Of a stretch of DNA of 64,000 nucleotides, positions 1-64,000 are shown piece after piece. Within the stretch, counting starts at the first letter, position 1, and the number at the start of each line of letters is the position of its first letter. A model generated the notes under the pieces. That model was not told where the DNA came from, did not search any database, and was given only the letters and a program-made list of their open reading frames with translations. Source of the stretch: Tigriopus japonicus (taxonomy: Eukaryota > Arthropoda > Copepoda > Harpacticoida > Harpacticidae). The position numbers were made by a program, and so were the translations under genes. The stretch covers positions 1,202,543 to 1,266,542 of the forward strand of contig JAAGOF010000055.1 in the NCBI GenBank assembly GCA_010645155.1, in the 5' to 3' direction.

Positions 1-2901
1 CCTTCTTGAAGGTAAATTGCTCTCTTGACAGGCGTACAATGGTTTTGGCCACCATAATCTAAACGCCGCCGAGACTTGGCCAATTGAGAGACAGCGAGAA
101 AGAAAGGGAGAGGAACAAGAAGCAAAAGAAGAAGAAGAAGAACACTGAAGATGAGATTCGTTCTCGTGGCAGTGGTAGAACGTAGTGGTTGCTTGGTTCC
201 TGGTTCTCCCTTCCTCTTCCCTTGGTCTGAATGGTTTTGGTTGGTTGGTAGGTAGATGGGAAGGTGGGTGTATGGGTGTATGGTTGGTTGGATGGATGGA
301 TGGGTTTGCTGGCTTGGTTGGTTGGTTGGGAGGTAGGTAGATTGTAGAAGGTAGGGCCCTTGCAAGGGAAGTGAGTAAGTGTGTTGTTACCGTATTAGCC
401 GAGTTGAAGTGCACGAGTGAGGAGGGTTTAATCTGACACAAAAGGGCAAAAAGCGATGTTTAAAAAGCTTCTTGGCATATGGGCTTGCCAGTTAGCAGCC
501 CATCTCTCTCTCTCTCTCTCTCCCTTACTTACTCACTCTGTCTCTATTACTCCCTCTCGTTCTCGCTCTCGCTGTCCTCTCAAAGGCACTTGTCAAGATA
601 ATAATATAATTGAAAAGCCCCAAGCAAAATGGGAGCGGGAAAGTGGAACTCGCCAACAAAGGTGAGGAGGATGTAATGTGTACACGAACACAACTCAGAC
701 AGCGTTGCTGTTGTTGTTGTGAATGTTGTTGTTAGTTGTTGGGTTGCCATCGTGTGGCTGGAATGCATACACTACTACACTAGCCAACTAACTCGAGTTC
801 CTGGATAGGAGGAACACTAACTGGCCAAGTAGTAAAGTAGTAGTGAGATATATTTCTGCCGGAGGGAGATCCAGTTGTTGGCTGCTATGACGACAGCTCG
901 TTCCCACTAGAAATTTATCCTGGTACATTACCTTTGCTCAATGGACAGATGAGAGAAAGAGAGAGAGAGAGAGTCCAACAGAAAAAAAGAGAGTAGAAAG
1001 TATGCGAAGCTCTAATTTTGGGAGGCTAGAATTTTTGAGTGGGGACTCGATGCTCCATTCTCAAAGGCGGAGTCCCCGAGGACTCCGAATTTGCCATGCT
1101 TAAAGTAATTTGCCAGTGGACAAGCAGGCCATCCAACCCACCTTCGAGTCATGCCATTCCTGTATAATATTTCCTCCAAGACCCCACTCATTGCATCTCT
1201 ACATAAACTCCATTCCCCCCGAGTTTCTTGCATTTCATTTGATACATCCATTCACATTGCCAGCCAACGACTTGATCGAGGAGAAATGTTCGCCAATTAC
1301 AAAATCTCAGGTGTAGGGATAATAATGTTCATGTCGATGTTGAGGGCGATGATATCTTTGTGCTTTACCAGGACGCAGGATTCGCCACATAACAACCCCC
1401 CCCCCCCCGTAGAAAACTATACCTCCTAACCTGAGCTTGGAGAGGATTATCTCCATACTTATCGAGTCCAATGTTCATCGAGGTGGAGATAATGTGGCTA
1501 CAGTCCCCTATTCTGTACTGTCCTCTTTCTCTCTCTCTCACTCACTCTGGAAGAAGAGAGGCATTGTGGGCAAAAGGCTCACTAATTCACCACTCAATCG
1601 ACGGCCATTGGTGATATGATATTTTTATTAGGCTTTTGCACAATTCTTTGATTTAGTTCGAGGTAAAAGCAAAAATGCAAAATATTTCAGCATCAAATGC
1701 ATGGTTGGCTTAGACAGCACTGACCGGTACCATAATAAAAATTGCCGAAATTTCCTTTTGTGAGAAATTATTGGAACAGTTATGTTGGCAAGCGCAAAAA
1801 GTCAGAAATTTGGCGGGAGAAGTGCCAATCATAACGCAAATGATTCATGCCGAAACAGAATTATGGGGCATAAATCTAATCGTCGAATATGCCAAAGCTA
1901 AATCTGTAACCAAAGCAAAAAGCAGAACATTGCCAGTTCAGTTAGTAAAGAGAGATTCTATTCGGTGTGAGGGAAACTTCTCGCATTTCAGCAATATCGT
2001 TCCAACTTTGCATATTGTAAGAATATTGTTTATTGTTTGGACCACTCAAACCTCAAAAGCATGGGTGTAAAGAGAATATGTAGTTAGTCAAGGTGTGCAT
2101 GTATGGTGCTGGACGATTTTCGTTGTCCAATAGTAAAAGTGGCTCTTAATCCCTTTGAGCAAAGGAATAAAATCGGTGGGTCGCCCTGCTTTCTCGATAA
2201 CGTTATCATTTCATATGAGACGAACGAACGAACGTTCGTCGATTTGTTCGAGATTCTTTTCGACGAGAGGGGAAAGAAAAGGAGATTTCTTCGATTTTTT
2301 TCTAACGGATTGGAACCACTGACGAGCTTGTTTGGAAGCAGATTGGAAAGCAGTATCTTGGCAGAAGAAGATATAAAAACTGATTTGATGAAAAGAGGAC
2401 TTAATTGCTTCTCATTTGAGGAAGATGGAAAACATGCGACTCCCGTTAGGCAAAGACGGGAGGAGAGCTCGAGACGACGAAGGTCTTCTTCTTTTGATGA
2501 TCGCTCAGTTATGGAAAAAGAGAGCAAGAGCCACTCCAAAACGAACCACAGAGCGACAGGTAGACAACTAAGGGGGCTTTGGAAGGACCCCCATGAGGGG
2601 TTTGGATATTATCCCCCACGACATAAATGAATACCCTTTCCAATCTTTGCTTACTCCGTTAAACCCTACTGGTCTTTACCAACTGTTCTTCTACTGAAGG
2701 TAACCACTAACCAAGAACTTGGATTCTCATTCGTACCCTGGCGATAATACTTGGTAGTCGTTGACATATTCAAGTAAAGGAGAAAAGGCTTGAATGAGGA
2801 GGATGCAACGACGTCGGATCTCTGGTCCTTTTCATGGACTCAATCAAAAAAATATGAAGAGGGGACGAGGGTATCTGAGAATGACACATTTAATCACTTA
2901 C
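1..2901. other. Non-coding DNA, probably intron 1 of the NOL4-like gene
   Basis: No exon with convincing protein similarity and paired splice sites was found on either strand. The stretch holds simple repeats: TGGT/GGTT-rich 185-345, (CT)n near 505-525, GTT repeats near 700-740, (GA)n near 955-975, a C-homopolymer near 1397-1408 and CGAA repeats near 2220-2240. Overlapping open frames at 2084-2630 on both strands have no recognisable product. Confidence 0.5.
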
Positions 2902-3465
2902 CTTGTCCGTCCCAGTCGGTAGATAGAGCATGTCTTTGCTCTCTTGTTTCTCACTGTCAGGGTGGCCAGCCGGAGCCCCGAGATGGAAGCCTTTGCTCTT
3001 CACCCACAAGCGGAATTTGGCCGCTTCACTACCCGTTTGTTCCGAACCGGGGGCACCGCCACCCGACGAATCCCGTTCCATTGACTTGAGAAGGGCCACG
3101 ATCCGGGCATACTTGCGGGCCACGATAGTCTTGGTCTTGGCCGTGTCTCCGTACGTGCTCATCACCCAGGGAGTGTATTGCTCCAGCATCAGTTGCTTGG
3201 CGGCAGCCATGCTGAGATTGGTCAGCGAGTTCGTGGGCGGAGCGGACTGGTTTTGACCGTGCAGTTGTGACGGAGGCGGTGTGGGCGTCGGCGATGGGGA
3301 CACCTCGGACATAGGGACATCCACGGGACCACCCAAACCATTGGAGAGGCTGGTTGTCCCGTTCTGCTCGTCAGGAGTGGGACTCGGAGACGGAGACGAG
3401 ACCGAGAGGATGTCGTCACTTTTGGGACTACTCTCGGACATTTTCACGAGGATGCGTGGCGGCAC
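2902..3465 (-). CDS. NOL4: NOL4-like protein, first coding exon (partial gene)
   Basis: Minus-strand exon opening at ATG 3465 (an in-frame ATG at 3441 is an alternative start) and ending at a consensus donor, CAAG followed by GTAAGT at 2901-2896. The N-terminal ~95 residues are Ser/Pro-rich low complexity. They are followed by a segment that aligns with the N-terminus of vertebrate nucleolar protein 4 (NOL4): a TPWVMSTYGD block, KTKTIVARKYARIVALL, KFRLWVKSKGFHLG and a LYLPTGTDK end matching the family's LYVPVKTTD. NOL4/NOL4L are nuclear proteins of poorly known function. The downstream exons, with the conserved RRVAVVEDFFDIIY-type block, were not found in 1-2900, so the rest lies beyond the left edge. 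The long Ser/Pro head before the conserved region is not part of the short vertebrate N-terminus. Homology assignment is firm; exact start is not. Confidence 0.82.
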
Positions 3466-5049
3466 TGGCTCCCAAATGGAGTCGAATCAAAAATGCCGAT
3501 GATACTGGCTCACTATTGGGATTGGAGTAGTCGGTATTGATTTCGAGGCAAAATCACGTTTTTGTTTGCTCCAGATAATGGGCTAAGAAGACAGCAGCCA
3601 CAGGCAAACAGTGCAGTGACAACAACATGGAAGGCACCTCCTCCTCGTCGTCCTCCTCCACCAACACCAACACCACCATGCAGTCAGTCATGTACTACAC
3701 ACAAACACGGCGGACGAAGAAGGCCCCAGTCGTTAGTGATAGATGAACACACAGAACACTGGAAGAACATGGAGAGGAACAGGGAATGAGGACCTGAGGA
3801 ACACCAAACACAGACGGAATTCTGCCCATGGGATGAGCAAGAAGAAGGTGGCAAAACATTGAAAACAGTACACGCAGACTAAACGGGAGTCTTACTCTGG
3901 AGCCATGGGACTAAATCATGAACAAGAATTGCCTTAGTTTGCCAAAGCGCATCTCAATTTGACACGAAAATGCGGGCTTATCAAGTGGAAGAGAGAAAAG
4001 GAAGAGGGGCAGAACATTGATGCACGTACTACGATTACCGGTGCTATGATTGTGACAATGATGATGGACCTGTCCTGGGCCACGAAACAACGAGATTGTG
4101 CACAAGGGAAGTAGTTTGTGAAGCAAGTCAACAAACGCGACGCCTCGATGGTGACTTTTTATCTTGACGAGTTTGCGGTAAAGGAACGAGATGATTGTTC
4201 CTGGCCATTCTTACACCGACCGATGGACGGAGCAGACCGCCGCCGGATATCCAAGAGGGTTGATAGTTGTTAGACACACAAACACACCAAAGAGAGACAC
4301 TCAAGCACAAGCAAAGAAAGGATGGATGGATGGAGAAATACGTAGGAGACAGCAGGAGTCGGGGGAAGGGACGAGTGAACACGGCCAAAGAAGAAATTCA
4401 ATAAGCGTTGTTTGCTCCGATTAGTTTTTTTTTCTTTGCTCTTCGTTTTCTGTACTGGAAGTGGCTTGAATAAGGTGGATGAAGAATGAAGTGTAATCTT
4501 TGTTTAACGGCGTTTGGATCGAACGCCAAACTCAAGTCTAGTGAAGAGTTTGGTGGATGCAGAATCTTTTTTTTTGCTTGCTTGACTTGGCCTAGATAAT
4601 GAGTAATATTTCTCTTTTTTACGTTGGGACGGGTGTTAGTTGTTGTAGTAGTAAAAGTAGCAGTGGTAGATAGATAGATAGTAGACACAGAGTTTTACGT
4701 TCACATGCGGGTGGGTGGTGATGGTTGTGGGTTGTGATGGTATGAGAGTAATGATTGTAACACTGAGGAGTTATGAGAACACAGATACGTTTGCTTGTTT
4801 GTTTGTGGTTGCCTTAAAAAATTGGTACAAAATAGCGGTTTGTTACAAATCAATTGGCTTTTTTTAAAGTTCCGATCGGGTTTCGACTAAGAGCGTGATA
4901 TGATTTTGCCTGGGTGGAAAAGAATCCGATTCTCACGATATGTGGTTGTTGTTGTTAATGATGAAGTGACGGCGGCTGACGAAGTGTTGCGCTAGTTTGA
5001 CAGTGTTTTTGTTTCTTGAAGTTGTCTCCAGCGTGGAACTCACTACTAC

Positions 5050-5105
5050 ACTAATAACGACGATAATAATAATAATAATAATAACGATTATGATGATGAT
5101 GATGT
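5050..5105. repeat. ATA/ATG trinucleotide microsatellite
   Basis: Runs of AAT units followed by ATG units at about 5062-5105. Open frames across it give poly-Ile and poly-Met artefacts, so no coding call is made here. Confidence 0.8.
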
Positions 5106-5202
5106 TGTTGCCCCAACGCTTACTTTCGGCCAAGTGGGGCCCCAAAATGTTGGGATTCCTTCTCTCTCTCTCCTGTTCCAACCAAGCTACCACCCAACCA
5201 AC

Positions 5203-5275
5203 CAACCATCCGTCCGTCCGTCCGTCCCTTCGTCCCTCCGTCGGTTCGTTCGTTCGTTCGTTTGTTCGTCCATCC
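5203..5275. repeat. CCGT/TTCG tetranucleotide microsatellite
   Basis: Tandem CCGT units, with interruptions, grade into TTCG units. A (CCAA)n run lies immediately upstream near 5192-5208. Typical slippage-derived simple repeat. Confidence 0.8.
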
Positions 5276-5334
5276 GTCTATCCATCTCGAGCCGAGCAGC
5301 CTAGTCCCCTTTCCATCCTCGGAACCTCAGTAGT

Positions 5335-5480
5335 TTACGTACGTGCGTACGTAGAAGGATCCCACCTGCCTTATTTTCCCACTTCTCTGGACGTCCCTTC
5401 GCCATCCCGCGCATGGGATCTACTACTACGTACGTCCCTACATTCGTACGTACGTACGGACATACATACGTACGTACGAG
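5335..5480. repeat. Cluster of self-complementary ACGT repeats
   Basis: Repeated TACGTACGTACG tracts at about 5336-5352, 5426-5435, 5445-5457 and 5463-5479. ACGT is its own reverse complement, so the tracts can pair with one another and form hairpins. The interval also gives mirror-like ORFs on both strands, which are artefacts of the repeat. Confidence 0.75.
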
Positions 5481-8400
5481 ATACGGGCCTACAGTAAGGA
5501 GGGAGGAGGGAGGCTGTAGAGGATTCAGGTTGTGTGTGCGTGCGTGAAAGCGATTCGCCCTCCACAGAGATCCTCTTTTCGTGCGGTGGCCTCTTCCATC
5601 CCCAAAAGCATCTCCACTCTCCACTTCAGCATCCACCTCTTTCCCTCGGTCTCTGCCTCTGCTTCGATGTGCCCAAGTGGTTCAGAGCACGCTCACATCT
5701 CGTTTGTTCGCTCGCTCGTTCTTTGGCTCCCATTCCGAACGTTCCCGAGAAAATAACCTCGGCGTTGCAAAACGCTCTCTTGATCTGTGCTGCAGAGGAG
5801 CGACCGACGAGCGTCCCGGTGAGGCCAAGAGGATGTGGAGCCCAAAAGCCTTGGGGGAAAGTGTGAGTGAGGATCGAGTCTCAGTTCTCATGAAGATGAG
5901 GGAAAAGCCGGCCGTCCCGTGGTCCTTAAGGGACGCTCCTCTTCATGTTGCACCTGGTGAATAACCCAAGCAACATCGATGCCCACCATCTCAACCACCA
6001 CCAACATCACGGTCTCTTTCTTTCTCTCTCTCTCTCTGGATGAGGTGGCAGGGCTTTTCCATCACCCAAGAGTGAACACGATTTTCTGAGGCAAGGAAAA
6101 GCCGTCGCAGACATGGAAGGAGAAGAAGAAGAAAAGGTCGCTAGAGTAGTATTAGCATTCGTTATGGTGGTACGTATTGGGCCAAAAGAAGAAGGAGGAG
6201 AACTTGTGCTGCGCTCACCACTTCACATTGGGTGGCTTTCAGATAAGAGAAGCGGACAAGGAGGCACCCACAACGAGCCTATCAAGGTGAACTTTTTCGT
6301 CTTCGCAAATGTTCCCAGCTTCCCTCCAAACTCGCTCTTGGGTCTCAACCTCGTATGTAATGATAATAAGAGGGAGAAAACAACGCCGGGTTCAAGTGGC
6401 ACCTTCATGATACCCAAGGATTGTGGGATAGACAACGCTTGTGGTTGGCTGCAAACCACTCATTGCCTCCCATCGCATCTAGAATGAAATGGAGCCAAAC
6501 AGACGAAGGAAGACATCCAGTGCATTATTGATTGTCGATGGGTATTTAATAACCACCAACATATCTTTGATTTCAAACCATGCTCGGGTTGTTGAACAGA
6601 AAACTACGCGTGGGACACGTAACCAAGGGCGACCAGAGAAACGATGCATGCGACACATTCAGCCGCAACGATGTCGCACAGGACAGCAATGCCGAAGCCA
6701 CGACATGCCATAGCATTACAGCATCCGCGAGAATAGCATGCTTTATTTAGTTAGCCTAACCAAGAGGAAGCGAGACCCACCGACCTCGAGGCCGCTTTCC
6801 AACCTCACCACCACCACCACCACCTCGTTCTGCTTCTCTTCGTCGTCGCTCCCTTTCCCATTGAAGTTGTTGCAGCTCGTTTGCCCATTGACTCACTGAA
6901 GCAATGACTGACTAACTCGGTGAGTGAGTGAGTAAGATCTGTTCTTACTTGCCAACGCACTAGAGATCTTGAAGACGGATGGAGCAACAGTGTGCTTTTA
7001 CCATTCCTGAGAACGTCGGAACAGAATGGGTCTTTTTTGGTCCAGGCCTGATCCTTTGAACAAGCTTGGGAAAGAGAAGAAATAGTATGGAAAATATACT
7101 TCGAAATATAAGTTCGTTGAGATTGTTGCCCTCTATATTCTAAAAAACACAAAATACCTTGGTTTTACCTTGTTGAAGTTTGAGATTGTTATTGTTTTCA
7201 TGATCTGGACAAATATGATTAAATCACTTGTCACAATCCTATTTTAGATTAATTGATGGTCGACGCTCCAGACATTTGTAATCGGTGGATTTCCTCTTTT
7301 TGTGATGTTAATTTCCTCCTCGAACAACAATATTTATCCTTAAGATATATTGTTTGAGTAGTATTGTGAAAACCAGACGACATTGCAATTGAAAATGAAT
7401 AGACGTTTCTCAATGGTTGACCTCAACAATGTTTTTGAAGGAATTTCCTCAATGCTCCAAAATGAGGAATTTAATCAAAGATTGTCAAAACAACTAGATC
7501 GAAAATATTTGCCAACTAAACCCTCATGGTCATCGTGAACAAGAGTATCACTTGTCATGTTGACAAAATTCTTTGTTTAAACACGCAATAATTAATTGAA
7601 GATGAAGTGTTGTGAAACAAGAGGCAGTTCAATGAGGGTGTTCCAAAATGTATTAGTTCAGTTGCTCCAGATTCGCCAATCAATTCAGGAAGAAGCTTTG
7701 GAAAATTGAACTGGGTGATTCGTTTACCACAAAAGATTTATTTCAGAAAAGTCTCCAACATCTCAAAGCCCTGAGGGCCTTGTTTTGTTCAAATCATCCA
7801 AGAGGATCCAACTAGAAAAGTAGAGAGGAGGCTTTGAATAGAACTGGGAACATATCCCTCTACAACAGACGTCATTTAACCAACATTGAGTCAAATGAGG
7901 TTAGCTGCCCAATAAATGTGAAATCAGAGCACTAAATGAACACTTGGTCAAATTTGGTGTTTTTATTGGACAAACCCGAAAACTGGGAAAAATCAGTGGA
8001 TTGGCACGGTGAAATATTTCCGCCTCATTTCAACTACTGATGTGACGGGAAAGGAAACCTCAAAACGTGAGGATCCGTGAGATTACAGATCGAGTTCCTC
8101 TCTCACTTTCGTGCGTCCCGCTTACTTCGCTTTGTACAGTAGATCGGGCACGTTCGTCCTCTCACCTAGGCTTTACTAGATACGTGGAACAACCAAGCTC
8201 TAGGCAGTTGTTCCAGCTATATTGCTTGAAACAGTAGCTGATTTTGAGCAATGCCACCATTTGGAGTACAGCAAAGGTTTTCAGAGTCCTGATGTTCTCC
8301 AGTTCCATCCTCAGCGTTACCGGAGCAACAAGAATGGCCAAAAGTAGACCAGGAGAAAGAGGAGGGGAGAAAGAAAGAACGAACGAACGAAGAGAGAATA

Positions 8401-11054
8401 GTGCTTTTTTGGGCTTGAGTAAAGTTTGGAAGGTTCCTCGGTTGGTTGGTTAGTTGCTCGTCCGTCGGTTGGATGTTGGAAGCAAGCTGCTGGCTGGGTT
8501 GGTTGGATGGTTGGCGACTCATCATTGAATATGCCCCCGTCTCTTTTGGTCTCGAGGAGTTCAAGATGAAGGAGAAGCGACAAAGACAAAGGGCCAGGGA
8601 ATTGCCAAAAACTTTCAGGAAGACACAGCACCAAAAGTCAGACGACGAGGCATTCAGCTCTCAAATCGAAGAGGATCTGCAATACCATTGTACAGACCAG
8701 TGAGTGTCAACCTTTTCACCTCACCATGACCCCTACAAAAGCTGATGCTCAACCCATTCCTGTTCTGAGTTCGCTTTGGTCGTCAACCATGAGACAAACT
8801 TGGTTGAAATGTTGGTGTTACTTTTTATGACGACTTTTTAAAATCATTATTACTACAGGATTCTAATAGCCCAACGGGAAAGAGGAGGGTAATCAAAGTG
8901 TAGCTTGAACATCCTGTTGTTGATCCTAAGCAATGTGGTCGTCATGATGTCAGACAAATAACGAACGCGTACTCTCCGTGAAGTAAACCCAAATGACAGC
9001 TTTTGGTTTTCAAGAGCCTAAAAAGACCATTGACACATTTAAAGAGACCTTGGTTGAGCTTATTTTCGATTTCATATTTAAGGATCATTGGCGCATTGAA
9101 AGAGAACTTAATTTGGGACTAGAGGACGTTACATGAGAAATGTTCACTGATCGGCATTTTCGCCGAAACGCAAAATGCAGTAGGTTGCGTGATTGATCAT
9201 AAACTGTTACGCAAGAGAACCTAATATGGCAAATTCCCAATCCTTTCATTTCCAACCCCTAATACCTTGCCTCATTTGATTGGTTATATTCTTCCGCTAA
9301 TACCCGGGTCCTCATCAAAAGATTTTATCGGCCTTCATATTTAAACGTATCGTTTCGAACCAGAATCAATATTGCCAACCGGTAGTCTCCTTGACGATTT
9401 CAACGTCCAATTGTGGATTTTAGCGCAAGCTTCAAAATTTACCATTAGATGGCGCCAAAACAGGGGCAAAGTCATGGGAGAATAGAGCGTAGATATTTTT
9501 TAACTTGATGTGAGCCTTCGTGGTTGAGACTAAAATGCCATTTTTCATCATATTTTCATCCTACTCGACCTTAGGAACAATGTCTATAAGAAAGAATATC
9601 GCCATGTCATACTGTTTGATCGTAAATTAAGGCCAAAGATTGCATCAAAATGTGAAAGACTAGCTTCTGCCGCTAGATGTCATTGAATGTCATTTCATTG
9701 GTACGTGGAATTGCTGTTCAGGATGTTCGGCTTCCTCTGGAAAGGCCTCAAAATTTTTCAATTGAAAGCCAAATTTTCTTTCTTTGCAAAGCTACTTGAA
9801 AACAAATTGATAGTTTTTCGTAGGGTTTCTGAGCAAAAAAAAAACCTCAAAATTATTTATTAAGTATTTGAATAAAAGAAATACTCTCCATGTTGGCAGA
9901 CTTGTTTAAGAGAAAAATTCTCGTCAAATTTTCAGTTTCCCTGCACAAACGATTATGTGCAGGGCTGGCATCAAGAGCACTTCAGTGTACTAGAGCGTCT
10001 CTAGGTTGCATGTGGAACGAAAACTACCAGGGTAGCTGAATTAAGAAAGTAAGATAGAACATCAATTTGGTTGTATGAGTTACTATTGATTTCAATTGTG
10101 GAGAAAAGTGATCTATTTGGATATGAAGAGTATTCACGAATGCAATCGTTGAAAGCATGGCATATTCCCTGCATATTCTCATCTTTTTCAATGTGGGCAC
10201 TAGGTTATTTACAATCCTTTGTGATTAAACACGGAAATAACAATCCTCCATGTCTTTTAAAATATTTTGGTAACCTTGAGCAATTCAGAGATATTTATTT
10301 TGGGTGAAAGTTTCATGTAAAATCAATAGATGACGTTACTAGCACTGCGTAGACGTTCCTTTCAAAACAATAGAGGTGCCATCTAGAGAACAAAAATGCC
10401 TGTTTTCTCTAATAATCTTCATAACAATCCTCTTATGCAAAAGACACGCCAGAGATGAGCTTCCCCTATTCAGTTTGTCTGTCCCCTTCTTTTGTGTAAA
10501 TAAAGGGTGTCGGGACCCAATCCAATCCAGGTATGGCTCTTGTTCCATACGGTTCTAAAAACCATTATAAATTCATAAGTCAGTGAGGGAGAGCCTTCCT
10601 CTTTGGTGCGATCCTGTTGCTCTGCCGTATACTATGATTGCTTTCACCTCGGGTTCACGAAGTTAATTATTCGAACCAGCCACACACTTGGATACATTTC
10701 ATAAAAGTGCTTTTGTGAACTGGAATTAAGTATGCGCTTGGAGAGAACAAATCTCTTCAAAGTTTTTTTTTCATTTTTTTTTGTAACGATGGTTGACTAA
10801 AAGGTTCAATGTTTTTAAGAGCTTAGTGACGCTGGTCTATATGGTCCCGCACGAAATTGCGTGGTCCACTCATGTGGAACCGTTATAGAGTCCACTGAGC
10901 GACTGTTTCAGTTTGGAAAAGGCCCAATATATGGACAAGTGACGCAAGGTATTAGATTATTGTGCTCAAAGAAAACTTGGATCTAGTCAGTCAGCTTTCT
11001 TTCAACCTCAAGAACAGTGCTTGGGTTTAAAATATGACTTGAGTCGAGAACGCC

Positions 11055-11225
11055 ATGTTGGTCTTCATATTTTGTAAGTTCTGTTTTTTGTGCTAGTTTC
11101 ATATTGTGTTCATTTCGTTGAACTGCCTGTAAATTTTAGTGCTCGCTGTGATAACAACGGCATCCGATGAGGGACCACACAAGATTTTGGAAACTTTTTC
11201 TCAACTTGAATGCCCCGACGATTAT
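11055..11225 (+). CDS. Giant receptor exons 1-2: signal peptide
   Basis: Exon 1 (11055-11073) is only 19 coding nt, from an ATG in the context cgccATGt to a GTAAGT donor. Exon 2 (11140-11225) completes the hydrophobic stretch. Together they read MLVFIFLLAVITTA followed by a polar segment, a textbook secretory signal with cleavage likely after TTA or ASD. Exon 2 ends at TAT|GTAAGT in phase 0 and joins exon 3 at 11668. The fit of a split signal peptide across a phase-1 intron supports this as the real start of the gene. Confidence 0.75.
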
Positions 11226-14200
11226 GTAAGTATAAATTGTAAACTTTTAGTTCCTTCTCGATCAAGAGACAAGCTAAAAATTAATTATAAATTATGAACA
11301 GATGAGAATTGTTATGAACATTTGGTTTTTCCTAATTTCCAAGCCTCGAAATCTTGGGATATGAGAGATCGTACATTTTCTCGAATTGGGTTCACGGTTT
11401 TTATTTTGGCTTTAATCATTTTATCGGGTTGGTTTGCGGTGGCATGAGCCCTGACCCACTTCGAGTTCTGGGATATTTGCAAATCAAGCGAATGATCTGA
11501 TCATGACTAAAATGAGGTCAAATCCCCCCTTTCTGTTTGATCTTGGTCAAGAATGACTCACGATATGTTTGTCTTTCACCTGCATGCACCCTAATTTGAA
11601 AAAACTCAATGCAAATACAAATACATCGAACATTAAATCCGATTTGCTCTTTGCCTAAATAATCTAGGAATATTGCACCAAAAGACACGAGTGCTTGTCC
11701 GTCTTGGGTTGTCGAATCAGTCTAGAAAGTGAAGATTGCCCAAAGGATTCTGAGATTTGTGATCCAAGTGGATCATCTTGCTGGAAGGAAAACTGCCAGG
11801 ATGTTCGAAAGCCGTGCTCTGTACTCTGTAACAAGAAACTCTTTTGCCCAAAAGAGCCAAATGGGCCCTCTCAATGTTATGAGGTCATCGAATGTCAACC
11901 AGGATGCAAAGATGAGACTGGGCAAGACTTTGAACTTTCGAACGAAATTTCTGAGGAGGAATACTACGATTACCCCGAGTTCCCACTCCGATTCAAAAGA
12001 GAGGATGTCCAAGAAACTGAAAGGCATAAAATTGGACAAGAGGTATCCATTGATACAAAAGAAATGGACGCATGTCCTCCTGGAACGGAGTTTTGTTTAT
12101 TGCAAGGATTGTGCTTAGCCCAATGCCCAAAAGATGAAGAGAAATGCCCTAGTGGAACATATTTTTGCTTGGACACCAATTCTTGCCAAATCGATTGCAA
12201 AGTAGATAACGAACAGGACGTTATCCAATGCTCACAAGGATTCACGCTCTGTTTATCCACCATGAAATGTTCCGCAAGTTGTGAAGAATATGAAGATGAA
12301 AACATAGAGAAGTGCCCGCCAGGTTTAACTTTCTGCCTTGACTTTGGAGGATGTGCTCATGAATGCCAGGAACAAGAAATAGAAGATCCTTACACACTAG
12401 ATGTCGTTGAATGTCCGCCAGAGACATTCTTCTGTTTGGACCGTGGTATTTGTTCCATGGATTGTTCTGATGAAACTAAGGAGATGGATGGACCAAATGA
12501 CCACGTGGTTCAATGTCCAACCAATATGGTTTATTGCTTGGATCGAGGGCTTTGCATGCATGATTGCAATTACGAAGAAATCAGACCTTTTGAATTGGAC
12601 CCCGACGAGTTCCAGTGTCCCTTAGGGATGACATTTTGCTTAGACCATGGGTTGTGTTTGATGGATTGCGATGGTTTTGGATCAACCGACACACTAGATG
12701 ACATTGAAACGAATTGTCCTGAGGGAATGTCATTTTGCCTTGAAATTGGACATTGTTCCATGGATTGTCATGAGGCTAGGTCGAACCGATGTCGCTCTGG
12801 AATGTCCTTTTGCCCAGAGCTTAACAAATGCAGCACTCATTGCTTACAAAATCAAACCACGGAGCTTGATCAAGACAAAGTACAGTGTCCCTCAGGGTTG
12901 ATATTTTGTCCAAATCTCGCAAGATGCTTGACAAATTGCCAAGAAAGAAATGGTCCAACATTGGACCAAGATGAAATCCAATGTCCAAATGGTATGATTT
13001 ACTGTTTGGATAAAGAAATGTGTGCCTTCGGTTGTGAAACCACAAATCGAACGACCATCATTCAAGAGGAAATCCACTGTCCAATCGGAATGATCTATTG
13101 TTTGGATAAAACAATGTGTGCCTTTAATTGTGGAAACACAAATCAGACGACACTCAATAAAGAAGAAGTCCAATGTCCAAGTGGTATGGTCTATTGTTTG
13201 GATAAAGGAATGTGTGTTTATGATTGTCAGCCTTCGGAGACCAACCATGCTGACGAAACTGGACATTGTCCGTTTGGCATGACATTTTGCCTAGAACAAG
13301 GAATGTGTGTTCTTGATTGTAACCCTCCAAGGACCAATCCTACCAATGAAACACTGCGGTGCCCCATTGGTATGACATTTTGTTTGGATCAAACGATCTG
13401 TTCTTGGAATTGCTCAGATAATGAAACTGCACCATTTAACACTTCGCTGGAGTACAGATGTTTTGGTTCCATGGCTTTTTGCCTGAGCACCAGGAGATGT
13501 GAGACCAATTGCTCCGCAGAATTTGCAATTTGTCCAAGCAAACAAACTTTCTGTAACGCGACTAAAACATGCGGAACCTCTTGCTCCAACTTAGAATCAG
13601 GCAAAAATCAGTGTCCTAGTGGTAAAATATTTTGTTCAGAAGATGGAGCATGCCATAACAACACCACAATATGTTCAGAGCTCTCAAATCCAAATGATTC
13701 GACCATATCCTGCCCACCTGGAACAAGATTTTGCCTTGGCCAAGACGGTTGTATTGCGGATTGCGAGGACACTCCTGAGAAATGTCCCGATGGAACAAAG
13801 TTCTGTATAATGACTGGTTTATGTACAAGTGAGTGTCTAAACGACAACGTGGAACCTGAATGCCCCGAAGGAAATGATATTTGCAATGAAGATAATTCGG
13901 ATAGAGATGGAAAAAGTGATCAGGGAATTCAGGAAGCATTCATCAAGTGCCCGCCAAACACGATCTATTGCTTGGAGGCTGGTGAATGCCTGTATGAATG
14001 TAATTCACCAAAAGACCCATCACTCTCACAATGTCCTCAAGGACTAACATTGTGCTTGGAGACCCTTGAGTGTCGCGCTGATTGCTCCGAAAACCCAATC
14101 AGTCCACCTGATAAGCGTCAAATTATTTCATGTCCAATTGGAACGCATTTCTGTTTGGAGCAAATGTCTTGTCAAAAGGATTGCCATAACGACCAGCCTC

Positions 14201-17200
14201 CTTCGCCTGTTCAGGATGATTGGCAATGTCCTTCAGGCACCACATTGTGTTTGGATATTGGAAAATGCTCTACCAATTGCGACAGCCAACGGGACCCAAT
14301 TCAATTGGACGTGGATTATGTGTGTCCACCTGGGACTGCGTATTGCCTTTCCCAAGGGCTTTGTACTAATTCATGTCATGCCGAGGATGGAAAAGATGAG
14401 AACGGCCAAAACGAGCGCCCAATCCGTGAGATTTCTTGCCCTCCGGGCACTTCATTTTGCCTGGAGTCAAGCCGATGTCTGGCACACTGCTCCAATGAAT
14501 CATCGTTGTCAACCAATACAATATTTCAGTGCCCTCCAGGAACGGTCTACTGCCTGGAAAGCCAACAATGTGCTACAGATTGTCGCCGTGACAAAGATTT
14601 TGGCCTCGAACAGGGATTGGAGGGTCGGCACTCCTCCTTCAAACCCTGTCCGCGTGGGTACATTTACTGTCTGGCAATTGATGCATGCGTTCTCGGAGAT
14701 TGTTCCGTATTTGAAACTCGTCACCCCAATTGCACTTCAAATCAGGTACAGATTCGCTATCTTGAAATCACTATTTTGACACTAAGCCAACAAACATTTC
14801 AGATCTACAACCCCCAATCAAAATCCTGCGAACCTTTCCACAATTTCGATTCCAACCGAACCAACGTACCTTCCTGCGGAGAAGGAAAGGTGAGCGGGAA
14901 ACGTTTTATCGGCGAAAGGAAAATTTGTAATCACTCAACCTTTGTTTCTCCAGTATTTCTGCGGGATTACCAACGATTGCTTGCCAATGAGTGAACCTTG
15001 TGATAAAGCGTTTTGTCCATGGGGTACTGTTCTCTGCAATGGTCAATGCTCAAGAACTTGTTCTTTTGAGGATGTGGGTTGTCCCATCCCAAGAGCGCTT
15101 GCAACTCCCGAATTCACCTCTTGCATGGTCAACCAGCATTGTGAACCAGGATATCTGTGTTGTAAAGATTCAGGTAGCCAACGGAATATCTCCCTCAAAA
15201 TTATGTCTCCCAGAAACAAAATGTACCAAAGTGAGTATTCGTTCTCTTTAGGAAAGCAGCATCGTCATTGTGTGAAAACAAGCTTTTCAAACTCAACATC
15301 GTTAGTCTCCATCCCGGGTGCCATGGCTCTTCAACAAAGTTGTACTGCCATTGCTCTGCCTAAGAATGCTTTTCTCGTGCCTGTCTACAACAAACACAAT
15401 TGCTCGGGGCTTGATTCCACTGATGAACCATGGAAGTGCCCAACGGATACGCTTTGTTGCGATGGAACGTGTTGGGGACTGCCGTCATCGGGTAGAATGG
15501 GAAACGATAGCCATGATGATAATGAGGATGAGATTCGAGGTCCAGCTAAACGAGAGTGTTCTGGAGGAGATATGTAAGTAATAGCCTCACTCCCTGAAGA
15601 GATGATGGCAATCACATCATCCAAAGAAGCTTAGGGGTCCAAATGGTGCATAAATATAACAAAGGTCGTTAGACGATGGAGGCACACAACTATCTTAGAA
15701 CATTGTTTTTTCTGCATTTTTCGTCTGTATCACAATGAATGGATGTAATTTCAGATATTGCCCGTCACTCAAGCTCTGTCTCGCCATGGACCAATTAAAT
15801 GAATGCTCTAAAACGTGCCCCGAACAACAGACGTTGTGCCAAAATGGTTCGAGGTCGATGAAATGCAGTACAAACTGCTCAGGTGAGCTCAATTTTGCAT
15901 AAATCTTATTGATCTTTTCATTCATTCATTCAACAAGTTTTCACGAGTCCAATTTTCGGTTTCAGATGAAGAAGCAATTTCTCGCATTTGGATCACATCA
16001 AAAGCGACAGAAGCTCGCAACAACTCAGATCCCCTGTCTTTAAAACTTTTGGTGGATGAATATGGCAATCTTTCAAACGGTTGGGTAAGATCGCAATTTA
16101 ACTCATTTAACCCCTGTACTTTAGAGGGTACTTTGGTTCGTCATGTCCAGCTTACCTTGCTTTAGTCCAAATTTTTCGTCATTTATGCAATAAGTCTACT
16201 TTGAACTCTGAACAAGTTATTGGCTTAGCAAATACAGTAAATGAATGAAGTTCTTCCTTCTACCAAACATATACATCTCTAATGTTGGAACCTGAACTTG
16301 AACTTCCTGTTTTAGAGAGGAACGGTTATTTCATCGGACGTGGGTTGGGAATTTCGAGATTCATCCTCAACTTGGCAAAAGTTGGAGAAAGGTTCCATTT
16401 TGAGTCGAGGGACGTGGCTCCAATATAGGGCAAAGCAGAATTCATCCTCATCAGGAAGTCTGAACACAGCAGACTCATTTCTCAGAAAGTTCAAGATGAA
16501 ATTGGAAGGAACACCAAATCAGTCAGGTAAATATCGCCGAAAGAAGCACTTTGTGACTAACCTCAAAGAAACCGGTCCTGGAATTTTACTTACAAGAACA
16601 TGTACAATAGAAACTGATGAGTGATGACCAGTGTCCGGAAAAGAAATTGTTAAAAAGTGACAAAATATCAATTATACATTTTCTTCAAAAAAGCCAAACA
16701 ATAAAAAATAAGCCAAATATAAAAAAAAATTTTAGACAACGCCATCATTTGGTCATTTCGTCTGTGTGCACAAACTTGTCCATTACATTTTTGGTGAGTT
16801 ATTGCAAGGCACACTTGGAAACCTAACTGATCTAGCAATTTAGAATATTCAATTTGCCTCAACAGGTGGCGCACTTTTTTGCGCATTTGACAATAGTTGT
16901 TATTTCAATGTTTAGCTTTAGTGCAAATGCCCTTTTGTAAACCTGTTGGTGTATTTGGTTCGTATTGGTTAAGACCTGTTCTGTATTGACTATATGCATT
17001 TCGCACATATTTTGCTAAAAAAAATTTTCCTGCCTTAAACATCAAGAAAATATTGAACTTTCCTTTTGGACTTTCCTTGAAATAGCCAAAATATTTTTAA
17101 AAATCGAGGAAAAGTGGAGAAATACTTTTGAAATATTTTATATATGAAAAATATAGTTCCGGGCTCTGATAAGTGATAACTGTATGCAGGTTGTTAAAAA

Positions 17201-20200
17201 CAGCGTAAACGGATGTCAACACCTCTACTCAGAAAGAACAAATGAAAGTTTTGTTGGTTCACTTGGATTGTATTGTGGCCATGAGATTGACCTTGGACAA
17301 AGAAATTATTGTCATCGATTTATCGCAACATGGCATGATATTCGTAGAAAATATCAGAGCTGGGTTTGGTGTGTCGAGAAGTTTGAGATGGTGCGTGATT
17401 GTTACATATGTGTAAAAGAAGGAGAGGGCAAGAGAGAGATATAAGACAAGCAGCTGTCGCAATCTCAACAAAAATCACCTTGCAAACACATTTGAGTCAT
17501 TAAATCATTCAATCAGGAGGTTCATCAGATGTTATTTTTTGATCTCGCTCATGTTAGTCACAGATTATCACGTAAATGCCCATTTCTGAATTTCAGACAG
17601 GTTCGTCACACTGGCACAACTTGAACTTCCGCTCCTTCCAGCCCGTCCGATTATGGCGGGTAATTCAAAATCCACACACATTACACCTGAACAGGATGGG
17701 AAAGAGGGCGGAAGGAATGACAAGGACGACGATGACGATCAGGGATCTGCCGTCGAGAAAGTGTTTTACGCCATGAAGGAGGACAGCCGAGAACCAGTCC
17801 GATTGAGTGAGGTCTTCAAGGTCGTGGAGGACCCGAAGGCCATCAACATCTTGAGGAGGGAATATCAGAGATGTAAGGCATGAGCAATTTTCTCAGTCAG
17901 ACTGAAAAGAGTGGGAAAAAACTTTTCCTAGAGACTTGTTGGGTTGTTGCTGTTGTTGTTGTTCAAGGGCTCGAGGCCAAAAAGCGCTTTTAATGAGTAA
18001 CAAACAAGTTCCGACCAGATATAATTTGTGATTCCCTGCTTTAAGACTGGAAACCGTAAATGGGTGAAGCTTGAGAACAACACCAAAGGGTTTAGTTGGC
18101 TCTTAACACCACAACAAATAGTTTAAGTTGGAAAGGCAGCCCTTTATTACAATGACAGTGCCAGGGGAAGAAAACGAGGAAGAGTAGAGTCAAAAAATGA
18201 AGGCCAGCCCCAACTGGTTTGTCAGCACAAGGTTTGTTGGCCTTCTGTCTACTCGAGGAGTTGTGCAAACAAGTCTGTAGACCCTAGGTCCAATGCATAC
18301 GGTAACTAAGTGCTTGAACGGTACTTTTATACAAAGCTCATTAAGGGCAGCTACAGGAAAACAACAAAACAACCAACTTGCTCTTTTTAATCGAGGAAAA
18401 TCTACAAAGGAATGGAGGCGTGTGCAAGGTCAACATCCAGAGGTTTTTATGTGAGGCGGAGTATGCCAAGAATAAGCTGGTAGATCAAAAACGCCCACAA
18501 CAATAAAAATTGTCACACGAGGACTCGACTCAATTAGGCATTCACTAGATCTAAACCAGGGTCAGTCATTTGTTAAAGTGAAATTCACATTCCTTATCGG
18601 AAAACACAAAATGTTTTTAAACAAATTGATGAATTTCTTAAAGGTCAAAATTATTCTTTAATGGGAAGAAGTTACAGAAAAAACAAGGAAACGAAAAAAA
18701 CAACATACGAAATAAACTAGGGATATCCTGACGGAAATCAATTTAGGTTAGCTTTACATTACAGTAGACGATATCTACAAAGATTATTTGGATCAATAAC
18801 CGATTTAGATATTTTACCATGTTGGAAGCTATGAACCTTGGAAGTTTTGAATGCATAACTTGACAATTTTTGCCACAACTTTAAGGTAACTATTGGCAAT
18901 TTTGATGGCCTAGGGGAAATGCTTAGTTGAGTCGAACTCGTGAAAGAAAATCGGAATTGCTCCGTGATTGGAAGCGTTCTTGGCGGAAAGTATTCTGAAC
19001 TATCTATCCCCTTACCCTCACGCCAAAGGGCACTGTACAAGGAAACATCATCGGAGCAAAAGTTTGTTTCTTTCCAGCCAAATATGGCCTCTTGATACCC
19101 TCACACTAGCATGGTATGTATATAGTGGGACAGCAGCAGTCTAGTGAGGGGTTTTATGCTCACCCTGAGATACGGAGAAACCTGACTACTGGATGCTTTC
19201 ATCATCTCCCAATCAGGAGAAGGATTTGGTCTGGATGGTTGACTGGTTGGTTACACACACATGTAAAAATCAGATATGAAATGCTCTTTGAGCATCTCAC
19301 TCTGCGCTAAGACAGCTGAAACTAAAAGGGAAAACACATGTCCCGTTAAGACCGTAAACAACCAAGGAGCGCCATGACAGACTAATTGGGGCAAACTGTA
19401 AAGCAACTACTCGCTCCTACACCATCACAGTAGCACATTCGTTTTCAAAGGTGTCCAACAGGGAGCTAAAACGTCTTTGAGTAGACCGCATACTTGAAAA
19501 CCCCACTCACCTATGGCGTCGATGTTCGACTTTGGGCGGAGCAAGACCTCCCGCTGCACAATTGTCGTCAGAGAGGTGGTGATAGGTGCGTTCGTGGTAT
19601 TTACGGTAGTCATACATGTCACAATTCGGCTAAAATATAAGGAGGAAATTTGTTAAAATTAGACGTTATTTTAAATGGAAGGTTATTTATGGGAAAGTTT
19701 GAGGTGTGACGTCATTTGCGTCCCAACTAATGGTTCGTCAAAATTGGAATTTCATGGACCAATCATTGAGGCCTTTTGCGTTCCAACGCCATGAAACACA
19801 TAATTATCTATTTTTTCGGCTCTTTCTTTGCATGTGCGTGCGAGGCATTTTAATGTCAATCCAGCCCATATTTCTTAGGATTTTGTAATGAATATGCGAA
19901 GCAAACGCTTTCTCAGATGTATTCAAAGTCGTGAAACGGAAGGCGTTTTCCAAAGCCATGTTTTATACTTAGTATTTCAAAGGTCCTCGAAATTCGATAA
20001 CGTGAGATTTATTTCGTGTTTGTCAGTTTGGATGAGATTTATTGGAATGCGTTAAAGGTACGTAGCAATGTACATTTCTTGCAATGAATGTGAAGACGTA
20101 AGGATATCGAGGGGTGGATATTGAATATCCTTCAATTTGATATGGTAAAGAGAGTAAAGTTCCAATGGAGCCAACAATATTTTCCCTGTTATAATCTAGG

Positions 20201-23200
20201 TTTTAGGGCCAAACACATTGGAAGAAAAGCAAGTCCATATTTCAAGTGAAAAAGAGACTTGAAAATGCTACTGACGACATTCCAAACGTCGAAACGCTAT
20301 TAAGCTTGTTATAAGTCAAAGATATTTCGTCGGTCAAAGTGCGCGGGTGGTAGTCATTAGTGGCCGTTCATGTCATTTGGGACAAAATAAGGCTTTAAGA
20401 AGACGTGTGGTCCCATCAGCAGGGTGTGTGTATACCCGAAAGCTACAATATAACATTCGACCGACATTCTACAGTTATGCTCAGGACGCCCGATCTAGTG
20501 TGTATGCAGGCGATGGCCGTGCCTGTCTAAAAAAAATGGGAAAGTTGCCTTGTGGGAGAACAAGATTGCGATCTCCTTCTCTCTCACTCTCTTTCTCTCA
20601 ATTTCTCTTTTTCTCTCTCAAATGGGTCGGTTTTTGAGTCAGGAATGGAGGAGGCAATCGTCACTGATTGTAGGATCTCTCTATTGCCTGGTATTGGGTG
20701 TCCATGTCTAGATTGCGTTCCAAGGTCCACATGAATTCGTAACGATCTCCGGCCGTCGACACCACCTTGAAACCGATATACCCAAGGGCGTTGAGGATCA
20801 CAATGCAAGTGCACTCGATGCGAATCCCGTGCTTGGGATTCCAGCCCTCTTCCCGACCTTTCTTCATGTGCTCGGGAAACTTGCTCTGGAAGAAAAACAA
20901 ACAAATTGGAACATGAATTGTGATGAAGTGCCATAGAAGGAAGGAAAATGGAACATACGGCTCACTCAGAGCTAGTCAAAATTCGTACTGAGCGTTGAGA
21001 TGCACACGTGAGCTCAAATTGTGTGCTGGAGGGGACAGTCAACAAATTAGTCACACGGCCTTTCCATAAGGCCAAACAATCTAAAAGTACCTAACGAGTC
21101 CGTCCGTGGGTGCGGAAAAAAGTTCTTGAAAACGGGCCTGAGAGTGCGCAACCAAGTTTTTTTGCGTTGGCAAAGCATGGTGGAAACACTCGCAGATTGA
21201 TGCATTTCTATCCAAACCGTAAGCCTCTCGCTTTTCCAACTTGCTTAACACAGGACCGGTCTTCTCATTTCCCTCCTCGTTAGCGATTCACCAGATCAAG
21301 GATAAACTCCTTAAATAATTAAACACACCAAGGACACCGAAGACCATCTCCAATCTTCATCAATGAACTAAAAGCGTGTTTAACTTTGATATTGGAAGAC
21401 CTACTGTCTGGCTCTAAACCAAATCAACATTGTGCAGTTTTTGGCCGTTTTCCAAACCGACTTCGTGATTCCAAGCTCGATGAAGAAACTGAATTAGCTG
21501 ACTATCCGGCCCTATTTTTGGAACACCTTCCTTCCCGAATGATAGATCGAAGGAGATATGGAGGAGGGGTTTCCATGTCTTTCTACACCCACCAGCTTCA
21601 TGATCCGGGCTCAACAAGAAACGTTCTAAAAACCTTTCTCAAAAAGTTTCCGGATCCTGTTGGGTAAATTCAATTTATAGTCCGGAAAATAGGTTCTTCC
21701 CGGCCCAGGTTTGCAATGTAAAAGTATTGGGGAAGTGGAACTTCGAGTTCACTCCAAAGATTTACTACGTCAACTGGCCTTCTCCACATTGTCAATCTTT
21801 GGAAAGTGAAATGAAGCTAATGGAGGCCTTCTTCATCTTTCTCATGCAAGAACGTGACTTTCTTAGCGCCTCTCAAAAGTGATTCTGAACTGCATGTCAA
21901 GACTTACACTAGATGGACGTTTTGTGTAAGAAATAGAACCTTCATGCAAGCAAGCACTGGGATAAATTCAAATTAGCAAGAACTTTGCCAAAACTCTTTA
22001 AAACGATCTATATGTTTTAAATTTCGGGGTTTAGCAAACAGTGCGTGATGGATTTAGATGTTCTATGCTCTTTACACGTTTACGCTTTGCGTTAGTTATT
22101 AAAATTGGTTTCAGTTTCTCTGCTCCAAAAAGAAAAAGTTGCGAGTGCGCCCTTGGGACTCGATCAAAAAATGAAAGAAAATCCATCATTGAAAGTTTCG
22201 GCTCTTTCGGTCACTGATGAGATGACGTCTGCCAAATTATACTCACATTTTTCGTTTAAGCTTGTAAGCATTTCACCGTAATTTGGGTCCAACGTTTATT
22301 CAAGGACAGAAAACATCTTGGAATCGATAGAATCAATTTGTCGATAGTGTTGTCAGTATTGGAGTTCTATTTCTATTCATGAACATACTACTTCCCTTCT
22401 CTCAACTGTAAATTTCACTCCTGTTCCTTTTTCTTCTTTCTCAAACTTTTATCTTACCCAGGAGGCGGGGTACAAACTCGATTGTTCTGTCTGAAGAGTC
22501 TTTGTCCCAGGATCCCTTCATTGGAACAACACTTTATGCACTGGGTCGGTCGAGTAGAACATTTTTCTAAAGAGGCTCCCTTTCCTTTAGGGCGTTTAAT
22601 AATATTTTACAAGCATCCTGATCACGGCTCCCAAAAACTAAGGACTATTTTCATAGTTGGGTCAACTGGATCAATTCTGTCAGTGTGTTATTCTCTTACG
22701 CTACATACTCTGTACTCCTTCTTTGAAAACTGAGGGAAATGAGTCTTTGCATTGTGACTTGGAGGCCTAACAATGCAAAAACGGATGTTGTCGCCTTTAT
22801 CTTATGAATGATGAAGACACTGGCCCTACGTGAAAGAAAATGGAACACGACAGGCACAAGATGGCACACTTTGCCTCGGGAACAACTTCGAAAGTATTGT
22901 TGAAGCCCATGCATAGGACAGTGTTGACACAGTTTTATATCCTCCTTTTATCCTGGCTGAGCCTCTTGGACCGTGTCCAAAGCACTGAACCATTTTGGAA
23001 TGGAACACAGAGTGCCTTGACATCCGAGGGTGATGTGGCCATTTTGGGATGGCACCTGGTCTCATTATTCACGATTATTTGGAAGCAAGGTGATTAGAAT
23101 GACGGTGATCCATGGGAAACAAGGAGGGAGGGAATAGAAATACTCTGACCGAAAGAAAACCTTCTTGAATAATAGATGCTCGAAGGATTTCATCCCACCG

Positions 23201-26200
23201 TTTCCTTCGAAAAAGATAGGGCGAATGGCTGAACATGACACGTTCTTCCCAGTATTGTTTCCTTTTACCTTTAATCAAATTTGGCCAGTCTCTTCCGTAA
23301 GAAAGAGAGTTCAAAAGTAAGCTCGGTTTCATGTTCCATGGATTTTCTTTTCTGTATAGAAACTGAGTGCACATCGTATTTGGAACAAAAAAGTCTTGGT
23401 CGGATGTAAAACTTTGATCCCGCACGACGGACGAGGAAAGTTTGCGGCATGATTGGTCGCGAAACCTGATGAAAGTTAGACCTCGGCGTTTCGAATGTCA
23501 TTTGATACTTGAATTGAAAGTCAAGTCATTTGATAAGCCTCTCAATGAACTTTCCAACTGGTGCGCTTCAAACCCTGTCGACCGATGACAAATGGCACCC
23601 AAATCTCGATCAAAGAGGTTGCACACACAGTCTCTCTCCTAATGCAAAGGGGGATAAGAGAGAAGCTTTTGTCGTGGTGGAAATGAGGCTAGGAACAAGT
23701 TCGGGTCTTAAAGAAAACAAGCTATCTGTGAATCCCACGCCAGTTTCAAATCGATAGCAGGTACACAAAGGAAGGTTAGCAAACCAACTTGGTACTCTTT
23801 GAAAAGGTCTCACTCATGGAATGGAAGCTTTTAAATGTTATACGAGCTTAAATGGGATTAGAAATGAACACGAGAGTGATAATGGACCAAGCAAAGTTCC
23901 CTTTTAGGAACAATCCTCGATGACCTCAGACTAATATTTCTGAGAAGACTGTACTTTCTCTTTTCATCGAGAGATTTCCATGATTACTGTATTGATTCTT
24001 ACCTGTAAGTATCGCATTTCCTGGGGTGTGAGTCCGAAAATACAACAGGTTTCCGCAGTAGGCGTACCCACGACGGACACATACGATGACATTCCGGAAC
24101 GAGACAGTGTTTAATTTTATCCGAGCAAAGAGGAAGTAGAAGCAAAAGAGGATGGTTCCTAGACCGACTTATCTTCCGACTTTACGTTTATGCCCCTTCT
24201 ATTTCTTTGTTGCAACACCTGATCGATGGTCTCTTCGTGAGCACGCGTCCAACCAAACTGAAGCTGAAAACGTACTCGGAAGCAAACTTCTTGGTTGGCC
24301 TTTCTCGGGAAAGGAAAACAGGACGAGAGCAAGGACGCCCCCACACTCATCTGGCTTTCAGCCTTGTGCGCTCGGTTCATTCACTGGGTCATCCCAGAGA
24401 GCGTGTTCCTTCCTTTCTGAGAGGAATCCCTCATGTGAACTCAAAGAAATATGGCCTGCTCAAGAGATAGCGTAACTTTCTATGTAGTAGATAAAAGAGA
24501 TCTCATCCAAGATCAACGGTGATGATGAAGAGCCAATATTGTTCTCGTCCGTTGATGGATGAGCGTGGAATGAGCCTGATTTGGCATTGTGGCGCATGAA
24601 TTAGTTGACTTGGATTCATGAATGCTGTTTTAGGGCTCTTTTACATGATGCAAAGATGTGCTATTTCTGTTTATGACAAATATCTGCCAAGAACATGTAA
24701 GCAGCATCACACAATAAGTAAGAAATGCTCTTATTTTTTTATGGAAATCCTTTAAGAGAATTTTGTTTTTAACCAGGAACACGTGAAGTTCATCTAATGT
24801 AACAGGTCTGCTGTATTTGTCTTTCCGAGATTTTCTTTCTCCAATGGGACTTGTTATGTGTCCATGAGTATTGGGAGAATAACCATTAGCAGGCCGAGGA
24901 AATGGCACTAACTTGATACGCTCGAGATCCTATTTCCGTCCAAGTGACTGAAAGATTACTTAAACACGAGGAATACTAAGAAGGTCGGAAAATAAGTGGT
25001 AATAGGAGAGGTCTCAGTTTGGGCCTTTTCGTAAGCCGTCCTTTCATATGCAGTAGATCAAGAGCTACGCAAGCCAAGTCCAATCAGATTTATCCTCTCG
25101 GACAAAAGGCGTTTTTTCACTAAAGCTGTTCTGAAAAGACGGATTCCATATTTCACATAGAATTAATTAGCTTCCTCCACTCTGCAGTATTTTTCCGGAC
25201 ACTTCAGTTTCCCGAAAACGTATGCTCAAAATCACGATGTTGCTCTGTCGCACAAACGGAAGTAAAAGCTAGTTTCATTATGGCGTGAGACAGATCAATC
25301 CTTACGAGCGAGATCTCAGTTGGCATGATCAAGTCTAAGAAAAGGACCCATTTCCGATTGGAGTTGAGATCCTGCCAGATCCCAAGCCATATTGAGATAG
25401 AGAAGGGCCCTTTATCCACAGACAGCATTGGCAATTGCTTATTCACCTCGTTTTCTCCGAGCATTAAATACCGGACTCACCAGCGATGTGTTTTCGTTCG
25501 TGTCTTTAGAATGGACGGACAAGGGACATAAAATCTGTCTTTTTGCTTCTTCGTGAGGATTTTTGTGTAAGCTCGTTTTGTCATTTGCAGCCTTTGATGA
25601 GCTTCAATCTGAAGGTATATGGCGTTTGAAAGTGCCAGGAAACAATTCCTTCGCGGGTCGGTTTTTGAAAACGTTCAAAAATGATCTAGAGAGGATTCAA
25701 CGACCTTCAGGCGTGAAATTGGAATTCGCCCAAACCATCACAAAGCGAGAGGAGTACCGAAATAAAGTCCAATTTTCATTGGATAATGGTCTTCAGTGAG
25801 TAATCAATGAAAGTTTTGTAATTAGTTCAAGTCTCAGGGGAAGTGCTCATCCTGTTCATTCCTTCTTTCATTTGCCCAGTTGGAACTTGATGGATAACCC
25901 TCAAGAGGCTCTCTATTTGCCACTTAATAAGGACACGCTGTTATTGTTGGACCTTGAGAAGGATTACGTTGGCCAAATTGCCTTCAACGTGACGGCTTAC
26001 CTTGAAGACCTCGATGGATTAATCAAAGAAAATCGAGATGAGAAACAAACAATCATCATACAGGTAGTTTGTGTGGGGATATGCTTTTTTAAATTGGTTT
26101 CTCGCATCTAAACCCTGTCAATTAAAAACAGGTCACTCCGGTAAATGATGCGCCACAAGTGCGCGAAAATTGGTTCTCTTCCCAGAAACTTAAGTTTCCC

Positions 26201-29200
26201 ATGGTACCTCACAATCTCTCCATTTCAAATAATTCCGGAATCCTTGCTAAAGATCTAGCTGGTAAGGATGTCAAGTTTCAGTAGTGGCTAGACCACATCC
26301 GATGGTCTTGGAACTTTTCTCTTTGTAGAAATGTTTTATGAGAGTGATGCTTCCACTGGAAATGGTTTGGGGTTAGCCATTCTCGGTGCGGTCAAATCCA
26401 AGATTGGTCGTTGGCAAGTTCAATCAGGCGACGACTGGATAGACATCTCAGCTGAGCCCAAGATTCTCATCCCAGAGGGCTTGATTACGGAATTCACCCA
26501 CAGAGGTCCTTTGCCAGTGACGTCATATATGAAGAAACTGGCTTGCAAGTTTGATGATGAATCCGCATCTTTGACTTCCCCTAATGAGGCCATGTGTTGG
26601 AATGAGGTATGTGTTGTTACCATGGATACACTTAGACAGAATAGTCCCAAGGGTATTCATCTTAATAATGGTCCACTTGAGGCTATGAGCAATGACCGTA
26701 TCAATTTACAGCCAAGACTAAGGTCATATTTCTGGGAGAAATGGAATATTTCTCTTCCATTACTCAGACATGAGCTATACTTGATTCCGCATTAGTGGAG
26801 AAAAACGATATTCTCGAATAATTCCGTTCTTTGTGTGGAAACAAAAGCTCTTTATGATCCCCTCCCGGGTTCCAGTACAAACCCAATAGACTCTAAAGAC
26901 AAGGACACTCTCTCTATTGCTCCCCCTTTAGATGCGAGAAGAGGCCTGTCCAGAACCAAGTGTCAGTGGGTCTCTAGAAGTTCGACATGGTCAAAAGTCC
27001 ACAAGGTTTGAGTCAAAGCCAATTCCTCTGGCATCTGGGGCCTTTGAAAGTGCCCTCGAGAAATTGCACCAAGCAACGTCTCCAATATCCCAAGATGACC
27101 AGCGGCCGTCAAGAAAAAGAGTCACAGCTGCATTGAAAACACAATTAGTGAGTGTATTCCTTGTGGAGCCATTCACTCGGATCCGATATGAACCCTTTCA
27201 AGCGGATACAGTTTGGACCACCACTGACGCAATCAAACACACCCGTATGAGTTTCACTGCTTGGGATGGAAGCACACGTGGCAACGGCACAACAACGAAG
27301 GAGATTCAAGTGTCTGCTCCTTTTTGTTGTGATGGGGTAAGCGGGAAAGAAATTACAATTGTAAAGGCGGGAAATTTGAACAAATCAAATTAGGCAAACT
27401 ATGCAGAGTTTCAAATGATAGGAAAAAAGATGAAAATGCAAGATTAAAGAATTGATGGCTTTGAATCTGTGGCCAAGGTAATGTCACTGAGGATAACATA
27501 ATTAGGTGGAAGAAATGTTTCTGCCTGGCACCTCTCCACAACCCACTTTTTTGTCCTTAGCGTATTTTTAGTTCTGTTTATGGCCCCCATAAATCTGGCC
27601 AATTGGCTAGAGCTCTCTGGGTGGCTCTTTAGGAGCCTTCAGCATCCCATATGCTCGCAATGGATGGAACTTGTTTCTTAATTTGCCATAAAACAAAGAA
27701 TGCCCTTTTTAGATCGCTCAGTAGCCAGATGCTAACCAACTTAATCCATAGATGATTTATTTGAAAAAGTCGTTGTAAGGCAAGGAAAGCTCACTTTCTT
27801 TCAAAATGAAAGGTCTCCAGAAAGTTCTTGAAAATCTCTATTTGTCTCACGAGTCTACCAAAATGCAGCTGTAAGCAACAAAATCTTTGGCAAAATATAT
27901 TTGAGCACGGATGGTTTCTCCTTCTTGCCTCAAGGTTGTTTTTTATTTTGCTTCATATTTGGTAACGTTCTCTTTGGGAAGCATGTCTCATGCTTTTCTT
28001 CGTCGTGATGGTGGTTTTGTACTTTGTGATAATCGTGACTTTTGCATGTGGTTCTTTTAGTAGGCATTTGTGCTTTCAGAATTGCGACAAGACCGCCAGT
28101 CTATCTCGGGATTTCTCCGTGATTTATATCGAAAAAGAAGATTGCAATGGAGCTCCCATATCAAACTCCCTCAAGAGAGTCGATGATTGCGGCGTTTGTG
28201 GAGGAAAGAATAGCTGCAAAGATTGTTCAGGAACCATTAACGGAGGTAGGTGTCACACATCAAAGACATCATGTTATCCTCGAACCAGATAATTATGCCT
28301 TGAGTGCGACCTTCCTTTTTCCATTTAAGGCGATCGTTGGGAATGTGGACAATGTGTTAAGAAGGGTCAAACTGCCCGTGATTGTGGTGGCAGTTGTGAC
28401 AAACGATTTGCACTGGTTCCAAGTGGAAACTCCTCTGCAGAAATATGTGTCTCTTTGAATTCCGTTCAAAATGGCTCAATGGGCGAGATAACAATTCCAG
28501 GATGCGATGGAGTTGCCGGGAGCAAAGCTCGAGTGAATAGGTAAGGTTGGTTGGTTGTTAGTTTCATGCAAAGTTTTTTCTTTCTTTTCTCCATCAATCT
28601 CTTTGCCTCTGCGAACTAATATGAAAAGAGAAAGTAGAAACGTTTGATGCATTCTTAAATTCGCCTGGAAGATTGAAAATGTCAAGTCAAACCACGAGAG
28701 CAAATTTCATTTTCAATGTAGTCACAGCAAATTTCATTTTCAATGTAGTCACAGCAAACTTTTCATGATGACATTTCTGGTTCATTAGTTTGAAAATGCT
28801 TGAAAGAACCCATAATTTCCATTTCAAGTCATGTCTCTTGGCCCTTCATTGAATGCATTTTCATTTCGACAATCTGACAATGGAACGACCTTTTCCCTCT
28901 GGAAATCCTTCTACATACTCAGCCTTCTTCTGTGTGCCGTTTCAGATGTGGAATTTGTGGAACAGACCCGAAAGCAGGACTTAATGAATGCGGGGAATGT
29001 GGACCTCTGAAACAATCCAACGAGTGCGAATGTGGAGAACAACTGGACATTTGTGGAAAGTGTCGGAAACCCAAAAGCCAAGAATTCAATGGTAAAACAT
29101 CTCGGTCTTCCGGAACATTTTTCTACGTTTTGGGAGTTCCTTGGAACGTTTTAAACGTACTTGACCGGATTAGAATGTGTCCCATTGCAATTGACATGTC

Positions 29201-32200
29201 ATTGAACGGTCTTTTAGACCAAGATTGGATCGTGAGAACGAGGAATGATAGGGAATCAAATCCAACGCTATTTTCAGTTTGTGACCCTGACGAAGCCCCT
29301 ATGTCTGTGCAGCCTAATCTCGTGGATCTCATACGGAGCAACAAAGTATTCCTCAAACTAGCTCATGACCTCATTCCTGAGGACTTGGATAGAAGTAAAT
29401 CAGAATGCTTTATGGTCCTTCAATCCAGCGGGGCTCAAGTAAAGTTTTACACCAATTTGAGGCACTTGAAAGAGCCTTTTTCTTACATCAACCTACTTCC
29501 AGGTCTCCTTGGAAATCAAGAAGGTGGCAAAGTCGGTTATTTCTGTCTCAAAATCAGATCCAACACCTGGCCAGTATCAAGTTTCTTGCTCTGTGACTGA
29601 CTCGAAAAGCGGCCAAACAATAGAACTCACGTCCATTGCCAACGACCTCACGATCGTAAATACAGAGAGCCTGATTGTGGAAGAGGCATATGTAGAAAAG
29701 AATCCTCAAGGCAAGACCGAGGTATGACAGACCGTAAACAGAATTGCCGCATTACTTTTACTGAGCTGCTAACTACATAACTGAGCGTACTTTTAACAAA
29801 ACTCTCAAACTTGCTCTCAGTAACTGCATACCATTTTAATTGGCAAAATAGTAAAGTCGAAGGCTGCCCGGAAATGCAACCCAAAATTGTTGATCGTTAG
29901 AACGCTGAAAAAAGGAACTATACGGCAAAAAAAGTTTTGAAGCGCAAATTATTGTCAAAAAAAGTTTTTTTCTTGATATGTCTCTTGACTTTTTTTGTTG
30001 TGTCCACTCTAGTTATGATGGACAGAGTATTGGACCTGATAAAGATAAGCGATAATTGAATGACAATGGACATGAAGGTCATGAATATCAAGAGTATGCA
30101 TACAAAAACATCTACTAATTAAAAACTTGATTTGCCAGACCCTGTATGAAAGATTTTATGGTTTGTACTAGAGCTCTCAAGAGTGAAATCATGAGATGCG
30201 CCCTCTTGCGGGCGCAGGCGTTCAGACCCAAGAAGCAAAATTTCACTACAGTAACTTTTGATTATAACCATTTTTCGACCATAAGGAGTTGCCCAACCGT
30301 GCCGACGACTTCTTTCAAAACTGAGAACCATGATAAGATTAAACACATTAATTTATAATTTCGGTAGTTTCAGAGATTTAAAACAGTTATTTAAGCTAAT
30401 CTTTTAATTTAAGCAGTGAAAAATGCTCGCAAATTTGGTTACCAACTCACGTCTTACATTGACGTACTTTGGTTCACATGTATATTTAAATAATCCTCAG
30501 CTTCACATCGTTGCGGATCGCCCCTTGGCCTCATTTGAAGTCCCTGGACTGACTTGCTTTTGTCGGAGAGTAGATTCGCAAAAAAGTCGAACCATGTCCG
30601 AAACTCAAGTCGACCTTTCCCAACCAACCTTGATTCATTGCGGACCTTTGAGTGTCCCTCCAGGCGAGCAATACCAATGTGGAGTCGTTCTTAACCCCGA
30701 GCAAAAAGTTCTTCGGTAAGACCTTCATCGTTTACGGTTACCATAATGTTACTATTACTACATCCCGGTTCATGTACTGTAACATCCACTTTTTGCCATT
30801 TAAAGCCGCCTCACTTTACCTTCGATGACCATTGCAATTGACCAAGTGGCGCCTAAGGTTAGAGCTTTGCGTTTCCGTGAAAAAAGGGGAATTATCGTTA
30901 TAGAGTTCGACATGAACGTGGAAGGACCCGAGGATTGCTCTCAGATTTTCACTCCAGATACCATGCAAATCCTACAACTGCCAGGTAGGCGATTCATTCT
31001 CCCAAAACAAAACCATTCTCATTTACCCGAAAGATCGAAAAACAACAAGCCTTTCCTCAATTTTACCGTTTTGTTGAAGCTCGTTCCTTTTTTCATTTGA
31101 AAATCCCCTCCTTTGGAACTTTTTGCCTGTAATGTACTTGAATAAATGAAAAGGGATCATTTCTTGACAAAAACAATCAAGTGTTGTTGGAACTGGACAA
31201 TCGTTTGTTGATGAGATAATTGAATGTTAGACTTCATTTGTTGAACAGATGTGGATCCCATTGAATGTCAATTCAAAACCAATCGCCTAAAAATCAAGCT
31301 GAACGGAAAGGCAAGTTTCAAGGACGAAGTTCCGTCAGAGAATGGCACATCTGGATCCTCTTGGCGTACGTTGGACGAATTCCAATTGAAATTCTTGGAA
31401 GGCAACGGAATTCGAGCCAAAGGAGCCAATATCGACTATTCCGATGAGTTCTCTAGCGGCACCGTGTTGAATGTCAAGAGCCAACAACCTTCCGATCAAA
31501 ATGAAGACACTGACGACGACGAAGAAGAGGAAGAAGACGAAGACAAAGGGGTGTGTAATGCTTCCAAAAAAATGTGGATTGTTTTTACATCAGGGATGAA
31601 GCAATTACGCTTATTCACATTGCTTTCAGCGATCTTTGGGGGATTTTTCCTGGTCTGTTCCGAGTTCCATTTGCTATGGATCTACATTGAAAATCAAATC
31701 CCGGGCCCCCAAGTCATTTGGCCAATCAGGAGATAAGGTGGAATACGTCATAACCGAGAACTTGGAATCGTCACGGGAAGGTCGAGCCAACGAATCCAAG
31801 GTCAGTTACGAGTTTGTGTAAGCAAACGGAAAATATTATATGAGAGGGAGATATGATTTATTGATTGCAGGTGGTTTTGAATGGGATACTGACAATTGCA
31901 AATCAAGGAAATGATAATGAGGAAAATGAGGATTTGCCAGACGATGAGCAGGATTATGAGGTGGAGGACGACGAGTCAGAGGTTTCTAACATCGACGACA
32001 ATACAAACAACGAAGAAACGGATGAGCGCAAAGGAAAATCGAGCACGAAGAACAAGAAGAGAACAAAGAAAAAGAGCCCGGGAAAGATTCGAGTCAGAAA
32101 GGACAGAATAGTGGTCAACATTCCAGTCAAAAAGGTTGGTTTGAGTCTGATTTCTAGAAGAATGAAAAATAACTTGAATAAAATGGCAAAAAAGTTGTCA

Positions 32201-35200
32201 ATTTAAAAATATGACCGAAAAAAGTTTTTCGGTTAGATATGGCCAAAGAAAGTTTTTTTTTCTGGAAATGGCCAAAATAGTACTTTTCTGGCTAAAAAAG
32301 GTCAAAAATGAGTTTTCTTCCTCTCAATTTGTTACTTGTTGGGCCAAATTTAGTTGGCCCACCAAGGGGTCATACAACCCATACGGAAGGTCACCTAGTG
32401 CTAACAGTCGCTCCACGCCTTGAGTTGCGAAAGTCTTAGGAGCTGATCCTGTAACAGCAATTAAGGCAGGATTGGACAATTTTTTTTTAGATACTTTTCC
32501 TGATCAACCCATTATTCAATGTTTGCACAGATCTGCCAGCAGTAACTCGTTGTTAAACCAAATATCATGTAAATTTTGATCATATCCGGTGACGTTAATG
32601 ATTACTAGGGCCCGGAAATAATTTTTTTAAAATATAAAATATTTTAAAAATATTTATCCGGTTTTCGTCGATTTATTAAATATTTTGGATTTTTCAAGAA
32701 AAAATTAAATATATTCTCGAATATTTGAGTCAGAAAAAATATTTCAAGCAAAATTGAAGAAAATAATTGAACGAGCAATGCTCAATAGGGCTTACCAAAA
32801 ATGCACCGAAAATACAAAATCCTCTACAAAATGGCATTTGTACTAAAATTATGGACATTCACAACCAAAACTACTGTCTTCCACGAAAAACTGCGCCAAG
32901 TATTGAGGCAAATTGAAAATTATATTTTTGAATCAATTGCAATCAAGTATGCCTCCAAAAACGGCCAAATGCATCAAATTCACCGGAAACGAATTTGGAA
33001 AATCGGTGCACACAGACAAAAATACCAAATAATCCCTTGTCAAAAAAAAATATTTCTTGAATATCCGGCTTTTTTCCAAATATTTTGGCCTTTTGAAGAA
33101 AATATATATTGGATATTTTGTCACTTTTTTGCAAATATTTTTCCGGGCCCTAATGATTACCTTCCTTTACAGGGAAGGGATTTCCTTGAGTTCCTTGAGA
33201 AGGGAGTTGTGGAAGCGGTAGTAAAAAATCCGCGACCAACTCAAAAAATTAGAGAAAGACTTTCTTTAGTTTTAAATGCTTACAACGCCACCTTCTCTTT
33301 CAATGATGGTGATGATTTTTATGTTGGGAATGATCATTATTTTGTTCGCTCAGTTACTTTAGTCGCAGTTTAATTTTGATACAGACCAAGACAAAAGGTC
33401 TTTTAGAGTCTAATTTTGGGTAGTTGGCCATTCAATTTCCCAATCGCTCCAAATCAGTAAAAATTGGCCTTCTTTTCTTTGTTAGCTTGATCCAGGGGTA
33501 TCGTATAAGCTGAATCTGCGGGGCCTGTCCAACAATATCTCCACAACAACGCTCCCGACGGAGTTTGAAGATGATTGGGTGGATTTTTTCCAAACCATCT
33601 TCACGGTGGCTTCCGCCGATCAAAGCCACATAGTAAATGTTGCTGTCCCTGGAAAAGTGTTCCCTGATCGCCAGATCATCTTGAAAGCTATGTTGAAGGA
33701 CTGCTCCAAATCCAATAGGAAAAAGGCAAACTCAAATGGAACCAACCCCACAACATCGCCGTCCAGTGAGCGATGGAAGGTAAAACTTTTTTTCCCCAAG
33801 GAAACGTTTGCTCTGATTTTCCTGGCAGCATTGCATGTTTACGTTTTCCACGGAAATGAGCCTAATGGTGATGCCAAATGCTTTCAGTTCTTTTGGAGTA
33901 CCGACGGGAAAATCAACTTCAATCTGGCCAACCAAGACCTCCAAAGGCTAAGACTGCCCAGACATAGTTTGGAAGGCGGACGAGAGTACACGTTCTTTGT
34001 GGAAGTCGTTCCAGAACTCAACCCAGAGGCCTCCTTTCAAAATCAACTGAGTTTTACGGTCGAAGGCTTGGGTCTGAAAGCTCAGTTTGCAGCCTCGGAG
34101 CTCACTTTTGGAATTCAGAATGAAATTGTTCTTGATGGATCGCTTTCTCGCGATCTCGACAACTTATCAGGAAACCTGACGTACGATTGGTTCTGCGTGG
34201 ATGAATTAACCAGCCAACCTTGCTATGCTCTCGACGTCGAAGCTAATCAAACTCAATCATCATCCCCAATACTTCTAAAAGAAAAATTCAAAGAGAATAT
34301 GTCCAAACAAGTTGTTCGCTTACCTGGATTGTCTTTAGCAATTGGAAGGTATTGTACATGTATGCACTACTTTTTTTGCTTAGTTTTGCGCCAATTTTCC
34401 CTAAACTGTTTCTTGTTCTGCCATATGTAAACATGCTCCATTCAGGGTGACCAATTGAAGCTCTAGTTAAAAACGCAAACTTCGTGTCTAGGTTCTACTT
34501 CCGCATGTGCATTTCAAAGGATACACGTTCCGATTGTGCCAGAATGATTGTGGAAATTAAACCTGGCAAGGTGGCCACAATTCAGTTGGCTGCGCGTGAC
34601 TCTGTCACGAATCCAGCGGAAGAGACCATAATAAAAGGTGACTATCAATACTGCAGAAAGAGGTTAGGACATCTTTTGACGAGTTGCCCTTTTCACATAT
34701 TTGGTGCAGCTCTTGTCACGGGGTCCCAAGGTACTTGCGTCCATTGGGAATGCGTTCATGCTGAGGGCTTTGCCTTCATTGATCTGACAGAGCATACCAA
34801 GTCGGCTCAAGTGGTCTGTTTTACTGGAACGAGTAGTCAAAGAGGATTCCATCTGGTGATCCCAGGGGGCGTGTTGGAAGGTAAAACCCGCTACAAATTT
34901 CGATTGGTCGCGAAGAATCCCCTTTTGGGAACTAGTGACGCATCAACTGTCATAACCACTTTGGAACCACCCAACGAGGGCACATGCGAGGTAACCTACT
35001 AATCAATTATCTTCATACATAAAACTAATTCGTAGGTCGTTTCCTTTCCGGTAGATTACTCCCACATCAGGCGTGGCCATGAACACCACTTTTGTCTTGG
35101 ATTGCCATTCGTTCAACAACATGGACCATCTCATTTTCAATGTCGAGTATGCCGATTTGACTTCTGAAGCACCCAACAATTTCGTTCATTTGGACGAATT

Positions 35201-38200
35201 CTTGGGATCAGAGACGAGCGAGTTAAATTTCTTAGCATCGCCTGGCAAAATCCATCTTCTCGTGACGATCTGCACTTTTCAAGAGGTGTGCGAGCAGCTC
35301 CTATTGAACGAAGCAATTCAAGTCGACAAGGCACAAATCGACGATGGAACCGTTAGGTACGCTCATTCGGAGAAAACGAGCTCCAAGTTAGTTATTTTGG
35401 TTCCCAACTAGATGAAAACTGGGTCCACTGTCAAAGCTTATTTGAGACGTTGTCCAAACACTTGCTTCCCTCACAAAGGGTGTTAAGATAGGATACACTC
35501 ACGCACGTGTGTGTGGGATGTTAAGCCTAGCAGGCTAGGCCTCTAGGCCTTGCCAAGAAAAGAGCTCTCGACTTGGAAGCTTTTGGTCTTTGCACAAAGT
35601 AACTAGTGGCCAAATATGTTAGGGTTCAGTTTGAATACAGATGGAAAATTGGATCCGAACATTTTCGCGACTGACCGCTGTAAAGAGCCTGTTGCAAGTG
35701 TCTCCTTGCAATCTGAAGGGTTGGTTTGACATGCTTTTAAATTACCAAATTACTCTTGAGGGGACTCCTAAACCAAAATGAATTGTTTACCAAGGTCTTC
35801 CTTGTTTAAAATAGGTCACTTGGGATCGCGGTGGCGAATGAAATTTCTCAAAAAGAGCCATTACGAGCTCTCAGTTTGATGCGAAGAATTGTTCTCAGTG
35901 TCTCACAAGATGATGGCAATGTGTGGAACAAGTACAAAATCCCAGTGTGTTCCTTGCAATTTGGAACATTTCGAGAGGCCACTGCGGAATTCATACAGGT
36001 CTGTCTGTCACCCCATAAACCACAGTCTGATCCCTTCCTGAAATTGGACCTTTTATGGACCCCATTTCTTTAGGATTTGGTCCCGAGCGACGTTCCCATT
36101 GCTGTCACGATGTTGGATTTGTTTTTGAAATCTCCTTGCTGGAACGTCAAGGACGAGAGCATCGCCGATGAGCGTCGAAATGCTCTTTTGGCTGGAAAGC
36201 AACTATCAGATGCCCTTGGAACTTTGCAGAAGAAACTTCAGCCCCTCCAAGAAGGTATAATGCCATCCAAAATAGTCGTTCAGACATCATTTGAAAACGG
36301 GTGAAAAGAAAATTTCATTTCCTGGAAGCGTTTTTGAACTCACTCTCTCCCCAGATCCTTCCTTTCTTGCATGCTTTGTACTACACGAAGCGCGCCAAAT
36401 TTGAAGGAACCTTCCCCTTTTTGGGAGGTCACCCTTACATACCCTATAATGACCTCCCAAAAAAGCGTGAACTGTCCCTAAATCTTCTCATGTAGCTGAT
36501 ACTTGAGATGCACATTGAAGTTTGCCGCCTTATTTATACAAGAAGCTTCTGAATCGTGGGTTACGTAGCATTAAATGCTATCTGACTCCTTTTTAGATCC
36601 TTCATTGAAAGAGAAATTAAGGAGAAAACGAGCCATCCCATTCTCTCACGACTGGACCTCAAAGCTCAAAAGATTAAAGAGAAGCGATGGGAATTTAAAC
36701 GAACAAGGAGAAGGTCAGCACAAGATTCTCACCTTCTTTGACAGCGTCATCTCTCCTGAACAGGTAAAAAAATTCGCGCCTCACTTGATGCCATCATGAA
36801 TATAAGACTCTTATACTCTGCTTTGTAGATGGAGGTGGTTCTCCAGTTTTCTGAAATGGCTATTGGGGGCGATGTCGAAAGCGAAATCCAAGCCATGAGA
36901 GATCTACTGGATCAAATCCACTCGGATTCAATGAAGAACTTGTGCCGTGGAACCACACCTCAATCTGATCCACGCATGCTAATGACGGACACCCTCGAAA
37001 TCTCCATGAAACGCACGGAATTTATAGAAGGGGACAAAGAAAAGTTCGGCTTTGGATTGTCCTCAAGCACGGTACAATGAATATGCTTTTTCTTGAAGAA
37101 AAGAACACATTTTCATCCTGATTGATAGAGCGTGGATTAAAAAGTTTTAACTTAAAACTTTAAAAAACTTTTTTGGACGATTTGGCCTAAAAAACTTTTT
37201 GGGGCTTTGAAGCTTATTTTGTACATATTTTTGCATTTTGTAGAAATTTAAAGAAGAATTTTTTTTTCTTGTTTTTCAGGCCCAAAAAACGTTTTTGTGA
37301 CGTTTTTATCCGACCTAAAAAACGGTCGTCAATATTTTCTAAGTGAAAGACCGAGGACGAAATTTTTTTTATCTAATGATCGAGAACAAAAAATTGCCTG
37401 CTAAAAAACAACATAAAAATATATTTTGCCCTATCACGGTTAACACATTGAGAAGAGAAAACTTTTCTTGGTCATTTTTGTGAAAAAAATGATTTTAGGT
37501 GAAAGAAACTTTTCTTTGCCCATATTTTCTAACTTAAAAACTTCTTGTTTTGACATATCTAGCAACCTTTTTTCCGTCCTCTACTGATAAACATTTTTTG
37601 GAACCATTTCAGGTCAACTTTGATGATGGTGCGATTCAAAAGTTTTCCGAGTGGAATTGCCTCTCGAGCGAAGAGACGGATCCCAATTTCACTCCTTGTA
37701 TTGGCTTGTGTATTGGAACAGCGCTCTATGAGAATGATTATGTCACGCCCACTTCACAGAGATTCAATGTGACTCGACCTCCCATCAAGAGCGATATCCA
37801 TGACATCCGCCTTTTGAATCCACAAACTGGAAATGATCTCACCACCTTCTACCAAACTGAAGATTTGGGTGGATCACTTCAAATTCAGATTGAAGTCCAC
37901 AAAAACGCCGAGGATCAAGCTTCATCCCGACAAAAACGGTCCACTAATCCATCCATTTCCACGGGCTATGAACTCAAAGTAAGTTGTTGGGAAAAAAACC
38001 ACACACACACATGTTATCGAAAAAAAGAGAATCCCCAAAATTAGCTGATTTTGTCTTTGATTTAGCCATTGCGAAAATTCAGCCAGCCTATGGGAAAATC
38101 CCCTGCACCAAGTGATTTATCACTACCATATACAGTATATACAATTGTAATGCAATGTACGAGTATAATGTAATGTCCAATGAGATTATTCTCGCAATGA

Positions 38201-41200
38201 ACATCATAAAAAAAATTGCTCATGACTTTAGGATTTTAGAAGAATGCTGTGCGGGTAGTAAAAGCCAATTGAGGAAAAAAGTTATTAATTTGCTCAAACC
38301 AAGTCTCATCAATATTGATAGACATTTTGTGAAATTATGACTCTTTGTTCCGTGATGACGTTTTCACTCAAATGAAATCTATTAACCAAGCAAAATATGG
38401 GCAGGAAAAATCCCAACAAGTACAAAAACATGCATAGGCAGCATTTGTTTCTTTTAGTAGCCTTGGTCCAATTTCACTATCAACATTAAGGGAACTTCTC
38501 TAATCCAACTCCATACAACAATTATAATCCACTAGTCCAGCAACTTTTCTATGTAAATAGCCTGATTGTGTATGACTATTTTTAGTGCATGGTGTTCCAT
38601 AACGACAACTGGACCTCTGAGTTCTGTGAGACCAAAGAGTTCGTGACCAAAGCTGATGGAACCGCTACAGTAAATTGTGACTGTAGTGTTCCAGGATACG
38701 TGGCTGTATTTTTGGTGAGCTCTGGCACCGGCGAAAACGTGACTCTCAAAGTGAATGAGGTGCGGGTATTTGATGAGACCATCACCATCACGTAAGTTGT
38801 CGTTCGCTCAACGACGTCTCCTCATTTTTGAGCACATTAGACTTGATTAAATGTCATTCGGAACATGTACAGGTTTCTGGACGCATACAAGGATGTGGTG
38901 GGCGAAAATGAGGAGGGCAAATCCGAGTTCATTACCTCGATTCGCAATCAAATGGCAAGTTTGCTCACCACAGACGTGTCCAATATCCAAGATGTGGAGG
39001 TTTGGGAAGGCAGCACCGTGGTAAAAATGCAAATTGTGGGTTATGACGAACAAGAGAGCGCAGAACTGAAGAAAGCTTACATGGAACTGGCTCAAAAATT
39101 CGAAAGAGGCGAAGTCAAAATGGTGAGTTAGCCCAAGAAACACTGAATTTCTGGAGTGGGAGGCTAAAGATGAGCATTATGATTTCTTGTAGGGTTAATT
39201 CGATTGCGTTCTTCTGCAAACGAGACTTGGCTTGTATTCATTAGACCAGGTATTTCAAATTTTAGCTTAATCGAATGCCGGAGTGAAAAGTTATGCCTTC
39301 TGAAACTTATGTACTGAAGAGAGCATAGAATGAATGAGTTCGCCCTTTTGTAGTAAAACAACTACCAGTAAAGGGCTAGTTCATTCCTCCTTGGTAGGAT
39401 TTGCACTAGACTTCTAGTGCAAAGCATAACTTTTGTCTCCGACGATCGATTGAGCTGAAAATTGAAATACGGATTCTACTCAACACATGCGAGGTCTCAT
39501 TTACGGAAGAACGTAATTGAATCGTTTCTACTGGAAATCATGATTCCTCTTGTCAGCCTCCCAGTCCCGAGAAATTCAGTGGTACTTGATTAGCCTTAAT
39601 GGAGTGATGTTTTGAGCTTTGAAGCCGGTTTTACCATAGATCAAGGAACAGTGTGTAATAATCTACTCGAAATGTTAGCAAACCCAAAGGGATATAGACA
39701 ATCCTAGAACGAGGATGAAAGTCGAAAGATCAACAGTGCCAACAAATCTTAAGCCTAATCTCTGACATTTGAGAAGGCCAAGCAAGGCCGAAGGGCATAG
39801 GATATTAAGGTTTATCCCATCCAAAAGGGACGGCCTTAACGAAACTTGAATATTGTAGGAAAGGTTATGGAAAGTAAGTTTCTTGGTGCTTGAATTTCAC
39901 TTTTATCTTTTGTTCCAATAACGTAATGGTCGCGAATTCTCTGAAGACGACTAAACAAGGAATAACGAACTACAGGGAATCCTAATTGAACCTGTTTCAC
40001 TTTCTAGAGATATTCAGGACAAATATACATAAAAAAATTGTAAAGAATTGAAACAACGTCTTAAAGCCATGGGTTAGAAGACCTTTTTGGTCGGATTTTG
40101 AATATAGTTAAGATACCGAGAACCAAAGGCACGAATTTTCTAGCCAAAACTGAAAATCAGAGGTTCTCTTTGGAGGCACATTACACTAAAGGACTATGGC
40201 GATATTTTTTTTTTTAATTAAATATTATTGGTAGCCATCATTTAATCAATCCTTCTTTCAGGATATTTACCTTGAAAAAAGTGGATTTTGTTTTTTTTCA
40301 CATCCTCAATTGACCGATAAAGTTGTTTAGTTAAACGTAAAACAAAATCAAATGTTTCAATCTCGTTTGTTTTAGACGGATCAAAATGGCCGACCTCTAA
40401 CATTACAACCCCAATGTGTGTTGGATTCCTGTCGAGTTCGGGATAAAGAGAGTGAAACCAAGATCTTTTACATCATCGCGGGCGTGGCTTTGGCCATTAC
40501 TCTCTTCGTGATCATTCTCATCATTGTGGGTGTAATCATGAAGAACAAGAAGCGCACCGAGAAAGTCAAACCTTTCATGGTAAGGCTTGTTCTTTACCCC
40601 TTTTGACACGAATTGCTGTCGGTTAAAGTACAGAGCACGTTGATACGAGTACACTCTTTACGAAAAGAAAGCCACTTAATCCTTGTCTCGATTGCAGAAC
40701 TCGGGATCTCAACCTCCAACTTATCGAACGTTCCAATTTGCGGACTCTTTGGAGGGCACCAAAGTCAATTATCGAGGAAGCAGAAAACCAGTCCCAGCAC
40801 CATATTTACCCTCTAATAGCAACTACAGTGACATGCAACGCTCTCAAATTCTCGAGGAAGACTCAAGTACCGCTAAAACATGGGAAAAATCCGGGAATGG
40901 GACATTAAATAATATTGGTTTTGCAACCCTTTTAGAGAGCTTAGATTCGGGAATCCTCATTGACCGCGATCATGGAGATGTGCCCAACAATCCTGCCCGA
41001 TATAAGAAGCCTTCGAAAGAAGATTTAGCTAAAACTCAGCCGATTTCAGAGGATATCGTAAGTTGCGTCCTAAATTCGCTTTCTTCCCAAAGTAAAGGTC
41101 AAAAAGTGTTGTTTGCATCTAATTTCAAACTTCCTACCACTGTTGCTGGTAATTTAAAAAAATGTATATTTTTACGGTTTTACGTTACAAAAAAAAAATA

Positions 41201-41591
41201 TCTTCGAGATTGATATCTAACTTAAAAACCCGTCACCAAATACTTTCTATCAAAAGAAAAACGGAGACAAAATATTTTGACCATAAAAACGCTGAATCAA
41301 AATTACTTAGAAAGAAAAACGCGGTGGATTATTTTTTCACAAAATTTTAGCTTTTTTAGCTTGTATGATTAAGGAACTTGTTTGATGCATATTTGACCTT
41401 TTTTCTCTTTCTGCTTACAATGGTTGACGTTGTATTACCTAAGGTTTTTTCTTAACGCCATATGATTAATGCTAAAGGCAAAAAATATTGACACACGCTA
41501 TTTTTAAGATCTGGATCGTGATTCTACACTTTTTCAGATCAAGCGAGTTGAGAGACGAATGACGGAGAAACTCCCTGGAACACCGGAATGA
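11055..41591 (+). CDS. Giant single-pass receptor: Cys repeats, cadherin-like, REJ, GPS, TM (38 exons)
   Basis: Predicted 3,760-residue type I membrane protein. Exons: 11055-11073, 11140-11225, 11668-14745, 14803-14889, 14954-15573, 15755-15882, 15966-16084, 16316-16526, 25591-25795, 25880-26063, 26132-26261, 26329-26606, 26932-27336, 28080-28245, 28330-28540, 28946-29091, 29278-29438, 29503-29721, 30501-30715, 30806-30984, 31249-31550, 31630-31800, 31871-32134, 33486-33779, 33888-34348, 34492-34637, 34710-34990, 35055-35356, 35815-35998, 36074-36254, 36597-36763, 36829-37071, 37613-37978, 38586-38791, 38873-39122, 40376-40579, 40698-41057, 41538-41591. All phases match and no internal stop remains. 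Order: signal peptide (1 to ~16); Cys block and ~29 Cys repeats (~36-1045); NDAP/cadherin-like modules (~1340-1850); CGxCGG module (~1851-2024); REJ region (~2280-3280); degenerate GPS (3404-3445); TM 3586-3610; ~150-residue tail with PPTY. REJ plus GPS resembles the polycystin-1/suREJ family. A single helix after the GPS matches suREJ1, not the 11-helix polycystins. The weakest junction is the 9-kb intron 8 (16527-25590): phases agree (G|CC) and flanking modules look alike, but a break there is possible. Confidence 0.75.
11668..14745 (+). CDS. Giant receptor exon 3: about 29 tandem cysteine repeats
   Basis: A single 3,078-nt exon (1,026 residues). It opens with a cysteine block (C-rich, residues ~38-115), an acidic spacer and an RFKR dibasic site near 11991-12002. 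It then holds about 29 units of consensus CPxGxxFCLxxxxCxxxC (12070-14697), each separated by 10-25 mostly acidic residues. Units near 12980-13230 (GMIYCLDK, GMVYCLDK) are nearly identical, which suggests recent duplication. Units near 13525-13660 and 13860-13890 are degenerate. Four cysteines per unit in fixed spacing predict a small disulphide module. I do not recognise it as a named domain; it is neither EGF nor TSP1. Strong antisense and alternative-frame ORFs across this exon are shadows of the repeat. Confidence 0.85.
14954..16526 (+). CDS. Giant receptor exons 5-8: post-array Cys region and first matrix module
   Basis: Exon 5 (14954-15573) and exon 6 (15755-15882) continue with irregular cysteine motifs such as CPWGTVLCNGQCSRTC and a CCKD/CCDG pair. 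Exons 7-8 (15966-16084, 16316-16526) switch to a cysteine-free module containing WEFRDSSSTWQKL. This resembles the GxWxxSxDxGxTW signature seen again in exon 12, a feature of large extracellular NDAP/cadherin-like repeats. Exon 8 ends TCA G|GTAAAT in phase 1. A short tract GTGAGTATTC at 15231 could serve as an alternative donor, but no acceptor at a plausible distance keeps the frame. Confidence 0.7.
16629..17168. mobile_element. hAT-type MITE copy 1 (non-autonomous)
   Basis: Starts CAGTGTCCGGAAA and ends TTCCGGGCTCTG, imperfect terminal inverted repeats. It is internally AT-rich without a transposase frame. Read in reverse complement it is similar along its length to the element at 32606-33152, sharing CCCGGAA termini, AAAATATTT blocks and the GTGACAAAATATC segment. 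An approximate 8-bp direct repeat (GTGATGAC before; GTGATAAC four bases after) may be a decayed target duplication. It is older and more diverged than copy 2. Confidence 0.65.
17653..17883 (+). CDS. Candidate small acidic protein or first exon, unknown
   Basis: A 76-codon frame from ATG 17653 that follows a plausible acceptor (gaatttcag at about 17588-17596). The product has an Asp-rich segment (DKDDDDDQG) and then a helical-looking basic/acidic C-terminal half (VEKVFYAMKEDSREPVRLSE). Near its end AGAGAT|GTAAGG resembles a splice donor, so it could instead be the first coding exon of a nested gene whose other exons I could not find. I do not recognise the family. Confidence 0.3.
   Translation: MAGNSKSTHITPEQDGKEGGRNDKDDDDDQGSAVEKVFYAMKEDSREPVRLSEVFKVVEDPKAINILRREYQRCKA
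19511..19629 (-). CDS. Unassigned minus-strand exon candidate
   Basis: Bounded by a strong acceptor (TATATTTTAG| at 19630) and a strong donor (ATAG|GTGAGT at 19510). More than one frame is open across its 119 nt, including one with CDMYDYRKYHERTYHHL and another with TTIVQREVLLRPKSN. It lies downstream of the GFRP-like stop on the same strand, so it could be a 3'-UTR or alternative exon of that gene, or part of something unseen. Frame and product cannot be decided. Confidence 0.3.
20661..24092 (-). CDS. GFRP-like protein (GTP cyclohydrolase I feedback regulator), two exons, nested
   Basis: Exons 24003-24092 and 20661-20885 on the minus strand, joined in phase 0 (CAG|GTAAGA donor; CTTCCAG|AGC acceptor), give 104 residues with stop at 20661. 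The C-terminal half, CIVILNALGYIGFKVVSTAG then a WTLER segment, resembles the GFRP pattern IVLxxLxxxGFxVxSxTG followed by a W-x-L-x-K/R end. GFRP is a small cytosolic pentamer that controls GTP cyclohydrolase I in tetrahydrobiopterin synthesis. Similarity is limited to about 35 residues and the N-terminal half is not alignable by eye, so the family call is tentative; the gene structure itself is better supported. Confidence 0.45.
25591..27336 (+). CDS. Giant receptor exons 9-13: NDAP/cadherin-like matrix modules
   Basis: Five exons (25591-25795, 25880-26063, 26132-26261, 26329-26606, 26932-27336), phase-matched throughout. The core signature is IIIQ|VTPVNDAPQV at an exon junction, followed by LGLAILGAVKSKIGRWQV and a DDWIDI segment. 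This is the typical boundary between repeats of large extracellular proteins with CSPG/cadherin-like folds. These modules are adhesive beta-sandwiches in known families; the exact domain class is not certain from sequence alone. Confidence 0.7.
28080..29091 (+). CDS. Giant receptor exons 14-16: CGxCGG cysteine module
   Basis: Three phase-matched exons (28080-28245, 28330-28540, 28946-29091). They encode a dense cysteine module with DDCGVCGGKNSC, RDCGGSC, CGICGTD, CGECG and CGKC motifs. The DxCGVCGG signature recurs in extracellular proteins of animals and protists as a short disulphide or metal-knuckle-like module. A mid-segment (IPGCDGVAG) links two halves. The module sits directly before the REJ region. 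Confidence 0.7.
28699..28758. repeat. 27-bp tandem duplication in intron 15
   Basis: The unit beginning AGCAAATTTCATTTTCAATG occurs at 28699-28725 and 28726-28752, with a third partial copy starting at 28753. The two full copies are identical, so the duplication is recent. Confidence 0.85.
29278..33779 (+). CDS. Giant receptor exons 17-24: N-terminal REJ region with charged inserts
   Basis: Eight exons (29278-29438, 29503-29721, 30501-30715, 30806-30984, 31249-31550, 31630-31800, 31871-32134, 33486-33779). The reading frame changes across the 64-bp intron 29439-29502; staying in frame through it would lose the conserved continuation. Exon 21 ends in an acidic run, and exon 23 has an acidic stretch (~31910-32010) followed by a lysine-rich stretch (~32030-32100). 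These form a long charged insert inside the ectodomain. Intron 23 (32135-33485) contains a hAT MITE. Confidence 0.65.
32606..33152. mobile_element. hAT-type MITE copy 2 with perfect 8-bp TSD
   Basis: 547 bp bounded by TAGGGCCCGGAAA and its inverted counterpart TTCCGGGCCCTA. It is flanked on both sides by the identical octamer ATGATTAC (32598-32605 and 33153-33160). Eight-base duplications and TIRs starting (C/T)AGGG are characteristic of hAT transposons. Internal sequence is AT-rich; overlapping ORFs on both strands show no transposase similarity. Inserted in intron 23 of the giant receptor. Confidence 0.88.
33888..37978 (+). CDS. Giant receptor exons 25-33: core REJ domain and pre-GPS region
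   Basis: Exon 25 (33888-34348) carries the REJ hallmark of a beta strand, LDGSLSRDLDNLSG and YDWFC. Exon 27 (34710-34990) has FHLVIPGGVLEGKTRYKFRL, and exon 28 (35055-35356) starts GTCE|ITPTSGVAMNTTFVLDC. All three match the PKD1/suREJ REJ family pattern. Exons 29-33 form the helical then beta-rich segment that precedes a GPS in this family (GAIN-like). Exon 31 has a dibasic RRKR near 36620-36632 and exon 33 has RQKR near 37928-37939, both furin-type sites. Cysteines in exons 29-33 are few. Confidence 0.75.
37072..37612 (+). other. Intron 32 of the giant receptor: AT-rich poly-A/T tracts
   Basis: Contains repeated AAAAACTTTTT-like tracts on both strands. Similar tracts occur at 29930-29990, 32210-32300 and 41150-41350, all in introns of the same gene, which suggests one decayed AT-rich repeat family. 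No boundaries or TSD could be drawn. Confidence 0.4.
38586..38791 (+). CDS. Giant receptor exon 34: degenerate GPS motif
   Basis: Encodes CMVFHNDNWTSEFC, then a spacer, then NCDCSVPGYVAVFLV. The spacing of W, C, G and CxC followed by a hydrophobic AVFL strand matches the GPCR-proteolysis-site motif found after REJ domains. The catalytic tripeptide expected after CxCx (HLT or HLS) reads VPG here, so autocatalytic cleavage is not expected. Exon runs in phase 0 and out in phase 2. Confidence 0.7.
38873..41591 (+). CDS. Giant receptor exons 35-38: membrane-proximal stalk, TM helix and cytoplasmic tail
   Basis: Exon 35 (38873-39122) encodes a charged stalk with a possible SEA-like alpha/beta character. 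Exon 36 (40376-40579) ends the stalk with a CxxxxC pair and gives a 25-residue helix starting IFYIIAGVALAITLF, then KNKKR as a stop-transfer signal. Exon 37 (40698-41057) is the tail, starting NSGSQPPTYRTF; PPTY is a WW-domain (Nedd4-type) ligand. Exon 38 (41538-41591) adds 17 residues and TGA at 41589-41591. No further helices follow, so this is not an 11-TM polycystin. Confidence 0.75.
39123..40375 (+). other. Intron 35 of the giant receptor
   Basis: About 1.25 kb of unique AT-rich DNA without recognisable repeats, ORFs or RNA genes; a poly-T/A tract lies near 40205-40225. Confidence 0.5.
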
Positions 41592-42232
41592 GTTGGAATA
41601 ATAACCGCTTGTGTATAAGTACCCATTTGAAATTAAGGTGTATTTTAGGATTGGAAAATAAAATTTGAGAAAGAATCCGACTTCATTCAAACGATATTGA
41701 TGCTTTAATCTGAATGTATTTCAACATGTATTGTTTGACTTGTCTGAGATCTGCGTCCGATTGCAATAATTCACTTTGCTAATTGGACAGAGTCCGGTCA
41801 AAAATATCACATTTTTGGGGTGTTGCACAGCACAGAGATTCTTTGAAATCATAAAGTTAAGAGACTAAAGCCGACTTATTTCATAGGAAAGGCTAATATT
41901 CGCATAAACTACAAGGTACTTTGGTTCATGGCATCGCAGAATTGGCTCCAGAGTCTCTCTGGGAAACCGATCCGGATTTTCAAAATCCTCGGCATTTGGT
42001 CTAAAAATGATTTTGTGAGCAGAAGACACTTTGGCATAGAAGAGCAAGGGGGGATTCAAAATAGAATGTTTGTTTCTCTTTGGTGGTCGAACGAATTGAT
42101 TCAATTTGGAACTCGTGGGGGGAAGGAATCGTTTCAAACCTTCAACTGCGAAGGAAAATGCTGATTTCAAGTGATTTCAACCATCAGGTTCCAGGTCAAG
42201 CGATATCGCCATTACTATCGAGTAGTATTCCT
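41592..42232. other. Convergent intergenic space
   Basis: The giant receptor (plus) and cueball (minus) end toward each other here, so the 640 bp should hold both 3' UTRs. The plus polyadenylation signal is at 41657. Opposing short ORFs on both strands at 41865-42170 have no recognisable product. Confidence 0.5.
41657..41662 (+). terminator. Polyadenylation signal AATAAA of the giant receptor gene
   Basis: AATAAA lies 66 nt after the TGA at 41589-41591, a normal distance for a short 3' UTR. It supports the placement of the last exon. Confidence 0.6.
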
Positions 42233-44236
42233 TCACCAGGCGAAGATACCTTGACCTTGAAGGCCGCCAACAGCAACGGAGTGCTCGTCATCAACGCCTT
42301 CATCCTCCTCAATCAATCCACGCTCATCCTCACGTTGATGAGTATTGCCTGAACTACTTCCGGAAGATCGACTTGGACTGACCAGAATAGTGGAAGATTT
42401 GGTAGCGGGTACTCCTCTGCGGTTGGCCTTTCGAAAGGTGGCCTCCACACATGGCTAAAGAAGGATTTACAAGGGGTTAAAAAATCCACTAATTTCATAA
42501 AAGATCGGTAGTTCGAACCTGATGGCAGAGGGTCATTTGACAGCAATCCTCAAGGTCGAGCATAACGGAGCTTTTTCCATCGCAAAATCCGGGGTTATTC
42601 TCGCTTTTGACACTGGATTTTGGGCCAGAGAAAGTTCTAGCCTTGCCTTGGGTTTTGGATACGACCTTGGGTAAGACTGGTCCATCTCGATATTTCCGCC
42701 GAATCACATGAACAATCACGCTGATCAAGGCCAAATTTAGAACAAAGAGGGTTCCACAAATGACGATGAACGTGGTTAATAGGCTGTTGTTACTAGCATG
42801 GTGATCACTGGCCATGGGTAAATTTAACGCGGCCGAATTAGATTCCACCATCAAATCGGAATTTCTATATAATAAATTTTACATCAAATTTATATCTGAT
42901 TTATCAGTTAGCATTGACTTGTACGTACGTGATATTACTGCTCTTTTGGCATCTGGCGTCTTGAATCCCATCGGGACAAAGACATTTGGGTTGGAATGAC
43001 ACGGGATCGATTTGACATTCACCTCCGTTCAAACAAAGTTGAAAACACGGATCTTTCTCACATCGTCGACCGATAAAATTTCCCACACATTGACAAGTAG
43101 GAACTCGAGCAGTGGTGAGATGACATTGGCCCTGATTTAGACAAAAATTCCGACATTCCGGTTCTTCGTATGACGGCACAGTTGAGTATTTGGGAGACGG
43201 GTGGAACATGGCCCCTTGGAAATGTTCCTCACATTTCAAGGGAGTCTCGGGATCTCTTACCAATCCCAGACTCATGGGACGAGTTTGGAAGTGCTTCAAC
43301 ACCTTAGTTTGACACGCAGGATCGCTCCGGGAAATGGCCATCACGGCCATGTTTCGCCAATCGGACAAATAAAAGTAGTTTCGGTTGAGAGCCATGGAAA
43401 ATGGTTTGTGATCATAGCCTTGAATGGGACAGAACTCCTGTTTGAAGCTCCCATTGTAGAGGGATGTGAACATGGAAGTCTGATAATTGGCAGTTTCTGT
43501 CCAGAACAATCTCTTTTCTTGGACATCCAAGCTTAGACTACTGGGTTGGGACAGATTTGGGAGTACTTCCTCACGAGATTCGGGTTGCTCAACAAACAGA
43601 GCTTCAATGGCATTGATCTTCATATTCAACCAAAACAGGCGTCTGAGAGCAAACAAAACGTTTTGACATAAAAATTTTCTTATCCGAAAATAAAATTATT
43701 TAACTTACTTGTGACAGGGATCAAATACCAAAGCTTTGAGATCTTCCTTCTTGGGGAATGTGAGTAAACTCCGGAAAGATCCAATCACCCCATTTTGATA
43801 ACGAAACTCCAAGATTTGAGACTCTTCCAGGATGTAGCCAACATTCAAAGATGGTTCAAAGGTCAGATCCAAAATGCGTCCAAAGCTTCTGGAAACCCTC
43901 TCTGGTTCCTGTCCAGTGTGAACTAGGAACAGTTCGGATTTCCCGCTTTCGAAAACAGAGGTTAAGAAGACCGATTCATTCAAAACAATGGCCGAAGTGG
44001 CCAAAGATGGAAGCTTCAGTGGATTTTGTTCAAGTTCTTGGGGAGGTAGACCTTGGAGATCCACAATACTGACAGTCTGTCCATTAGGAATGAACAGCAG
44101 ATCTGGAAATGGGACAAATATTAATGGTGCTTGGTCCTATTCTAACTTCTTTGCTTGTTAACTTACCGCTAATCCCCCAAATTTGGGGCATGGTCCATGA
44201 ACTGAGGAAAAAGATGGAAGTAAGGAGCAAAGACAT
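42233..44236 (-). CDS. cue: Cueball: LDLR YWTD-type/EGF transmembrane protein
   Basis: Five exons, 44167-44236, 43709-44102, 42929-43642, 42519-42864 and 42233-42454, give 581 residues; all phases agree (1, 2, 2, 0). Signal peptide MSLLLTSIFLSSWTMPQIWG (1-20). A YWTD-like beta-propeller follows with RLFWLNMKINAIEA, KRLFWTETANYQ and FYLSDWRN blades, then two EGF domains (CRNFCLNQGQCH..., CFQLCLNGGECQ...). TM is at about 420-446 with the stop-transfer VIRRK. The tail segment LDLEDCCQMTLCHQPC matches the conserved ENCCNMNICETPC of Drosophila Cueball, as does the membrane stretch SVIVHVIRRKY. In Drosophila cue is needed in spermatogenesis and oogenesis. Drosophila has three EGF units; only two are seen here. 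The penultimate donor (CAG|GTTCGA) is non-consensus beyond GT. Confidence 0.88.
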
Positions 44237-44943
44237 GATGGCGATTGAATGCAAAGATGTTTGTGCTTGTTCTGTTTTGGGCTTGGTAGTATTGTTTTAT
44301 TTGAGTTTCAAGCCTCCATGTTAGACAGTCCCCCAAGCCACCATCATGCCCTTCAGTTCACTTCCTAACTTCAGGCATTCATGCAAACGCACACACACGC
44401 TTTCTCATAAAACAGGAGTGACCAAAGAGCAGGACACCAAAATACGGAGATCCTCCGTAGAATTGCTTTTAAGGCCTTTATTTTTCATTAATCTTTTTAA
44501 ATATATTATGATATATTTATCAGTGTACTTGTAAAAATGCTAAAACCCAAAAAATATGTTCTTATGCAACAAATCTGTCGGAATTGAGGCTGAAAGTTAA
44601 AGCGCAATGAGACTTGAGAAGGGAACTTTTCCATATATATTGTTGAGAAAGCCACGTGACTGAAGCTTCTGTAAAACGAAGGCATCGATAAAGACGTAAA
44701 GTAGCCGCGTTTTCGCGCAATCTTCCACCATTTTATGACACGCTCGCTCATCACTAGGTAAAGGTAAAAATAGCATGTTCATTTGCGAATAATGATACAT
44801 TTGGCATGATCATACTCCTCTTCCTTGACCTTGAAGATCTTTTTATCGCCAGACGACCCTGCGTTTCTTTGGCTTGAAAGATCACTCAACCTTCAATTAC
44901 AGATTTGAGGTTCTTTTTTAAGCCCCAAGAAGATAGTGATGAT

Positions 44944-46190
44944 GAGGGCTGCACAAAAAATGCAAATTTAAACGCCAAAAAACATCAAATATTGCTAAAA
45001 AAAAATGCCAAAAAATAAATGCAAAAGTGCAAACAGTTGAGGAGCAATTAGACAGGCACAGGTTTTTCATGCCAAAAAAGACTGATTTTCACATCATTAA
45101 TAATTTGATTTCATTGCAATAAAATTTACGTTTTGGGTCTGAAACGCCTGCACTTAAAAGATATTTCTTTTAACTCTTTCACTCTTAAACTGAAAAACGA
45201 TCGGCAACACTTAACATACTGTATAATGTCAAAGAAATATTTTGAAAAAATCAAAAGCAAGCAGTTTCCTAAGTGGTGCTCAAAAATCCTCTCTCTCTTA
45301 CTCGCAACATACTAGATATCATATACTCCATTGTTCTATTGTCTATATTCATACAGGGTTGTTTTGATTTAGATTCCCCAAAATCTTGATGACAAATTGC
45401 CACAAAAGGAGACGATATTGTTAACTTGTTATCGTAAAGGTCAAAATATATTCAAAAATACAGGTGAATATCCAACTCTTTGTTTTTGTCGTCTTACGAA
45501 TTTCGGCAATATTAGTTCCTCTAATTGACGCTCAAAGGAAGGATGTTTTTTGAAAATAGAGTGTGCGTACCTTTAGCGAGGGAGCCGTTCTTGCAAACGA
45601 AATCTTAGTTTTATAACGGGTCAATCAATTTCATTAATACTTTGCCTGAGCATACCTATAACTGTTTTCTTCAAATGGGATTTTTACAATGTAATCACAA
45701 AGGCTATGTGTCACGAATGATTCTTGATTTGGTAGGGGACTCTAATTCGCGACAACCCTGTAGACAACGTGTAAGATTACTCGCATCTTTCATCTAATAA
45801 AATAATTGCATTCGGGTAGTGAAAAGTTAAGATTTATCATGAAAACCTCACCTGAAAGACGGTATCAGCCAAGCCTTCCAATGGGAAAAAGAAATAAAAA
45901 ATGTGGAAAAAGATTTGGTCTTAATCGAGTATGTCAAAGACAAGAAAACATCAATTTTCTTCCAAAATTGGGAAATAACGCCAAATTTCGTCAGCTGGGC
46001 CAAACATGCAAATCACAAAGAAAAGATGCCAGAAAATGCACCAAATAGATCGATGTAATATAATATAAATATATCGATAAAAACACCAAAATTGCAAAAA
46101 ATGCAAGCCAATCAAACTAATGAATGAAAATAATGCAAAAACAGTTGGAAGAAATGAAAAAGAGCGCATTTTCACGAAATGTGCAGCCCA
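44944..46190. mobile_element. hAT-type non-autonomous element, 1.25 kb
   Basis: Left terminus GAGGGCTGCACA and right terminus TGTGCAGCCCA are inverted repeats with a one-base slip. The octamer GTGATGAT flanks both sides (44936-44943 and 46191-46198). The interior is AT-rich with TGCAAAA and GCCAAAAAA motifs and lacks a transposase frame. It occupies most of the gap between cueball and the next gene. Confidence 0.75.
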
Positions 46191-46608
46191 GTGATGATTG
46201 GTGTACGAGAATCGTGTACTTACTTTTTTTCAGACAAGTATTGACTTTGACATTGCCCAATGACGAATTACTTTCTAAAGCTTCACAAACTACTTTCTAA
46301 ACTAAGAACATTGGCCATCTTTTTTTGTTGAATTGTGAGACTTCATTCCCAACAGTTACGATTCTTTATGCATCTTTATGGTATTTTTTCATGTTCAAGT
46401 GAACTTTCAAGTTGGAAATAAATGTTTGAGAACCGTTTATATTGTAAGAACGTAGGAATCTTTGACGAGTTGCCCTTTTGATAAACATAAAACATTTTCT
46501 TAATTCTAAATGTAACTGCACTAGTCTTGGTTATTTTTTTTGTCATAGCCCTTCAATTTCGCCTGCTCACATTTACTTGTAAAAATATCGTCGATTAGAC
46601 TAAATAAC

Positions 46609-46614
46609 TTTATT
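46609..46614 (-). terminator. Polyadenylation signal for the 46695-47234 gene
   Basis: AATAAA on the minus strand (plus TTTATT), about 80 nt beyond the stop at 46695. It supports an expressed single-exon gene. Confidence 0.5.
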
Positions 46615-46694
46615 CATAACCCCTTTCAGAGGCCTTCGAGGGTTGGCAGAATACTGTAAATAATACTGACAAGAGCACGTCAACAGATCACATC

Positions 46695-47234
46695 TCAGAA
46701 AGACTTTATAACAAATCTGCAATTGTTTGGCACCAGCTGACCTCGTTGGAATTCCAGTAACTGAGGAATCAAGACCGAGTGTCGTCTGTCTTTTCCTTTG
46801 CCAAAATTGAGGCACAACACCTTCCTTTGCAACTCACTCTGCATTTCTTCCAATATCACCACCTCTTCATGAGGATCTTCATTGTCCAAAACAATCTTTT
46901 TCCACTGACTTCCTTTTCCGGGCGTCAGCTGCAAAATGTTCCCGTTAGAAGAAGTGAGACATTCCATATTTTCGGTTCTTGATTCAACAGAGCAAATATG
47001 AATAAATGATTCTTGACCAAGTTTCAAGAGGAACCAGGGATCACTGCTTCTTAAATCAACATCATGGGTGGGCATCGTGGACACTTCTCCATTTTGAACC
47101 ACCAACGTATAGCCATAATCCAAGTTTTCAATTTGGAATAGGGGAAATTTCAAGGCTAGCACACTGGTTGGTAATCCAAGACCAGATTTGCTAAAAAGCA
47201 ACACCAACACAAGAGAAATTGAGATATGAAACAT
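46695..47234 (-). CDS. Small secreted protein, unknown family, intronless
   Basis: The open frame extends upstream to an ATG at 47294. I chose the third in-frame ATG (47234) because it places the hydrophobic stretch MFHISISLVLVLLFSKSGLG at the very N-terminus as a signal peptide; the ATG at 47255 is also possible. The mature ~160 residues have four or five cysteines (ICSVES, MECLTS, VLCLNF, NNCRF) and alternating hydrophobic strands, consistent with an all-beta secreted protein. No introns are needed. I do not recognise the family; a beta-trefoil is only a guess. Confidence 0.55.
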   Translation of the reverse strand: MFHISISLVLVLLFSKSGLGLPTSVLALKFPLFQIENLDYGYTLVVQNGEVSTMPTHDVDLRSSDPWFLLKLGQESFIHICSVESRTENMECLTSSNGNILQLTPGKGSQWKKIVLDNEDPHEEVVILEEMQSELQRKVLCLNFGKGKDRRHSVLIPQLLEFQRGQLVPNNCRFVIKSF

Positions 47235-47710
47235 GTTTTCTGATCTTCTCAACATGTGGACGAGAACTGATTTCTGACTAGGGCTTGATTTCAACTCTAG
47301 TAAAGTGTGTCAAGGGAACTGTTATCACAGACTTTAATGGGAACATGGAAATCCCTATTTTTTTGCTTCGTTGTAACATCAACAAAGAGGTTAAACAACT
47401 GTTCTGAGAGGGCTCTAAAAAGATCTCAAGCAAAGAGCGAACTTCATATGACTAGGCCTTTTTTCGATTTTAAACGATAACCAACTGCAAATGAAGGGTG
47501 GAGGTCCTTCCTTGTCTGACTACCCAAAAAGATTCCTCTTTGACTTCGCCGAAACGTGGGATAACCATTAGAAATGAGCGCCTTGTTTGCTCATAATGAC
47601 CAGAGCGTTAAAAGAGGAAGATAACTTGGCGAGAACCTTTAGAAGGAGGATTTTCTTAGAATGCGTGGTAGTCTGACACATGTCTTATTTCCTCATCCAT
47701 TAGACATGAC

Positions 47711-48124
47711 TCACTGTAGGCCCCAAAAAATAATTCTATTTTGCTGTGGAGCAGAAAATCCCAGACGTTTTATAACGTAGGGTAACCTGATGGTTACCTT
47801 CAGCTGACCTTACTCTTCGAAATGTCTGGGATTTCTGCCCCACAACAAAATATAATAATAGTACTGTTTGTTGCGAGTTTTTTTACTCATTGAATACCTT
47901 ACTACAATGGTTACAATAATTCAAGTAGTTTCAAGATTGTCATGGTGTGTTGGGGCCCATTCTGGGTTGTCCTCGGCGCCATTCGAGGCGAGGTATCCAC
48001 TAGACTTGGGTGAGGAGGGGGGAAGACCTGGGCTCGAACCCATGAACCGCGTTTAACCAACTGCGCTAAGTATCATTCCCATATATTATCCCATCATAAA
48101 ATAATATTATCTTCCTTCGGGGCC
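47711..48124. repeat. Hairpin repeat with tRNA-like promoter boxes
   Basis: TAGGCCCC-type ends (47716 and, inverted, near 48119-48126) are bracketed by the 10-mer TAGACATGAC (47701-47710 and 48125-48134). Inside is an inverted repeat: an arm at about 47731-47768 pairs with one at about 47821-47860 (CAGAAATCCCAGAC core). A tRNA-derived segment follows. It looks like a short interspersed element or a composite of two small repeats. The exact borders are uncertain. Confidence 0.5.
48020..48080 (-). ncRNA. tRNA-derived (SINE-like or pseudo-tRNA) segment
   Basis: On the minus strand an A-box-like TTAGCGCAGTTGG (48057-48069) and a B-box-like GGGTTCGAGCC (near 48031-48041) are in the correct order. 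They are too close together for an intact tRNA: the anticodon arm is missing. The best reading is a tRNA-derived SINE head or a deleted tRNA pseudogene, not a functional tRNA. Confidence 0.5.
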
Positions 48125-48273
48125 TAGACATGACCATCCAAAATTGAGCTACAATTATAAACTTTACTCTGGAGTTGTTTATTTGTATTCATTTCTAAAT
48201 TACATCAAATGCACAAGTATCTGGAGTGAGAAAAGAGGGGGGAAAGTATATTGGAGTAATGGTGATCAGTTGG

Positions 48274-49723
48274 TTAGCCGTAGTATCTTGTCAGTATTGG
48301 AGGAATCAGCTGTTTAAAGGCGCGGCTCTGATGTGACATGGGGGAATAGGCATTTTGTTCCTTTTCTTCATTGGACGGCGGATCCAGTCGAAATCTATTC
48401 AAGGTCAGGTTTACTTATTCCGTTGACTTTCTAACTAAAATTCTTATACAGATACCTGTATCTGCTTAAAACGATATTATCATTGTCACGTTGAGGCTTC
48501 AAAACGATCGGGACAGGCTGTGGACCCACTTGAAGAATCTTGGGTTGTTCCACTTGCATTTGTTCTGCCCGTCTTAATTCATCGGCTCTTTGGTTGTCAA
48601 TGATGTTATTCAGATACCTTATCCGGTGATTTTGCCCTTGATTCGTCTGGATAGCCTCCTGGCTCTTGGCGGAAGGTTGGTAATCATATCGGATGTGGAC
48701 TCTTCGATCCGAGCCTTCGTCGAATGGGTAGCGTTCGAGGTAGATGAGTCGGTCTTTTTCGTCTTCTTCCTCTTCATCGACTTGGAACTCTAATTTGAAT
48801 GGATTGAAAGAATCATTTTTAAGGAGATTGGGGTCCACTTAACGTATTTTTTTGCCTCAGACGACAAAACGAGTGGAAACGGAAAGCCAAATGTTAAATG
48901 AAATTCTGGTCGACATTAAAGCGCAAACCATAAGGGAACTTGCTTTCTTGTTTCAATAAGAAAACTTATATTTGAATGGATATGATTATTTTTCATTTAT
49001 TGTATTCGACAACTGAAGTCCCCCCCAAAGGGGTGCATAAAGAGGGTATGTCATTGAAAGGACAAGTAAATATCAAAATATAAAATTGCAATTATGTGAA
49101 GTGAATTAAACATAGCAAAATATAGTAAATAATTGGGGGTGGAAACCAGTGGTTCATAACGGTATTGACTCCATACTTAAAGCCAAATCTTAAATTTATT
49201 TCAATTTCCGGGGATAGTTGATTTTTAGGAAAGGGAGTCTGAAGCAAGCAATAGAAAATAATAAGAGCAAGGAAAAAAGGCTCCAAAATAAGCAAGAAAA
49301 CTTTGAATTATGATGTAAAAAAGATTTGACTTTGTGTGCTACCTTCCCAAGTTAGAGGGTAAAATGGGGAGCTCAAGCCAAATTCTACATAGATTATTGG
49401 CAATTTTAAATGTTGAAGTGATATTACTGTAATAATCGACTTGCCTTGTCGTCAGTGGGGACACCGCACCCAATAAAATCCAAACTGTAAAAGCTTCCCA
49501 AGTAGAAATTACCTTTTTGTTCTGGCTGAACATGTTGCCCAAGATCTGGCTCTTCGCTATGGTATTTGATAAATCGGATATGGCTTGAAAGTTTAGGGTT
49601 GGGATGATAGAAGTCATTCTTGACAAAAGCACGAATGGATTTGCCTAAACCAACACCAACACCGTCAGACGTTCCAATGATTACGAACAATGCAATTATC
49701 TGTGGCGAAACGGCAAACTTCAT
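48274..49723 (-). CDS. Secreted protein or peptide precursor ending in RYYG, three exons
   Basis: Exons 49513-49723, 48456-48837 and 48274-48394 (phases 1 and 2 agree) give 237 residues. The signal peptide is MKFAVSPQIIALFVIIGTSDG. The mature chain is hydrophilic and nearly cysteine-free, with an acidic EEEEDEKDR segment and a Gln/Asn-rich middle. It ends PPILTRYYG followed by TAA. A C-terminal glycine next to an aromatic residue is the substrate form for peptide amidation, so a neuropeptide-like precursor is possible. However, no dibasic site directly precedes the C-terminal peptide. Family not recognised. Confidence 0.55.
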
Positions 49724-51161
49724 GCGCTTGAGGGATCCACTTTAGTCAAACTAGTACTCACCAAACAGTTGATGATGGCTCGTCCAGGATATATTAGACT
49801 ATATTCCATGGGGCTAAGTAACCTCAGCGTCAGAAATCGTGGTACAACTGAATTATAGAGACCTTTTAGACTTTCTTTTATCCCAAAATGGCCCTGAGGA
49901 TTACCTTAAACTTGTCACAAGTACTTGTTGAGTACCAAACGAACGATTTACGTCCCATTGAAGAGAAACTTTCGGGACCCTCGGATTTGGGGAAAAAAGA
50001 TTGGATCACGTTTTGGACCATTTCATATATTTGCACAGAAGAAAGAATACAGAGACAGAGAGACATGGTTTTAAAAAGATTTAAGGTAGTACGTAGGATG
50101 ATGTGTTGTGGATACTGTTGAGGGTAAGGATTGATTAGATGAAGGAATGGTTCTAGGGATTGGTAGTTTTCCAAGCTCGATGCAAATTCGAAGGACACGG
50201 TTTCAATTGATTTAATGACCGGAATAATCGCCTTTAGGCTTCACAGTTTCCCACTTGGATGTTAACCTATGTTTGCAACTCATCTACATAAATAAATAGG
50301 CATAAATATCACAGAATATATGCAGGCACCTTCTGTTGGTGGTGTGCCTCGAGAGAAAAGAAAGTAATACTTTTGGGAACAATTCACGCGTCGATCGCAC
50401 GACGTCTTCTTCAAGGAAAGGACAAAGGTTAAGGAAAAGGCTCGATCAAGGATGGAATGGGGTGGTATGTAACTAGTGGAACAAGGGTGAAGGAACCAGG
50501 ATCTCAGAGAATAGGAATTTTGATTGTGGCGGGGATAGGACGTTTTGTCGGAAGGAGAGGGAACAGGATCATGGATGATGATGGGTGCATTTTTCTCGTA
50601 ATGGAAGCGCATGTGGTGAAGTATCAAGATTTCATGGGGGAGCTCAACATAAACCATGGGAGTCGTGATGAAGAAATGAGTGAGGGCGGGAAGGACCCGA
50701 TAATGCTTGGTATCGTTCCAACCCTTGGCACACGTGAATGACCATTGGTTTTGTTCTTCTGTTTTGTTATTTCATGGAATGACTTTTAGTTGTTCTCTTT
50801 CATGCCTGGAAGAATCAGGCAAACAGATGTCGAGTGTTCACTTAAAAGTATGTTCGGGTGTGTCTCAATATGGCATTTCGAGAGTAGTAGTAGTAGTAAT
50901 AGTGGTGGTGGTAATAATAATAATGGTAGTAGAAGTAGTGGTATGATAGGTGGAGGAGTAATAGCTGGAACAATCTGGATCGCTCTGAGCCACGGTTAGT
51001 AACGGAGGGAATCATAGGTGAACTTGAACTATGAAGTGAGGTCGATAACAAATGTGCTCCGTCGTTCAATGCAAATCAGTCAGTAAAAGCTCTTGGAGAT
51101 CAACTGAGGGTAATGATGAGGGTGTGACACACAGAGAACAACATTAATGTCAGAGATATCA
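49724..51161. other. Intergenic region / 3' UTR of the ADAM gene
   Basis: No gene recognised. It should contain the 3' UTR of the ADAM gene (stop at 51162) and the promoter of the RYYG-protein gene. ORFs at 49878-50657 resemble no family. Confidence 0.45.
50883..50945. repeat. GTA/GTG/AAT trinucleotide microsatellite
   Basis: Tandem GTA, GTG and AAT units with interruptions. Overlapping frames yield poly-Ser, poly-Val and poly-Tyr artefacts. Confidence 0.8.
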
Positions 51162-54100
51162 TCATCCCAATCTTGATCTGGCACCCTTGCAAAACACTTT
51201 GTGCGAGGCACAGCAATTCTCCTGGATATACTTGTGGCGACAATACTGGTAGGCAAAACTCCGCAGGAACGCCCGACACGACAGCGAGCCAGCAATATTA
51301 TTTATGCGGTCTTCGCATCCGTCGGACTCTTCTGAAAGGGGTCAGATAAAGGTGTCAGTTATTGATCTTGAACTATTGAACTCATTCAATGTCCATTGAA
51401 AAAGGGGCTTTGTGACAAATTAAATGACAGATGACGGGGAAGAGACCATCTCAAAATGTAGGGTTAAAGCTTGGATAGACTATGGAAGCTCTCCAAATAG
51501 ATCAATGGCCTGGATCACATAACGTACTTATAACTAGATAGAGCATGCATACGTACCCCTTGCGAATGTGTGTGTTTGTATGTATGTATGTATGTGTTTA
51601 CTTCAGAAAAACATCATCGAGTACGTGTGAGACTGTTTGAATGTGCATGTGTGATTGTGCATTTGTGTTAAAAGATCGAGGAACCTTGACTCGATTTGAA
51701 CGAAATGACGCATAGTATGTACTCCTATGTATACCAAGGCCTGCATGAGAGATAGGACATGTGGAAGCAATCACCAATCCAATGACACCGGATTTCTCCT
51801 TGGAATTGGAAACTTGGGTTGGGCAAATGCCAAGTTTGTCGTCATTCGCAGCCGAGTTGTTTTTGCTCTTGAGAGATATCGATAAAACTGATGGAGAAAC
51901 TGCCGATTGATTTGTCTTTGATCTGAACTCTGTTCAAGGATGATTTCGGGTGAATATTAAGGTGGGTGGGGGAAGGGTTGGAAAAGGATAGAGTAGGGTG
52001 TAGGGAAACACTGAAGAATGGGACAGGAATTGGAAGGAGACTAAGGAAGGAATTGGTAAGAAGATCCGGTTGCTCTTACCACTGGTATCTTCGGCATTTT
52101 TATCATTTGAAGCTGGACTCTCAGATTTATTACTTGAACCGTCCTGATCATTTGCATCAGTACTATCCTCCTCCTCCTCATCATCTTGGCTGCCCTCATC
52201 GTCATCAGTGCCATTTTCATCAGCATCGTTCTCGTCGTCGATATCGTGGTTCTCCTGCTCAGAGTTTTGACGCTTCGGTTTCCGACGTTGCTTTGACGGG
52301 GAGGGTGTGGAGAGTTTCAAGGGGCTGACAGTGGGGCGTTTTTTAATGCGACGCCACCAAGGGATGCGGGTGGTGGTGGCTGGCGTAGACTGGGAGGTGG
52401 TTTCTGAGTCAGGATCAGATGAAGAAGGCTCTGTGGTGGAGGATAAGGTTGAAGGACTGGCCTCGAAATTACTCGAACTAGATTTCGAAGAGGGGGTGGT
52501 GCTAGAGGTGGAGGTGCGGGTTTCCGTGGTGAGGGTGGTAATGGTTGTGGAAGTTGCTGTGGTGGTTGTGGTGGAGGTGGTAGAGGACGAGCTACTTGAC
52601 AAGTCGTCAATTTTATGCCACCATTTCCTGGTTTCGAAATGTAGGAGAGGTTGGGTGATTAAGTTCAGCTCAAGATAGTGAGTGTGCTTTCGAACGTGAT
52701 CGTCACTTTGACAAGGACATGTTGATGATTGGAACGTGCATGTTCAAATTTGCAACTAACACCAAGTGTAGAAAATATACAGCAAAAGTCCTGCCTTGCT
52801 CCATTATTTGATAGATATATACATATGCAATGTGCTGTGGACAACCGAACCAAAGAGGCGTGTCTCCTGAGAAGTGTCTTAAAAGATCTTGTTTACCTCG
52901 GTGACTGGTTGGAGGGAGCCTCGCTGTATATCGAATTAGAGCCTTCGCTGGATCTCCTCAGGAAACCATCACCGGCATAATCCACGGAGTTCTCGTGTTC
53001 GAGGACACACTTGCCATTCAAGCACATCTAGAACAAATAAATCCCCCTGACGTTAGCCTCACATCATAACGATCAGCCTATTCTGTCCAACTCACAAATC
53101 CATCGCCACACCGAGATCCCTCAGCGGCGGGTCGATACGATACACAATAGCCGGATGCGGCATCGAAACAGAAGAGTTGGGCGCACACGCGGTCATCCTT
53201 GAAACACGCACTCGTTCCGCGGTCTTTGCGACATTGTGCGTCCAATGAGAGAAGCTTCCCGGGCAACACGCGGGGTAAGGGCTCCTCTTCGTGAGGACTG
53301 TTGTACATACAGGTTGCCGTTTCCCCACTAGAATAACAATGACAAGGACAATGCGGATTGCTGTGCTAAATGTAGTCAATTTAGTATATCCTTACTTGAG
53401 GAAGTGATGAAATTGCTTGACTGTGCAATGTGACCACCTGAAGCCTTTGGAGGTGTGTCGCAAATCACTCATGATGAAACCGTCCTCCCATCGACATTTG
53501 TTCGCTCCTGGTCCACCCAAGTACGATGGGGGTGGGGATCCGTCGTGCACCGCTCCGAGCCTTCAAAAAGTGCAAACAATAATAATTTGAAATTCAAAAG
53601 ACACTCTTAAATGAATTCTTACAAGTGTCCCAACTCATGGGCTGCTACAATAATGCCCGAAAACCCTCCGGTATCCTCGACAATGGCCACTGAGTTGACC
53701 TTCTCTAGCCGTTTATTCACTACACAGGCTCCTCCGACGTAAGCAAACCCGGCCGTTCCTCGGTTACATTCGCCCAATCGACTTTTCCGGCGACACATGT
53801 CCAATCTATAGGTAGTAATTTGGAAATTAGGTCTTTTTGATGCATCACCAGTCTGAATTAAGTAAGTTATGGGCGTTTCCACGTTAGCGTCATCAATTTG
53901 ATGTCAAACGTCACCCAATGTTAAAAGTAGGGACGGGCAGAAAGTGCAAATAATCTTACCTTTTTAGTTACCAAAAGTTGCAAAAAATGTGCCCAAAAGT
54001 GGAAAACAAAGTGCAGAAAAATGTTGAAAGTGCAAATAAATGTCGCAAAAAGAGCAAATAAATGTCAAAAAGAGCAAATAAATGTCAAAAAAGAGCAAAT

Positions 54101-57100
54101 AACTTGCATTTGGACTTAAAACGTCATTCATGGAGTACCCACGGCTCCTGATTGAGCAGAAGTCATTTACAAGTTACGAGTTCTATTAATTAGGTCACTA
54201 GCAAAAAGGATGTAAAGTCATGAAAAATACTCTAGTCAACAATCCTCTGAATTTTTCATTCCTAAGGTGGTCTCATGGATGTATGTACCTAAAATATTAT
54301 CGAAATATATTTAGCAATTGTTTTATATGGCTTTACATCACTCCGTTTTCGTCCTTCAAGTTGTTCAAAAATAGACATTGAAAATTGAACAGAAAAATAC
54401 CCACGTGTGCCTAACGGTTCCAGGATAACTCGGTACATGGGATAACTCAACACTGGATAACTGGGTACCGCGGAAAACTCGGTACACCGGATAACTGGGT
54501 ACAGCGGAAAACTCGGTACAGGAAGATTCTGTACAAGATAACTGGGTACATCGGATAACTGGGTACAACGGAAAACTTGGTACAGGAAGATTCAGTACAA
54601 GATAACCGGGTACACCGGATAACGGTGCATTGGATGACTGCATAAACAGGATGACTGGTATAAATAGAAAAGTGAGTGTCAGGATGATGGGTGTTAGAAA
54701 AAGATTGTTTGACATAAACTGAAGGCAACTGTGTTACCTTCCTGTTATCTTGTGCTTTTCTCAAAACGTTTTTGAAAGCATCAAAAATGTATCCTTTAGA
54801 TTTTGGCTCGATTATTGATGTGATAAACACGCCAAGTCCTTGAAGTATTATCAAGAGGTTTTAAGGTATAGGTTTCCATGGCTATGAAGTTAGTCAGATT
54901 TAACTATGAAGTTAGTCAGATTTAACTATGAAGTTAGTCAGATTTAACTATGAAGTTAGTCAGATTTAACTATGAAGTTAGTCAGATTTATCTATGAAGT
55001 TAGTCAGATTTAGCTATGAAGTTAGTCAGATTTAACTATGAAGTTAGTCAGATTTAACCATTTCACCGGATTTTTTTGCCAGTTTATGGAACGGTGCCAC
55101 GCCAAATATGGTCAATAATGCTTCAGAATCAATGACTCATATAATGTGGTGTACCCTATTATCTGGTTTGCCCACTTATCCGTTGTTCCCACTTACTCGT
55201 TGTACCCAGTTATCTTGTACTGAATCTTCTTGTACCGAGTTTTCCGTTGTACCCAGTTATCCGATGTACCCAGTTATCTTGTACTGAATCTTCCTGTACC
55301 GAGTTTTCCGCTGTACCCAGTTATCCGGTGTACCGAGTTTTCCGCGGTACCCAGTTATCCAGTGTTGAGTTATCCCATGTACCGAGTTATCCTGGAACCG
55401 TGCCTAACAATTGCACCAAAGAAAATAGTCCTAAATGTGTTTTAAGCATGTTTTTAGTGACATTACTTCAATATTTGGCCCATGGCCTTATTACCAGAAC
55501 TCAATTTCAAATGTAGCATTCATTGTCTCATCACATCTATATTGTTTGTAGATCCTTCCATTACCATAACCTGAGTTGCTTTAGGTTTGCTATTTGTTGG
55601 TTGCATGGAATGAGATTCTTTTGTCTAATCTTTAGTTTAGTAAACAGGATGTTATAATTAAAGCCAAGATGGTGAATAAAGTGTGAGGTTTGCGTCTGAA
55701 ATGCACATATTTCTTCAAGGTGCTAAGAATGGTTGATTGCAAAACAAGCTTTTTCGACTAGTTCAAAATTTGATCTTGAAAATAAAAATTCTTTCAAAAG
55801 CCACTACATTTTCTTAACAATTCTGTCAATTTTGGCCAAAAACGTAAATAAAAAGTGCAAATAAAGGTGAAAAGTGCAAAAGTGCAGAAAATAGGGTTTA
55901 TGTTACCAAAAATCTTTTTACACTATTTGCCCGTCCCTAGTTATAAGTATATGAGCAAATTTAGAAGCGCAACATCATCGTGGTTTTGGAACAATACGGG
56001 ATTTATTTCTTGCTAGGTAGAAGAAACGAGAAAGTCTTGGAACATGAATATTTTTACGTCAATAAGGTGCAGAGTGAAATTGATTCTTTATAAAAAAAAC
56101 GCAAAAAAATATTCCGAGACCCAAATATGGTTGTCGTGATGACCGGACCCCTATTTAGAAAATTCATCACCAGCAGTGCAATTTTTTTCATTCCAAACCA
56201 TTGAAACATGGGTATTTGTATAAAAAGGTCTTGATTAAGAAGCCAAAAATCACATATTTACATCTTAAAGTTTGATTACGAGGAAAAAAAAACATTTCTA
56301 TTTTTGCTTGAAAATTGGAATGAATCCAAACAATCCAATTTGTAATGAATATGCTGAAAGTTTAAACGATATTCTAAACGTACTTGGTGATGGCCACGGC
56401 AATGTCATAAACGGGTAAACGCCGTTCCAGGAACAAGTATTTGCCCATGTCCGTGAGGGCTGAGGCTGAGTCAATGGCATCTCGACCCACTCGGTTCCTC
56501 TCCAAATAAGGTGTAGCATCACGTCCCTAAAATCAGAATTATCCCGTGTCCTCACAAAGCTCTCAATAACAAGAAATCATGTCTAATTGTAGCTTACCCG
56601 CGAAATGATGATCCCCGCAATGGAAATCTTCACACTGGGACCCTTGAGTAGTTTGTACCTGAGATCGATGCCGTTCCAAAATGAGATGACATACCGCTTG
56701 ATCGCGATATTGTCCTTCCCGTGTAACCTAAAGATCGTGCGTGGTAATATTAGTAATAAGTAGGATCAAGGTTGTAAATTCCATCTGGTATTTTTCTACT
56801 TTCGACCATGAAATCGTTCAAGAAGGCAAATCTGCTTGGTTGCCTTTTGTCCTCTATTTATGCGATAGGGATATGCTTTGACATCAGGCCTATCATCTTC
56901 TAGATTTTCCTCTGCCAAACCCTTTTTCTGTCCTGATTATGGTGTAGCCGCCATTATGATTGTTGCTGTTGTTGATGATGAAGGGATAGAAGAGCTTGGG
57001 AAGATTACCATTGATCGCTCGTAAATTGCGTGTGTTGAAGGTCTCCTCAAGCTTTTTGTCCCCTGATTTCTAATGTTGGGCGGGGCTAGAGCACCCCCCA

Positions 57101-60100
57101 TAAATCTTAATCCTGACCTTCACCTCATGGCACACCCTTGCTAGCCAGAAGTATGTTTTTATCTCTTCCACTCACCTATACCCATCATAGTCCACGATAC
57201 AAAGGATTTCGGGGAAAATCATGTAAGGTGCTTGTCGTTTTCGTCTTGATTTGGCGTCTTTGCTTCGCGTTGGAAAGCTATCGGTTTCCATGTAATCTTG
57301 AGAAACAAATTGAACATTTATAGTAACGCTTACAGGGGCAATCATGTGGCTTTATGAGCCTTCAATCGTGAGCCAAAACCACCTTGGCTATCGATTGATT
57401 TCAATGAAATTATATTTAACCCCCCATTGACTTGCACTTACGAAAATCGCTTTGATGATCCAGATGCGAATCTTTGCGTTTATACACGATATGCAGATCG
57501 GCATTGACATCACTCTCTCGAGAGGTCTCAGAACGCCGACTTCGTCGAGAATTTCTCCACAAAGGCACTCGATTTGGATTTCGAACCTGCAATTGATTCC
57601 TTTTCGTCATCCATTTTGGTGCCATAAGCCTAATTTTCTTACCTTGACATCTTCATCCTCGAGATCGTCGTCATCCTCATCTAAGAAGGCGTAGTCATCG
57701 TGAAGCTCCTTTGGGACTTTGGAGCCACTCGTATCGTCATTTTGAAACGATGGCCACAAATAATCGTCCATCAATGAAGAACCCTGAGCTTCCAGATCCT
57801 CTTCTTGATCCTGGTCATAGCCTCTTTGGGCGAGAATTCGACGAACCTCGGAGGATATGGGCTTCACCACCAATTCATCACCAATGGTACCATCCTGGAA
57901 ATATATCAATAATTCCCTTAACATGATTTGGAAACTGGACGATGTTTCGAATCTTCGTTATGATCTTTGTTCGTTCATATGCAACAAGATGCCTTCCTGT
58001 TGTGGCATCTAAATTGAATATGGCATCCTGAATTGCACTTTTCTAATGCAATTGACCATCACGACGATGCTTGCCTGATCTTTTTCTCATGTTGGGCTCT
58101 CAACCTTTGAGCCGTAAATACTTGTGAATTGGCGTTGATGGTACCTGTTCCTCTCAGTCGAAGCCTGGTGCATTGTTATTCGAATATAATATTTGTTTGG
58201 GTGCCACATCCAACGTATAAATCACTCCCATGATGGTTGATGTGACTAGGAGAGAGAGGCTCGCAGAAGACAATTTGCAATTCAAAGAAACCGTTGCCTC
58301 AAACCCATCCATCCCCTGCGGAATACCTAAAACTAACTTCACCATACGTGTTCCTAACTCCAACACTAATTCACTGAATGTATAGTGAATAAGTAGTGGG
58401 CCGTTGGTTGCCGCTGGTTGATTGGAGTAGTTTGAAAATTGGTTGGAGACTCGCTCGCAATGTGTTTCCTGAATCGTCATTATCTTCATTAGCCACCGTG
58501 TCTTTTAGGTCAAAGATGAGCCTTCAAAGAACACGCCAATCTGTATTCAACCTAATCTAGATTGGTTTCGTTGAATTACATTATTGCACGTTCTGGGAGT
58601 GTCGCTAGCTCCCTCTATTCATGTCACCCGTAATGAGGATAATCACGAGGAGTTGTCGCTTGAATGGAGCTCCAGATGGATGAGATGGTGGGATCCCAGA
58701 AGACACCACGCTGTGGGTGGATTCTTTGAAAAGAAACTGTTGTCGTATGCACGTAATTTATGGGTTTTTATCTTCAAAGCAAGGCTATTTATAACAGTTT
58801 GCGTTGGAGCCATCTTCGGAGCCTCAAGGGGATCCTCAACTTGGATTTGAATTAGTTTACGTATGGTATAGTGCGTAATGATGAGCCAAAACGGGGCAAA
58901 TGAAAAGGATCGATTCTCGTGTCATGAACCAATCGATAATTTCGTTGTCTTGAGCCAACCTGACCTTGAGTTTGTGATTCACAATATGTGAAGACAAATG
59001 AAGAGACGACGGACGAGGATAATTAGTGTAATTGTAATCATCATCTGGGTCCCACTTCCAGGTCAACTTGTCCAAAGAGTGGTCTATAAAAGTCCATAAC
59101 TTACCATGAGGAGGGCGTCATCATCGCGATCTTTGTACAACAACATGGCTGCTTGATTGATTTCATCTTGGTACACATCGCCAATGTCTTCCTCATCCTG
59201 AAAAGACACAAAGAAATGAACGAAAAAGAATCAGGAACCATCATTAAATCATCAAAGCAAAGCAATAATGATGACATTTCGACGCTAAAAGTACGCGTTT
59301 AAGGGCATATGTATTTTTTCAAAAATTGGCAACCCTGATGTTGATCCCCATATGAAATAATGCCAACGCCAAAAGGAATGGGGCATGAAATGGACACTCA
59401 AAACTAGGACCGACCGTGTCAGTCCGTGAAAAATGGACATTTATATTTGACAAAAAGTGATGGTTCATATTTTGTCAATCATCTTCAAACCCAAAAGGAG
59501 TCTATCTTTCCAGGCACTATCCCATTGACAAGGGATGACAACAACCAAATAATCGACATTTTCAACGCAAGCCTTTTTTTATGGCATCTCTCCAATTGCA
59601 TATTTAGACGACCAAAAATGAATCCCTGAGGTTAACCGTCAATTGCATATGATTTGCAACAAGTATGTAAGAGACCAATTGACGGTTTGAGAGTAGGGAG
59701 GGGCTACATCAAATAAATTACCGCACCAACCAGTGATGAATCTTTCGCTGCTTGAATGGTCTGAAAGTGTTACCCTGCGATACCCCATTCATTGGTAACT
59801 CCTTGGTCCCCTTTTATCCATTGTCCTTATTTGTAAGACAAAAGTTGTAACTGATCACCGTTCCGATCACCATCATCAAGACTATTATCATCATCATCAT
59901 CATGACCATCATTGCATTGATTGCCATCGTCACTGAGAAGAATCCGTTCAAGATTGTGGATTCATAGAACTGGATAAGCCTCGAGACTTTGCAAGTTGCC
60001 AGAGGGCCTGGGGATTTTTTTTGTGACTCTTCCTCGAAGGATAGAGATTGAAGTGGCAGGAGAGGAACTTCCTGAAAATCTTCAACCGCTCATCTCTCAT

Positions 60101-63100
60101 CTCATGCGATAACAGTGTGGGTTTTCAGAGCAAGCTAAGCTGATTAAGGGGTTGCCGATGCCGTTGCTGATGTTGTCTTCTCAGTCAAAGGAGAGCTAAT
60201 CGATTTTGCTCAAAAACGGTTAGTCCAAGTTTTTTGAGGAACTCTGATTGAAACATCTCTTCTTATCCCAGGGCTAAAACAGTTTTTTTGCCATATGATA
60301 TTCTTCTGAAAAAATCTATTTCTGTACGTAGTCTTCAAATCTTTGACATCAGTGTTGCCGTGATCCAAAAGTTGAAGTAGTACCTACGTAGTAAGTGTAC
60401 CCAACCAACTCAAAACTATCGAGATCTGCCATGAGGAACGCCCAACAAATTCATTTCAATCGTTCAATCTTAATGGGGAAGACTCGAAGAGGAGGAAGTA
60501 ACTTTATGAAAGGAACTAATGAATTCTCTTGCAAACCTGGCCGCGAATCTATCTCTACGCGCAGACCCGAGAACAACCAGAGCAATGCACGAAAATGATT
60601 TACGTACGTACGGGACCTACAACAGTCTCCCGATATGTTCATGTACACTTCTTGAACAGCAGACATCATACAGTATATAGCATAGAGTAGTGGTGCCTTA
60701 GTTGGTCTCGTTTTGGCAATGCATAAGAAACTACCGTTGGCTTGAACCGATTGACATTTGCCAGGTTCAAGACGATCGATGGAGGAAGGTTTACTTTTGG
60801 CCATTGGGTGCGGAACCCAAACGGTCATGCTCTACATAAGCAGTGAAATAGCACTATAATAATACTCGAATTTTGTTCGCACGCAATAAATGTCGCCCCA
60901 GTTCTTGACCGGAACACACCATGTTGAGAAATGACAACTGGCCTTTGGCATTGCTACACATGATTTGTAATTGCTTAAACCATGAATTATTTTCCGAAAC
61001 GTCCAGTACATCAATTACAGTACATCTCCCGCACAAACTATGACAACAGAAGTACATTATTTTCTCAGTATTCTTTTGTTTTATTGAGTGCACTATGAAA
61101 TAAACAAAATCAGGAAACGCTTTGACTCTTCAATCTAAGATGGTGAAAACAAAGAAGTAAATCGTCATCCTTTGTTCAAGTATTCAGTTCTTTCATAGTT
61201 TGTCGTTCCTTGACTCTATTTTTAAGATAATCCGGAAAGATAACTGAGATCGTTTTTGATTCTCGTTAGAGTTCTCGTCAAGAACATTTTTGCTTCATTG
61301 GTCATCGGTGAATTTGAAAAAAATACGCAACCGAATGGGAAGGAAGTACAAAAAAAGTTCCCTCTTCCCGTTAAAATACGTGTAAAAAACAACTTCTTCA
61401 AAACATGGGCTTAGGCAGAGGAAAATTTTGGAACCATTTTTAAGGCAACATATGATCTTTTGAAAATGTCGCTGGTTAAAAACGCTCAATTTGCATTTAC
61501 TCTACTTTCATTAGGGCCGCCCGAAATACATTAGTTTAAAATAAGACCACACGGTGCTGATTTAAGCTAAAATTGCCAATTCTTAAATCAAAGGAAATTT
61601 GCGATCAATTTCAGCTTTAGAGATGAAGGCAGTTAGTGCACTCTGAATAGTTATGAAATATGTTTTCCGAAAATCTTGTTTAAATTCTTTTTAAGTGAGA
61701 TTTCATCATAATATTTTGAGCTATTTTGACAAAATCTCCAAAACTATTTTTCATTATTTATTTTTGCGACATTGAAAAGCATTATGAAATCTTTGGGTAT
61801 TTGTTTTTTCATATATGTAACTGTAGCGTGTTTCGGCTTTTTGGTGCCAAAAATGGACCATGCAAAGTCAAATAACTCAGCTGCTGATGAATGTATTTTT
61901 ATTTAATTTGAATTCAACACGTAACTAAATGGTCTCTAAATTCGGATTAAATAGTTTATCAAAAAATGTTATATTTAAAAGGTTTTTATGAACATAACTT
62001 TTTCCCTAGACCTAAACTTTTGTAATACAATAAAAGTAAAGTTGTTCCCATTGAATTCTGGGTCCCAAAAATGCCATGATGTCTTTGGGTATTATGATCC
62101 AAACCTAAAAAGCCATTCAGAACACCGTGCATAGGAACTCCATAATGTTGGGGGGATAAAACCCGTAATGATAGCGATTACTTACGGGCGGTGTGGGTGT
62201 GTAGGTGACGTTGACCGCGGGGGCGGCATCGGCATACCACGCCTCCACGGGTTTCCTCGGAGGTACGAGATGGTGGACTCGGTCGAGATCGAGTTGCAAT
62301 CGCCTCCCATGAGTCTCGAGATTGACACGGTGCGATGGATGGGGCGAATCTCGCTTGAAGTGACGTACTGAATGAATTTTAACGATTTCATATTCGGGAA
62401 CTAGAACGAGAAAACAGTGAACACCATCTTAGAATCGAGCTCTGAATCAACCCATTGAGGAGCCCTCCAATTTTGTTTTGTGTTTTGTTTCGACGTCTGG
62501 AGGCAATTCCTGGGGCTAAATTATCATTTTGCCTTCGAAGTACTCGTGCAAAAGTTACCCTACCTCCAACAAAGAGGATGCCCTACCTTTTATGGTCATT
62601 GGAGTTCTCGGTAATTTGTGCTGTATCTATCCTACTGGCACCTTACTGTACTTGTACGATTGCTTCTGTCAAGGCAAAATAGACGCAGACTGGCACGATG
62701 TCGTTCTAGGTCCATAATAATTCATTGAAACACATTTTAGTTCACGAAGAATGCTACGTACATTCCTAACCTACAATTATTTGAGGGTAATAAAAAGACT
62801 GTTTAGAGCCAAAATCATCATAAGCTGATACTCAAAGCATCCCCCACGTTCTTCCTCACATGAGTGTTCTCTCTCTCTCCTTTGGTGAAATAATTGAACC
62901 ATCCTCCAGCCAAACGAGGAAGTCCCGCCAAAATCTTTTGAGGTTCCCCTCCTATTGCACAAAACAGAGATCGCTCACGTGGTGGGTTATTGATTCTGGG
63001 CTCCAGGAAGGACTCCTTAACGAACCAACCATCCGCGTTTAACAATTGCAGCATTACATAGGCCGTACTTACGGCTGGGTATCTGTACATACGCATTGCA

Positions 63101-63645
63101 CATTGTAAAACTCATTGGGCTGGGAGGGATCATCTCTTCTCTGTCAAGGTGTCATTTTAACGGATCGTTGCCAGACAGGTCAGAGGTTTATTAAGCATGC
63201 TGAGCCGTCTGATTGCCTGCCCAAGATGTTGATCCTCTCCATTCAAGTGGGTTTACTTGAGATGAGGACAATAAAAACAAACTACAAGTGAGAGAGAGGC
63301 AACCAAAAGGTATTTCGGGTGACATATGCCCTCAGTCTCATTCTATTACCATAAGATAAGCCAGAGTGTCATCTCATCTTGGGCGGCATTGTCAACTGCA
63401 CATGCAAGTAGTCGTCAGCTACAAATCGTACTTTCAGGGTGACCTCCTCACTAAACCCGTCTTTCCTGTTAGGTTTGTCCATGTGAATTGTGCCAAGAAT
63501 AACATGTAGTAGAACGTGATACACTAAGTGCCCGTTACTGGCTCGTTGTTGGCATCACGAACAAGAATATTATTGACTCACCCTCGTCGAGATGTTCCAC
63601 TTGAAATATTCTTCTAAGCTCATCTAAAGACATGTGCTTGTGAGC
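51162..63645 (-). CDS. Secreted ADAM metalloprotease, MIG-17-like, with PLAC domain (5'-partial)
   Basis: Fourteen exons in the window: 63582-63645, 62186-62400, 59105-59197, 57643-57894, 57442-57586, 57176-57296, 56598-56727, 56384-56526, 53623-53805, 53396-53560, 53096-53327, 52897-53027, 52080-52627, 51162-51331. They give 863 residues with phases agreeing at every junction. The prodomain includes EYEIVKIHSVRHFKRDSP. A furin site RRKR (visible residue ~274-277) precedes QAPYMIFPEILCIVDYDGYR, the catalytic start. The zinc site HELGHLLGAVHD (~444-455) is split by an intron, with the Met-turn in GFIMSD. A disintegrin/cysteine-rich domain (LPGKLLSLDAQC to CLNGKCV) is followed by a Ser/Thr-rich then acidic linker and a C-terminal six-cysteine PLAC-type domain. 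There are no thrombospondin repeats, so C. elegans MIG-17, a basement-membrane-remodelling ADAM, fits better than ADAMTS. The first exon listed starts in phase 0, so the signal-peptide exon lies beyond the window. Confidence 0.85.
52080..52627 (-). CDS. ADAM linker exon: mucin-like Ser/Thr and acidic segment
   Basis: Exon 13 of the visible ADAM chain (phase 2 in, phase 1 out). After KWWHKIDDL it encodes a Ser/Thr-rich stretch of about 70 residues, a WWRRIKKRP basic patch, a KQRRKPKR basic cluster and then a strongly acidic Asp/Glu run. This suggests an O-glycosylated spacer and a possible secondary processing site at the basic clusters. Plus-strand ORFs over the same bases are shadows of the biased composition. 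Confidence 0.75.
54415..55403. repeat. Long inverted repeat (arms 54415-54610 and 55205-55403)
   Basis: The two arms are almost perfect reverse complements over roughly 195 bp. Each is itself built from short units of the type GGATAACTGGGTACA and GGAAAACTCGGTACA. The predicted structure is a long hairpin with a ~600-bp loop. ORFs on opposite strands in the two arms give near-identical peptides, confirming the inversion. Confidence 0.88.
54880..55058. repeat. 22-bp minisatellite, about 8 copies
   Basis: The unit AACTATGAAGTTAGTCAGAT plus TT is repeated about eight times with single-base variants (ATCTATG, AGCTATG). It sits in the loop of the inverted repeat. Confidence 0.9.
57895..59104 (-). 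other. ADAM intron between prodomain exons
   Basis: Unique sequence of about 1.2 kb with no recognisable exon, repeat or RNA gene. Confidence 0.5.
59198..62185 (-). other. ADAM intron, 3 kb, unique sequence
   Basis: Contains a CAT/ATC trinucleotide repeat near 59870-59905. Short ORFs on both strands (60395-60828) have no recognisable product. No additional phase-0 prodomain exon was found. Confidence 0.5.
62401..63581 (-). other. ADAM intron between the first two visible exons
   Basis: About 1.2 kb. A 92-codon minus-strand frame at 62818-63096 lacks matching splice sites and is not called. No repeats of note. Confidence 0.5.
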
Positions 63646-63950
63646 CTGTAAGAAAGAGTAGAAAAACACGAGTTAAACAAACATGTTGACACTGGTTATT
63701 TGGTGTGATTTCAGTCTCTAATGACTCGAGTTTGAGAACGTCTTTAGACGCATAACTGGATTCAATTCTGACGAGTCAAGACAACTAGATGCTTGATGGT
63801 TTTATAGTTAGTAGTTTGCGGAGCATTTGTGTACGTGTTTAATCTCAAATCGAGTGTTGTAATTGGTGTTCCCACAGGAATTCCCACGCTATTTCCAACA
63901 CCCTGACCTCTTCAGTTTTCTTTTGTCTTTTGACAACCAGATAATCCACA

Positions 63951-63994
63951 ATGGCGAAGGTGGATGTGTTGTTGTTGTTGCTGGTGTTGTTTGT
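63951..63994 (+). CDS. Possible first exon of a divergent plus-strand gene (weak)
   Basis: ATG in the good context ccacaATGg is followed by MAKVDVLLLLLVLF, a signal-peptide-like run. GTTT|GTAAAG follows as a possible donor before the window ends. The hydrophobicity comes from GTT/TTG repeats, so this may be chance. Confidence 0.18.
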
Positions 63995-64000
63995 AAAGTT

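Follow-up and report, generated by a model that had tools for sequence, protein, structure and literature searches.

The window, the whole stretch of 64,000 nucleotides analysed here, carries on its forward strand a coding chain that was rebuilt from 11055 to 41591 as 38 exons encoding 3,768 residues, with 37 of 37 introns of the GT-AG type and no internal stops. Its features, together with two candidate exons located within the approximately 9-kb intron 8 (16527-25590), are arranged as follows.

11055..11225 (11055-11073 and 11140-11225), +, exons 1-2, hand-chosen: start codon and an N-terminus, MLVFIFLLAVITTA, judged by eye to resemble a signal peptide
11668..15882, +, exons 3-6: cysteine-rich region of the rebuilt model, residues 36-1333
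15966..16526 (15966-16084 and 16316-16526), +, exons 7-8: cysteine-free part ahead of intron 8, with codon scores among the weakest
17642..17872, +, candidate in-phase cassette exon within intron 8, outside the 38-exon chain: 231 nt, 77 codons, codon score +16
22909..23089, +, rival first exon of a separate REJ gene, signal-peptide-like MHRTVLTQFYILLLSWLSLLDRVQS: negative codon score, two donors (23029, 23089) that match the phase of exon 9
25591..27336, +, exons 9-13: W-rich and VTPVNDAP motifs, beta-type repeats by eye
28080..29091, +, exons 14-16: second cysteine-rich segment, containing the motifs CGVCG, CGICG and CGECG
33930..35144, +, exons 25-28: REJ domain (PF02010) by profile search, residues about 2649-2960
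36620..36682, +, exon 31: two furin-type R-x-[KR]-R sites by motif search, residues 3161 and 3178
37928..37939, +, exon 33: furin-type site RQKR by motif search, residue 3395
38586..38708, +, exon 34: degenerate GPS-like motif by alignment to the genome's own GPS, C..W..C..C.C kept and H-x-S/T lost
38874..39122, +, exon 35: SEA-like module from the predicted fold, G-S (EGSTVV) at the turn between two predicted strands
40463..40540, +, exon 36: transmembrane helix by hydropathy, residues about 3593-3618
40541..41591, +, exons 36-38: cytoplasmic tail of 150 residues in the rebuilt model, with a PPTY motif, then the stop codon

The model derives from the draft of an exon chainer, finished by hand on the sequence with the earlier count of 38 exons already known. 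The chainer's own best chain comprises 45 exons and contains 32 of the 38 model exons unchanged; exons 1 and 2 are missing from it, and the boundaries of exons 3, 7, 8 and 11 differ there. This automatic chain scores 885.8 on the real strand versus 68.8 on the reverse complement and 43.7-66.0 on five Markov sequences, with a scoring model that was trained on this region's own exons and is hence biased toward the real strand. The coding chain looks real. The start ATG at 11055 and the stop at 41591 of the original prediction are reproduced exactly; its length was given as 3,760 residues. The prediction is supported in part, being right about a giant single-pass REJ-bearing arthropod protein with a cysteine-repeat array upstream.

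The proposed array was borne out: 26 exact C-x6-C-x5-C-x3-C units within residues 36-1340, all located between 12073 and 14583, compare with at most 3 in 1,000 shuffles, i.e. the array is far above chance. AlphaFold modelling of two cysteine units, using an alignment of 12 internal rows built from 12 non-overlapping pairs, yields hairpin-core block means of 80-87 at a pTM of 0.32. Foldseek returned no significant relative, with LDL-A, CBM14 and other rows mixed, and the Pfam profile search of the array exon gave no match. The overlap with CBM14/peritrophin chitin-binding hairpins spans 17-21 columns (rows 19-21 and 24 of 32) at E 7.7-8.3 and is not significant; the Avr4 rows in the same list are of the CBM14 type. 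The genome was recognised as that of an arthropod by Chitin_bind_4, a marker family of arthropod cuticle, with 146 places.

The REJ assignment likewise holds on profile search. PF02010 matches with E 6.3e-36 and 124 bits (cut-off 25) over profile positions 32-351, covering 320 of 452, and with E 1.2e-35 on a rough gene model; the domain is thus present but partial, as in the sea urchin proteins SpREJ8 and SpREJ9. For exons 9-13, the Pfam search gave nothing above the cut-off, and the scanned parts of the protein contain no match to C-type lectin, channel, PLAT or EGF. PDB sequence searches gave no match, either with 961 residues taken from a rough model of the REJ half or with the SEA-like stretch. 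Searches of a protein collection returned no relatives among 3,151 candidates for residues 1334-3700 at E<=0.001, nor among 6,584 candidates for residues 1340-1990 at E<=1; not even the window protein came back from this collection, which may therefore contain few animals, so that these absences say little. In agreement with the anticipated single helix, one 19-residue Kyte-Doolittle segment exceeds 1.6 in the 3,768 residues, and one helix falls within the PKD1/REJ family range of 1-11. PLAT, which in this family would follow the first TM, has no Pfam match at E<=0.1 in the segment scanned up to the C-terminus, which is not decisive for family membership since PLAT is reported in 5 of 10 sea urchin PKD1/REJ members in the available part of the source (PMC1934368).

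The GPS of the original prediction, by contrast, is recognisable just as a C..W..C..C.C skeleton. PF01825 has no match in the segment at E<=5, nor across 945 residues at E<=0.1, and a genome-wide scan places GPS at 14 sites, none on the contig of the window, C15. A home-made HMM built from 4 of these 14 places finds the right position best (3417-3444), at -1.8 bits, which is noise level. Where the genome's own GPS reads C.C.HLT.FA, the window protein has CDCSVPGYVAVF, the H-x-S/T being replaced by VPG. As this tripeptide is the rule for cleavable GAIN/GPS in the part of the literature consulted (PMC13062082), cleavage at the motif is not expected, the catalytic residues being gone. Three R-x-[KR]-R sites are clustered ahead of the membrane, an arrangement matched in none of 5,000 shuffles. 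In the predicted model of exon 35, EGSTVV occupies residues 45-50 between strands 38-43 and 50-54, with a block pLDDT of 71. The exon 35-36 segment does not match PF01390 (SEA) among families at E<=5, and the genome-wide PF01390 search gives two places, both on contigs other than that of the window. A SEA domain would have a ferredoxin-like alpha/beta sandwich with its G-S autoproteolysis motif in the beta2-beta3 loop; the SEA-like fold before the membrane is a weak lead from modelling.

Whether array and REJ belong together depends on the join across intron 8. We favour the join of exon 8 to exon 9, for which phase, splice signals and the in-phase candidate exon speak, and judged from the sequence array and REJ are likely part of one gene. 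A serious though doubtful alternative is that two same-strand neighbours are present, gene A, from 11055 to about 15.9-16.6 kb, encoding a secreted cysteine-repeat protein, and gene B, starting in intron 8 (e.g. at 22909) and encoding an array-less REJ receptor that crosses the membrane once. Such a split would fit the AATAAA at 16700, the little codon signal in exons 7 and 8, the stops met within about 6 and 32 codons when exon 6 or exon 8, respectively, is left unspliced, and the signal-peptide-like exon at 22909, which could be spliced in phase to exon 9 from either donor 23029 (0.2 bits) or donor 23089 (3.1 bits). However, this start exon has a codon score of -2.6 and a second hydrophobic run, and such a start candidate arises by chance in 18% of 60 same-length Markov sequences, while exon 8 ends in a good donor (4.7) in phase with exon 9 and the coding-like 231-nt exon (+16) lies in phase between the two. 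That exon, found in one copy in the genome, may alternatively open the coding sequence of a nested gene with an ATG at 17653. Without it, the one-gene chain is by hand-summed scores just about 3 bits better, which is not decisive. The W-rich units of exon 8 and exons 10-13 had appeared by eye to be repeats of a single family; this is not supported by HMM, hhalign or shuffle tests, and the supposed homology is therefore left out of the argument for the join.

Based on these features, the reading we prefer, at somewhat better than even confidence, is that a single gene codes for a giant type I membrane receptor with the array, a partial REJ and proteolytic processing at furin/SEA-like sites. The approximately 1,300-residue cysteine region would form a stiff, disulfide-clamped stalk or a multivalent binder reaching the extracellular matrix or cuticle, and REJ and the folds downstream may pass load to the membrane. 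Processing would more likely be by furin-type enzymes cutting at the R-x-[KR]-R sites, with the G-S turn of the membrane-proximal SEA-like module as a second, less sure cleavage point; the ectodomain would then be attached non-covalently or could be shed, in the manner of Notch-like or mucin receptors. As no channel was found, the signal would have to go through the tail or a partner. It is unlikely that the GPS-like motif, the basic sites and the SEA-like turn are all unused and that the single gene provides a plain adhesion or matrix-anchoring tether; the loss of the GPS catalytic residues, the weak SEA assignment and the dissimilarity of EGSTVV to GSVVV or GSIVA, the cleavage motif in the portion of the SEA paper available (PMC6954182), agree with an uncleaved ectodomain, but the clustering of the basic sites argues against it. 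A role as gamete receptor for the egg coat, like suREJ1 or SpREJ3, is a functional claim overlapping the structural readings, and we consider it very improbable. The REJ domain is common to the window protein, SpREJ1 and SpREJ3, and a REJ/GPS protein of the alga Ectocarpus is described, in the available text, as male-gamete-specific (PMC4700764). SpREJ8/9 may also occur in gametes, since the accessible part of the sea urchin study attributes weak expression in testis to SpREJ6 alone (PMC1934368). A published passage on a leafhopper likewise adds slightly to the weight of this reading. Yet C-type lectin, channel and PLAT are unmatched in the scanned parts, and SpREJ8/9, the closest in plan, are reported there to have the highest transcript abundance of all SpREJ genes in embryos. 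The gamete role deduced earlier from the family does not follow, as in the same portion of that study just SpREJ1 and SpREJ3 are tied to the acrosome reaction and the functions of the other members are called unknown (PMC1934368).

More tentatively, the locus might represent an arthropod REJ lineage without polycystin channel or GPS autoproteolysis, in which the SEA-like module and furin sites serve as a proteolytic switch borne by a cable of disulfide hairpins over 1,000 residues long, i.e. a force- or matrix-sensing receptor with a plan new within the sources searched; no title with array, REJ and a single TM helix is among the literature matches listed. So far, REJ proteins are known chiefly from the polycystins and from the sperm of sea urchins. 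A giant arthropod REJ receptor lacking channel and GPS would, if true, imply use of the REJ ectodomain apart from channel gating and test the interchangeability of GPS and SEA cleavage.

Among known systems, IA-2/phogrin, mucins, Notch and EpCAM share the predicted helix-strand-strand-helix directly ahead of the membrane, with G-S in the inter-strand turn, but differ in that the window protein lacks a sequence-profile match to SEA; to our knowledge, none of these SEA or SEA-like receptors carries REJ. The polycystin-1 type is represented in the same genome on contig C11, where REJ occurs at two more loci, at 3.12 Mb with PLAT, fn2 and PKD_channel (E 7.9e-36) nearby, and at 8.59 Mb with PLAT and fn2 nearby and part of the stretch reading N. 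These have REJ in common with the window gene, which differs in having one TM helix and nothing matching PLAT. When the 100 kb surrounding each of the two loci was searched with the window protein by tblastn, the best E was 0.34, with two rows below 1. SpREJ1 (suREJ1) shares REJ and one TM helix, but is 1,450 residues long and carries EGF and C-type lectin domains, neither of which matched in the scanned parts. It stands as the single-TM relative named in the original prediction, though not as the sole one, since SpREJ8 (3,274 residues, partial REJ of 347) and SpREJ9 (2,965 residues, partial REJ of 319) each have one TM and are closer in plan, as far as the available part of the source describes them (PMC1934368). 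By these descriptions, SpREJ8/9 resemble the window gene in being giant, in having one predicted TM and a partial REJ (about 312 residues in the window protein), in showing no likeness to known domains in the part that precedes REJ, and in their 29-30 exons over about 28-31 kb. They differ in that they are said to have a GPS, which is undetectable in the window protein and also absent from SpREJ10 in that account, and in that a cysteine array is not reported there, with serine-rich stretches in SpREJ9 (PMC1934368). Because SpREJ8/9 are already known, the window protein is best placed as a variant within the single-helix giant REJ type, for which it would, if our reading is true, raise the question of function (PMC1934368, available part).

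The gene on the forward strand of the window is a PKD1/REJ-family member of the single-helix giant type, as follows from its REJ domain, which defines the family according to an excerpt of PMC1934368. The gene model was drafted with an exon chainer using codon and splice scores, after which the junctions were read and fixed by hand, with the previously counted 38 exons known. All 37 introns are GT-AG and no internal stops occur. The rebuilt 38-exon chain, open from a signal-peptide-like start to stop, retains the exon number and end points of the original prediction (ATG 11055, stop ending at 41591), with the protein length revised from 3,760 to 3,768 residues. The chainer's own best chain comprises 45 exons, in which 32 hand-model exons are present exactly, exons 1 and 2 are absent, exons 3, 7, 8 and 11 are bounded differently, and seven exons are added within intron 8 and two elsewhere. 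This chain scores 885.8 on the real strand, whereas the reverse complement reaches 68.8 and five Markov sequences range from 43.7 to 66.0, under a model trained on exons of the same region. A codon model built from exon 3 only assigns +106 bits to the predicted frame of exons 9-38 (2,313 codons), with 12 of these 30 exons individually negative, versus a mean of -841, partly stop penalty, for the other two frames.

Features in and around the gene:
16527-25590 (+), intron 8 (9,064 bases), separating the array half (exons 1-8) from the REJ half (exons 9-38)
17590-17880 (+), coding-like open frame reading MAGNSKSTHITPEQ...INILRREYQR, found in one copy in the genome and without a Pfam match
17642-17872 (+), coding-like 231-nt exon within intron 8 (acceptor 5.9, donor 1.0, codons +16)
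31249-32134, very acidic (DDDEEEEEDEDKG), then very basic (KNKKRTKKKS) low-complexity stretches just upstream of the REJ part, unusual in an ectodomain
38874-39122 (+), exon 35, putative SEA-like module
42904-43692 (-), weak teneurin-EGF-like match downstream of the gene on the opposite strand (E 6.2e-5, 23.1 bits, cut-off 65)
54423-55392, minisatellite arrays, the units of one resembling GGATAACTCGGTACAC and the unit of a later second array reading like the reverse complement
54882-55058, 22-nt array with 98% matches, between these two arrays

Residues 1-14 resemble a signal peptide, as judged by eye. The cysteine-repeat array predicted upstream of REJ is borne out by 26 exact C-x6-C-x5-C-x3-C units within residues 171-1007, compared to three or fewer in each of 1,000 shuffles of residues 36-1340; a looser pattern matches 29 times between residues 59 and 1331. 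A two-unit structural model predicted with 12 internal rows (pTM 0.32) folds into small hairpins of beta strands, with a block pLDDT of 80-87 for the cores and 49-53 for the linkers, and a structural search with it returned no significant relative. Thereafter follow W and VTPVNDAP motifs across exons 7-13 (by eye) and CG-x-CG cysteines in exons 14-16. The profile search detects the anticipated REJ domain at residues 2649-2960 approximately (E 6.3e-36, profile positions 32-351 of 452), and the expected single hydrophobic helix spans residues 3593-3618, followed by a 150-residue tail.

The GPS, in turn, is not upheld as such: no Pfam GPS match was obtained at E<=5 in the 57-residue motif or the surrounding 272 residues, nor at E<=0.1 in 945 residues of the protein. 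A home-made profile, derived from the four genomic GPS places with DNA retrieved (of 14 above cut-off genome-wide, none on the window's contig), peaks at residues 3417-3444 with -1.8 bits, coinciding with a GPS-like motif that keeps the C..W..C..C.C skeleton, with V-P-G replacing the H-L-T of those four. In an excerpt of PMC13062082, H-x-S/T is given as the catalytic motif and is missing from 10 of 32 human adhesion GPCRs, so a non-cleaving GPS relic is not unusual. The genome holds two further REJ loci, on contig C11 near 3.12 Mb (with PLAT, fn2 and PKD_channel in Pfam searches of frames) and 8.59 Mb (PLAT and fn2, in a partly N stretch), both polycystin-1-like. Since the genome-wide scan placed no GPS over threshold on C11, loss or decay of the GPS may be wider among REJ genes of this genome. 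The window protein finds nothing better than E 0.34 by tblastn in 100 kb around these loci, and the exact cysteine unit has a raw count of one in each locus set. Chitin_bind_4 occurs at 146 places in the genome, which marks it as that of an arthropod.

The array and REJ halves probably form one gene. The exon 8 donor (4.7) and the best-scored exon 9 acceptor (7.9) agree in phase, a one-in-three chance, the open frame of exon 9 contains no methionine, and the 17642-17872 exon is in phase with exons 8 and 9. This 231-nt exon may be a cassette exon, or a nested gene may equally open there with ATG 17653. Against one gene, exons 7 and 8 carry little codon signal, and a separate REJ gene could start within intron 8 at a signal-peptide-like exon at 22909, whose donors are in phase with exon 9; however, such a candidate arises by chance in 18% of 60 Markov sequences. 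A repeat common to exon 8 and exons 10-13 was not supported in repeat-homology tests.

Considering the single-gene protein, the domain order and the missing GPS triad are seen directly, and Pfam searches of its segments gave no channel match. We propose that it would act as a matrix- or cuticle-facing tether, with the ectodomain putatively processed close to the membrane by furin- or SEA-type cleavage at predicted sites, and that any signalling would rely on a partner or on the tail, which carries a PPTY motif. A REJ ectodomain is able to reach matrix, since a multi-pass coral REJ protein with GPS is reported from a skeletal matrix proteome (excerpt of PMC4890752). A gamete role is possible by analogy: an Ectocarpus REJ/GPS gene is described as male-gamete-specific (PMC4700764, in part), and a leafhopper transcript named receptor for egg jelly-related appears in a list of sperm-related transcripts (PMC12453401, in part). 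In the excerpt of PMC1934368, SpREJ8 and SpREJ9 are the most abundant SpREJ transcripts in sea urchin embryos, but may also occur in gametes, because SpREJ6 alone is called weak in testis.

The same two proteins represent the closest known plan found, ahead of suREJ1. As described in that excerpt, they comprise 3,274 and 2,965 residues with one transmembrane helix, partial REJ domains of 347 and 319 residues and an upstream part without known-domain homology, and GPS is present in all compared members except SpREJ10. On this basis, giant size, a single helix and a partial REJ domain are common to the window gene and SpREJ8/SpREJ9, whereas its array of cysteine units, the loss of the GPS and a putative SEA-like module set it apart within the single-helix giant type.
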